Part shown: piece by piece, positions 1 to 64,000 of the stretch
Layout of the letters: each line of letters starts with the position of its first letter
How positions within the stretch are numbered: the first letter of the stretch is position 1
NCBI RefSeq assembly: GCF_019175385.1
Contig: NC_083346.1
Span: 54,279,821-54,343,820 of the forward strand
DNA from: Lycium barbarum
Lineage: Eukaryota > Streptophyta > Magnoliopsida > Solanales > Solanaceae
Length of the DNA: 64,000 nt
Direction: 5' to 3'
Made by a program: the position numbers and the translations under genes
The notes under the pieces: generated by a model
The model's database searches: none
What the model was told of the DNA's origin: nothing
Seen by the model: only the letters and a program-made list of their open reading frames with translations

Positions 1-384
1 TAGAGTCACCTCTTATAGATAAGGAGGAAAGTATGCCGACACGAAGATTTTCATTTTAGGGAAAGTCAAAAGAGGTATTCGGCAAGAGAAAACTACACCT
101 TTTGAGTCTATTGAAGAAGGGATCTTTAATATCAGGGCAGATTCCATATTAGGACATAGGTCCATTATTCACACTATTCTATTCATCCCAAAACGTCGAA
201 GATATACCATGATATCAAAGGATTACGTTGGTAGAACGATATGAAGGAAACCATTGTAGGGTTCATGGCTTAATATTCCTATTGCTAACCATACAAAATA
301 GAACATCAGGAACCCAATGAGTTAACACAAAATAAAGTAACCCAATATGGAAATGAGAAGCGATTAGCATAAGATTCATTACAG
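1..384. other. Degenerate intergenic or element-derived sequence
   Basis: No open frame or recognisable domain is visible. The stretch lies directly upstream of an integrase remnant on the same strand and may be a more decayed part of the same old element (Z), but I could not match it to RNase H or the integrase zinc domain. Nothing else was seen in it. Confidence 0.4.
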
Positions 385-1130
385 ATATAGCAAGTTTGAT
401 TCCACATGGATGACTGCGGTTAGTTTGACAAAAACCAGTTTACTTTTACCGGACAGGCTACCAAAGGTTATGTAAAATGGAAGGGTGTAGGAGGTAGCTC
501 AGAAACATAATGCTTCCGCCTCTGTTATGGCTAATAGAGGTGCTTAGTTACAGATAACTTCTAAAAGTCCTCTCAAAGAAACTTGGGTACATAAGATAAT
601 TCTAGCACAAGTGAAGCGTACAATTCAGATGCTCAAAGATGTGTTACAAGCTAAGATGCCAAATTTTATGGAAGGATGGAATAATCAGTCACCGACTATT
701 GAATTTGTATAATTATCATAGTGAGGGTTATGAGAATACTTAAGCTTGACGGGATAGTCCTTATGAAGCACGTTACGGAAAGAAATATAGATATCCCACA
801 AGATATTGAGGGGCAGAATTGTTCGCACCTGATATAGTGTATCAGCCTATAAAAAAGTCAACCGCGTTCAAGGGTTTTTTACCGAGAAATGTCAAAAATT
901 ATCTTCAGTTACACAACGAACAGCTTTTCTAAGAAACCTCGGCCATGAAGAACGTAACGACATGGTAGGATAAGTTAACTAAGATATGTAAAGAAATACA
1001 GAGGAGATTTGGCCAAATGGCTTGTGAGTAGGAGCTTCCATCAGATTAAAACATGTGCACAAGCATCTGTGTATTTATATTGAAGGAATGCATTAGAAAT
1101 CCCCCGCAGGTAGTGCCAATTGATGATGTA
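385..1130 (+). pseudogene. Integrase remnant of old Ty3/gypsy element Z
   Basis: Reading the plus strand with many stops and frame changes gives the order of a gypsy integrase. A stretch like DSxWxxxxxLTKxxxLLP (about 400-460) corresponds to [35 protein letters not shown] (about 628-670) corresponds to [30 protein letters not shown] (about 750-800) corresponds to [31 protein letters not shown] (1080-1130) corresponds to the [17 protein letters not shown] segment after the GPY/F motif. The catalytic region is far too decayed to work. Element C interrupts it right after the DDV codons, and the remnant appears to resume at 9061. It is the oldest element in the window. Confidence 0.8.
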
Positions 1131-3216
1131 TGTAACACCCCGTACCTTTAACTTCAGGTTTGACCATGATTCTAGACTTAGAAAACCAGATAGAGAATGT
1201 GGGAATTAAAAATTTCTCTTTAGTTGGTCGATAGGGATTTTCGCCCAGAATATGGGCTGTATTTCAGTTTATGGCCCATATTTCAAATCATAATTTGTCA
1301 TCTAAATCGTTGAGCATTCTGGAATTTGGCTTGGGGGATATACATTGTCAAATACATATCGTATTTTAAAATACGCCCAGTATTTAACAATTTTGATTAG
1401 AATTTGGGAAAACTTCCTTGATAAAAGTTGTAGAGCTATGAAATACCTTTCCAACAGTATATTATGGGGGTCAAACAGAAATCTGTGCAAAGAGTTATGG
1501 CCATTTTACGGAAGAGTCGCAGAGCAGTCCAAACAAAATACGAACTGAAATACGGCCCGTCTTTCAAAATACGGCCAGTATTTTGTTGGGCATAAACTTT
1601 AGTGTTTCAGAACAGTATATATTCGTCCATATCAGTCCAAACCATTATTTTTCATTCCTTCAAGCCCTAGAACGACCTCCTACCCTCTCCCATCATCAAG
1701 AATGCTAAGGTGAGCCTATTCTAATCATTCCAAGTCAATTCTAATATATATCCTTGTAATCTAAACAAGAAATAATCATTCCTAACCTAGGGTTTTCCAG
1801 AAAACCCATCTCAAGGTTCAAGATTCAAGATTTTTGAAATCTTCTTAAAAGTTCAAGTCTTTAATCCAAGTTTTGGAGCATTACCAAGTATGTAGATTTT
1901 CTATCCACGTGTGGGAACATCTTTGTTCTTCCTCACGCCATGTTCTTCCATGATCATACAGGTTACACCAAAACTAGGGTTTTATCCATATTCATGATAA
2001 CCCTAAGTACATGTACCATGACATACTATAATTGTTTGATTACTTCGTTATTGTATTCTTAATAGTCCCTTTTTGGTTATTGAGAATTTGTCTGTAATCT
2101 ATGAAAACCCATACTTTGCATTCCATGGGTTCCTACATGCAAGTTATTAAATGTAATGCTTATTTTCATGAATATCCTACATGACTACAAGTTTTCATGC
2201 AATTATATTATATTATTATATCCATGCTATGATACAAGATACTCATGTTTAACACAAGTCATGTTCTATCAAATTCATGGTCTTCTTAGCCAACTATATC
2301 ATGTTCATGTAATTTTGGAATTGCACAGATTACCGAGAAGGTTTTTATACTTGAAACTATGTATGCCAACGTAGGATAAGGATCGCTTCACCCAGTAGGA
2401 CGATTCCTTCATATATTCTCCATTGAGGGATTTGGATCCATTCATGTCATGTTCACGTCTTGTAGCCCGGCAAGGTGCAAGACGGCTTAGCTGGTCGGGC
2501 AGAGATCAGATGTCACATCTTAACGTGGTGGTTACATGTTGATTATATTAATGCTCTCCCAACTTAAAAATATTTTTACCCATGTTACATATGTATTTAT
2601 GTCCATGTCAGATACAGATGTTCATGACGATGTTTCAGATTCAGTTTCAGCTCTCATCATGTTATTTCATGTGCCATGTTGATTCCATTCAGTTGCTTTA
2701 CATACCAGTACATTCAATGTGCTGACGTCCCCTTTCTATTGCCCGGGGGTTTGCATTTCACGATGCAGGTACAGATACACAGGACGACGGATCTACTCCA
2801 TAGGACCACCCACGTAGCAGCTTTTGGTGAGCCCCATCATCTTCGGGGTTTAGTCATTATTTACTTTATGTTAGTTATGCATTTAAGGTATGCTGGGGGC
2901 CTTGTCCCATTAGTTACATTGAGCAGTTCAAACTTATGTTAGAGGTTTGATAGACTAGACAGTTATGCTATGTCAGATGTTTAGAGTCGTATAGCCATCT
3001 TTGGCTCATTATCTATGACGATCCATATTCATGTTTTCTTAAAACAAGTATTTTATTTGATATTTATGATATCCCATAATTGGGCTCATCATGTTTATGC
3101 CACATTCCGCTCATGTATGCCTCATGATGATTGAGCGAGCCATATGGTTCGCTCGGTCACATACTGTTAGGCACCGAGTGCCGTGTTTCGTTCAGGCCAT
3201 AGTTCGAGGTGTGACA
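1131..3216 (+). repeat. 5' LTR of element C
   Basis: It pairs with 6980-9060. Its U3 carries several ATACGG/CCGTAT half-palindromes (about 1240-1600). A TATA-like box lies at 1616. A stem-loop module with CAG then GT (about 2700-2775) lies near its end, as in the other LTRs of this window. The small open frames inside it are not conserved between the two LTR copies and are not genes. Confidence 0.88.
1616..1623 (+). promoter_or_regulatory. TATA-like box in LTR C
   Basis: TATATATT lies downstream of the palindrome-rich U3. The same position in the 3' LTR (about 7464) keeps the motif. The assignment rests on position and composition only. Confidence 0.4.
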
Positions 3217-3221
3217 AAGCT

Positions 3222-3233
3222 TGGTATCAGAGC
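3222..3233 (+). promoter_or_regulatory. Primer binding site of element C (initiator tRNA-Met)
   Basis: TGGTATCAGAGC, complementary to the 3' end of plant initiator tRNA-Met, begins five bases after the LTR end GTGACA. It fixes the inner border of the 5' LTR. Confidence 0.9.
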
Positions 3234-3286
3234 TTTAGGTTCAAGTGTCTTAGGGAGTCTATGAAACCGTGTCCAGTGGGGTTACT

Positions 3287-3317
3287 TTTATATGTGTGTG
3301 GCGCCAACACGTATAAG
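3287..3317 (+). promoter_or_regulatory. Leader hairpin of element C with GGCGCC loop
   Basis: The arms at 3287-3297 and 3307-3317 pair over 11 positions including G-U pairs. They enclose the nine-base loop GTGGCGCCA, whose centre GGCGCC is a perfect palindrome. It lies 53 nt after the primer site. The same structure with other palindromes occurs in elements A, D, E and H. I read it as a candidate dimer-initiation or packaging signal. Confidence 0.6.
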
Positions 3318-3431
3318 CAGTTGGCCACCAAGACATCGAGGATTGTCTCACTTCTTTCATACTCTAGATCATGCAGTTAGAGAGTACCTTCAAGAATCCT
3401 TCTAACTCGTGCGAATTATGTATTTCAGAAA

Positions 3432-4250
3432 GTGTCTCCTAGGAGAATGGAATCTAGGAGCCCAAGGGCTGCTACCTGTGCTACCCCAAGTAAGAATTCG
3501 CAGACTCATAAAGTTCGCATATGTGCACAGGGACATGCACCAAGTTCCAAGTCACAAGTTAGTATGGGAAAAAGGGGTTTTCAGAATCCTAGCTGCAACA
3601 AGTGTAGTAGGAGACACCAAGGGGTGTGTCGCTCATGAATGGATATATGCTATGGTTGGGGCTGGAGGAGCCATGTTTAGAGAGATTGCCCGTCAGCTGG
3701 GCATGGCGCCAAAGGTAATAAGCACAGAATGCAAAAAGAGCAAAAGCTACAAAAGGAGGGAGACAGGCAATTTAGCAAGAGAGCTAAGTCTATAGGTAAC
3801 TTTAACCATGGGAAATCTCGTGAAGGTGGAAATAAGCAGTTTTTAAAGAATGGATTGTCAGGACCTGCTCTTTCTACGGTGAATACACCCGTCCCAAGGT
3901 TCAAGATTAATCAGAACAATTGGGCTATCAGGGCAGTGAACTCACAGCCACAAACTAATGTGGGCCACCGAAGTTCTAAACACCCTATGTGCAATAAGTG
4001 TGGAAAGAGGTACCTAGGAGTGTGTCGTTCGGGCTTGGATGGTTGCTTCGGATGCGGTCAACAGAGTCGTTATCTTAAGGATGGTCTTTGAGCAAAACAA
4101 AATGCTAGAGGCAGAGATCGAAGCATCGTATATACTCTAGCAGGACGTCAGTACCCAGGGGCATCTTCAGAAGCAACCACAGGTATGATGATGATAGCTC
4201 TTACGTAAGCCCCCACGGGGTAGCATGATATATTTTAGCCTCTGGAGAGC
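3432..4250 (+). pseudogene. gag C-terminus and protease start, degenerate (element C)
   Basis: The frame opens with a GTG where an ATG is expected, directly after a TTTCAG acceptor-like site. It encodes a basic, serine-rich tail. Two tandem zinc-knuckle-like blocks follow: CNKCSRRHQGVC (about 3594) and CNKCGKRYLGVC (about 3990), the latter followed by CFGCGQQSRYLKDG (about 4048). The last is a broken copy of CX2CX4HX4C in which His and the final Cys are replaced. YTLAGRQYPGASSEATTG (about 4130) matches the start of the protease region ([18 protein letters not shown] in element A). Stops and frameshifts follow and no protease active site is seen. The duplicated knuckle block suggests an internal duplication of the gag tail. 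Confidence 0.75.
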
Positions 4251-6944
4251 ATATTGATTACCACAGTTATGGATAGGAAAGAGTCCATGGGCGAGTCATT
4301 CATGGTTCTAAAATGTTTCGGTATTGCAAAATAAAGATATGTTTGTATGGCCCATCTACATAAATAAAAGAGAGGGTGTACGACATGAAAATCAAGAGCA
4401 TGTGATATTGAATTCCCGGGAATAAGTTAAATTTTTCCAATTTTGTTTTGGTTAAAACCATAAAATACCATGTTAGTAAGTTACTGTAAGGAATAGATAC
4501 TACTATAAGATGAAAAGATGTGACAGGTCCTTCTAAGGTTAGGTGATTAAGTTTTTTTTTTTTGCAGCATTAGAGGGTGTGATATTAGCGAATTTTATTA
4601 AGAGGATTATTTTGATGGATAATAGAGGAGGTAGGTAAGGGAATAAAAAGATAAGTCTCATGGCCATAGTCTTAGAGGCAGAATCAGAAGAATGATCAAA
4701 TGGCGGCTTATTTCTAGACTTAAAGGATCCACATGCTTAGAACATTGGCTTTTGAACTAAAGGGGGAGATGGTACGATAAAGCACCAAGGTATATCATGT
4801 GTTCCTTATATCTATAAGTGTCGAGAAAGAAATGTTTGGAGTAACGTTACGTTTCCAATTCTGAAGTAATTCTTGTACCATGTGGTACTTATGCCCAGGC
4901 GTACTCTACTCATGCCTCCGTGCTATTTCATGCCCAAGTTAGCCTCTTACACTCTATGCTTATGATTCAAGAACCAAGACTCCCTAATGATAGTAATCCA
5001 TGCAAAACAAATGTTCTTTCATGTTTTGCACATCAGGTTGTGCTCATGTGTAAGAGCTAACCAAAAAAAAAAAAAAAACCGTACCCATCTCTCACGTATA
5101 TAACATGCTTTTATACTCATGTCCATGTTCTAGCATCTAAGTTCATTCAAATCTGATGATGATCTTGACCCCTATGATTATGCTATCACGTACTCGTGCC
5201 CTAATCCATTTCTTTATGCATCCCACTTGTGGTGGTATCGCAACAATGATGCTCTTAGACAATGACAAAGGTGAATCAAGATGGATGTCCTACCCATAAT
5301 TCTATGTAATTCGTGCTTATGTTTCTCTGGATAATGTTTTAAACCATCTCGTAGCTTGGCACAACAGATTCCCTTATCTTTTTCGAAGTATGTATGCCAT
5401 TTGTATGTTCAAAGTGACTTTCTACTCATGTATTAGGTGTTTGATGAGTGAAGTATTCATGCTTGTGATCCCTTCCTTCATGATCCTCATTTTAACGAGG
5501 GTGTTGACCCACATTGATAAGAGTAAACTATGTTAAACCATGTCTCATCATTTTAGTATATCCAAGTTCTAAAGGTAATACTTTATCCAGGCCTTACGTC
5601 TATGAGTACCCAAGAGTGAGCCTACAATTTTACTCCACGTAAGTCACACTTATGCCTTATTATTAGCTCAATACTCATGAATCAGGTCCAGACGCCACGA
5701 TATGCATCTATGATATACTCATGTAAATGTCAGGTTGCTCATGGTCCCATGCCCCATTTCATGCTATTCACGTTTCATGCCATATGAATCACATTCCCAT
5801 GTACGCATGATCCACATTACGTTCTCCATGTTCAATGCACCATGTCAGGTCTGTGCTTTAAAGCGAAGTATCTCACGTGATTAGTACCTACAATTCCTTT
5901 TCTCTCAATCCTTTATGATCTGCTCACAATAATAAGCAAGGTATGCCAAGGTATTCCTATCTATGTTTCAAAGAAAACAAGAGTTCCTTTCCTGCACACT
6001 ATGGTGCTTATCTCAGGAGTATTCTACTCAGATTCGACATATTCATGTCATGCCTATGCTAGAGCTTTATGAATACCTACGTTAGGATCATATTCTTGTT
6101 GTATGACTCAAGAATGTTGCATTCACACCGAGTTGCGCTTACACTAAAAGCCTAAGTCATACTCCTAGCACATATTACCGTGGTGACATACGAACGTCTA
6201 TGATCAAGTCTCTAAGTATCCAAATCCTACCCATGCTTGGTATTTAACCCTCATGTTGTGACAATCACGTTTTCGACATTCAGATCCTATGTTATGATAT
6301 CCATGTTTACACGTATTCGTATCTCATCACAGTTTAGCACTCATGTATTCATGTCAGCCAGTCTTCATGTATTTATGCCCCTCGTCATACGCCTCACGCC
6401 CAGGTAATCATGTTATGTTCGTGCCTATTTCTAGTACTCATGTCATTCGTGTCTATGGATTCTCTTCCAAATCCTATGTATAGTAATCATGTAATCATCC
6501 AGCCCATATCTGTGAGTTCAAGCCAACTCAGTATTCATGTTAGCCACATTCAAGATTCAGTAATCACGTTATGTCAAATCATGCGTATTAAGATACCCTA
6601 TGAGTTGTGTGTCGGGACTTTAGTTAGCTGGCAGGCATTTGAGAATGTCGTGAGGGTCTGAATTATGAAGGAACTCCTGCCATAAATTTTGTAGATTCCA
6701 GAGGTAGTAGTGATTCTTAACCACTAGTCACAAATCGAGGACAAATGTTTCACGATTCTCATTCATGTATGTACTACTCAGTTTCATGTTCCTGTGTACA
6801 TGTTTCTATGTAATCATGTATTCAGTTCTCATGATCCATGACCCCGTTCCCACGTAACCATGTAAAGCTCTTATGTTTTATGACATGTTTCTTTCACGTT
6901 CATGTATTCAAGCCATGACCAGTCCTAAACTTTACCACGACCCA
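4251..6944 (+). other. Non-coding internal region of element C, CATG-rich
   Basis: No RT, RNase H or integrase motif is found in any frame. From about 4860 to 6940 the plus strand is pyrimidine-rich and full of short CATG/TCATG/CATGT words in loosely repeating phrases (for example TCATGTATTCATG), unlike the A/G-rich sequence before it. It looks like filler sequence of a large pol-less element. I see no gene in it. Confidence 0.6.
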
Positions 6945-6979
6945 TCATTCAAGGACGAATGATCACAAGGGGGAGACAT
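6944..6979 (+). promoter_or_regulatory. Polypurine tract of element C with adjacent inverted repeat
   Basis: ATCATTC and GAATGAT (6944-6963) form a seven-base inverted repeat. The purine tract AAGGGGGAGA and then the 3' LTR follow. The same arrangement stands before every 3' LTR of the gypsy elements in this window. Confidence 0.75.
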
Positions 6980-9060
6980 TGTAACATCCCGTACCTTTAA
7001 CATAAGCTTTGACCATGATTCTAGACATAGAAAACTAGATAGAGAACGTGGAAATTGAAAATTTCTCTTCAGTTGTTAGATGGTGATTTATGCCCCAGAA
7101 TATGGGTTGTATTTCAGTTTATGGCCCGTATTTCAAATCATAATTTGCCATCTAAATCGCTGAGCATTATGGAATTTGGCTTGGGGGATATACATTGTTA
7201 AATACAGACCATATTTTGAAATACGGCCCGTATTTAACAATTGTGATTGGAATTGGGGAAAACTTTCTTGATAAAAGTTGTAGAGCTTTAAAATACCTTT
7301 CTAACCGTATATTATGGGGTCAAATGGACATCTGTGCAAAGAGTTATGGCTATTTTACTAAAGATTCACAGAGTAGTACAAACAAAATACGGATTGAAAT
7401 ACAGCCGTTCTTTCAAAATACAACCAGTATTTTGTTGGGCATAAAATTTAATGTTCCAGAACAATATATATTCGTCCATATCAATCCAAATCATTATTTT
7501 TCATTCCTTCAGGCCCCAGAATGACCTCCTACCCTCTCCCATCATCAATAACACCAAGGTAAGCCTATTCTAATTATTCCAAGTCTATTCTAATATATTT
7601 CCTTGTAATCTAAACAACAAATCATTATTCCTAACCTAGGGTTTTTAGAAAAACCCATCTCAAGGTTAAAGATTCAAGATTTTGGAAATTTTTTCAAAGT
7701 TCATGTTTTTAATACATGTTTTGGAGCATTACCAGGTATGTAGAATTTCTATCCACGTGTGCGAACATCTTGTTTTTCCCCACTCCACGTTCTTCCATGA
7801 TCATACAAGCTATACCAAAACTAGTATTTTATCCATGTTCATGGTAACCCTAAGTACATGTACCATGATATACTATAATTATATGATTACTTTGTTATTG
7901 TATTCTTAATAGTCCCTTTTTGGCTATTGAGAATCTGTCTGTAATCCATGAAAACCCATACTTTGCATTCCATGGGTTCCTACGTGCACGTTATTAAATG
8001 TAATGCTTATTTCATGAATATCCTACATGTCTATAAGTTTTCATGAAATTATATTATATTATTATATCCATGCCATGATACAAGATACTCATGTTTAATA
8101 CAAGTCATGTTTTATCCAATTCATTGGCTTCTTAGGCAACTATATCATGTTCATGTAATTTCGGAGTTGCACAGATTACCGAGAAAGTTTTTATACCTAA
8201 AACAACATATGCCAACGTAGCATAAAGATTGCTCTGCCCAGTAGGATAATTCCTTCCTATATTCCCCATTGAGGGATTTGGATCCATTCATGTCATATTC
8301 ACGTCTTGTACCCCGGCAAGGTACATGATGGCTTAGCTGGTCGGGCAGAGATTAGATGCCACTTGTTAACATGGTGGTTACATGTCGATTATATTAATGC
8401 TCTCCTAACTTAAAAATGTTTTTACCCATGTTACATATGTATTTATATCCATGTCCGATACAGATGTTCATGACAATGTTTCAGATTCAGTTTTAGCTCT
8501 CATCATGTTATTTTATGTGCCATGTTGATTCCATTCAGTTGCTTTACATACCAGTACATTCAATGTGCTGACGTCCCCAGTCTATTGCCCGGGGGCTTGC
8601 ATTTCACGATGCAGGTACAGATACACAGGACGACGGATCTACTCCATAGGACCACCCACATATCAGCTTTTGGTGAGCCCCATCTTCTTCGGGGTTTACT
8701 CATTATTTACTTTATGTTAGTTATGCATTTAAGGTATGTTGGGGGCCTTGTCCCAGTAGTTACATTGAGCAGTTCAAACTTATGTTAGAGGTTTGATAGA
8801 CTAGACAGTTATGCTATGTCAGATGTTTAGAGTCGTATAGCCGTCTTTGGCTCATTATCTATGACGATCCATATTCATGTTTTCTTAAAACAAGTATTTT
8901 ATTTGATATTTATGATATCCCATATTTAGGCTGATCATTTATGCCACATTCCGCTCATGTATGCCTTATGATGATTCAGCGAGCCATGTGGTTTTCTCTG
9001 TCACATATAGTAAGGCACCAAGTGCCGTTTTTCGTCCAGGTCATGGTTCGGGGCGTGACA
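6980..9060 (+). repeat. 3' LTR of element C
   Basis: Second copy of 1131-3216, starting TGTAAC and ending GTGACA. It contains the 17-base odd palindrome AAATACGGCCCGTATTT at 7219-7235 and the TATA-like box near 7464. Sequence after its end resumes the interrupted Z element. Confidence 0.88.
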
Positions 9061-9479
9061 AGTACAAGAAAGAGGTTAAATAGCGATAAGGAACGAGAAT
9101 GGGAAAGATGACTTCAAAGGAAGCTAAAGGAGAACTCATTTACTCAATTCAAAGTTTCCATATGAAATGTGTATACCTCGGTATGTCACAAGAATATTAT
9201 ACAAATCTCTCGTTCCATACGTCGGTGACACCTAAGGTCAAAGAATGGCATGACCAGATGAGGAAGTACCTATGTACAAGGTAAGATCGTGACTAAGCGA
9301 TTATGACTGATGATTGGTATCAATGCGAAACTTAAGAGAAAAATATATTGTATTATATAATCTAGCGAGAGGAAATTGTTAAGGAAAGACATTGTCCAAA
9401 TGTTCCATGATTCACTATGAGTTGATTATACCCCGATACGTCCCGACATTCAAGGATGAATGTTCCTAAGAGGGAAGGA
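9061..9479 (+). pseudogene. 3' end of element Z: pol tail remnant and polypurine tract
   Basis: The segment continues Z after the C insertion. No chromodomain can be read with confidence. Before the LTR the inverted repeat ACATTC/GAATGT (9446-9463) and the purine run AAGAGGGAAGGA are preserved, which marks the Z polypurine tract. The 61-residue frame at 9099-9284 shows no family resemblance and is treated as a chance frame in decayed sequence. Confidence 0.6.
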
Positions 9480-10475
9480 TGTTACACCCCATACTTTCAT
9501 GTTTGAATTCATCTTAAGTGAATCAATATGAGCCTGAGGGTTTAAGGGCCTTTACAAAGATAATGATGGGTTAAAAGAAGTGTTAACAACCTTTACAAAG
9601 ATATACTTCGATTTACGGGGTGATCTACCCACCAAATTGAAGGTCTACGAGTGTAGTTTCCAACTCATTAAACCGTTCATCAATGTAACGTCAGAGTAGA
9701 GAGATATTTACATTTTCGTAAGACTGCACAGACAGCCCCTTTTGGGACCCACTTAGGCGGTGGCAGACCTTAGAACATTTTAAAGTGGATGGAAGGCTCA
9801 TTTTTGGTCATTTTAGACCACGGCCTGTCCCTACACTCTCCTAATACCTCTCTAACAATTCTCCAAGGTTCCAAAGTGAATCCAAGGTGGTTTTACCTAA
9901 ACTCAACCTCAAAAGCTAGTTTAAGTGAAGAAAATTGTTTCCATGGTGTTGTGATGGCTTTGAGGGTGATTGTAAGCTAAGGGAAGCTTTGGTTCCAGGG
10001 TTTTATAACTATTTATGGTAATTATAACACCCTATTTCTTGTGATTAAGCTTATCTAGGTGTTGGTTAAGTTTTTTTAGTGAAGAATCGGCAAGATAGTA
10101 GTTGACATAGCATAAGATGTTGTTGTCTTTTGTTGGAATGCTTTGGGGTGATATATATGACTTCTAATGGCCGGAAATTATGTAAAATATCTTGGTTATA
10201 TTATGGTTTTTTTTAATGCTTGTATTTGCGTGGGTTATAAAGATGGTGTTATAATCTAAAAGGGGAAATGGCCATATAACACCTTGAAGTTGTTTATGTT
10301 ATTATTAACTCTTGATGCTGGACCTTTTGATGGTGTTGTAAGTATGGGAGAGATGAGAAGAGTTGGTTTTTGGTTCAAATCTGAGCTTCCCGCTCATCGT
10401 GATAAATAGTACTTTCGTTGGTGACATTTGTGCACTTATTGTTGTGTAGATTGATTTGTGTTGTTTGCGTGTTGG
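9480..10475 (+). repeat. Partial 3' LTR of element Z
   Basis: It starts TGTTACACCCC right after the Z polypurine tract. The block at about 9600-9720 (caaccgttcatcaatgtaac-like text, then GTCAGAGTAGAGAG) resembles the U3 of the G-type LTRs at 41200-41330 and 42400-42470, so Z and G belong to related families. It is split after 10475 by element A and resumes at 20651, shown by the identical five-base duplication GTTGG. The small frame at 9789-9980 is not supported as a gene. Confidence 0.7.
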
Positions 10476-12551
10476 TGTTATGTTCTGTGTTTTGGCATAA
10501 TTGGAAAATCGAGAAATAAGTAAGACTTGTATGTTATAAGGAAATATTTTGATTCTAGTTGATATAACTATGTTGGTTATTAAATCATTGGTGCTAAGAC
10601 ATCGGGGAAGGCCGAGGGCAAATTTGGAATTTCGGAAATTAGTTTCGGGAATTACAAAACGGGATTCTAATGAATTGGGCCAAGAAAATTGAAACAAGAA
10701 TTTAGGCCCAAAGATGTGGGGTGGCCGGCCACAAGGCTTGGCCCAAACCCATTTTTAAAAGTCATGTGTTATGCACATGATCCTTATCTAGATATATATC
10801 AAGTTTCATTTGGAATTATCAAAAAACCTTATCAAAAACAAGAAAAAAAAATTGAAGAACCCCCTTAAAGAAGGTCTCGGCCGAACCTAAGAGAAAAAAA
10901 AATTCCTAGCTTTGTTTGTGGCTCAAAAATCTTGGTTTTCCCATATTTGTAGAGTACTCAAGACGCTCTTCAACGGGATACAATTAGTTTGGCGAAAGGA
11001 GTACGTTTGCGACAAGTCGGGAATTCAAGAAAAGGTATGAATTTTGCTACTTTAATGTTGTGGAATTGGTATGAATGTGTTAAGGATTGAGAATAGACGA
11101 GAAATTCATAGTTTTGATGTGTGTGTATGAAGCCGTGTGTGTATGTGTGTTTAGTGAAGTGGCCGTGAGCCACAAGGTGTGTAGGGCAAGGTGAAATTGA
11201 TTTGTTAGTTCGTTAGTTGCGTCGTTGTGACATTTATGACGTGAATGAATATTTAACGAATCGAATTGGCATTGGAAAATGGTTACGAATTATTATGGGA
11301 AAGTATATGATTTCGGTATATTCGTGTATATCATTGTATATTTATGATATTAAGGTTTTAAATGGGACTTATGGTTGTTGTTAATGAATTTGGAATGAAA
11401 CAATGTAAGTTAGTATGTTCGTCAGAATTGTTGATGTTTCGGATGAAATATGGAAAGTAATGAACTTCTTGAAATTGTGTATATTGGTTGGAATATAATT
11501 GGGATGTGTTTGAATAACCTTGAATGGGTGAATGAATATAGTAATGTGGACATTGGTTCGGTATTGTGAAGTTTGAATGAAAGTTGCCAACTTATATAGT
11601 AAAGAAGAATATTGAAGTTAGAATGATTTAGTTGTGGTTTATGTGTTTGTGATGTTTGGGCTGTTGTTGTTGATGTTTATTGAGCAGAGCTAAGTCTCGG
11701 GGGTGTTAGATAGGGCCGGGTTCCGTTTGGAATTATGCGGTGATATGGCTGGTGACGCGATACGCTCACATATGTGTGTTCGGGGATGTACGGAGATTTG
11801 AAACCTTCTGGTGTTATGCTGTGTGTGGCACCAGCGTCGGAGTGGTGACCACGTTCTTGAGCGTTGCATGATTTTGTTTGCATTATATATATATGATTTT
11901 GATACTCCGTTCGGACTCCTCTTTTGTATCTTATTTGTTTTCAGTTGTGGCCTATATTTCTGTACTCCGTGCTTTACATACTCAGTACATATTTCGTACC
12001 GACCCCCTTTCTTCGGGGGCTGCGTTTCATGCCCGCAGGTACAGACGCCGGTGATCCACCGTTGTAGGCCTTATCTTCTGCTATTTCGGAGTACTCCTCT
12101 TTGATCCGAAGCCCACTTTTGGTACATACATCTTTTGCTATGTATATACTTTTGTACATTTGACTATTTGGGTACGGCGGGGCCCTGTCTCGCCATATGT
12201 CTTTGTTTGGATTCGTAGAGGCCTGTAGTCATGTATGTGGGGCGAGGGTCCCATATGTATTCGTATGCTTTTGATATTTGGTCTTAATGCGATCCGTTGT
12301 TATGGTGGCCCTAAATGGCTTTTATGTTTATATTTGCACTTATGACCGGCGATGGATATTCCGCCGCTCCTTTCTGATTTGATATGATATTTTGATGCAC
12401 GCGACCGCTTAAGACAGATTTTGATATAATTATGTTTGAAATGGCTTTTATGAAATTTTGAAATAAGTTTGGTTTTGATAAATGAATATGAGATTTGGTC
12501 TGGGTACCCAAGTAGAGTGCCAGTCGCGGCCCACGGGGCTGGGTCGTGACA
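10476..12551 (+). repeat. 5' LTR of element A with internal deletion
   Basis: 2,076 bp against 2,924 bp for the 3' copy. It matches the 3' LTR up to GTTAGATA (about 11714), then jumps to GGGCCGGGTTCC. The missing piece corresponds to about 18966-19798 of the 3' LTR. The three bases ATA are shared at both breakpoints, typical of a microhomology or illegitimate-recombination deletion. The TATA region and the terminal stem-loop module remain. Confidence 0.9.
10791..10800 (+). promoter_or_regulatory. TATA-like box in 5' LTR of A
   Basis: GATATATATC about 315 bases into the LTR. The 3' LTR has a slightly longer version (about 18041). The related B LTR keeps an equivalent run on the minus strand. 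The transcription start is not known. Confidence 0.4.
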
Positions 12552-12555
12552 AAAG

Positions 12556-12567
12556 TGGTATCAGAGC
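12556..12567 (+). promoter_or_regulatory. Primer binding site of element A (initiator tRNA-Met)
   Basis: TGGTATCAGAGC starts five bases after the LTR end GTGACA, a perfect 12-base match to the usual plant initiator tRNA-Met primer site. Confidence 0.92.
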
Positions 12568-12612
12568 GGTTTGTCCTCCGAATGTCTACAGGTCGTGTCT
12601 CGTAGAGTCTTT

Positions 12613-12644
12613 TTTATCGATGTGTTGTGCACCACATCTATAAA
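12613..12644 (+). promoter_or_regulatory. Leader hairpin of element A with GTGCAC loop
   Basis: GATGTG (12619-12624) pairs with CACATC (12633-12638). TTTAT and ATAAA extend the stem beyond one C-U mismatch. The eight-base loop TTGTGCAC contains the perfect palindrome GTGCAC. It starts 45 nt after the primer site. See the matching hairpins in C, D, E and H. Confidence 0.65.
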
Positions 12645-12688
12645 CAGGAGGCTACAGGGCACTTAGGATGTTACTTTCTTTGGAAATC

Positions 12689-12708
12689 TTAGATCGTGCG
12701 ATAGAGCT
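12689..12708 (+). promoter_or_regulatory. Conserved leader block AGATCGTGCGATAGAGCT
   Basis: Nearly identical copies lie in the leaders of H (40969-40988), D (44020-44037) and E (47700-47714), and a decayed one in C (about 3364-3383). ATCG and CGAT can pair around TG. It sits about 50 bases before the gag ATG. The function is unknown; packaging or translation are possible roles. Confidence 0.5.
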
Positions 12709-12755
12709 GTGCTGTTAGGATGATTCTGATCTGACCCGTTATTGTGTTTGCAGTG

Positions 12756-15700
12756 ATGCCTCCGAAGAAGGCAGCGGCCGCCCAGAAGGGCAAGGCAAGG
12801 ATGGGAGAGACTAGTCAGGCACAGCGATCTACCCGGGCTCGTGTCTATGATTTGCCTGAGGTTGTGCCTCATTCTGAGGGGTCCGCTACACCACCATTGG
12901 TACAGCCTCGAGCAGGTCCTTCAGCAGCTCCAGAGGCCCGAGTACTCGCTCCTGAGACTCCAGCTCCTCAGCCAGGGGCGGAGGATAGGATCCTGAGGGA
13001 GGCTGTTCAGTTACTGACCACATTGGTAGTGGGGCAGGCTCGCAGACGCGGGCGGAGGGACGATGATGACGATGACAGGCAGGACAGCCTGAGAGTTCGG
13101 GAGTTCTTATTATGTGGCCCTCCAGAGTTTTTTGGGTCTAAGCCCGACGAGGACCCCCATGACTTTATTCGGGGGATGCGGCGCTCGCTAGACTTGGTCA
13201 GGGCTTCAGAGACCGAGTCGGTCGAGTTGGCCTCGCACAGACTTCGGCACGTTGCTACTCACTGGTATGAGACCTGGGAGCTATCCAGGGGTGAGGGTGC
13301 CCCTCCAGCAACTTGGGGCGAGTTTGTGACTGCTTTCACCCGCCCCTTTCTGCCCCCAGAGTTGCGAAGGGCGCGGGCTGATCGATTTTTACATCTGCAG
13401 CAGAGGGGCCGGAGTGTTCGTGAGTATAATCTGGAGTTTGATTCCCTGGCCCGGTATGCACCTGCCGTAGTAGCAGATATGTCCGATCGGATGCACAGAT
13501 ATGTTATGGGATTGGATCGGTATTTGATTGACGGTTGTATGGCTGTGTCATTGCAGACCGATATGGACATTGCCCGACTACAGGCTTATGCGATGGGTAT
13601 GGAGGACCGTCACAGGTCTGATCATTCTGGTAGAGATCGGGACAGGAGGCCGCCCAAGAGGGCTAGGTCCGCGGGATATTCTGGAGATTTTAGAGGCGGA
13701 CAGCCTCAGCAGCAGTAGTCAGGCAGACAGCTTCCTCCGTCCGGCCGGAGTACTCAGTCAGGAGGCAGGAGATTTGATAGTGGGGGACCGTCTGGGGCCG
13801 GCCAGAGCTCTAGGGCGGCAGGTTCACAGGTGTCCAGAGGCCCTAGCCAGGCCAGACCAGCCAGGCCCCGTTGTTCTCATTGCGGGAAGTCTCATCCTGG
13901 GGAGTGCTATCGAGCTACTGGAGCTTGTTTTTCGTGTGGTGGTCAGGGCCATTTTATGAGAGATTGTCCGTTGGCTAGCGGTTCTGGTAGTGTGGCTCAG
14001 CCGACAGGGTCAGCCGCCGGTTCATCATCTGCTCCATCTGTTGCACGCCCTGCAGGGCGAGGTATGCCGGCACCGGCGGGACGCGGTCGAGGCCGCGGTG
14101 GTGTTTCAGGTTCTAGCGGTCCCTCGAACCGCATATACGCATTGGCCAGCCGCCAGGATCAGGAGGCTTCGCCAAACATTGTCACAGGTACATTACTGGT
14201 TTTCTCCAGCTCTGTATATGCATTGATTGACCCTGGTTCTACTTTATCGTATATTTCCCCGCTCGTTGCTAGTAAAATTGGGATAGTGTCTGAGCTTATA
14301 GAGCCATTTGAGGTAGCCACGCCGGTTGGGGATCATGTTATAGCGAGGCAGGTCTATAGGGATTGTTCTGTGGCTATTTATGATCGTTGCACTAAAGTTG
14401 ATTTGATAGAGTTAGACATGCTTGAGTTCGATGTCATTATGGGTATGGACTGGTTGTCTTCCTGCTATGCTAATGTTGACTGCCAGAAAATGGTAGTCCG
14501 TTTTCAGTTTCCAGGGGAACCAGTTATAGAGTGGTTCGGATCTACAGCATCGCCGAGGGGTAAGTTTATTTCATACCTCAAGGCTAAGAAGATGATCCAG
14601 AAGGGTTATATCTATCATTTGGTTCGTGTGCACGATACTGCAGCCGAGACCCCTACCCTTCAGTCTGTTCCGGTCATTAATGAATTCCCAGATATATTTC
14701 CTGACGAGCTTCCTGGCCTTCCGCCTGAGCGGGAGATTGATTTTACTATAGAGTTGATGCCGGATACGCAGCCTATATCTATTCCTCCGTACAGAATGGC
14801 ACCGGTTGAATTGAAGGAGTTGAAGGAGCAGCTGAAAGATTTGTTGGATAAGGGCTTTATTAGACCCAGCACATCACCCTGGGGAGCGCCGGTATTGTTT
14901 CTAAGAAAGAAAGATGGGTCACTGCGGCTGTGTATCGATTATCGGCAACTGAATAAGGTGACTATAAAGAATAAGTATCCCCTTCCCCGGATTGATGACT
15001 TGTTTGATCAGTTGCAGGGTGCTAAACATTTTTCGAAGATAGATCTGCGCTCAGGTTATCATCAGGTGCAAGTGCGAGAATCTGATATCCCGAAGACTGC
15101 TTTCAGGACCCGGTACGGGCATTATGAATTCATAGTTATGTCGTTCGGGTTGACTAATGCTCCAGCGGTATTTATGGATCTCATGAATCGAGTATTTCGG
15201 CCTTTCTTGGATATGTTCGTTATTGTGTTTATTGATGATATTCTGATTTACTCGCGATCAGCCGAGGAGCATTCAGATCATTTGGGGACGGTACTTGGTA
15301 TTCTCCGTCAATAGAAGTTATATGCTAAATTCTCCAAATGTGAATTCTGGTTAAATTCTGTGGCATTCTTGGGCCATATCGTCGGCGCAGATGGTATTCG
15401 GGTTGATACGCAGAAGATTGAGGCTGTACAGAATTGGCCCAGGCCTACTACACCGACAGAGGTGCGCAGTTTTCTGGGATTAGCCGGATATTATCGCAGG
15501 TTCGTGGAGGATTTTTCTTCTATTGCAGCACCACTAACGAAGCTTACTCAGAAAGCGGAAAAATTTCAGTGGACCGATGCCTGCGAGCGCAACTTTCAGA
15601 TGGTGAAGGAAAGACTAGTTACGGCCCCAGTTTTGGCTCTTCCAGAGGGATCAGACGGGTATGTTGTCTACTGTGACGCCTCTGGTATTGGGATAGGTTG

Positions 15701-17615
15701 TGTGTAGATGCAGCACGGTCGAGTCATAGCCTATGCTTCCCGGCAGCTCAGACCGCACGAGAAGAATTATCCCACTCATGATCTTGAGTTGGCCGCGGTG
15801 ATTCATGCTTTGAAGATTTGGCGGCATTATCTATATGGGGTCCATGTTGATATCTATACGGACCATAAGAGTCTGCAGTACATTTTTAAGCAGAAGGAAC
15901 TAAATTTGCGGCAGCGGAGATGGCTTGAGTTACTGAAAGATTATGACGTTGATATTCTGTACCATCCTGGGAAAGCCAATGTGGTAGCGGATGCGCTTAG
16001 CCGCAAGTCCATGGGCAGTCTGACTGATGTACCATCTGGTAAGAGAGATTTAGTTCGTGATATTCATCAGCTGGCCAGCCTTGGAGTTCGTTTGTCAGAT
16101 TCAGGAGATTCTGGGATTTCTGTTCGTGCAGTTGCTGAATCATCTATTATTCAGGAGGTAAAGCAGCGTCAGTTTGAAGATCCTCTTCTGATTCAGTATA
16201 GACGTGTGACCCTTAATAAAGCAAAGACTCCATTTGAAATTTCGCCTGAAGGGGTATTATTATATGACGGCAAACTCTGTGTACCGGACATTGCGGGCTT
16301 ACGGCGGCTGATTATGAGTGAGGCACATAATGCACGGTATTCTGTTCATCCTGGTTCCACTAAGATGTATCGTGATCTCAAGTGTTTGTATTGGTGGGAC
16401 GGTATGAAGAAAGATATTGCCGAGTTTGTTAGTCAGTGCCCGAACTACCAGCAAGTTAAGATTGAACATCAGAAGCCCCGTGGATTATTGCAGGAGATGG
16501 AAATTCCAGCCTGGAAATGGGAGATGATTAATATGGACTTCGTTGTTGGGTTACCGCGCACTCCACGCAGGTACGACTCTATTTGGGTTATTGTTGATGG
16601 GCTGACGAAATCAGCCCACTTTCTTCCGGTTCGGACTACTTATTCGGCTGAGGACTACGCTAGATTGTATATTAGAGAGATAGTCAGACTTCACGGAGTC
16701 CCTGTGTCTATTATTACTGACCGAGGTGCCCAGTTTACGGCAAATTTCTGGAGGTCATTTCAGGAGGGATTAGGGACTCAGGTGAGCCTCAGTACAACTT
16801 TTCATCCTCAGACCGACGGGCAGGCCGAGCGCACTATTCAGACACTGGAAGATATGTTACGGGCCTGCGTTATTGATTTTCGAGGCAGCTGGGATGATCA
16901 TTTGCCTCTTATTGAGTTTGCCTATAACAATAGTTATCACTCCAGCATTCACATGGCGCCGTACGAAGCCCTATATGGTAGGAAATGCAGATCTCCTATT
17001 GGCTGGTTCGACGTGGGTGAGACTAAGCTGATTGGGCCAGATGTGATCCAGGAAGCAGTAGATAAGGTAAAGCTTATTCGGGAGCGATTATTGGCTGCTC
17101 AGAGTCGACAGAAAGCTTATGCAGACAGATGACGTCGACCGTTAGAGTTCCAGATTGGCGACTGGGTGTTTCTGAAGGTGTCACCCATGAAGGGTGTCAT
17201 GAGATTCGGTAGAAAGGGTAAGTTGAGCCCGCGGTACATTGGGTCGTACCAGATCATTCGGAAGATAGGCGAGGTCGCCTACGAGCTAGACTTACCATCC
17301 GACTTGGAGGCCGTACACCCGGTATTTCATGTCTCTATGTTGCGGAAATGTATTGGTGATCCTTCCAGGATATTCCCAGTGGATGACATTCAAGTAACGG
17401 AGCAGTTGTCTTATGACGAGCAGCCTGTGACTATTCTGGATCGACAGGTGAGGAGACTATGCACTAAGGAGGTGCCCTCTATTAAAGTCCTGTGGCGCAA
17501 CAACAATCGGGAGGAAATGACTTGGGAAGCGGAGGACGAGATGAAGAAGAAATACCCCCACTTGTTCCCGACGTCCACAGGTAATTTAAACCTTTCAGTT
17601 TGTTGTGTTGATTGA
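12756..17615 (+). pseudogene. gag-pol polyprotein of chromovirus A, four in-frame stops
   Basis: One continuous frame of 1,619 codons starts at MPPKK; the ATG at 12744 would lie before the acceptor-like TTTGCAG. Order: alanine/lysine-rich N-terminus, gag core (about residues 113-240), an acidic run near residue 105, zinc knuckles [12 protein letters not shown] (13872) and [14 protein letters not shown] (13926), protease with IDPGS (Asp at 14229), reverse transcriptase with FIDD (15228), RNase H (YCDASG, Asp at 15675), integrase HHCC domain and catalytic core, GPY-like motif read as GSY, then chromodomain (about 17425-17565). Stops: TAG 13716, TAG 15312, TAG 15705, TGA 17130. The last integrase zinc Cys is Tyr (TAC at 16446). 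All parts stay in one frame with no indel, so decay is recent and by point changes only. Confidence 0.95.
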
Positions 17616-17690
17616 TGAAATGAACTACGTATGTCATCGTTCAAAGAGGGACTCCCCCGCCATGAACATAAGACTTTATAAGATTAATTT

Positions 17691-17726
17691 AACATTCAGG
17701 GACGAATGTTCTTAAGGGGGGGAGAA
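17691..17726 (+). promoter_or_regulatory. Polypurine tract of element A with adjacent inverted repeat
   Basis: AACATTC (17691-17697) and GAATGTT (17704-17710) form a seven-base stem. AAGGGGGGGAGAA follows and leads straight into the 3' LTR at 17727. The tract primes plus-strand DNA synthesis in this element class. Confidence 0.85.
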
Positions 17727-20650
17727 TGTTATGTCCCGTGTTTTCGCATAATTGGAAAATCGAGAAATAAGTAAGACTTGTATGTTATAAGGATATATTT
17801 TGATTCTAGTTGATATGGCTATGTTGGTTATTAAATCATTGGTGCTAAGACATCGGTGAAGGCCGAGGGCAAATTTGGAATTTCGTAAATTAGTTTCGGG
17901 AATTACAAAACGGGATTCTAATGAATTGGGCCAAGAAAATTGAAACAAGAATTTAGGCCCAAAGATGTGGGGTGGCCGGCCACAAGGCTTGGCCCAAACC
18001 CATTTTTAAAAGTCATGTGTTATGCACATGATCCTTATCTAGATATATATATCAAGTTTCATTTGGAATTATCAAGAAACCTTATCAAAAACAAGAAAAA
18101 AAAAATTGAAGAACCCCCTTAAAGAAGGTCTCGGCCGAACCTAAGAGAAAAAAAATTTCCTAGCTTTGTTTGTGGCTCAAAAATCTTGGTTTTCCCATAT
18201 TTGTAGAGTACTCCAGACGCTCTTCAACGGGATACAATTAGTTTGGCGAAAGGAGTACGTTTGCGACAGGTCGGGAATTCAAGAAAAGGTATGAATTTTG
18301 CTACTTTAATGTTGTGGAATTGGTATGAATGTGTTAAGGATTGAGAATAGACGAGAAATTCGTAGTTTTGATGTGTGTGTATGAAGCCGTGTGTGCATGT
18401 GTGTTTAGTGAAGTGGCCGTGAGCCACAAGGTGTGTAGGGCAAGGTGAAATTGATTTGTTAGTTCGTTAGTTGCGTCGTTGTGACATTTATGACGTGAAT
18501 GAATATTTAACGAATCGAATTGGCATTGGAAAATGGTTACGAATTATTATGGGAAAGTATATGATTTCGGTATATTCGTGTATATCATTGTATATTTATG
18601 ATATTAAGGTTTTAAATGTGACTTATGGTTGTTGTTAATGAATTTGGAATGAAACAATGTAAGTTAGTATGTTCGTCGGAATTGTTGATGTTTCGGATGA
18701 AATATGGAAAGTAATGAACTTCTTGAAATTGTGTATATTGGTTGGAATATAATTGGGATGTGTTTGAATAACCTTGAATGGGTGAATGAATATAGTAATG
18801 TGGACATTGGTTCGGTATTGTGAAGTTTGAATGAAAGTTGCCAACTTATATAGTAAAGAAGAATATTGAAGTTAGAATGATTTAGTTGTGGTTTATGTGT
18901 TTGTGATGTTTGGGCTATTGTTGTTGATGTTTATTGAGCCGAGCTAAGTCTCGGGGGTGTTAGATATATAGGGGAAATGCTGCCGAAATTTCGGTAGGCA
19001 ATAAAAATGAAGTTAAGGGCATTTTTAAGCTTAAGAATCTCTAATTGGTAACTTTGACCATTTGCAGATTCTGGACGAAACGGGATTTGAGTCTGGGGTG
19101 AGCATAAGACGTCTAAAAGGTATGTAAAGCTCCCCACTTCTTCGTTTGGCATGTCTTAGTATGTTAGGTTGATATCGGAACCCCCAGAGTAATTCTGCTC
19201 CTCGAAACCTGATCTATAGAATGGCTACTATTCATTCAATCCAATTGAAGCCTAATGACCCTATTTCGGCTAGAATGCAATCAATCGTCCGAAACCTATG
19301 GAAATGTGATCGGGTCACTTTGAAATCCTTATGTATGATCCCATAGACCCTAAATGTCCATAAATTATGTTTTCCACCTCGACTTGACCCGAGGTGGGCC
19401 CGCAAATCCCGAGAAGCCTTATTTGTTCTATCGGGCTCTCTTTTTGGATAAAATTCGATATGGAATCTTCGATTTTGAAACTTCCCTCTATGAAATATGT
19501 TTTGATCATTATGATATGTTAAGCTATGTTTTGAGCCATACGTACCACTTTGGGAAACATTTTGTGAAATGTACTTTTGTACTAGTTAATTTCCGACTAT
19601 TTTGGTTAATGAAATGACTTATGAAATCCTCAAATTTTTAAAGGTTATTTTGAATATACAAATTGCATTGTTTGCTCACGACTCCGCTCGTGCCTTATTT
19701 TGACTTCGTTCACCGGTTCCCGGGCCGATTATGATTCGTGCGCCCTATGATGATTCGGCCGTGTGCTGTGTTACGGTTCCCCGAGGCCTCGCTATAGGGC
19801 CGGGTTCCGTTTGGAGTTATGCGGTGATACGGATGGTGACGCGATACGCTCACATATGTGTGTTCGGGGATGTACGGAGATTTGAAACCTTCTGGTGTTA
19901 TGCTGTGTGTGGCACCAGCGTCGGAGTGGGGACCACGTTCTTGAGCGTTGCATGATTTTGTTTGCATTATATATATATATGATTTTGATACAAGATTTTG
20001 ATACTCCGTTCGGACTCCTCTTTTGTATCTTATTTGCTTTCAGTTGTGGCCTATATTTCTGTACTCCGTGCTTTACATACTCAGTACATATTTCGTACTG
20101 ACCCCCTTTCTTCGGGGGCTGCGTTTCATGCCCGCAGGTACAGACGCCGGTGATCCACCGTTGTAGGCCTTATCTTCTGCTATTTCGGAGTACTCCTCTT
20201 TGATTCGGAGCCCACTTTTGGTACATACATATTTTGCTATGTATATACTTTTGTACATTTGACTATTTGGGTACGGCGGGGCCCTGTCTCGCCATATGTC
20301 TTTGTTTGGATTCGTAGAGGCCTGTAGTCATGTATGTGGGGCGAGGGTCCTATATGTATTCGTATGCTTTTGATATTTGGTCTTAATGCGGTCCGTTGTT
20401 ATGGTGGCCCTAAATGGCCCTTATGTTTATATTTGCACTTATGACCGGCGATGGATATTCCGCCGCTTCTTTCTAATTTGATATGATATTTTGATGCACG
20501 CGACCGCTTAAGACAGATTTTGATATAATTATGTTTGAAATGGCTTTTATGAAATTTTGAAATAAGTTTGGTTTTGATAAATGAATATGCAATTTGGTCT
20601 GGGTACCCAAGTAGAGTGCCAGTCGCGGCCCACGGGGCTGGGTCGTGACA
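17727..20650 (+). repeat. 3' LTR of element A, full length
   Basis: 2,924 bp, TGTTATGT to GTGACA. It keeps the segment deleted from the 5' copy, including the near-palindrome CTGCCGAAATTTCGGTAG (about 18978). Part of it, from 19122 to the end, is repeated at 29115-30643 by the tandem duplication. At informative sites (for example the CCGCTTCTTTCTAATTTG text) the duplicate agrees with this LTR, not with the 5' LTR. Confidence 0.92.
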
Positions 20651-22606
20651 GTTGGGGTACTGCAAGTATATAGTTGAAGGTTGTATGTGTTGTTATAGTT
20701 TTTACAGACTTGAGAAAGTAAGGAAAACGGAGGATATGCTGTCCGATTTTACATACAACGAGCTTGCCTCTCGACAAGGAATTTTCGAACTACTCGTAAT
20801 TAATGTTAGTACCCTCACTGTTGGTTGTAGACTTAAGCATGAAGGAGTCTTATTACGGCTTGATACATCGTGGTTCGATATTAGATTTGTTAAGGCACCT
20901 TCTTTCTTTCTTTTGGCATGATTCCGAATGAACGAAACGTAAATGAACGATATTCATAAACGACTCTACTCTTAGTAGTTTAGAAGCTCATGTTCATTGT
21001 CTTCCATGATGTATATCTGATCCGTGCTACATTGATATTTGATTCCTAATGTATTGTATGTAGATGGTATTTTTTGCCTCTTATGACATCATATTTTGAC
21101 AAGTTAGCTCACATAAAATGTTCAGAGGTTTACCGATCTTACGTCCCTCTGAACGGTTCAGAATGTTATTTCACGAATCTATCATGCTTTATATGTGTAT
21201 ATTTATATGTATATGTATATATATATCTTTCTCATGAGACCGAGCCGCTCTATAGTCGGCCGGGTACGGCATCTATTGTGCACACTACTGCAGTTGGGTA
21301 CGTTATGATGATGTTAGGCCCAACAAGCGGCTCGATGATTGTTGCATCCTGTGTTTTCGTGAGTTAGAAAGCGTTCAAGTTAGACGACATAAGTAGTAGA
21401 AAATGAGGTTATCCCCAAGCTTATAGGTGGTTAGAATAATAGTACGGATATATCATAAGTATTAGAAGTTAAACAAATTGAAGAAAATAAGTTTCGTCAA
21501 GCTTCGACATTTACTTGAATGAAATACGGTCCAAATTATAATACCCTGTATTTTCGAACTCGGAAATTGAACCGTCCAACATGAGCAAACTTACCCGATC
21601 CCGGAGGATTTGGTCATATTCAAGTATGCAAATAAAGGGCTCGTTGTATAAGGCGATGAAGTTCCAAAATGAAACGACTCAAAAATGGGACGACGATAGT
21701 TGGAAATAATATTTTGGGATGTGCATAAAGAGGTTATGGACTAGTGATGTATCAGATGATCATGATAATGAACATATAAAGTGTGTTAAAGATAATTACT
21801 ATTTAAGTGAATTGAGATCAAGAAATTAATTATGCACACAATTGGTTTTATATGGACAGTAGCATTAATTAATTAATTAATGGATAAGTGTTGTAAAACA
21901 CTTCCATGTGCTACATGGGAAAAGAGCATATTGTGACAAACTTTTATTTAGTTTTTGGTGGCATCTTTTGCACAAAATAGTTGTCCAGAGTTATAAAAAG
22001 ACAAGTGGGCCCCATATTCCATATAGTGGAGAAATACATAATCATCTTTGTGTACTAAACTTATCATTTTGAATGCATAAGAATTGTGGTTGTTTAAATT
22101 GAAAATCAGGAGGCAACAACGTATTTTAGTGTATAAATACACATACATCAATGTTATTCCATGAATAGATATACACAGTAACATTAACCAATTTTGTTAC
22201 TATTTTCGCTCACCACTTCAATCTCGTTGTTCCGTCTTGTCGTGTTGTTGAATCCGGGCTTCTTCTAAGTGAAGTAAGGTGGAAGAAGAGTAGTTCTTGA
22301 CATATAAGGTATGAATTCTCCTCTCCTAAATATATTTAAGTTCAGGTCATAGCTAAATTGTGATATGAGAAATTTAGAATTTATAGCGGGGAATCGTATA
22401 AATTGTTGTTGTTGTTGTCGTGGCGGTTGTTTGATGTGGTTCTTGTGATGAATATTGGGCTAGATATCATGTAAATTTGTTATATATATGCTGTCCATGT
22501 TATTGTTGTGTTAAAATTAGGGAAGAAGATAGGGGAAAAGGGGTGGTTATTTGTTGCAAACCGAGCTTACTGCTGGTCGTGTTTGGTACTAGTTTTGTTA
22601 ATTGAC
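20651..22606 (+). repeat. Old LTR-derived sequence (Z LTR, then H LTR start)
   Basis: 20651 begins with GTTGG, the A target duplication, so this is the rest of the interrupted Z LTR. It includes a block like CGAGCCG...TAGTCGGCCGGGTACGGCA (about 21240-21275), shared with the H segment near 39965. From about 21539 the text ACCCTGTATTTTCGAACTCGG looks like the start of another gypsy LTR (H), whose remainder appears at 39409-40828. The boundary is approximate. No gene is visible; small frames here are chance. Confidence 0.55.
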
Positions 22607-25506
22607 TGTCACGACCCAGCCCCGTGGGCCGCGACTGGCACCCTACTTGGGTACCCAGACCAAATTACGTATTCATTGCCAAATCGAAACTTATTTCAGA
22701 ATTTCATAAAAATCATATCAAACATAACTTATCGAAATATGTCTTAAGCGGTCGCACAAATCAAATACAAACTGAGCGGCGGAATAGACATCGCCGGTCA
22801 AAAGTGCAAACATAAGCATAAGGGCCATTTGGGGCCATCATAACAAGCAGACCGCTTTAAGACCAGAAAACGAAATCAAACTAACATATACAGGACCCTC
22901 ACCCCACATATATGACTACAAGCCTCTACGAATTCAAAACAAAGACATATGGCGAGACAGGGCCCCGCCGTACCCAAATAGTCAAATGTACAGAATATAT
23001 ACAAAGCAAAAGGAGTCTGTACCAAAAGTGGACTCCGGATCAAAGAGGAGTACTCCGGAACGGCAAAAAGTGAAGCCTACTGTGGAGGATCACCAATGTC
23101 TGTACCTGCGGGCATAAAACGCAGCCCCCGAAGAAAGGGGGTCAGTACGAAATATGTACTGAGTATGTAAAGCACGGAGTACAGAAATATGGATCAAAAC
23201 TGAAAGCAAATCAGATAACAAAATGGAATACAAATCGGTATGTCAAAATCCGTATCAAAATCATATACGTATATATAATGCAAACGAAATCATGCAAACG
23301 CTTAGGAACGTGGTCGCCACTCCGACGCTGGCGCCACACACAGCATAACACCAGAAGGTTTCAAATCTCCGTACATCCCCGAACACAAACATAATCATAG
23401 GTGAGCGTATCGCATCACGAGCCATATCACAGCATAACTCCAAACGGAATCCGGCCCTATGGCGAAGCCTCGGGAACCGTAACACAGCATACGGCCAAAT
23501 TATTATAAGGCGCACGAATCATAACCGGCCCGGGAACCGGTGAACGAAGTCATAATAAGGCACGAGCAGAGTCGTGAGCAAACAAATGCAAATCATACTT
23601 GAAAATAGTCTTTCAAAACAGAGTAATCCCATAAGTCATTTCATAATACAAAATAATCGGATACTTAGTCGATATAAGGTTTCGTTTAACAAAACGTTTC
23701 CAAAGTAGTACGTATAGCTCAAAACGTAACTTAGCGTATCGTAATATTCAAAACATATCCCGTAGGAGGAAGTTCCGAAATCGAAAGTATCATTTCGAAC
23801 TTTATTTCAAAGGACAGCCCAATAAGACAAATAGGGCATCTCGGGGTTAGCGGGCCCACCTCGAGTCGAATTGAGGTGGCGAACACATTTTACGAATATT
23901 TATATGCCAAAGGTCATACATCATCATTTCTAAGTTACCCGACCACATTTCGATAGGTTTCGGACGAGTGGTGGCTTTCTAGCCAAAATAGAGCCCTTAG
24001 GCTTCAATTGAATTGAATGAATAGTAACTCTTCTGTGGATCGGGTTTCGAGGAGCAGAGATGCTCCGGAAGTTCTCATATTTGCCTATCATACTAAGATA
24101 TGTCAAACGAAGAAGTGGGAATCTTTACATACCTTACAGACGTCGTATGCTCTCCCAAAAGTCAAGTCCCGTTTCGCCCGAAATCTGCAAATGGTCAAAG
24201 TTACCAATTGAGACTCTTAGGCCTAAAAAAATGCCTTTAACTTCATTCTTGCCTACCAAAATTTCGGCAGCATTTCCCCTATAAATCTAACATCCCCGAG
24301 GCTTAGCTCGGCTCAGAATACATCAACAACAACAACCCAAACATCATCAAACAATATAAACCATATTCAAACTTCAAAAGTCTACCTTACTACGCAAGTT
24401 GGAAATCTTTCATTCAAACTTCAAAATTCCAAATCTATATCCATATTATTGTATTCATTTACTCATTCAAGATTATGCCATCACATTCCAAATACATTCC
24501 AAGCCATACACGAAATTGCCCAAAATCCATTTCTTTCCATAATTCTTTCAAAACACCAAAAGTCACGACGAACATTCTAACTTGCGTCGTTTCATTCCGA
24601 ATTCATTAACATCATTATAAATTCATATTTAAAGTCTTTAGCACTCTAAATATACAATGATATACATAATGATACCGAAGGTATACGCTTTCCGATAATA
24701 TCCGAAATCATTTTCCAACGCCAATTTAATTCATCAATCAATCATTTACGACACAAGGATCACAACAACACATTATACCAACTAACAAGATCGATTCACG
24801 TCACTTTCTCCTCCCTATGGCTCACGGCCAACACACAATATACACACACACCCACGGCTTTCTATTTACATCAAAGTTACGGGATTCTCCTCTATTCCCA
24901 ATCTTTAACATATTCATATCAATTCTATAACATTAAAGGGGCAAAATTCTTATCTTTTCTTGAAAACCCGACTTGTCATAAACGAGGTTCTTGTGCCAAA
25001 CTAATTATACCCCGTTGAAGAGGGCCTTGATTACTTCACAACTATGTAGAAATTGAGATTTTTGGATCAACAACAAAGCTTGGATAATTTTTTTTCTCCT
25101 CTCCTTGCCTTCGGCCGAACCCTCTTTTGTGGTGTTCTTTGAATTTTTGTTCTATTTTCTTGATAATTATCAAGTGTACATGATATATATCCTTTTAAGA
25201 GTCATGTGCTATGCACATGACATCAACATAATGGGTTTGGCCCTTGCTAAGGCCGGCCACCCTAATCCCTTGGGCCTAAACTTTGTGTCATATTTTCCTT
25301 GGCCCAATTCTCGAAAAGTGCCATTTTGTAATTCCCGGAACTAATTTCCGAAATTCCAAATTTATCCTCGGCCTTCCCCGAGGTCTTAACATTAATAATT
25401 CCATAACCAACATAGTCACATTCACTAAAATCAAAATATGTCCTTATAACACACAAATCGTAATTATTTCCCGATTTCCAACTATACGAACACACGGGAC
25501 ATAACA
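22607..25506 (-). repeat. 3' LTR of element B (unit 1)
   Basis: On the plus strand it reads TGTCACGACCC at the left, the complement of the A LTR end, and GGGACATAACA at the right, the complement of the LTR start. The length of 2,900 bp is close to A's full 3' LTR. It carries the same terminal stem-loop module (plus-strand 23100-23170) and the GCCGAAATTT palindrome region (about 24258) in complement. Confidence 0.9.
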
Positions 25507-25542
25507 TTCTCCCCCCCTTAAGAACATTCGTCCCCGAATGTT
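25507..25542 (-). promoter_or_regulatory. Polypurine tract of element B with inverted repeat
   Basis: In complement: an eight-base inverted repeat (plus-strand AACATTCG and CGAATGTT, 25523-25542), then TAAGGGGGGGAGAA against the LTR. The stem is one base pair longer than in A. Confidence 0.8.
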
Positions 25543-25588
25543 AAATTAATCTTATAAGGTCTTATGATCAAGGCAGGAGTGTCCCTTT

Positions 25589-28500
25589 TTAATAATGACA
25601 TACATAATTCATTTTATCAATCAACACAACAAACTGAAAAAAAATTAGATTACCTGTGGACGTCGGGAACAAGTGAGGGTATCTCCTTTTCATCTCGTCC
25701 TCCGCCTCCCAAGTCATCTCCTCCCGATTATTGTTGCGCCACAGGACTTTGACGGAGGGCACTTCTTTAGTGCGTAGTCTCCGCACCTGTCGATCCAGAA
25801 TAGATACAGGCTGCTCGTCATAGGATAACTGCTCCGTCACCTGAATGTCATCAACTGGGAATATCCTGGAAGGATCACCAATACATTTCCGCAACATAGA
25901 CACATGAAACACCGGGTGTACGGCTTCCAAGTCGGATGATAAGTCTAGCTCGTAGGCGACCTCGCCTATCTTTCGAACGATCTGATACGGCCCAATGTAC
26001 CGGGGGCTAAACTTACCCTTTCTACCGAATCTCATGACACCCTTCATGGGCGACACCTTCAGGAATACCCAGTCGCCAATCTGGAACTCTAACGGTCGAC
26101 GTCGTCTATCTGCATAAGCTTTCTGTCGACTCTGAGCAACCAATAATCGTTCTCGAATAAGCTTTACCTTATCTACAGCTTCCTGGATCACATCTGGCCC
26201 AATCAGCTTAGTCTCGCCCATGTCAAACCAACCAATAGGAGATCTGCATTTCCTGCCATAAAGGGCCTCGTACGGAGCCATCTGGATGCTGGAGTGATAA
26301 CTGTTATTATAGGCAAACTCAATAAGCGGCAAATGATCATCCCAGCTGCCCCGAAAATCAATAACGCAGGCCCGCAACATATCTTCGAGCGTCTGAATAG
26401 TGCGCTCGGCCTGCCCGTCGGACTGAGGGTGAAAAGCTGTACTGAGGCTCACCTGAGTCCCTAATCCCTCCTGAAATGACCTCCAGAAATTTGCTGTAAA
26501 CTGGGTACCTCGGTCAGTAATAATAGATATAGGGACTCCGTGAAGTCTGACTATCTCTCTGATAAACAATCTGGCATAGTCCTCAGCCGAATAGGTAGTC
26601 CGAACCGGAAGGAAATGGGCTGATTTCGTCAGCCTGTCAACAATAACCCAAATAGAGTCGTACCTGCGTAGAGTACGCGGCAACCCAACAATGAAGTCCA
26701 TATTAATCATCTCCCATTTCCAGGCTGGAATTTCCATCTCCTGTAGCAGTCCACCGGGCTTCTGATGCTCGATCTTAACTTGCTGGCAGTTCGGGCACTG
26801 ACTAACAAACTCAGCAATGTCTTTCTTCATGCCGTCCCCTTCAATACAAACACCTGAGGTCCCGATACATTTTAGTGGAACCAGGATGAACAGAATACCG
26901 TGCATTATGGGCCTCGCCCATAATCTGCCGCCGTAAGCCCGCAACGTCCGGTACACAGAATCTACCGTCATATAATAATACTCTGTCAGGCGAGATCTCA
27001 AACTGAGTCTTTGCTTTATTAAGGGCCACATCTCTGTACTGAATCAAAAGAGGATCCTCGAACTGGCGCTGCTTTACCTCCTGAATAATAGATGACTCAG
27101 CAACTGGACGAACAGAAATCCCCGAATCTCCAGAATCTATCAAACAAACTCCGAGGCTGGCCAGTTGACGAATGTCACAAACCAAATCTTTCTTACCAGA
27201 CGGTACATCAGCCAAGCTGCCCATAGACTTGCGGCTAAGTGCATCCGCTACCATATTGGCTTTCCCCGGATGGTACAGAATATCAACGTCGTAATCCTTT
27301 AGTACCTCAAGCCATCTCCGCTGCCACAAATTTAGTTCCTTATGCTTAAAAATATACTGGAGACTTTTATGGTCCGTATAGATATCAGCATGGACCCCAT
27401 ATAAATAATGCCGCCAAATCTTCAAAGCATGAATCACCGCGGCCAACTCAAGATCATGAGTGGGATAGTTCTTCTGGTGCGGTCTGAGCTGCCGGGAAGC
27501 ATAGGCTATGACTCGACCATGCTGCATCAATACACAACCTATCCCAATACCAGAGGCGTCACAATAGACAACATACCCATTAGATCCCCCTGGAAGAGCC
27601 AAAACTGGTGCTGTAATCAATCTCTCCTTCAGCATCTGAAAGCTGCGCTCGCAGGCATCTGTCTACTGGAATTTTGCTGCTTTCTGGGTAAGCCTCGTCA
27701 GTGGTGCTGCAATAGAAGAGAAATCCTCCACGAACCTGCGATAATACCCAGCCAATCCCAGAAAACTGCGCACCTCTGTCGGAGTAGTAGGCTTGGGCCA
27801 ATTCTGCACAGCCTCAATCTTCTGCGTATCGACCCGAATGCCGTCTGCGCCGACAATATGGCCCAAGAATGCCACAGAAGTTAACCAAAATTCACATTTA
27901 GAGAATTTAGCATATAAATTCTGCCGACGGAGAACGCCAAGTACCGTCCTCAAATGATCTGAATGCTCCTCGGCTGATCGCGAGTAAATCAAGATATCAT
28001 CAATAAACACAATAACAAACATATCCAGAAAAGGCCGAAATACCCGGTTCATCAGATCCATAAATACCGCTGGAGCATTAGTCAGCCCGAAAGACATAAC
28101 TCTGAACTCATAATGCCCGTATCGGGTCCTGAAAGCAGTCTTCGGGATATCTGACTCCCGAACTCGCACCTGGTGATAACCTGAGCGCAGATCTATCTTC
28201 GAAAAATATTTAGCACCCTGCAGCTGATCAAACAAGTCATCAATCCGGGGGAGGGGATATTTATTCTTAATAGTCACCTTATTCAGCTGCCGGTAGTCGA
28301 TACACTTCCGCAGTGACCCGTCTTTCTTTCTGACAAACAACACCGGCGCTCCCCAGGGTGATGTGCTGGGTCTGATAAAACCCTTATCCAGCAAATCTTT
28401 CAGCTGCTCCTTCAACTCCTTCAACTCAGCTGGTGCCATCCTGTACGGAGGAATAGATATAGGCTGCGTATCCGGCATCAACTCGATAGTAAAATCAATC

Positions 28501-29114
28501 TCCCGCTCAGGCGGAAGGCCAGGAAGCTCGTCAGGAAATACATCTGGAAACTCACTGATGACCGGAACAGACTGAAGGGTAGGTACCTCCGCTGCAGTAT
28601 CGTGCACACGAACCAAATGATAGATATACCCCTTCTGGATCATCTTCTTAGCCTTGAGGGATGAAATAAACTTACCCCTCGGCGATGCTGTAGATCCGAA
28701 CCACTCTATGACTGGTTCCCCTGGAAACTGAAAACGGACTACCTTTTTCTGGCAGTCGACATTAGCATAACAAGAAGACAACCAGTCCATGCCCATAATG
28801 ACGTCAAACTCAAGCATATCTAACTCTATCGGATCAGCCTTAGTGCTACGATCATAAATGGTCACAGAACAATCTCTATAGATCTGTCTTGCTATAACAA
28901 AATCCCCAACTGGCGTAGCTACCTCAAACGGCTCTATAGGCTCAGACACTATCCCAATTTTACTAGCAACAAGCGGGGAGATATATGATAAAGTAGAGCC
29001 AGGGTCAATCAATGCATATACAGATCTGGAGAAAACCAGCAATGTACCTGTGACGACGTTTGGCGAAGCCTCCTGATCCTGGCGGCTGGCCAAAGCATAT
29101 ATGCGGTTCGAGGG
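25589..29114 (-). pseudogene. pol of chromovirus B, unit 1 (protease to chromodomain)
   Basis: It lacks gag; the frame begins near [14 protein letters not shown] of the protease region (29093 is the first Met). Visible are protease IDPGS, RT with YPLPRIDD and FIDD, RNase H YCDASG, integrase zinc domain with an intact second CPNC, core with TDRGTQFT and [16 protein letters not shown], and a complete chromodomain ([21 protein letters not shown]). A TAG at 27663-27665 replaces the Trp codon of KFQWTDAC. A one-base insertion near 26838 shifts the frame between YW and DGMKK. The stop is shared with unit 2 but the frameshift is not, so the stop came before the duplication and the frameshift after it. 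Confidence 0.93.
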
Positions 29115-30643
29115 ATGTAAAGCTCCCCACTTCTTCGTTTGGCATGTCTTAGTATGTTAGGTTGATATCGGAACCCCCAGAGTAATTCTGCTCCTCGAAA
29201 CCTGATCTATAGAATGGCTACTATTCATTCAATCCAATTGAAGCCTAATGACCCTATTTCGGCTAGAATGCAATCAATCGTCCGAAACCTATGGAAATGT
29301 GATCGGGTCACTTTGAAATCCTTATGTATGATCCCATAGACCCTAAATGTCCATAAATTATGTTTTCCACCTCGACTTGACCCGAGGTGGGCCCGCAAAT
29401 CCCGAGAAGCCTTATTTGTCCTATCGGGCTCTCTTTTTGGATAAAATTCGATATGGAATCTTCGATTTTGAAACTTCCCTCTATGAAATATGTTTTGATC
29501 ATTATGATATGTTAAGCTATGTTTTGAGCCATACGTACCACTTTGGGAAACATTTTGTGAAATGAAAATTTGTACTAGTTAATTTTCGACTATTTTGGTT
29601 AATGAAATGACTTATGAAATCCTCAAATTTTGAAAGGTTATTTTGAATATACAAATTGCATTGTTTGCTCACGACTCCGCTCGTGCCTTATTTTGACTTC
29701 GTTCACCGGTTCCCGGGCCGGTTATGATTCGTGCGCCCTATGATGATTCGGCCGTGTGCTGTGTTACGGTTCCCTGAGGCCTCGCTATAGGGCCGGGTTC
29801 CGTTTGGAGTTATGCGGTGATATGGATGGTGACGCGATACGCTCACATATGTGTGTTCGGGGATGTACGGAGATTTGAAACCTTCTGGTGTTATGCTGTG
29901 TGTGGCACCAGCGTCGGAGTGGGGACCACGTTCTTGGGCGTTGCATGATTTTGTTTGCATTATATATATATATGATTTTGATACAAGATTTTGATACTCC
30001 GTTCGGACTCCTCTTTTGTATCTTATTTGCTTTCAGTTGTGGCCTATATTTCTGTACTCCGTGCTTTACATACTCAGTACATATTTCGTACTGACCCCCT
30101 TTCTTCGGGGGCTGCGTTTCATGCCCGCAGGTACAGACGCCGGTGATCCACCGTTGTAGGCCTTATCTTCTGCTATTTCGGAGTACTCCTCTTTGATTCG
30201 GAGCCCACTTTTGGTACATACATATTTTGCTATGTATATACTTTTGTACATTTGACTATTTGGGTACGGCGGGGCCCTGTCTCGCCATATGTCTTTGTTT
30301 GGATTCGTAGAGGCCTGTAGTCATGTATGTGGGGCGAGGGTCCTATATGTATTCGTATGCTTTTGATATTTGGTCTTAATGCGGTCCGTTGTTATGGTGG
30401 CCCTAAATGGCCCTTATGTTTATATTTGCACTTATGACCGGCGATGGATATTCCGCCGCTTCTTTCTAATTTGATATGATATTTTGATGCACGCGACCGC
30501 TTAAGACAGATTTTGATATAATTATGTTTGAAATGGCTTTTATGAAATTTTGAAATAAGTTTGGTTTTGATAAATGAATATGCAATTTGGTCTGGGTACC
30601 CAAGTAGAGTGCCAGTCGCGGCCCACGGGGCTGGGTCGTGACA
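29115..30643 (+). repeat. Truncated copy of the A 3' LTR (duplication product)
   Basis: It starts abruptly at ATGTAAAGC in mid-LTR and runs to GTGACA. It is followed by the same GTTGG and Z sequence as the original at 20650. It is not a separate insertion but part of unit 2. The small frames it contains (for example 29888-30094) are the same chance frames as in the A LTR. Confidence 0.9.
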
Positions 30644-32599
30644 GTTGGGGTACTGCAAGTATATAGTTGAAGGTTGTATGTGTTGTTATAGTTTTTACAG
30701 ACTTGAGAAAGTAAGGAAAACGGAGGATATGCTGTCCGATTTTACATACAACGAGCTTGCCTCTCGACAAGGAATTTTCGAACTACTCGTAATTAATGTT
30801 AGTACCCTCACTGTTGGTTGTAGACTTAAGCATGAAGGAGTCTTATTACGGCTTGATACATCGTGGTTCGATATTAGATTTGTTAAGGCACCTTCTTTCT
30901 TTCTTTTGGCATGATTCCGAATGAACGAAACGTAAATGAACGATATTCATAAACGACTCTACTCTTAGTAGTTTAGAAGCTCATGTTCATTGTCTTCCAT
31001 GATGTATATCTGATCCGTGCTACATTGATATTTGATTCCTAATGTATTGTATGTAGATGGTATTTTTTGCCTCTTATGACATCATATTTTGACAAGTTAG
31101 CTCACATAAAATGTTCAGAGGTTTACCGATCTTACGTCCCTCTGAACGGTTCAGAATGTTATTTCACGAATCTATCATGCTTTATATGTGTATATTTATA
31201 TGTATATGTATATATATATCTTTCTCATGAGACCGAGCCGCTCTATAGTCGGCCGGGTACGGCATCTATTGTGCACACTACTGCAGTTGGGTACGTTATG
31301 ATGATGTTAGGCCCAACAAGCGGCTCGATGATTGTTGCATCCTGTGTTTTCGTGAGTTAGAAAGCGTTCAAGTTAGACGACATAAGTAGCAGAAAATGAG
31401 GTTATCCCCAAGCTTATAGGTGGTTAGAATAATAGTACGGATATATCATAAGTATTAGAAGTTAAACAAATTGAAGAAAATAAGTTTCGTCAAGCTTCGA
31501 CATTTACTTGAATGAAATACGGTCCAAATTATAATACCCTGTATTTTCGAACTCGGAAATTGAACCGTCCAACATGAGCAAACTTACCCGATCCCGGAGG
31601 ATTTGGTCATATTCAAGTATGCAAATAAAGGGCTCGTTGTATAAGGCGATGAAGTTCCAAAATGAAACGACTCAAAAATGGGACGACGATAGTTGGAAAT
31701 AATATTTTGGGATGTGCATAAAGAGGTTATGGACTAGTGATGTATCAGATGATCATGATAATGAACATATAAAGTGTGTTAAAGATAATTACTATTTAAG
31801 TGAATTGAGATCAAGAAATTAATTATGCACACAATTGGTTTTATATGGACAGTAGCATTAATTAATTAATTAATGGATAAGTGTTGTAAAACACTTCCAT
31901 GTGCTACATGGGAAAAGAGCATATTGTGACAAACTTTTTTTTAGTTTTTGGTGGCATCTTTTGCACAAAATAGTTGTCCAGAGTTATAAAAAGACAAGTG
32001 GGCCCCATATTCCATATAGTGGAGAAATACATAATCATCTTTGTGTACTAAACTTATCATTTTGAATGCATAAGAATTGTGGTTGTTTAAATTGAAAATC
32101 AGGAGGCAACAACGTATTTTAGTGTATAAATACACATATATCAATGTTATTCCATGAATAGATATACACAGTAACATTAACCAATTTTGTTACTATTTTC
32201 GCTCACCACTTCAATCTCGTTGTTAAGTCTTGTCGTGTTGTTGAATCCGGGCTTCTTCTAAGTGAAGTAAGGTGGAAGAAGAGTAGTTCTTGACATATAA
32301 GGTATGAATTCTCCTCTCCTAAATATATTTAAGTTCAGGTCATAGCTAAATTGTGATATGAGAAATTTAGAATTTATAGCGGGGAATCGTATAAATTGTT
32401 GTTGTTGTTGTCGTGGCGGTTGTTTGATGTGGTTCTTGTGATGAATATTGGGCTAGATATCATGTAAATTTGTTATATATATGCTGTCCATGTTATTGTT
32501 GTGTTAAAATTAGGGAAGAAGATAGGGGAAAAGGGGTGGTTATTTGTTGCAAACCGAGCTTACTGCTGGTCGTGTTTGGTACTAGTTTTGTTAATTGAC
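30644..32599 (+). repeat. Duplicated old LTR sequence (Z/H), unit 2
   Basis: Copy of 20651-22606 with few changes. It includes an ATTAATTAATTAATTAA run (about 31858) and a GTTGTTGTTGTTG run (about 32397). No gene is visible. Confidence 0.85.
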
Positions 32600-35499
32600 T
32601 GTCACGACCCAGCCCCGTGGGCCGCGACTGGCACCCTACTTGGGTACCCAGACCAAATTACGTATTCATTGCCAAATCGAAACTTATTTCAGAATTTCAT
32701 AAAAATCATATCAAACATAACTTATCGAAATATGTCTTAAGCGGTCGCACAAATCAAATACAAACTGAGCGGCGAAATAGACATCGCCGGTCAAAAGTGC
32801 AAACATAAGCATAAGGGCCATTTGGGGCCATCATAACAAGCAGACCGCTTTAAGACCAGAAAACGAAATCAAACTAACATATACAGGACCCTCACCCCAC
32901 ATATATGACTACAAGCCTCTACGAATTCAAAACAAAGACATATGGCGAGACAGGGCCCCGCCGTACCCAAATAGTCAAATGTACAGAATATATACAAAGC
33001 AAAAGGAGTCTGTACCAAAAGTGGACTCCGGATCAAAGAGGAGTACTCCGGAACGGCAAAAAGTGAAGCCTACTGTGGAGGATCACCAATGTCTGTACCT
33101 GCGGGCATAAAACGCAGCCCCCGAAGAAAGGGGGTCAGTACGAAATATGTACTGAGTATGTAAAGCACGGAGTACAGAAATATGGATCAAAACTGAAAGC
33201 AAATCAGATAACAAAATGGAATACAAATCGGTATGTCAAAATCCGTATCAAAATCATATACGTATATATAATGCAAACGAAATCATGCAAACGCTTAGGA
33301 ACGTGGTCGCCACTCCGACGCTGGCGCCACACACAGCATAACACCAGAAGGTTTCAAATCTCCGTACATCCCCGAACACAAACATAATCATAGGTGAGCG
33401 TATCGCATCACGAGCCATATCACAGCATAACTCCAAACGGAACCCGGCCCTATGGCGAAGCCTCGGGAACCGTAACACAGCATACGGCCAAATTATTATA
33501 AGGCGCACGAATCATAACCGGCCCGGGAACCGGTGAACGAAGTCATAATAAGGCACGAGCAGAGTCGTGAGCAAACAAATGCAAATCATACTTGAAAATA
33601 GTCTTTCAAAACAGAGTAATCCCATAAGTCATTTCATAATACAAAATAATCGGATACTTAGTCGATATAAGGTTTCGTTTCACAAAACGTTTCCAAAGTA
33701 GTACGTATAGCTCAAAACGTAACTTAGCGTATCGTAATATTCAAAACATATCCCGTAGGAGGAAGTTCCGAAATCGAAAGTATCATTTCGAACTTTATTT
33801 CAAAGGACAGCCCAATAAGACAAATAGGGCGTCTCGGGGTTAGCGGGCCCACCTCGAGTCAAATTGAGGTGGCGAACACATTTTACGAATATTTATATGC
33901 CAAAGGTCATACATCATCATTTCTAAGTTACCCGACCACATTTCGATAGGTTTCGGACGAGTGGTGGCTTTCTAGCCAAAATAGAGCCCTTAGGCTTCAA
34001 TTGAATTGAATGAATAGTAACTCTTCTGTGGATCGGGTTTCGAGGAGCAGAGATGCTCCGGAAGTTCTCATATTTGCCTATCATACTAAGATATGTCAAA
34101 CGAAGAAGTGGGAATCTTTACATACCTTACAGACGTCGTATGCTCTCCCAAAAGTCAAGTCCCGTTTCGCCCGAAATCTGCAAATGGTCAAAGTTACCAA
34201 TTGAGACTCTTAGGCCTAAAAAAATGCCTTTAACTTCATTCTTGCCTAACGAAATTTCGGCAGCATTTCCCCTATAAATCTAACATCCCCGAGGCTTAGC
34301 TCGGCTCAGAATACATCAACAACAACAACCCAAACATCATCAAACAATATAAACCATATTCAAACTTCAAAAGTCTACCTTACTACGCAAGTTGGAAATC
34401 TTTCATTCAAACTTCAAAATTCCAAATCTATATCCATATTATTGTATTCATTTACTCATTCAAGATTATGCCATCACATTCCAAATACATTCCAAGCCAT
34501 ACACGAAATTGCCCAAAATCCATTACTTTCCATAATTCTTTCAAAACACCAAAAGTCACGACGAACATTCTAACTTGCGTCGTTTCATTCCGAATTCATT
34601 AACATCATTATAAATTCATATTTAAAGTCTTTAGCACTCTAAATATACAATGATATACATAATGATACCGAAGGTATACGCTTTCCGATAATATCCGAAA
34701 TCATTTTCCAACGCCAATTTAATTCATCAATCAATCATTTACGACACAAGGATCACAACAACACATTATACCAACTAACAAGATCAATTCACCTCACTTT
34801 CTCCTCCCTATGGCTCACGGCCAACACACAATATACACACACACCCACGACTTTCTATTTACATCAAAGTTACGGGATTCTCCTCTATTCCCAATCTTTA
34901 ACATATTCATATCAATTCTATAACATTAAAGGGGCAAAATTCTTACCTTTTCTTGAAAACCCGACTTGTCATAAACGAGGTTCTTGTGCCAAACTAATTA
35001 TACCCCGTTGAAGAGGGCCTTGAGTACTTCACAACTATGTAGAAATTGAGATTTTTGGATCAATAACAAAGCTTGGATAATTTTTTTTCTCCTCTCCTTG
35101 CCTTCGGCCGAACCCTCTTTTGTGGTGTTCTTTGAATTTTTGTTCTATTTTCTTGATAATTATCAAGTGTACATGATATATATCCTTTTAAGAGTCATGT
35201 GCTATGCACATGACATCAACATAATGGGTTTGGCCCTTGCTAAGGCCGGCCACCCTAATCCCTTGGGCCTAAACTTTGTGTCATATTTTCCTTGGCCCAA
35301 TTCTCGAAAAGTGCCATTTTGTAATTCCCGGAACTAATTTCCGAAATTCCAAATTTATCCTCGGCCTTCCCCGAGGTCTTAACATTAATAATTCCATAAC
35401 CAACATAGTCACATTCACTAAAATCAAAATATGTCCTTATAACACACAAATCGTAATTATTTCCCGATTTCCAACTATACGAACACACGGGACATAACA
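32600..35499 (-). repeat. 3' LTR of element B (unit 2)
   Basis: Copy of 22607-25506. The palindrome region near 34250 differs from unit 1 (AACGAAATTTCGG against ACCAAAATTTCGG), one of the clearer differences between units. The polypurine tract follows at 35500-35535. Confidence 0.9.
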
Positions 35500-35581
35500 T
35501 TCTCCCCCCCTTAAGAACATTCGTCCCCGAATGTTAAATTAATCTTATAAGGTCTTATGATCAAGGCAGGAGTGTCCCTTT

Positions 35582-38500
35582 TTAATAATGACATACATAA
35601 TTCATTTTATCAATCAACACAACAAACTGAAAAAAAATTAGATTACCTGTGGACGTCGGGAACAAGTGAGGGTATCTCCTTTTCATCTCGTCCTCCGCCT
35701 CCCAAGTCATCTCCTCCCGATTATTGTTGCGCCACAGGACTTTGACGGAGGGCACTTCTTTAGTGCGTAGTCTCCGCACCTGTCGATCCAGAATAGATAC
35801 AGGCTGCTCGTCATAGGATAACTGCTCCGTCACCTGAATGTCATCAACTGGGAATATCCTGGAAGGATCACCAATACATTTCCGCAACATAGACACATGA
35901 AACACCGGGTGTACGGCTTCCAAGTCGGATGGTAAGTCTAGCTCGTAGGCGACCTCGCCTATCTTTCGAACGATCTGATACGGCCCAATGTACCGGGGGC
36001 TCAACTTACCCTTTCTATCGAATCTCATGACACCCTTCATGGGCGACACCTTCAGGAATACCCAGTCGCCAATCTGGAACTCTAACGGTCGACGTCGTCT
36101 ATCTGCATAAGCTTTCTGTCGACTCTGAGCAACCAATAATCGTTCTCGAATAAGCTTTACCTTATCTACAACTTCCTGGATCACATCTGGCCCAATCAGC
36201 TTAGTCTCGCCCACGTCAAACCAACCAATAGGAGATCTGCATTTCCTGCCATAAAGGGCCTCGTACGGAGCCATCTGGATGCTGGAGTGATAACTGTTAT
36301 TATAGGCAAACTCAATAAGCGGCAAATGATCATCCCAGCTGCCCCGAAAATCAATAACGCAGGCCCGCAACATATCTTCGAGCGTCTGAATAGTGCGCTC
36401 GGCCTGTCCGTCGGACTGAGGGTGAAAAGCTGTACTGAGGCTCACCTGAGTCCCTAATCCCTCCTGAAATGACCTCCAGAAATTTGCTGTAAACTGGGTA
36501 CCTCGGTCAGTAATAATAGATATAGGGACTCCGTGAAGTCTGACTATCTCTCTGATATACAATCTGGCATAGTCCTCAGCCGAATAGGTAGTCCGAACCG
36601 GAAGGAAATGGGCTGATTTCGTCAGCCTGTCAACAATAACCCAAATAGAGTCGTACCTGCGTAGAGTACGCGGCAACCCAACAATGAAGTCCATATTAAT
36701 CATCTCCCATTTCCAGGCTGGAATTTCGATCTCCTGTAGCAGTCCACCGGGCTTCTGATGCTCGATCTTAACTTGCTGGCAGTTCGGGCATTGACTAACA
36801 AACTCAGCAATGTCTTTCTTCATGCCGTCCCACCAATACAAACACCTGAGGTCCCGATACATTTTAGTGGAACCAGGATGAACAGAATACCGTGCATTAT
36901 GGGCCTCGCCCATAATCTGCCGCCGTAAGCCCGCAACGTCCGGTACACAAAATCTGCCGTCATATAATAATACTCCGTCAGGCGAGATCTCAAACTGAGT
37001 CTTTGCTTTATTAAGGGCCACATCTCTGTACTGAATCAAAAGAGGATCCTCGAACTGGCGCTGTTTTACCTCCTGAATAATAGATGACTCAGCAACTGGA
37101 CGGACAGAAATCCCCGAATCTCCAGAATCTATCAAACAAACTCCGAGGCTGGCCAGTTGACGAATGTCACAAACCAAATCTTTCTTACCAGACGGTACAT
37201 CAGCCAAGCTGCCCATAGACTTGCGGCTAAGTGCATCCGCTACCATATTGGCTTTCCCCGGATGGTACAGAATATCAACGTCGTAATCCTTTAGTAGCTC
37301 AAGCCATCTCCGCTGCCACAAATTTAGTTCCTTATGCTTAAAAATATACTGGAGACTTTTATGGTCCGTATAGATATCAGCATGGACCCCATATAAATAA
37401 TGCCGCCAAATCTTCAAAGCATGAATCACCGCGGCCAACTCAAGATCATGAGTGGGATAGTTCTTCTGGTGCGGTCTGAGCTGCCGGGAAGCATAGGCTA
37501 TGACTCGACCATGCTGCATCAATACACAACCTATCCCAATACCAGAGGCGTCACAATAGACAACATATCCATCAGATCCCTCTGGAAGAGCCAAAACTGG
37601 TGCTGTAATCAATCTCTCCTTCAGCATCTGAAAACTGCGCTCGCAGGCATCTGTCTACTGGAATTTTGCTGCTTTCTGGGTAAGCCTCGTCAGTGGTGCT
37701 GCAATAGAAGAGAAATCCTCCACGAACCTGCGATAATACCCAGCCAATCCCAGAAAACTGCGCACCTCTGTCGGAGTAGTAGGCCTGGGCCAATTCTGCA
37801 CAGCCTCAATCTTCTGCGTATCGACCCGAATGCCGTCTGCGCCGACAATATGGCCCAAGAATGCCACAGAAGTTAACCAAAATTCACATTTAGAGAATTT
37901 AGCATATAAATTCTGCTGACGGAAAACGCCAAGTACCGTCCTCAAATGATCTGAATGCTCCTCGGCTGATCGCGAGTAAATCAAGATATCATCAATAAAC
38001 ACAATAACAAACATATCCAGAAAAGGCCGAAATACCCGGTTCATCAGATCCATAAATACCGCTGGAGCATTAGTCAGCCCGAAAGACATAACTCTGAACT
38101 CATAATGCCCGTATCGGGTCCTGAAAGCAGTCTTCGGGATATCTGACTCCCGAACTCGAACCTGGTGATAACCTGAGCGCAGATCTATCTTCGAAAAATA
38201 TTTAGCACCCTGCAGCTGATCAAACAAGTCATCAATCCGGGGGAGGGGATATTTATTCTTAATAGTCACCTTATTCAGCTGCCGGTAGTCGATACACTTC
38301 CGCAGTGACCCGTCTTTCTTTCTGACAAACAACACCGGCGCTCCCCAGGGTGATGTGCTGGGTCTGATAAAACCCTTATCCAGCAAATCTTTCAGCTGCT
38401 CCTTCAACTCCTTCAACTCAGCTGGTGCCATCCTGTACGGAGGAATAGATATAGGCTGCGTATCCGGCATCAACTCGATAGTAAAATCAATCTCCCGCTC

Positions 38501-38822
38501 AGGCGGAAGGCCAGGAAGCTCGTCAGGAAATACATCTGGAAACTCACTGACGACCGGAACAGACTGAAGGGTAGGTACCTCCGCTGCAGTATCGTGCACA
38601 CGAACCAAATGATAGATATACCCCTTCTGGATCATCTTCTTAGCCTTGAGGTATGAAATAAACTTACCCCTCGGCGATGCTGTAGATCCGAACCACTCTA
38701 TGACTGGTTCCCCTGGAAACTGAAAACGGACTACCTTTTGCTGGCAGTCGACATTAGCATAACAGGAAGACAACCAGTCCATACCCATAATAACGTCAAA
38801 CTCAAGCATGTCTAACTCTATC
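35582..38822 (-). pseudogene. pol of chromovirus B, unit 2, single internal stop
   Basis: The same frame as in unit 1 but without the frameshift: the long frame 37627-35582 covers RNase H, the full integrase with both zinc His and both Cys (CPNCQQ), GPYQI and chromodomain. Upstream, in the same frame and behind the shared TAG at 37655-37657, lies RT with FIDD back to the end of the protease region (38824). The protease active site is lost at the 38822 junction. This is the best preserved RNase H-integrase-chromodomain sequence in the window. A change to MRFDRKGK just before the GPY motif is specific to this copy (G to D). Confidence 0.93.
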
Positions 38823-39408
38823 AAATCTTACCTTTTCTTGAAAACCCGACTTGTCATAAACGAGGTTCTTGTGCCAAACTAATTATACCCCGTTGAAGAG
38901 GGCCTTGAGTACTTCACAACTATGTAGAAATTGAGATTTTTGGATCAACAACAAAGCTTGGATAATTTTTTTTTCTCCTCTCCTTGCCTTCGGCCGAACC
39001 CTCTTTTGTGGTGTTCTTTGAATGTTTGTTCTATTTTCTTGATAATTATCAAGTGTACATGATATATATCCTTTTAAGAGTCATGTGCTATGCACATGAC
39101 ATCAACATAATGGGTTTGGGCCTTGCTAAGGCCGGCCACCCTAATCCCTTGGGCCTAAACTTTGTGTCATATTTTCCTTGGCCCAATTCTCGAAAAGTCC
39201 CATTTTGTAATTCCCGGAACTAATTTCCGAAATTCCAAATTTATCCTCGGCCTTCCCCGAGGTCTTAACATTAATAATTCCATAACCAACATAGTCACAT
39301 TCACTAAAATCAAAATATGTCCTTATAACACACAAATCGTAATTATTTCCTGATTTCCAACTATACGAACAGACGGGACATAATATTCTCCCCCCCTTAA
39401 GAACATTT
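38823..39408 (-). repeat. Rearranged B LTR fragment with polypurine tract
   Basis: It copies the U3 end of the B LTR (compare 34946-35499) plus the polypurine tract, in the same inverted orientation. It begins abruptly at 38823 inside a pol codon context and ends at GAACATT (39408), within the polypurine-tract inverted repeat, where H LTR sequence begins. Because a polypurine tract is attached, it derives from a 3' LTR and is not simply B's missing 5' LTR. It points to a third, mostly deleted duplication unit or a template switch. Confidence 0.8.
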
Positions 39409-40828
39409 GTCATTGTTGGTATTGTGTGGGCTGTATGAAATTTGTTTCAGGATAATTATGGTAAATTAAGTATGGTTATTGTTGTTCATGGTGTTGTGAA
39501 CTTGGGAAAGTAATAGAAACAGGGGAGATGTTGTCCGATTCATGATACGACAAGTTGGTCATTTGATATACATGATATACCAAGTATATCCTTAGCATAA
39601 TGAGAGACATTATCACTATTATAGATTAAACCACTAAACAAATTGCGAGGTTGGACTGACAAGGAAACTAACAGGGTATGTAAGATTCTTCTTTCTTTTC
39701 TTTGGCACGAATCCAACGATACTAGCTAACGAATGTCCCCATAAGAAGAAACTTCTATTCTAATGCTTATAAGCTCCATGATCTTCATGTTTCAAAATGT
39801 TATTTGATTTGTTTAAACCTTATTTCTAGTTTACAGATGAGTCACATGTGACATTGTTAGTTATATAACTCATTCGGAGGCTACCGACCTTACATCACTC
39901 CGATGGTCTCAGATCATGTTCCACGAGTTCATCATGCATTATATACATATATGTATCTATTTTACTACACCGAGCCGGGATATAGTCGGCCGGATATGGC
40001 ACCTATTGTGCACATCACTGTAGTTGGGTATAATAACACCAAGTCCCACTAAGGCCAGGTACGATATTATGATGATGATTAGCCCCAAAGAGCGGCTTGA
40101 TGATGGTGTGACTTATCTATATACATATATATGTATTTTGTATATGGTTTCAAACTAATGCATGCATGTCACATGTTCCCAGAGTTTCAGGTTACATCCT
40201 TCTCTACTTTTCTTTGATTTATTGTCTTTATATATATGTATTCCTACCTTACATACTCAGTACATTATTCTATACTGAAGTCCTATTGGTGGGATGTTGC
40301 GTTCGTGCTCGCAGGTCCAGATAGCTCGACAGAAGGACTTTCGTGATAGGAGTCTCAATTCCACGATGATGGTTACGCTCCGCTTTTCCTGGAGTTGTTG
40401 TAGAGGTGTGTATACTAGGTGGTCCTCAAAGTTTGTATGTATTTATGTAATATTTGCATTACGGGTATGGCGGGCCCCTGTCCCGACCAACATGAGGTGT
40501 ATGTATGTTCTTAAAGGCTCATAGAATGTATCATGGGTATAGATGTCATCTGTGGCCTTGTCAACCCTAGTGTGATGTCTATATGCTCTTGGTTTCCTCG
40601 TTGGCCTTTTGTTTACATGTAGCTTTCTGTGACAGCCTTGACGGCTTGTACAGAAATTATGATATGTCGGGACTTTTCTGTATGCAGTTGGACTTTGCTA
40701 TGTTTCCCGTGTACTGTACGTTCACTTGATTCCTAAATAGACAAGATAGTATATACATTATATGGCCAAGTGGTACTTCGTGAGTTAAGTCGGGTACCGG
40801 TCATGCCCCTCGAGTTTGGGGTGTCACA
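39409..40828 (+). repeat. Second part of LTR H
   Basis: It carries a GGGGAGATGTTGTCCGAT block also seen in Z (20729), the TAGTCGGCCGG block (about 39985), the shared terminal module (TACATACTCAGTAC at about 40250, then CGCAGGT at 40311) and the end GGGGTGTCACA. It is followed by a primer site, so it is the end of a 5' LTR. Its first half is probably 21539-22606, before the B insertion. The 76-residue frame at 40294-40524 crosses the LTR module and is not a gene. Confidence 0.65.
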
Positions 40829-40832
40829 AACT

Positions 40833-40844
40833 TCGTATCAGTGC
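40833..40844 (+). promoter_or_regulatory. Primer binding site of element H, two mismatches
   Basis: TCGTATCAGTGC against the consensus TGGTATCAGAGC, four bases after the LTR end. It shows that H was a complete 5' LTR followed by an internal region. Confidence 0.75.
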
Positions 40845-40989
40845 AGGTTTGTCCTAGGGATGTCTATGAGCCGTGTCTAGTTTAGTCTTGTTTATAGGTG
40901 TGTAGCGCGCTACACTTATAAGCAGGAGGCTACAAGACTTTAAGGCTTAGCAACCTTTCTTTCTTATTTTAGATCGTGCGATAGAGCTG
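40845..40989 (+). other. Leader of element H, interrupted by LTR G
   Basis: Untranslated leader after the primer site. It contains the hairpin, a GCAGGAGGCTAC block and the conserved AGATCGTGCGATAGAGCT block at 40971-40988. G-type LTR sequence starts right after this block, so the rest of H is missing here and no H gag is seen. Confidence 0.7.
40892..40921 (+). promoter_or_regulatory. Leader hairpin of element H with GCGCGC loop
   Basis: GTGTG (40898-40902) pairs with TACAC (40911-40915), and the stem continues through TTATAG and TTATAA with G-U pairs. The loop TAGCGCGC contains GCGCGC (40905-40910). It lies 47 nt after the primer site. An alternative is the longer perfect palindrome GTGTAGCGCGCTACAC. 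Confidence 0.65.
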
Positions 40990-42150
40990 CGTTACACCAT
41001 GAAAATTTTCATGTCATTTGCAAACTAACGTAAGCTTGGAGAGGTCATCGAACCCTTAAAAGTTTAAGGAGTACTCTTAACAAGTGTTAAGCAAGTGTGT
41101 AAGGGTTCTGGGATCAAGCAAATCGAAGATAATAAGTTTGTTGAAAGTTTGGAAAACTTTTGCAGACTTTTGGGCAGAAATTTTGGGTCAATTTTAGAGA
41201 AGCATATCTTTTAGTATATGAGGAGTTTTGAAGTTAAAAAAAAGGCTAAATTGAAGTTCATGAAGTCTAGTTTCCATGCAACAAACCGCTCATCGATATA
41301 ACATCGGAGTAGAGAGTTATGGATGTCTAGTTAGGCTTGCAGAGCAGAAACGCGCAGCTACAGTGTGCAACACGTGCAGCTACAGTACCCAAAAATTCTA
41401 GATCGGACCCAACCTACACTAGAGCACTATAAAAGGGGGTTTACCCCTCGTTTCTTCATCCAAACCCCCCTAAACATATCCCAAATCCTCTAGAACATTT
41501 CCCCAACTTCTACAACATGCACATATATTCCTACAAGTCTATATGGGAATTTGGTCTTTTTTATTTCATTTTTAACATAACCCCAAGTCCTAGAAAGCCC
41601 TAGAAACCTCTCCAAACATATTCCAACATATTTCCAAGCCTAAACCAAAGATCCAACTGAAGATTAGAGTGGTTAAGGTTTCCAAGTGAGGCCTGCACTT
41701 GTCTCCTTTTCTTGAAGATATTTGGGTGAGTATTTTTAATATGGAGTAACCATGGAATTGAAGTGTTCTTGAATTTTGAGGTAAGATTTCATCGTAGTTT
41801 CATGTTTATGAGTTTGTTTGGTAATTATGTAAAGATTTGAGGAGAAAAAAATTGGAGGAAAAGGTCAAATATGCATTTGATGATATTTTGAGTTGGGAAT
41901 TAACTTGAGTTATAGTAATTATTAGTATGTTTTGAGCATAATCTTGTTATGAGGGATAATAACAATGTTAAGGAATGGTCGTATACACTTGTGTATAAGG
42001 GGTTGTATGAAGTTGTTGTTATGGATTGATTATGAAATGAAGTTTTGGGATTGAATTGAGTATAGTTTTAATGTAATCAAAAGATTATCAAATTGTTGAG
42101 GCTTTATTGTGCTTTGGGAGTTGTTTTGAAGATTGGAGGGAGTAGAAGAT
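40990..42150 (+). repeat. Truncated LTR G
   Basis: It starts CGTTACACC, a decayed TGTTACACC, and shares its U3 text with the LTR beginning at 42151 (CAAGTGTTAAGCAAG, TCTAGTTTCC, ACAAACCGCT, ACATCGGAGTAGAGAG). It is cut where the next LTR begins, so it is either the left half of an LTR split by D or a truncated relic. A TATA box is present. No gene is visible. Confidence 0.65.
41428..41435 (+). promoter_or_regulatory. TATA box in LTR G
   Basis: TATAAAAG in a CACTATAAAAGGGGG context, a close match to plant TATA boxes. A homologous TATAAAAG stands at 42567 in the related U3. Confidence 0.6.
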
Positions 42151-43878
42151 TGTTACACCTCGAAAAAAATTCCGAGTAGCTAACATAAGATCGAAGAGGT
42201 CATGGAACCCTTATAAGGTTAATGAATACTCTTACCAAGTGTTAAGCAAGAGTCTAAAGGTTCCGGGATCAAGCAAATCAAAGAAAATAAGTTTGTCGAA
42301 AATTTGAAAAAAAAAGTAGACAGAATTTTGGGTCAATTGTTGAGGGACATATCTCCTAGTATAATGGGAGTTTTAAGACGTTTCAAAAGCCTAAATTCAA
42401 TTTCGTCAAGTCTAGTTTCCAACGCAACAAACCGCTGATCGATAAGACATCGGAGTAGAGAATTAAGGACGTTAAAAGTTAGGCTGACAGAGTAGAAAAC
42501 GCGCGCTACAGTAACCACTACAGTACTGCTATATTAAGTCATACAGTGCCACCGACTTTACCCACCTATAAAAGGGTCAAGACCCCATTTTTATGCACCA
42601 AAAATAGATACTAAAGAATGACTAATGGCCATTGTTATAATGTTAACGAAGGTAGAAACGCTAACGTTGGAGGGGGACGTGCAAGTGTAGAATAGTGCGA
42701 CGAAAAGGTATGTAAGGCTAACCCTTCTTTCATAAGGCATGGTTCTTTGGCCAAATTTCTAAATACTCTATACGAGTATGTTGTCTCCAAATGATTGACC
42801 TTCCGAGCTCATAAGCTCACGATCCTCGATATGTACTGCGTTTGTACTACGCTCCTCATATAACGAGTAAGCCTATAATATAGACGTAGCGATAATGATG
42901 ATGATATTAATGATGATGATAATAATAATGATACTAAAGGTGCCTACGGGATATTAGATGTATGTGTGTCTATGAAGGGCTATAATGAAACCCCGAGCCT
43001 ATGGTGCCGGGTAGAGTATATGTTTATATATATGTATGTATATGATTACGTAACGCGCGCACACATCTGCAGATGGTACGGATAACCCTGAAACCTTGGT
43101 AGGGCCAGGTGGATATAACATTGAGCCTTGGTTGGCCAAGTATGTATGAAACACCGAACCTTATGGTCGGGTACGCTATGTATGTATATAAGTGTATGGC
43201 TATGTATATAATATGAATATGAATGTGAAAAGACTATGTATATGAATGCGAACAGGGGCATGTATACGAATACGAGCACTATTATGAAATACGCATGAGA
43301 AATGGAAAGTTCCTATGAAAGGCAGGTAAGTGCCATGATGATGGTATTATTGTCTTCCCTCCTATGCCACTTCATATATTGTCTATGACGCTTCTATATT
43401 GATGTTGATCATGCTTTACATACTCAGTACATTCTTCGTACTGACGTCCTTTTATTTGTCGACGCTGCGTCATGCCTGCAGGTGCACAGGGAGACAGATT
43501 TGATCCATAGCTGCTTATTCAGAGATTGCATAGCAGATCTCCAATTCCTCCGGAGCCACAGCTTTTGGGTACTTATTCTTTTGTGTATATAATTATGGGC
43601 ATAGCGGGGTCCCATCCCGCTTATGTGACATGTTATACTCTTCTTAGAGGCTCGTAGTCACGTGTATGTGGTTGGATATGTCTGGCCTTGTCGGCCTATA
43701 TTTTGTATATCATTTTGTTGGCCTCGTCGGCCCATGTACATTGTTGTGGCATAGATGCCTATGATGATTGAAGATGTTGTCGTCCAATGGGACTAGTATG
43801 ACTGATGCTTAGAAATGTATAATTAATGATGTGGCTCACCTAGATGCAAGCCCAAGTGTAAGCTAAGGGGTGCCCGGG
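42151..43878 (+). repeat. 5' LTR of D, chimeric
   Basis: From about 42616 (GACTAATGGCCATTG) it matches the D 3' LTR (from about 62727). The first 465 bases match LTR G instead and bear no likeness to the D 3' LTR U3 (61628-62720), which is about twice as long. The left part is therefore a G-type U3 joined to D's downstream LTR. The end is decayed (GGGGTGCCCGG where GGGGTGTGACA is expected), so the right border is approximate. Confidence 0.75.
42567..42574 (+). promoter_or_regulatory. TATA box in the G-type part of the D 5' LTR
   Basis: TATAAAAG in CACCTATAAAAGGG, about 50 bases before the chimera junction. If active, this borrowed promoter would transcribe D. Confidence 0.55.
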
Positions 43879-43880
43879 TG

Positions 43881-43892
43881 GGCTAGCAGAGC
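43881..43892 (+). promoter_or_regulatory. Degenerate primer binding site of element D
   Basis: GGCTAGCAGAGC against TGGTATCAGAGC, three mismatches, at the expected place between the LTR end and the leader hairpin. Confidence 0.6.
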
Positions 43893-43940
43893 AGATCAGT
43901 CCTAGGGTGTGTCTACGAACCGTGTCTAGTAGAGTCTTGG

Positions 43941-43970
43941 TTATGGGTGTGTTGCGCGCCACACTTATAA
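43941..43970 (+). promoter_or_regulatory. Leader hairpin of element D with GCGCGC loop
   Basis: GTGTG (43947-43951) pairs with CACAC (43960-43964), and TTATGG pairs with TTATAA through two G-U pairs, an 11-pair stem. The loop TTGCGCGC contains GCGCGC (43954-43959). It starts 48 nt after the primer site. Confidence 0.65.
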
Positions 43971-44085
43971 ACAGGAAGTTGCGGACAGTTTTGGAATAAA
44001 TGACCTTTTTTCTTCATATGAATCGTGCGATAGAGCTATGATGTAAGAAATTATTGAACTTAATCGTGTGTTGTGTATTTCAGAG

Positions 44086-44684
44086 ATGCCTAAAAAGAAA
44101 AAGGCTACAGCGGCGCAAAAGGGCAAGACGGTGGCAGAAAAGCGGGCTACAAGAGCACCGCCACCGGTAGTAGAGGAATGTGAGTCCCAGAGTGCGGCTC
44201 AATCTCAGTCCTCCCAGACAGTGCCTATTACTGGGGAGCGTGAGGGAGCCACAGCCCCAGCTCCAGCACCTCCAGCTCATCCACCGGATGCTTCTGGTCA
44301 AGATGTGAAAGAGGCCATTAATTTGTTGACTCAGTTGGTTGCGGCCCAGACTCAGAGGCAAAGTTCAGGGCTTGGTGATAGGGCTGTTAGTGTGAGGGTC
44401 CGTGATTTCATTACTTTAAACCCTCCGAAATTCTTTGGGTCAAAGCCGTAGGAGGACCCTCAGGACTTTATTGACGGTATGTTGAGGACACTCCGATTGA
44501 TACATGCTTCAGACACCGAGTCGGTGGAGTTAGCGTCATATAGATTGAGAGATGTCTCGATCCAGTAGTATATGGTGTGGATGGCCTCACGGGGGGCCAA
44601 TGCACCTCCCCCGGTATGGCAAGAGTTTGTTGATGCCTTTCTCCGTCATTATATGCCTCCGAAAGTTCAGCGAGCTAGGGCCGA
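44086..44684 (+). pseudogene. gag N-terminal half of element D
   Basis: It starts MPKKKKATAAQKGK, like element A's MPPKKAAAAQKGK, directly after the acceptor-like ATTTCAGAG. Gag core motifs follow: VRVRDFITLNPPKFFGSKP, then DPQDFIDGM, LRTLRLIHAS and FVDAFLRHYMPPKVQRARA. In-frame TAG codons are at 44449 (GAG to TAG) and 44566 (TGG to TAG in the conserved Trp-Tyr pair). It is cut at 44684 by element E; the next codons are found at 57225. Confidence 0.9.
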
Positions 44685-47559
44685 TGTTATATCCCGTATT
44701 TCGTACATTCGGATATTTCAAGGTAGTTGTGGTGAGTTAAGGGAATGACCATCATCCAAAATTATTTTAATGTACAAGTTGGTTATGAATATTATTAGTG
44801 TGAAAATATTGAGAAAGGCTAAGGGTAAAAAGGGAAATTCATAAAATGGTTCATGGTAATATTGTGGAAGGCTAGGGGAAAAATGGGGAATTTCAAAAAA
44901 CAAAATGGTCATGAAGTTACTAGGGCCGTGTGACATGTGAGGGAATATGTGTCCATATTTTTATTTGGTGGAGCTAAATTATGTGTATAGACCAAAGCTT
45001 AAAAGGCAAGACATTAGTCATCTTTATTTTAATTTAAAGAAGCTTCAAGAAGAAGGGTAGGTGGCCACTTGGTATTGGAAAGGCTAAGTATATATATAAA
45101 CAAGTGGGGGCAAATAAGACATAATCATCTTTCAAGACAAGAAGTTTGGAGAAGAAGAAAAAAAAAAAGAGAAATATAGTAGTGTTCGGCCATGGTGCCA
45201 GAAATTTGAGTCCATGGAATTGATCAAGAAAAAATATTTTCTTCTAGTATTCCAACTAATTTGAAATCCCTCATTAACATGAAGGAGTTGTTGGAGCAAG
45301 CAAAGCCTTTATTTGTGTAGTTCACAAGCCGTAGCCATGTAAAGAAGTTGGGTGAGAAAGGTATGTGTTCAATCCTCTTTTACATATGTTACGGGTGGTT
45401 TATGCATGTTGTTGTATGAAGAAATGGATGAAATTCATGTAATATATGTGTGTGGGTGTTGGCCGAATAGTAGCTAGGTGGGTGAGATGTGATGAATTGA
45501 TTTTATTTAGTAGTTTGATTGTTGTGTTGTGGATTCCATGATGTAAAATGAGGATTTAATGGCTTGAAATGAAGTTGTAACCGTTGTGGTGTCGTTGTGG
45601 AAGCTAATGTGACACTAGCATGAATTCTTATGTTTGTATAAATGAAGTTGTTAATGTAAAATGTTGGTGGAATTCATGAATTTGGAAGTGAGACATTTGT
45701 TTGGAAGATTGTAAGTTGGGTTGTTGTGATTGAATTTGAAAGAAGGAAATGAGTTGTTATTGTTCTTGTTGGAATTGGAAGGTTTCGGGTGAAGTAGTAT
45801 GTTGATTGAGTCGTTTTGAATGTTATGTGAATTGAATTAAATATAAATGAAATGTCGTTAAATTGTATGACAAAGGTTGTTAATGTTAGAATGCATCTTG
45901 AATTTATTGTTGATGTTGTTGGTATGATTGATGGTATTGTTGTTGATAGTTTGGCCGAGTTGAATTCTCGGATTGTTGATTGATGATTTCGGCCGAGTTA
46001 GATTCTCGGGGATGGTGTATTTACAGGGGAGATGCTGCCGAAATTTCGGCAGATTATAAATGAATTCATTTGAAGGATTAAGACAAGTATATGGTGATGA
46101 ATCTAATAATTGCGACAATCTTCTTGAATGTAGACTAGCGATAGCGAGCTTGGACGATTAAGCGTAGCTAATAGGACGCGGAACAGGTATGTTAAGGCTC
46201 TCCCCTTTTTTTCCAAGGCATGATTCCGATGTTATGATCTCATAATTGCTTCCATATTCTCCTTGTTTTCAAAAATTAGATGTTTATGATTTCAAGGCAT
46301 GATTCTTTTCCGATAACCCGTCAATGCTTTCCAAAATGTCCGTATTTTTCCAAAACAAAGGTTTATGGTATTGTAAGCTTTAATGACAATAACGATGGAT
46401 ATGTTTTACAACGACATTGATGATGTCGAGGATGAGAATATTTCTATGATGACTATGATAAGTATGATTTCATGTTCGAAAGGTACTTGATATGATTATT
46501 GCTTTTATTTTCCAAAAATAGATTCTGAAATGTTCGTAGAAGGTTCTGTACTTCAAACGCTTTTAACTTTCTTATACTAAATCGGGTTGACCTGAAACTT
46601 GTTTCTGAGCCTTCAGGGTCGGTTTATGTATGTTGTTATTCGTTGCTCGTCTCATCTTATAATAATTGTTCCTTCAAGGTGAGACAAAGCGGCCATGGTT
46701 ATTCCATAATGTAATCGGAGGTTACCGACCATACGTCACTCCGACGGATACATGACTTTCTTTGGGCTCTCATGCATGCTGCTTATATGATATATGTATA
46801 TGTATATGGGGGATATGGGGAAAAGGGCCATATGTTGCGCTATAGACGCATTGCCACCTGGTCAGTTGGCGTAACTTATCATCCCGGACGCGGGATATAT
46901 GTGGGGGAGCCAATGTTGTTCGGCGCTATGACATGTTCTATTTTCTATGTATATGACAAAGAAATGTTTTCAAAGGAAAGCTAAGCATGCATGGCATCCG
47001 CCCTAAGAGGCACTCAGATGTACAGGTTACCCTTTTATCTCATGATATGCTCTATATCTTTATTCTGTTGTTGTTCATAATTACATCTCTTACTACTCGG
47101 TACATTGCTCGTACTGACCCCCCTTTCTTCGGGGGGTTGCGTTTCATGCCGCGCAGGTACACCCAGATGAGATGAAGCTATTAGAGAAGACATTCCAGCG
47201 GAGTTGGCAAGCTCCACTTGTTCCTGGAGTGTTGCCGAGTCAGAGTATGTGTGCTATGATGTCTTGTTCGAAGTTAGAGACTTTGCAGACAGAGTCCTGG
47301 GTATAGAGTGTCGGTATTGTAAACGGCTCCACCAGCCGATGTGTCATCTTATGTTATGTTATAAAGTCCATGTGATTACAGATTCCATTTGATCTGAGTA
47401 CGAGGGAAAAGAAAGATTCTGAAAACTTGCTATGTATTTCATTCTTATTCGATTTAAGAGTCAAAAGATATTATGCATGTAATAAGAGTCAGCGGGTTCG
47501 CTCGGCTCCGAATATGGGGTCGGGTGCCCATCACACCGTAGTAAAGTCGGGGTGTGACA
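44685..47559 (+). repeat. 5' LTR of element E
   Basis: It matches 54288-57219 with few differences. Indels include a 13-base repeat unit missing near 44795 and a 23-base deletion near 47095 that removes half of the terminal module's lead-in (the GCCTTACA text). It contains the perfect 18-base palindrome CTGCCGAAATTTCGGCAG at 46035-46052. Small frames in it (for example 45858-46118 minus) recur in both LTRs only because the LTRs are copies. Confidence 0.92.
45091..45100 (+). promoter_or_regulatory. TATA box in LTR E
   Basis: TATATATAAA followed by CAAGTGGGGG. The same text is at about 54704 in the 3' LTR. Confidence 0.5.
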
Positions 47560-47562
47560 AAG

Positions 47563-47574
47563 TGGTATCAGAAC
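47563..47574 (+). promoter_or_regulatory. Primer binding site of element E
   Basis: TGGTATCAGAAC, one mismatch to the initiator tRNA-Met site, four bases after the LTR end. Confidence 0.88.
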
Positions 47575-47621
47575 AGGTCGTCCTAGGGGTTGTCTGCAAA
47601 GTCGTGTCCAGTAGAGTCCTG

Positions 47622-47653
47622 TTTATGGGTGTGAAGCCGGCCACATTTATAAA
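47622..47653 (+). promoter_or_regulatory. Leader hairpin of element E with GCCGGC loop
   Basis: TTTATGG GTGTG (47622-47633) pairs with CACAT TTATAAA (47642-47653) over 12 positions with three G-U pairs. The loop AAGCCGGC contains the palindrome GCCGGC (47636-47641). It lies 47 nt after the primer site. The AA plus palindrome resembles the lentiviral loop layout. Confidence 0.65.
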
Positions 47654-48419
47654 CAGGAGGCTGCGGGGCATCTAGGGATTGTTGACCTTCTTTCTGTCTT
47701 AGATCGTGCGATAGATCCAAGTCATAGGAAAATGGAATTTCTTATACAAACCTTACATACGACGAAAGAAGGTGAGAAACGATATGGAAAGTCACAGGTG
47801 TAAGTATTGGTATTCTGTTCTGTTACCTGGAACTGGAAACACTGGATGGCTGAAATGTGTCATATAGTCGTATGTTCTGTGAGGTATTGTCGATATTTGC
47901 TGCATACAGGTCTTGAGTAGTAGGAGTGGTAAAGGAGGTTCTGCCAGAATGGGTACGCCTAACAGGAAGAAGCGTGGAGAGGAAATATAGTAAATAGGCA
48001 ATAAGTGAGATGCGTTGATTCAGAAAGGTTATGGATTTGGCATGGCGATGAAGGTGAGATCACTGCCATCGGGAATCTGGGAATCCAGGACGAAAGATAG
48101 TTATGCACGTAAGCGAAAGATGAAGGTTGAGGGTCGAAAGGGGTAAAATAGTAATTGTAAAGGAGAAAGACGTGTTACGAGAGTGTCTCGGGATCTGTAA
48201 GACCTCGACTCGCCCCAGATCATGTAATAAAGGTCATGCGAGGAAGTGGACGCGGTTATATCAACATTAAGGCACCGGCTTCCATCGAAGTTACGAGGAT
48301 AAGCGTGCTAAGGTGGGAGCAATTTTAGGATGGGTGACCCCCTGGGAAGTATGCAAGAAATTCTATATATCCAGACATAAGAGACAAATGAGAAGTTAGA
48401 ATAACCTAATGATAGCAGC
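47654..48419 (+). other. Internal leader of element E, no gene seen
   Basis: It contains the AGATCGTGCGATAG block (47701-47714) and a purine-rich stretch. A short ATGGGTACGCCTAACAGGAAG segment (about 47947) could be a gag start remnant but stops after 13 codons. The rest is non-coding up to the F insertion. Confidence 0.6.
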
Positions 48420-49309
48420 CATGGAAGCTCAACTCCATTGAAGGACAAGGAAATGTTATGTCAAGATCAACGGGCTTCAATTAGCAATTAAAAAAATTGT
48501 CTTGTGATGGCAGAAGACCTCCAGCCCTATTCTGATTTTTTTCCTCAAGTCTTACACCTATTTGGAGGCCCAAATTAAAGTCCAAAGTGAGATGAAATGA
48601 GGCCCAAATCAGCCCCAAAAGAAGAAGTTTCCAGCAGCCCAAATTGGCCCAAATTAGTTTCTAGAATAAATAATTAATTGTTGTTTTAATCTATGTTGAC
48701 TTGCATTGGTCCAAGTGTGGGTAGTCTTCTAGGTTGTTTTAATCTATGTTGACTACATTGGTCCTAGTGTGGGAAGTCTTCTATGTTTCTAGGGAAGATA
48801 ATTCTCATTTATTTCTATTTTGACTAGTTCCTTCCTTTACAACTATATATAGGGGTGATTGTCATCCATTGTAAATCAGATTTTGAAGAATCTATTATAT
48901 TGAGAGTTCTTTTGAACCTTTGTGGCATTACTTTACGATTTATCTTTTAACCTAACTAGTTCCTAGTTCAAGGTAGTAAGATAATTTCTTCCTTGATATC
49001 TTTGATTTCTTTTTGGTATTCTTTCGAAGGCGGTTAGTTGTAAATACTAATTGTTGTCTTAAGTTACTCACATAGCGGTCAGGATCCTAATCTACTGTTT
49101 TTGATTTGTTATCGCAAGTAAAGGCGTTAGATTTCTTCCTATAAATCTATACGTTGTTACATGGATCTTGTCAAGACTTTAGAACTAACGTTCTTGGAAA
49201 TTCGTGGATTGTTCCTTCGAATTTCCCATATCTTTTGTTTTCTAGTTTTTAGATTCTTTTCTATATTTGCTTTCGCACTTCTTATATTTTAATTATAAAT
49301 TTGGGATCT
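48420..49309 (+). repeat. 5' LTR of element F
   Basis: Pairs with 51789-52688. It contains an ACAACTATATATAGGGG TATA region (about 48839-48855) and an internal near-repeat of about 65 bp (GTTTTAATCTATGTTGACT at about 48682 and about 48736). I could not name the primer tRNA from the bases after it (TATCAAGG). Confidence 0.88.
48843..48852 (+). promoter_or_regulatory. TATA box in LTR F
   Basis: CTATATATAG, repeated at the same place in the right LTR (about 52222). Confidence 0.5.
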
Positions 49310-49796
49310 ATCAAGGTTTCGTTCTTGATAATCTTGGGGATTTCTTGAAGAAAAAAAAACGAGCAAAAAAAAAAAGTACTGTAGCAGTGAACAGTGACGA
49401 CAAAAAAGTTTAGTGTTTGCTCTCCAAGAAATTTCTTCCATCCATTTGTTTTTTTTAAGATAGAAAATAAGAAGAGGGGATCCTAGATCTTTAAAGCTAA
49501 GAAGCAATCAATTTTTTTCTTGCTCCTTTTATCTTGTTAAAAAAAAAAGTCCTTTTTGTTCGAGTCTTGTTTCAACTAAATTCTAATTCTTTCTAGGATT
49601 GGTTCTTCACTTTTTTTTAGTGCCCTAAAATTCTTTATTTTACTACTAAGGGCTTGATTCTAGTGGGGTTTAATTACAAATCCACAAAGTGTTTTCCCAA
49701 AGGTTATTTGAGGGGAAAAAGGCAAGAGTGGGTGAGAATAATTGAGGAAAAAAGCCCCAAAAAAAAACTGATTGATACATTTTCTTTAAAATAACT
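49310..49796 (+). other. Untranslated leader of element F
   Basis: A/T-rich leader with several homopolymer A and T runs between the LTR and the gag-like frame. No frame of note and no clear hairpin like that of the gypsy leaders in this window. Confidence 0.6.
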
Positions 49797-51731
49797 ATGT
49801 CTTTCCCAATTGCAAGAATCTATGATTATGAAGGATTGGCCAAGTGCGGCTGTAATCATGTGGTACTACCAAGATTGTGCATGTGTGCTAGTAAAGAAAC
49901 TTACCTACAATGGGAATACTATATGGAGCATATATTTGCTTGTAACAATTTTTGGGAGATGGAAAAATTGGAGTTTGCCACAAGGGCATTGTCCTTGAAA
50001 TTACGGAAGATAGTCGATGATTATCGTAACCCTCATTGGGTGAAATTTAATCGGCTACTTTTGACGTGGAGTGATTTAAAGGAGAAATTGAGGCGCATTC
50101 ATTCTATAACACTGTCCCAAGATGAAGCTAACTCCAAAATTCCTATTCGTTCCAATAAGATGGTTAAGTATGTAATCTTCCAAGAGGAGGAGTCAAGTTG
50201 TGAACAAAAGAGTGACTCTTCATCATGTGTAACTTCTCTTACACTAACAGAAGTTCCTAAACCTCCAGAAAAAAGAGAAGATGAGAGAATAAAAGAACTG
50301 AGTGAAAAATAAAATTATAAGGAAGAGAGATACAAAATTGGGTGGAGTAAGGGAGTGCAAAATGGTAACTCAAGAGAGGAAAAAGGAAAGTTTCAGTTGA
50401 GAAAAGCGAGTCAGTTGTCACAAGAAAAGAATGGAGATAAAAACAAAAGAAAGAGTGAAAAGAATGAGAATGAAGGCAGAGATGTTAGAACAAAAAGTGT
50501 TTTGTTACAAGAATTGAGAGAATCAAAAGAGAGCTTAAGTGAGAATGGTTCTTGTTTATCTTCTAACCTCCTTACTCTTTTTCTTTCTAGTGTTTTTGAA
50601 TCTACATTGCAGGTTTCGGAACAAGCGCCCATGCGGTCTTTAGAACAGCAAAGAAAAGAGATAAAGACCTTATGTTGCCAAGAAGATTCCGCAAAATTTT
50701 CAAGTGATACATCACATGTAGACCAAGGTAGAGGATCCTTTAAGGAAGCAACTTGTGGTAAAATGGCTAAACCTAATACTTTATGTGCTTTAAAAGCCAT
50801 TGAATGTGAAGGAATTATAGGTAAGAGTTATGATAATTCAATTTTTGAATCTGTTGTTTCATCACCTATGGATGAGAGTTATTCTACTTGTTTAGGTCAT
50901 TCTTTATTTGACTCTAGTGATGCAGTTGTTGATGAGAACTCATTCATGTCTAATGTGCACTATGCTAGTAATCTTTTAGTTGTAGCAATGGAAGGGGATA
51001 TGACTAATCTCATTAGTCAAGGTTTTAAATTGTGTGATAACCCATTGTAGGATGATAATAAAGATGAGTTTGCAGTTTATTTTTGTCCACTTTGGGATAC
51101 CAATGAAGGAAGAAAAGATGGTGAAATTCCCAATGAAGATAATGAGACACATGAAGCTTTTGGTGTCTTAGATATTAAGGAAGCTGAGCTAAATGCAGGA
51201 TATAGTCACTCAAGTGTGGAAAAGGATAAGTGCTCACATATTGCTAATTTCACAATATCTTTATCTTGTTTCGTCGATCCTTTTTTGCAGGTTTATTCCA
51301 AGCCACTTTATGAGGCAATTACTTTTGGTCCATATCTTGATTATGGTATATCTAATGGTGAGGTTAAATTATTTAGCAAGAGCAAATATGGTATGTTTTC
51401 CTTGTATTCATACGCTTTTGATCTAGCTAATGACCCTCTGCAATTTAAAGAGCTTATGAATTGTGTTTTTAGTGCTTGTGTTGGTGATTACATTTTCCTG
51501 TTAGCTGATGTTATACTTGGACTTTTAAAAGGAGTGTTTGTGCATAAAAATAATAAGTGGATTAAATGGTTGCATGGTCACTACCTTGTGTTACTCATAC
51601 CAAGTGGTTGTTGTGTTTTTCTTCTTATTGTGATTATCATGTTGGTTGCAGGAAAATATCAAGATTCAAGGACGAGAATAATCTTTAAGAGAGGAAGAAT
51701 GATAGCAATCATGAAGGCTCAAATGCATTAA
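49797..51731 (+). pseudogene. Single long gag-like frame of F with two internal stops
   Basis: One frame of 644 codons, broken only by TAA at 50310 and TAG at 51048; the text between and after the stops stays open. Residues about 35-105 (KETYLQWEYYMEHIF, then LEFATRALSLKL and WSDLKEKLRRIH) match the gypsy gag core seen as YLEWEKKxxxIF...WxxLKxxLRxRF, without the usual W-W pair. The middle (residues about 110-420) is lysine-, glutamate- and serine-rich with no known domain. The C-terminal third, after MEKDKCSH at 51216, is a different unknown domain ending in a strongly hydrophobic stretch (YLVLLIPSGCCVFLLIVII, about 51580-51640), then a basic tail. No zinc knuckle, protease or RT. I infer a structural protein of a non-autonomous element; the role of the membrane-like segment is unknown. 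Confidence 0.7.
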
Positions 51732-51788
51732 ATAGAAAATAAGGTCACCACCAAGATTCGAGACAAATCTTCTTTAAGAGGGGGAGAA
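51657..51788 (+). repeat. Duplicated polypurine tract and LTR start in F
   Basis: TCAAG...CTTTAAGAGAGGAAGAATGATAGC (51660-51708) followed by degenerate LTR-start text (CATGAAGGCTCAAATGCATT) repeats, about 90-110 bases later, as CTTTAAGAGGGGGAGAATGATAGC plus the true LTR. The upstream copy is diverged and lies partly inside the end of the reading frame. Confidence 0.7.
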
Positions 51789-52689
51789 TGATAGCAGCCA
51801 TGGAAGCTCAACTCCATTGAAGGACAAGGAAATGTTATGTCAAGATCAACGGGCTTCAATTAGCAATTAAAAAAATTGTCTTGTGATGGCAGAAGACCTC
51901 CAGCCATATTCAGATTTTTTTCCTCAAGTCTTACACCTATTTGGAGGCCCAAATTAAAGTCCAAAGTGAGATGAAAGGAGGCCCAAATCAGCCCCAAAAG
52001 AAGAAGTTTCCAGCAGCCCAAATTGGCCCAAATTAGTTTCTAGAATAAATAATTAATTGTTGTTTTAATCTATGTTGACTTGCATTGGTCCAAGTGTGGG
52101 TAGTCTTCTAGGTTGTTTTAATCTATGTTGACTACATTGGTCCTAGTGTGGGAAGTCTTCTATGTTACTAGGGAAGATAATTCCCATTTATTTCTATTTT
52201 GACTAGTTCCTTCCTTTACAACTATATATAGGGGTGATTGTCATCCATTGTAAATCAGATTTTGAAGAATATATTATATTGTGAGTTCTTTTGAACCTTT
52301 GTGGCATTACTTTAGGATTTATCTTTTAACCTAACTAGTTCCTAGTTCAAGGTAGTAAGATAATTTCTTCCTTGATATCTTTGATTTCTTTTTGGTATTC
52401 TTTCGAAGGCGGTTAGTTCTAAATACTAATTGTTGTCTTAAGTTACTCACAAAGCGGTCAGGATCCTAATCTACTGTTTTTGATTTGTTATCTCAAGTAA
52501 AGGCGTTAGATTTCTTCCTATAAATCTATACGTTGTTACTTGGATCTTGTCAAGACTTTAGAACTAACGTTCTTGGAAATTCGTGGATTGTTCCTTCGAA
52601 TTTCCCATATCTTTTATTTTCTAGTTTTTAGATTCTTTTCTATATTTGCTTCCGCACTTCTTATATTTTAATTATAAATTTGGGATCTC
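51789..52689 (+). repeat. 3' LTR of element F
   Basis: Second copy of 48420-49309 starting TGATAGCAGCC. It differs from the first at scattered bases only. It is followed by CCTAA and by resumed E sequence. Confidence 0.88.
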
Positions 52690-54244
52690 CCTAACCTCGT
52701 TGTTATCACCTAAGGGAAATTAAAGTATACGGGATGGCTGGAAACCTAAAGAGGTCGCGTAAGACGAGGTAGGCTAGACTGGAGAAGAGACAGAAAGTGC
52801 GTCACAGCTTTGGAAATTTGGATAGGCTTGAATAGCGTTTGGAAGTATTTGTGGGCTAGTTGATAGTGTAAATATTTATATATATATATATATATGAATG
52901 CTTAGGATATCTCACATATGATTGTATCGGTGGACATGGGAGTTCCAGCAACCGGCGCTATGGTAAGGAAGGCATTAATCAAGTAAGGGTACCGAAGATC
53001 GAGTGATAGCAAGAATAAATGATATAAGTGTTACAAGGTAAATTGATGTCATTTTCACTACCGGCTAAGATTGGAAAACTCAAATACAGCGATATTTGGA
53101 AAAGAGAGAGAGTGAGTACATGGAAGATAAAGAAATCAAAGTGTCGGAAGAAGGTGAAAGGTAAGAAACCTCAGTGAGTGAAGCTCCCGAGAGAAACTAC
53201 TGGCAAAGCACGAGACTATTTAGGTAAAACTTCAAAGATAGACATGTGAGAAGGATAAAGTGCGGTCATGTGAAACGAAGAGGAATGTGTGGAGTTCGAG
53301 GACCGGTTCCAATAAGTAAGGCTAAGGGAATAGTGTCCACGACAAGGAATGTGAAGTAAGAGAAAGAATGATAAAGCGTTGTGACGATGTTAGGAGGAAA
53401 GTAACCGGAAATCTTTAACCATAGAAGTAAGAGGGATGTTCTGGTAAGTTAGCGGTAGGAATCTGATCACGCACCAAGGAAAGAATAAGGATGATGAGAA
53501 GTTTCCGATACGTCATGTACAGAGTTGGGAAGAAGCACGAGGAATAAGGCAATTGTCGTAGACGAAGGTACTCGAAGACTGTTGGCGCATAAGGAGGCCC
53601 TTAAAAAGGGGGGGGGGGGGAGACCATATTATATTAGGCCAAAAAGGGATCACAATATTTTCAAGTACTAGAAAAGGAAACTTATTAGTTCGGGGCCAAA
53701 GTTTAAAATATGTCGGTACATCGGGAGTAAGTAAAGAATGTTTCGAACGACGACGACTATTATAACGAAAGTATCAATAATTGGTAGTCTGAGAATTTTT
53801 GAAAGAAAGAAAGAATGTAGTGCCTATGAATGAAACAAAAGAGTTCATCGGACACTAGAGAATAGTTCATGGACAATTAATTGTACGGAGCATGAGAATG
53901 TACGCTATGGAATTGTATGAATCATCGACGTGAAGCGATACTCAATCATGTTTGTAGGGGATCCACACCGGAGAGCCAACAAGAAATAACGATGGACGAA
54001 ACAAGCGCCAATACAAAGAAATCAAAGACAAGTATACTTGTGTCAAAAGATGACCTGGGAAGGACAAGGATAATAAGTTGGCGCAATGGATTAGGAAACC
54101 AATGACACGGAACGAGGACTCATGTAAGGACTGAGGAGTTCGATGATAAAGAAAATAAGGTAAAGGATAAGGAATGGGCCTGAAGAAAAGGACTACTATA
54201 GAAGGGACCCTCCCGAAGTATTATAACACCCCATGAGATTAGTT
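52690..54244 (+). other. Internal region of element E after F, no gene seen
   Basis: Purine-rich and stop-rich. It contains a TA repeat run (about 52875-52896) and a run of 13 G at 53608-53620. No gypsy protein motif was found. The 62-residue frame at 53917-54105 has no recognisable family and no support. Confidence 0.6.
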
Positions 54245-54287
54245 GAACATTCGAGGACGAATGTTCTAAAGGGGGGGGGGGGGAGGA
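54245..54287 (+). promoter_or_regulatory. Polypurine tract of element E with nine-base inverted repeat
   Basis: GAACATTCG and CGAATGTTC (54245-54266) form a perfect nine-base stem around AGGA, followed by AAA, 13 G and AGGA against the LTR. It is the best preserved version of this arrangement in the window. Confidence 0.85.
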
Positions 54288-57219
54288 TGTTATATCCCGT
54301 ATTTCGTACATTCGGATATTTCAAGGTAGTCGTGGTGAGTTAAGGGAAAGACCATCATCCAAAATTATTTTAATGTACAAGTTGGTTATGAATATTATTT
54401 ATGAATATTATTAGTGTGAAAATATTGAGAAAGGCTAAGGGTAAAAAGGAAAATTCACAAAATGGTTCATGGTAATATTGTAGAAGGCTAGGGGCAAAAT
54501 GGGGAATTTAAAAAAAAATTGGTCATGAAGTTACTAGGGCCGTGTGACAGGTGAGGGAATATGTGTCCATATTTTTATTTGGTGGAGCTAAATTATGTGT
54601 ATAGACCAAAGCTTATAAGGCAAGACATTAGTCATCTTTATTTTAATTTAAAGAAGCTTCAAGAAGAAGGGTAGGTGGCCACTTGGTATTGGAAAGGCTA
54701 AGTATATATATAAACAAGTGGGGGAAAATAAGAAATAATCATCTTTCAAGACAAGACGTTTGGAGAAGAAGAAAAAGAAAGAAGAGAAATATAGTAGTGT
54801 TCGGCCACGGTGCCAAAAATTTGAGTCCATGGAATTGATCAAGAAAAAATATTTTCTTCTAGTATTCCAACTAATTTGAAGGCCCTCATTAACATGAAGG
54901 AGTTGTTGGAGCAAGCAAAGCCTTTATTTGTGTAGTTCACAAGCCCTAGCCGAGTAAAGAAGTTGGGTGAGAAAGGTATGTGTTCAATCCTCTTTTACAT
55001 ATGTTATGGGTGGTTTATGCATGTTGTTGTATGAAGAAATGGATGAAATTCATGTAATATATGTGTGTGGGTGTTGGCCGAATAGTAGCTAGGTGGGTGA
55101 GATGTGATGAATTGATTTTATTTAGTAGTTTGATTGTTGTGTTGTGGATTCCATGATGTAAAATGAGGATTTAATGGCTTGAAATGAAGTTGTAACCGTT
55201 GTGGTGTCGTTGTGGAAGCTACTATGACACTAGCATGAATTCTTATGTTTGTATAAATGAAGTTGTTAATGTAAAATGTTGGTGGAATTCCTGAATTTGG
55301 AAGTGAGACATTTGTTTGGAAGATTGTATGTTGGGTTGTTGTGATTGAATTTGAAAGAAGGAAATGGGTTGTTATTGTTCTTGTTGGAATTGGAAGGTTT
55401 CGGGTGAAGTAGTATGTTGATTGAGTCGTTTTGAATGTTATGTGAATTGAATTGAATATAAATGAAATGTCGTTAAATTGTATGACAAAGGTTGTTAATG
55501 TTAGAATGCGTCTTGAATTGATTGTTGATGTTGTTGTTATGATTGATGGTATTGTTGTTGATAGTTTGGCCGAGTTGAATTCTCGGATTGTTGATTGATG
55601 ATTTGGGCCGAGTTAGATTCTCGGGGATGGTGTATTTACAGGGGAGATGCTGCCGAAATTTCGGCAGATTATAAATGAATTCATTTGAAGGATTAAGACA
55701 AGTATATGGTGATGAATCTAATAATTGCGTCAATTTTCTTGAATGTAGACTAGCGATAGCGAGCTTGGACGATTAAGCGTAGCTAATAATAGGACGCGGA
55801 ACAGGTATGTTAAGGCTCGCCCCTTTTTTTCCAAGGCATGATTCCGATGTTATGATCTCATAATTTCTTCCATATTCTCCTTGTTTTCAAAAGTTAGATG
55901 TTTATGATTTCATGGCATGATTCTTTTCCGATAACCCGTCAATGCTTTCCAAAATGTCCGTATTTTTCCAAAACAAAGGTTTATGGTATTGTAAGCTTTA
56001 ATGACAATAACGATGGATATGTTTTACAACGACATTGATGATGTCGAGGATGAGAATATTTCTATGATGACTATGATAAGTATGATTTCAGGTTCGAAAG
56101 GTACTTGATATGATTATTGCTTTGATTTTCCAAAAATAACTTCCGAAATGTTCGTAGAAGGTTCTGTACTTCAAACGCTCATAACTTTCTTATACTAATT
56201 CGGGTTGACCTGAAACATGTTTCTGAGCCTTCAGGGTTGGTTTATATATGTTGTTATTCATTGCTCGTCTCATCTTATATTAATTGTTCTTTCAAGGTGA
56301 GACAAAGCGGCCATGGTTAATCCATAATGTAATCGGAGGTTACCGACCTTACGTCACTCCGACGGATACATGACTTTCTTTGGGCTCTCATGCATGCTGC
56401 TTATATGATATATGTATATGATATATGTATATGTATATGTATATGGGGGATATGGGGAAAAGGGCCATATGTTGCGCTATAGACGCATTGCCACCTGGTC
56501 AGTTGGCGTAACTTATCATCCCGGACGCGGGATATATGTGGGGGAGCCGACGTTGTTCGGCGCTATGACATGTTCTATTTTCTATGTATATGAAAAAGAA
56601 ATGTTTTCAAAGGAAAGCTAAGCATCCATGGCATCCGCCCTAAGAGGAACTCAGATGTACAGGTTACCCTTTTATCTCATGATATGCTCTATATCTCTAT
56701 TCTATTGTTGTTCATAATTACATCTCTTACTATGTTACTATTCATGCCTTACATACTCGGTACATTGCTCGTACTGACCCCCCTTTCTTCGGGGGGCTGC
56801 GTTTCATGCCGCGCAGGTACACCCAGATGAGCTGAAGCTATTAGAGAAGGCGTTCCAGCGGAGTTGGCAAGCTCCACTTGTTCCTGGAGTGCTGCCGAGT
56901 CAGAGTATGTGTGCTATGATGTCTTGTTCGAAGTTATAGACTTTGCAGACATAGTCGTGGGTATAGAGTGTCGGTATTGTAAACGGTTCCACCAGCCGAT
57001 GTGTCATCTTATGTTATGTTATAAAGTCCATGTGATCACAGATTCCATTTGATCTGAGTACGAGGGAAAAGAAAGATTCTGAAAGCTTGCTATGTATTTC
57101 ATTCTTATTCGATTTAAGAGTCCAAAGATATTATGCATGTAATAAGAGTCAGCGGGTTCGCTCGGCTCCGAATATGGGGTCGGATGCCCATCACACCCTA
57201 GTAAAGTCGGGGTATGACA
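54288..57219 (+). repeat. 3' LTR of element E
   Basis: 2,932 bp copy of the 5' LTR. It keeps the complete terminal module (CTTACATACTCGGTAC at about 56748, CCCCCC...GGGGGG stem at about 56779, GCGCAG then GT at about 56811) and the palindrome CTGCCGAAATTTCGGCAG (about 55650). An expanded ATATGTATATG repeat lies at 56403-56445. Confidence 0.92.
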
Positions 57220-60200
57220 ACCGATAAATTCTTGAACTTGAGGCAAGGTAGTATGAGTGCCCTAGAGTATAGCCTCCGCTTTAACTCCCTGGCTAGGTAT
57301 GCTTCGGCCATGGTAGCGGATATGGGCGACCGGGTACACCGATTTGTAAAGGGCCTAGGGCCACACTTGATGGATAAATGCTTGACTGCGTCCCTTCAGG
57401 ACGGTATGGATATTGCACGCATTCAGGCACATGCTCAGAACTTAGAAGAAAGCCTACAACAGCGGAGAAGTGAGTGTGAGCAAGATCAGGGACATAGCAA
57501 GAGACCTAGATCTTCGGGTCCGACAAGCGAGTTTAGAGGTGGACACAAGCAGCAGTTCCCTAGACCTTCAGGATATTCTATGACCAGTGCATCTCCACGG
57601 TTTCCAGGCCAGAGCCTTGATAGATATGCTCGTTCAGGGCCGAGTCCCAGTTATTCAGGACCTCAGTTCAGAGATGATTCAGGCCAGTCAAGGCCACCTG
57701 TACCATGATGTTCCCAGTGTTGGAAGTTGCATTGGGGTCGATGCCGAGATTGCTCGGATGGTTGCTATTCATGTGGTCAGTCAGGCCATATCATGCGTGA
57801 TTGCCCCTCGGTACAGGGTAGAGGTAGGACCCAGCCATCAGGGTCGGCAGCCGGATCATCAGCATCTGTACGCCCTACGGGGCCAAGTTCACATGCGCCA
57901 GTCGGCCATGGTAGAGGTAGAGGGAGAGCTCCCACTTCTAGCGGTCCTCAGCACCGTATTTATGCATTGGCTGGACGCCAAGATCTTGAGTATTCTCCTG
58001 ACGTGGTCACAGGTATATTATCGGTATTCTCTCATGACGTATATGCTTTGATTGATCCGGGCTCCACATTATCATATGTTACTCCATATATTGCGAGTCG
58101 ATTTATAATTGAGCCAGAGTCTATCAAACCTTTTGAGGTGTCTACACCTGTGGGTGAATCGGTAATAGGTAGCCGAGTATATAGAAATTGTGTGATTGTG
58201 ATTTGTGATCGTCTTATTATGATTGATTTGCATGAGCTAGAAATGGTAGATTTTGATGTCATTATGGGCATGGATTTTTTGGCTTCTTGTTATGCCAATG
58301 TTGATTGCCGAATGAAGATGGTTCGTTTCCAATTTCCGGGAGAACCAGTCTTAGAATGGAAAGGGAATACGGCGTCACCAAAAGGTAGATTTATTTCAGC
58401 TAAAGGCAAGGAAGGTGATCACAAAAGGTTGTATTTATCACCTAGTGCGAGTTCAAGACATAGAAGCTGAGTCGCTGACTCTCCAAGTCAGTTCCCGTAG
58501 TGAATGAATTTCCGGATGTGTTCCGGGAAGTGCTTCCAGGCCTTCCTCCCGAGCGGGAGATTGATTTTGCCATTGATGTGTTGCCAGGCACTAAACCTAT
58601 ATCTATTCCTCCCTATAGAATGACACCCGCAGAATTGAAAGAGTTGAAGGAGCAATTGAAAGACTTGCTCGAGAAAGGATTCATTAGGCCTAGTTCATCC
58701 CCGTGGGGAGCACCCGTATGCTTCGTCCGAAAGAAAGATGGCTCCTTGAGAATGTGTATTGATTATAGGCAGTTGAATAAGGTGACGATTAAGAATAAAT
58801 ATCCTCTCCCGAGGATTGATGACTTGTTCGATCAATTGCAAGGTGCCAAATGGTATTCAAAGATTGATTTGAGGTCCGGGTATCATCAAGTGAGAGTAAG
58901 GGAGAAAGATATCCCCAAGACAGCTTTCCGGACAAGATATGGTCATTTTGAATTCCGGGTGATGTCATTTGGGCTAATTAATGCGCCAGCTGTATTTATG
59001 GATTTGATGAATAATGTGTTCAGGCCCTTTCTAGACTTATTTGTAATCGTATTCATTGATGATATTTTGGTGTATTCTAGATCCGAAGCAGAACATGCAG
59101 ATTATTTGCGTATTGTCCTTGGAGTTCTTCGAACTCGAGAATTGGTTGCAAAGTTTTCCAAATGTGAGTTCTGGTTGAACTCAGTGGCATTGTTAGGGCA
59201 TATTTTGGCAGCCGATGGTATTCGAGTGGATAGTCAAATGATTGAGGCCGTGAAGACTTGGCCAAGGCCCACAACTCCTACGGAGGTTCGTAGCTTTCTG
59301 GGCTTAGCAGGTTATTACAGGAGGTTCGTTGAAGGTTTTTCTTCTATTTCTGCACCAATCACAAAGTTGACCCATAGTTTCTGGACAGATGCTTGCGAAC
59401 GTAGTTTCCAAGAGTTGAAAGGTAGGTTGACTTCTGCACCCGTCTTAACACTTCCAGAGGGATTGGAAGGATACGTTGTTTATTGTGATGCTTCAGGAGT
59501 CGGGCTAGGCTGTGTATTGATGCAACATGGCAAAGTGATTGCGTATGCTTCAAGACAATTGCGGAAACATGAGCAGAATTATCCCACCCATGATCTAGAA
59601 TTGGCCGCGGTGGTTCATGCGCTAAAGATATGGAGACATTATTTATATGGTGTCCACGTGGATATTTATACAGGTCATAAGATTCTTCAGTATATCTTCA
59701 AGCAGAAAGAGTTGAACTTGCGACAACGACGATGGCTAGAATTGCTGGAAGACTATGATGTTGATATTTTTTATCACCCTTGAAAGGCAAATGTTGTGGC
59801 TGATGCTCTTAGCCGTAGATCGATGGGGAGTCTATGTGATAAACGACCAGAAGAAAGAGAAATGGCCCGTGAGCTCCAACAGTTAGCTAGCCTAGGAGTC
59901 CGGGTAGTGGACTCAGGTAGCAGCGAAGCTACTATCCAAAATACAGCAGTCTCGTCGCTAGTAGCAGAAGTGAAAGAGCGACAATATGAGGATCTCATGC
60001 TAATGCGGTACAGAGATACACTCCCTCAGAAAGAGGAGTCATCATTTGACATTTCAGGAGACGGAGTTCTCCAGTGTAGAGGATGATTATGTGTTCCCGA
60101 TATGGCAAGTTTACGCCACCTGATTTTGAGAGAAGCTCATAGTTCCCGTTATTCTGTTCACCCCGGAGCGACGAAGATGTATCATGATCTTAAGTCTATA

Positions 60201-61423
60201 TATTGGTGGAACGGGATGAAGAAATATATAGCGGAATATGTAGCTCAGTGTCCTAATTGTCAACAAGAGAAAATCGAGCACCAAAAGCTGGGTGGATTGT
60301 TACAAGCTATAGAAATCCCAACTTGGAAGTGGGAAGTGATTAACATGGACTTCGTTTCAGGGTTACCCCGTACTCGACGTAAGTATGATTCCATATGGGC
60401 GATTGTGGATAGACTCACCAAGTCAGCTCATTACTTACCGGTCAGAACGACCTATGTGGCAGAGGATTATGCAAGGCTTTACCTTAAAGAGATAGTGAGA
60501 CTCCATGGCGTTCCGGTATCTATTCTCTCCGATAGAGGGACTCAGTTTACAGCTAAATTTTGGGAGTCTTTCCAAGAGGGTTTAGGGACCCGAGTTAGCC
60601 TTAGCACGGCATTTCATCCACAGACCAATGGACAAGCTGAACGTACTATTCAGACTCTTGAGGACATGTTACAGGCATGTATGATAGACTTTGGAGGAAA
60701 CTGGGATGACCATTTGCCACTCATTGAGTTTTCTTACAATAATAGTTATCATTCTAGCATTCAAATGGCATCGTATGAAGCTTTATATGGGCGAAAGTGT
60801 AGATCCCCGATTGGGTGGTTCGAAACAGGAGAGACTAAATTGATAGGGCCAGACTTGGTTCAGCAAGCTATAGAGAAAGTTAAGCTCATACAAGATCGGT
60901 TGCTAGCGGCTCAAAGTCGTCAAAAGTCCTATGCGGATAATCGTCGAAGGGACTTAGAGTTCGAAGTGAAAGATTGGGTATTCTTGGAAGTGTCTCCAAT
61001 GAAGGGCGTAATGAGATTTGGCAAAAAGGGGAAGCTTAGTTCCCGGTATATTGGGCCATATGAAATTGTACGAAAAATAGGCAAGGTGGCCTATGAGTTA
61101 GATTTACCTCCAGATTCGGAGTCAGTCCATCCAGTTTTCCACGTCTCGGTGCTTCGGAAATGTGTTGGAGATCCTATGAGGATCGTCCCAGTAAATGATG
61201 TTCAAGTGGCAGAAAAGTTAACTTATGATGAAATTTACCCATTGCCATATTAGATCGGCAAGTACAGAGGCTTAGTAACAACGAACTAGCCTCGGTTAAG
61301 GTTCTATAGAGAGATAGCAAACGAGAGGAAATGACGTGGGAAGCAGAAGAGAGTATGCGGTCCAAATACCCACATTTATTTCAGCCCTTGGAAGAAGTCC
61401 AAGACGAGACGTCAAGATTCTAA
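57220..61423 (+). pseudogene. gag end and pol of element D, several stops and frameshifts
   Basis: It resumes gag at DKFLNLRQGSMSALEYSLRF. The gag tail and knuckle CYSCGQSGHIMRDC (about 57760) follow, then protease [12 protein letters not shown] (about 58050), RT with YPLPRIDD and FIDDILVYS (about 59055), RNase H YCDASG (about 59482), and an integrase zinc domain with CPNCQQ (about 60250). In the integrase core, GLPRTRRKYDSIW, SDRGTQFT and HPQTNGQAERT can be read. GPYEI and a chromodomain (about 61250-61380) follow. Stops: TGA 57706, TGA 59781, TGA 60084, TAG 61307. Frameshifts lie near 58399 and 58484 (mutually compensating) and 61230. RNase H reads YTGHKILQ where family members have YTDHKSLQ, so a catalytic Asp is replaced. 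Confidence 0.93.
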
Positions 61424-61590
61424 GGTATGTATGCTTTCCTTTTATGCCTTTGGGTTGTGTGTGGCCAAACTTTGTATGCTATTGTGTTGTAGCCCTATGT
61501 GGCATTGATATTATGAGTTGTTGTGGCAGGATGGTAATGCCATGTTATAGGGGAAACTCTGGAAAATTTTTATAGAATCCCCGAAGACTT
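61424..61590 (+). other. 3' untranslated region of element D
   Basis: Short non-coding stretch between the end of the chromodomain frame and the polypurine tract. No feature is seen in it. Confidence 0.6.
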
Positions 61591-61627
61591 TAACATTCGA
61601 GGACGAATGTTCTTAAGGGGGGGAGAA
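61591..61627 (+). promoter_or_regulatory. Polypurine tract of element D with inverted repeat
   Basis: AACATTCG and CGAATGTT (61592-61611) pair around AGGA. Then TTAAGGGGGGGAGAA leads into the LTR at 61628. Confidence 0.85.
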
Positions 61628-61894
61628 TGTTACACCTCGGAAAATTTCCCGTTGGAACGCAAGCAAATGAACTAGTGAGGCGTGCGAGTGCATGATGCTC
61701 CATAAGTAAGCGACGACGTTTGATGACCTTAGGTGAGATTTCAAAGGTATCCGACGTAAGATGAGAAAGTTGGCTAAGATAAGGCAAGGTATGAGGTGAG
61801 CAATGCATGCAAATGGATGTGGATGATTGGAATGAAAAGCCTAAGAAATATGAAAAGTTGCAGATTGGCAATCTTCGTAGTGGTCGTAAAGTGC

Positions 61895-62170
61895 AAATAC
61901 GGACCGTAAAATGGTATACGGACCGTAAAATGGTATACGGTCCGTAAATTGGCAGGTCGTAAATTGGCATGCAAGACTTCAACTTTCTGCCAGTTGAGGA
62001 AATGGTAAAATACGACCTGGTTTACGGACCGTAAAGTGATTTACGGCCCGTAAACCATGGTCGTAAATCACCATGGTTATAGTCTCAGTTTCTGGTTCTG
62101 ATATGGGTAATACGCCCATGGAGGACGGTCCGTAAAATGGAATACGGGTCGTAAACCATGTTTACGACCA
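61895..62170 (+). repeat. Cluster of TACGGNCCGTA palindromes in D U3
   Basis: Copies include TACGGACCGTAAA (61898, 61917), TACGGTCCGTAAA (61936), the 15-base odd palindromes TTTACGGACCGTAAA (62021) and TTTACGGCCCGTAAA (62040), and ACGGTCCGTAAA (about 62125), plus half sites. They lie upstream of a TATA-like TTAAATAAGG at 62201, so they could be promoter elements. Confidence 0.7.
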
Positions 62171-62200
62171 CTGTTCACTTCAACACAGATTTTCAAGTTG

Positions 62201-62210
62201 TTAAATAAGG
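62201..62210 (+). promoter_or_regulatory. TATA-like box in D 3' LTR
   Basis: TTAAATAAGG just after the palindrome cluster. This is the native D promoter position, absent from the chimeric 5' LTR. Confidence 0.35.
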
Positions 62211-62848
62211 GGACCAAGGCTTATTTTATTTCACTTCAACATCACACCCCTTCTCTCTAAAACATCTCTCTACATTTATTTCACAAGAGTTCAAAGATAT
62301 TTAGTGGTCAACAACATAAAAACAAGTGAATCAAGAGTAAGGAAACCATCAAAGATCCTCCAAGGCCAAGAAATCCAAATGGAGGAAAACTAGGGTTTTG
62401 CCCAAAGTGGAGTATTATCAACTAAAGCTTGCTCCTACAACATCTAAGGTAAGATTCATGATATTTATATGATGTTTAAGGTATTGAAGAGTTGAAATAC
62501 ATGGATTGTAGAAAATATGGTAAAATGGGTCATGAATGATGAATAGTGACATTTTGAGAGATAGTTTGAATTGAATTATGATTGTTGTTGAGTTGTGATA
62601 TAAATGTGTTATAAACGACGTTAAGATCATGGAATAGACATTGTATATGAGTGGACGAGGTCGAAGGTTACAACCATGAATATGGGTGAACTAGGAGTAA
62701 ATTAAGGAAGGTGGTTAATGTGAATAACTAATGGCCATTGTTATGATGTTAATGAAGGTAGAAACGCTAACGTTGGAGGGGGACGCGCAAGTGTAGAATA
62801 GTACGACGAAAAGGTATGTAAGGCCAACCCTTCTTTCATAAGGCATGG

Positions 62849-63684
62849 TGCTAACAACACGGTTAGCGGAAGACTTTAGAATTGAAAATTAGAAAGGGGG
62901 GAGGATTGATTCTTGAGAAAGAAGAACACAAGTTCAAGTATTTGATACTTAAAATGTTGTTTAATAGTGAAAGAAGGAGTTGAATCAATTAAGAAGAAGA
63001 AGAAATGGAGGGAGGGAACTCAAACAAGGAATCTTACCATCGAAGAATCCGAGTTGCGGTTCAAAGTAGAACAAAAAGGGCATAACCCAAAAGAGAACCT
63101 CAAAGGTCTCCACAAGCACAAGGCTAATATTATTAATATTCAAACTTAGTTACCATGAAAAAGAAAACACCCCTTTATATAGGAGAAATGGTGGCTGCCA
63201 CCCTAAATAAAATAAAGAATATTCTTGACATTAAATTTGGTCAAACCAAATTAATTAAGGTGCAATTTCCAAGCTGCATAGAAGACCACCAATTCTTTGT
63301 TCCAAAGTGCATAGAAGACCATCAACATTTGTTCCCATGTGCATATAAGACCACCAAACATTTGTTCCAATGTGCATAGAAGACCACCAACACTTTGTTC
63401 AATAAAAACATTAAATGTAGTCAACATAGCATTAAATGATCTTCTAGAAACACAAGTATGGGCTGCTGAACTTGTTCCTTCTTTGGGCATGTTTTGGGCC
63501 ATAATCCAACTCATCTTGGTTTTCAATTTGGGCCTCCAATTAGTATTAAGACTTTCCCTAAAGATCTCCTTTGGGCTGGAACTATTACTCCATTACATGA
63601 CATGTCATTACCAAATGAAGCCCATTAAAGCATCTTGATATTTTTTAGTCTTCAACGAAAATTAAGCTTCCTTGGTTTCTATCA
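62849..63684 (+). mobile_element. Probable solo LTR in D 3' LTR, target duplication CATGG
   Basis: 836 bp absent from the D 5' LTR, flanked by CATGG (62844-62848 and 63685-63689). It starts TGCTAACAAC and ends TCTATCA, so the TG...CA ends and the five-base duplication fit a solo LTR. No primer site, polypurine tract or coding frame is inside. The 99-residue frame at 63339-63638 spans the internal repeats and is not supported. A small non-autonomous element other than an LTR is possible but less likely. Confidence 0.75.
63276..63406 (+). repeat. Minisatellite of about 33 bp, four units
   Basis: Units begin GCATAGAAGACCACCAA, followed by TTTGTTCC-like text, at 63276, 63309, 63341 and 63374, with units of 32-33 bases and scattered changes. 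They lie inside the probable solo LTR. Confidence 0.8.
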
Positions 63685-64000
63685 CATGGTTCTTTGGCCA
63701 AATTTCTAAATCCTCTATACGAGTATGTTGTCTCCAAATTATTGACCTTCCGACCTCATAAGCTCACTATCCTCGATATGTACTACGTTTGTACTACGCT
63801 CCTCATATAACGAGTAAGCCTATAATATAGACGTAGCGATAATGATGATGATAGTAATGATGATGATAATAATAATGATGCTAACGGTGCCTACGGGCTA
63901 TTAGATGTATGTGTGCCTATGAAGGGCTATAATGAAACCCCGAGCCTATAGTGTTGGGTAGAGTATATGTTTATATATATGTATGTATATGATTACGTAA

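Follow-up and report, generated by a model that had tools for sequence, protein, structure and literature searches.

A leader hairpin with a changing but self-complementary loop in five plant LTR retrotransposons, a candidate RNA dimerisation signal

Self-comparison of the window, by which we mean the whole 64-kb stretch of DNA that was analysed, resolved it into a nest of plant LTR retrotransposons; the sample considered here consists of five elements from this one window (C, A, H, D and E), and their leaders are related. Element A has a 5′ LTR at 10476-12551, an interrupted 3′ LTR (17727-18966 and 19794-20650) and reading frames for gag, protease-RT and RNase H-integrase, with the gag frame on the + strand at 12756-13718 (Retrotrans_gag, 2.1e-15). 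Its domains are arranged in the order gag, RVP_2, RVT_1, RNase H and rve, followed by a weak Chromo match (21.0 bits, E 3.3e-4, against a cut-off of 25.1). The leader of D lies at 43884, and D is interrupted by E, with its pol frames resuming at 57727-61253; no Chromo match was found within the two pieces of D scanned, and its reverse transcriptase had 7985 protein matches, with Solanum and Tanacetum among the best 120 of the 7985. Elements C (LTRs at 1131-3217 and 6980-9061, 91% alike) and E (LTRs at 44683-47560 and 54286-57220, 95%) were searched for an intact pol, and none was found; each has only short weak matches to the A and D proteins, over 33 residues around a zinc knuckle in C and in a single weak stretch of 47 residues in E. 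Zinc-knuckle-like stretches occur in C at 3590-3635 and 3984-4082, and are perhaps remains of gag. The leader of H lies at 40829, and a search of the window for its LTR partner found none; H is cut short within the window. The original prediction had described these elements as chromoviruses and their pol-less derivatives. The first description has support in A only, from a Chromo match below the curated cut-off; the second is supported for C and E by their short weak protein matches, a judgement that does not cover the truncated H.

The window also contains a direct duplication of 9.7 kb (19118-28830 and 29111-38822, 99.35% identical), which holds minus-strand A-like elements. Within these minus-strand relatives of A (22605-29113 and 32598-39411) the covariance model described below finds no leader, and self-comparison suggests that their leader ends are missing. 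Inside E there is a 902-bp direct repeat (48408-49309 and 51787-52688, 98%), both copies of which hold a minus-strand piece similar to the D LTR; in this repeat region no primer site was seen by eye in the two stretches inspected, and the covariance model gave no match.

In all five elements, a hairpin on the + strand follows the primer-binding site. In C, the primer-binding site (TGGTATCAGAGC, 3222-3233) is an exact match and the extended leader hairpin spans 3269-3337 (67.9 bits in the covariance model for 3269-3336), with its upper stem at 3287-3317 and the palindrome GGCGCC at 3300-3305. The site in A (12556-12567) is likewise exact, and is followed by a hairpin at 12595-12662 (84.4 bits) with GTGCAC at 12627-12632. 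H has a primer site with two mismatches (40833-40844), a hairpin at 40873-40940 (85.0 bits) and GCGCGC at 40905-40910, here inside a 16-base perfect palindrome; D has a damaged primer site (43884-43892), a hairpin at 43922-43989 (84.2 bits) and GCGCGC at 43954-43959; and E has a primer site with one mismatch (47563-47574), a hairpin at 47604-47671 (84.1 bits) and GCCGGC at 47636-47641. All primer sites and hairpins are on the + strand. The distance from primer site to hairpin is 45 nt in A, 47 in H, 47 in E, 48 in D (measured from the damaged site) and 53 in C. Thus, five of the five sense-strand hairpins that had been predicted 45-53 nt 3′ of the primer site were recovered, and each of the five six-base palindromes is exactly as predicted. 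An extension of the primer-tRNA pairing beyond 12 nt was also considered and dropped as weak, with 212-464 of 500 shuffles as good in A, C, D and E; H alone did better, with 20 of 500 shuffles equalling or exceeding it.

The predicted stem of 11-12 positions is present in every element, but the hairpin is longer than this, with a stem of 15 pairs in A and D, where mismatches occur (among them a C.U mismatch in A), and of 17 in E and H; the stem is followed by an internal loop (2x2 in A, D and E, larger in H) and then by a lower stem, and in C it is bulged and out of register in its lower part. The loop is 8 nt in A, D, E and H and 9 nt in C. In the former four, two bases and then the palindrome are predicted to make up the loop; the palindrome directly adjoins the 3′ side of the stem, lies one base off the hairpin axis and is no simple prolongation of the 3′ stem. 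In contexts of 276-806 nt, the palindrome is predicted to be unpaired in five of five elements (mean 0.81-0.998) and the upper stem to be paired (0.85-0.997); the palindrome of H could instead lengthen the stem, because it lies within the 16-base palindrome.

Folding of the hairpin relative to shuffled sequences gave z-scores of -4.76 for E, -4.07 for H, -3.09 for D, -2.54 for A and -0.65 for C, such that the C hairpin folds no better than many shuffles (equalled or bettered by 49 of 200). Over 145-nt leaders the hairpin is retained in the minimum-energy fold of all five, with z-scores of -3.11 (E), -2.12 (H), -0.25 (D), -0.91 (A) and -0.65 (C), of which only those of E and H are below -2. Since the scores over 145 nt are weak in D, A and C, stability alone is not compelling for all five.

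With the five elements in a fixed register, 108 of 119 cells pair (90.8%), compared to 35-57.5% for slid partners, and changes on both sides occur in five pairs (three in the stem, two in the palindrome), compared to one in every slid control. None of 500 shuffles reached the observed pairing percentage, the five double changes or the covariation score; the observed number of pair types was reached by 49 of 500 shuffles. The 84 stem cells of A, D, E and H comprise 65 Watson-Crick, 14 G.U, no A.C and 5 other combinations. The count excludes C, whose register is shifted: read in its own register, C pairs at 11 of 11 positions, two of them by G.U, and has no C.A; the fixed register gives it one C.A cell. 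These observations bear out the expectation that the stem changes by paired or G-U substitutions. An inverted repeat maintained in DNA would not favour G.U over A.C, and it is therefore likelier that selection acts on the sense RNA than on the DNA.

The loop changes among the elements and yet stays self-complementary, as had been claimed: four types (GGCGCC, GTGCAC, GCGCGC and GCCGGC) are found in the five elements, and every one is a palindrome. The loop can be described as one invariant and two variable pairs, and the four palindromes form a chain of single paired changes. An exact column shuffle gives 1/20 x 1/10. In a neutral simulation that started from a palindromic ancestor (five lineages on a star tree, two mutation models, branch lengths of 0.1-0.3), all five stayed palindromic, given at least four distinct loops, at about 1.5e-6 to 5e-6, estimates that rest on 2 to 13 events each and apply to a feature chosen after it had been sighted. 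RNAduplex energies are -7.9 to -11.7 for a loop with its own type and -2.2 to -7.5 with other types, and every loop prefers its own type. Cofolding gave an extended intermolecular duplex in all five, with a program that cannot model kissing loops.

Conservation among the elements is confined to short islands. Mean pairwise identity in 20-base bins is 0.52-0.78 across 12547-12706 of A, but in the other bins of A 12227-13127 it is 0.08-0.45, except for two bins at 0.56 and 0.60. The islands common to all five are an LTR core and the primer-binding site with the leader; a polypurine region aligns in A, C, D and E (the C site placed by eye). LTRs and interiors are otherwise unmatched, apart from the coding regions of A with those of D. 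The leader contains a second motif, TAGATCGTGCGATAGAGCT, on the + strand at 12690-12708 in A, identical in H (40970-40988) and with two mismatches each in D (44019-44037) and E (47700-47718); it is thus 17-19 of 19 identical in four elements, with 0.01 matches expected by chance, and is degenerate in C. Directly 5′ of the polypurine tract is a small hairpin (A 17690-17725, E 54245-54283, D 61585-61620, C 6944-6978), with the stem AACATTC/GAATGTT in A, E and D and ATCATTC/GAATGAT, a paired change, in C. Because short islands are conserved amid unmatched sequence, the leader hairpin looks like a cis-acting signal, and it has been retained even in C and E, for which the search gave no intact pol. 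Alongside it, both have preserved a primer site and the polypurine region; these three together are what one would expect of elements mobilised in trans.

The LTR cores of all five elements share an invariant GCAGGT (GT at 12039 in A and 2769 in C). This could be a splice donor, a lead only; as a donor it scores no more than moderately (5.6 in A and C), and in D, E and H it falls outside the four top-ranked sites. Acceptor-like CAG trinucleotides end at 12753, 44083 and 3428, in A and D two nt before the gag ATG, and none was found in E and H. Splicing at this donor, if real, would take the primer-binding site and the hairpin out of the gag mRNA.

To gauge how unusual the hairpin is, the 64 kb and 12 dinucleotide shuffles of it were scanned for 11-position stems around a loop of 8-9 nt that contains a six-base palindrome. 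With 11 of 11 positions paired, there are six sites on the + strand and none on the - strand, compared to 0-1 in each shuffle; four of the six are the hairpins of C, H, D and E (A scores 10 of 11). With 10 of 11 paired, there are 10 sites on the + strand and four on the - strand (shuffles 1-7), and with 9 of 11 there are 43 sites (shuffles 21-45). Since the counts at looser levels are near or within the shuffle range, the motif by itself is not rare, and it is place and homology that matter. Strong hairpins with palindromic loops are also present in the LTRs of C (3129-3158) and E (56408-56440). The covariance model run over the whole window found the five copies at 68-85 bits, scores that are high by construction because the model was built from these same five, and found no sixth copy; the best other matches on the + strand scored 12 bits (E 0.59), and the remaining five of the 12 listed matches are the reverse strands of the five hairpins, at 11-41 bits. 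The Rfam collection, which holds an HIV-1 DIS family, gave no match at gathering score over the whole window.

Searches for relatives elsewhere were negative. Patterns run against IMG/VR (the second leader motif, four stretches; a 15-mer from the 3′ stem, 36) gave 40 loci, none of which matched the model (E up to 1), and RT-based scans of IMG/VR gave no confirmed relative. A contig scan gave at least 120 bacterial or archaeal stretches, which were treated as chance because blastn of the five leaders against them gave matches of at most 30 bases. A pattern scan for the hairpin next to the polypurine tract gave no matches, and neither did blastn of leader A in phages or of leader E in plasmids.

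Together, the sequence evidence favours an RNA-level loop that pairs with itself, as a dimer-initiation signal predicts, and we consider it likely that the hairpin is a self-pairing signal that starts dimerisation through a kissing loop and is linked to packaging. It would act in cis within the full-length element RNA, where the loop would expose its six-base GC-rich palindrome and pair with its counterpart on another RNA molecule; the stems could then turn this kissing pair into an extended duplex, and the resulting dimer would be packaged by Gag and copied by reverse transcriptase. The open loop and the preference of each loop for its own type fit a kissing-loop start of RNA pairing; for Gag binding and the role in packaging, we infer from retroelements in general.

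Of the alternatives, a packaging, nuclear-export or reverse-transcription structure that is bound by Gag or a host protein, with a palindrome that is incidental or tunes the shape of the loop, deserves most weight, but is still unlikely: conservation of the whole leader, including TAGATCGTGCGATAGAGCT, means that the hairpin may belong to a larger protein-binding signal, but such a signal gives no reason to expect self-complementarity to persist in five of five elements while the loop itself changes. It is quite improbable that common ancestry without function, with palindromes that arose by chance, accounts for the hairpin; the elements do share an ancestor in the leader region, and there are only five of them, but the leader aligns while the flanking LTR and the interior are mostly unalignable, and the neutral simulation puts the outcome at about 1.5e-6 to 5e-6. 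Ribosome-shunt hairpins are known from plant pararetroviruses, and in A and H a short upstream ORF (seven and six codons) ends at the hairpin base, 22 and 25 nt before the palindrome, in line with a shunt or another translation-control hairpin. However, this holds in only two of the five: no ATG occurs between the primer site and the hairpin base in D and E, and the C frame continues past that point. In addition, E has the best-scoring hairpin yet a single weak 47-residue protein match, and the palindrome is left unexplained, which together make translation control very improbable. Least credible of all is an inverted repeat that acts in DNA, as a cruciform, a recombination site or a protein-binding site, since, despite the 16-base perfect DNA palindrome in H, the stem tolerates G.U but not A.C (14 to 0), the reverse strands score 11-41 bits compared to 68-85, and four different palindromes are unlike one protein-binding site.

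If the hairpin is a dimerisation signal, its palindrome might also act as a pairing code that divides co-resident autonomous and pol-less elements into dimerisation groups: D and H would share GCGCGC, and A, C and E would each stand alone with a type of their own. The idea that palindrome type restricts which genomes pair fits the RNAduplex energies, but stands as a candidate code only, and we hold it tentatively, as possible but rather doubtful. A hairpin with interchangeable palindromes predicts that pairs of the same type dimerise and mixed types do not. Palindrome types would then offer a way of matching pol-less elements to helpers, and if the code is true, a parasite would either take part in RNA pairing with a particular helper, and so recombine with it, or evade both. 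In many plants, a large share of the genome consists of Ty3/gypsy elements and their parasites.

The original prediction drew an analogy to lentiviral SL1. The portion of PMC7357161 available to us describes an HIV-1 DIS with strictly conserved flanking purines, the palindrome GUGCAC, and both kissing and extended dimers. In so far as that text describes it, SL1 resembles the plant hairpins as a 5′-leader stem-loop whose apical loop carries a GC-rich palindrome of six bases, and A shares GUGCAC. However, the five leaders lack conserved flanking purines (the 5′ flanks are GT, TT, TA, TT and AA in C, A, H, D and E), in A, H, D and E the loop measures 8 nt and leaves no base unpaired 3′ of the palindrome, and the element is unrelated. 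Thus, the analogy is useful for the way in which the hairpin might work, but does not extend to membership, as the conserved flanking purines are absent.

Ty1 is a copia-type element. The start proposed for its packaged dimer is a loop-loop interaction, which in the available part of PMC5454406 is between SL1a and SL3a, two loops complementary to each other; the plant leaders have a single palindrome instead. Related signals have, from the parts of the literature accessible to us, already been reported for Ty1, Ty3 and barley BARE (copia), and the plant Ty3/gypsy case is apparently undescribed: the literature surveyed, including the accessible text of PMC12786077, PMC2829016 and PMC3902901, gave no comparable dimer signal for plant Ty3/gypsy elements, which is weak evidence as subscription papers were mostly outside the survey. 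For Ty3 itself, the text seen of PMC11381356 puts the candidate dimerisation site PAL6, with the sequence CUGCAG, at the tip of a short hairpin and finds it required for dimerisation in vitro. It is thus, on that text, a GC-rich six-base palindrome at a hairpin apex in a Ty3/gypsy element, but it lies inside the GAG ORF (nt 391-396), whereas the plant hairpins are in the leader just 3′ of the primer-binding site, and variation of the palindrome, as in the plant loops, is not described in the portion of PMC11381356 available. BARE2 of barley, a Copia element unable to make Gag, is said in the available text of PMC3735527 (citing Tanskanen 2007) to have conserved signals for dimerisation and packaging, and the particles into which it is packaged are those of its partner. 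As far as that text goes, the likeness of the BARE1/BARE2 pair lies in a Gag-deficient plant element with conserved dimerisation and packaging signals, and the difference in its superfamily, which is Copia, not Ty3/gypsy.
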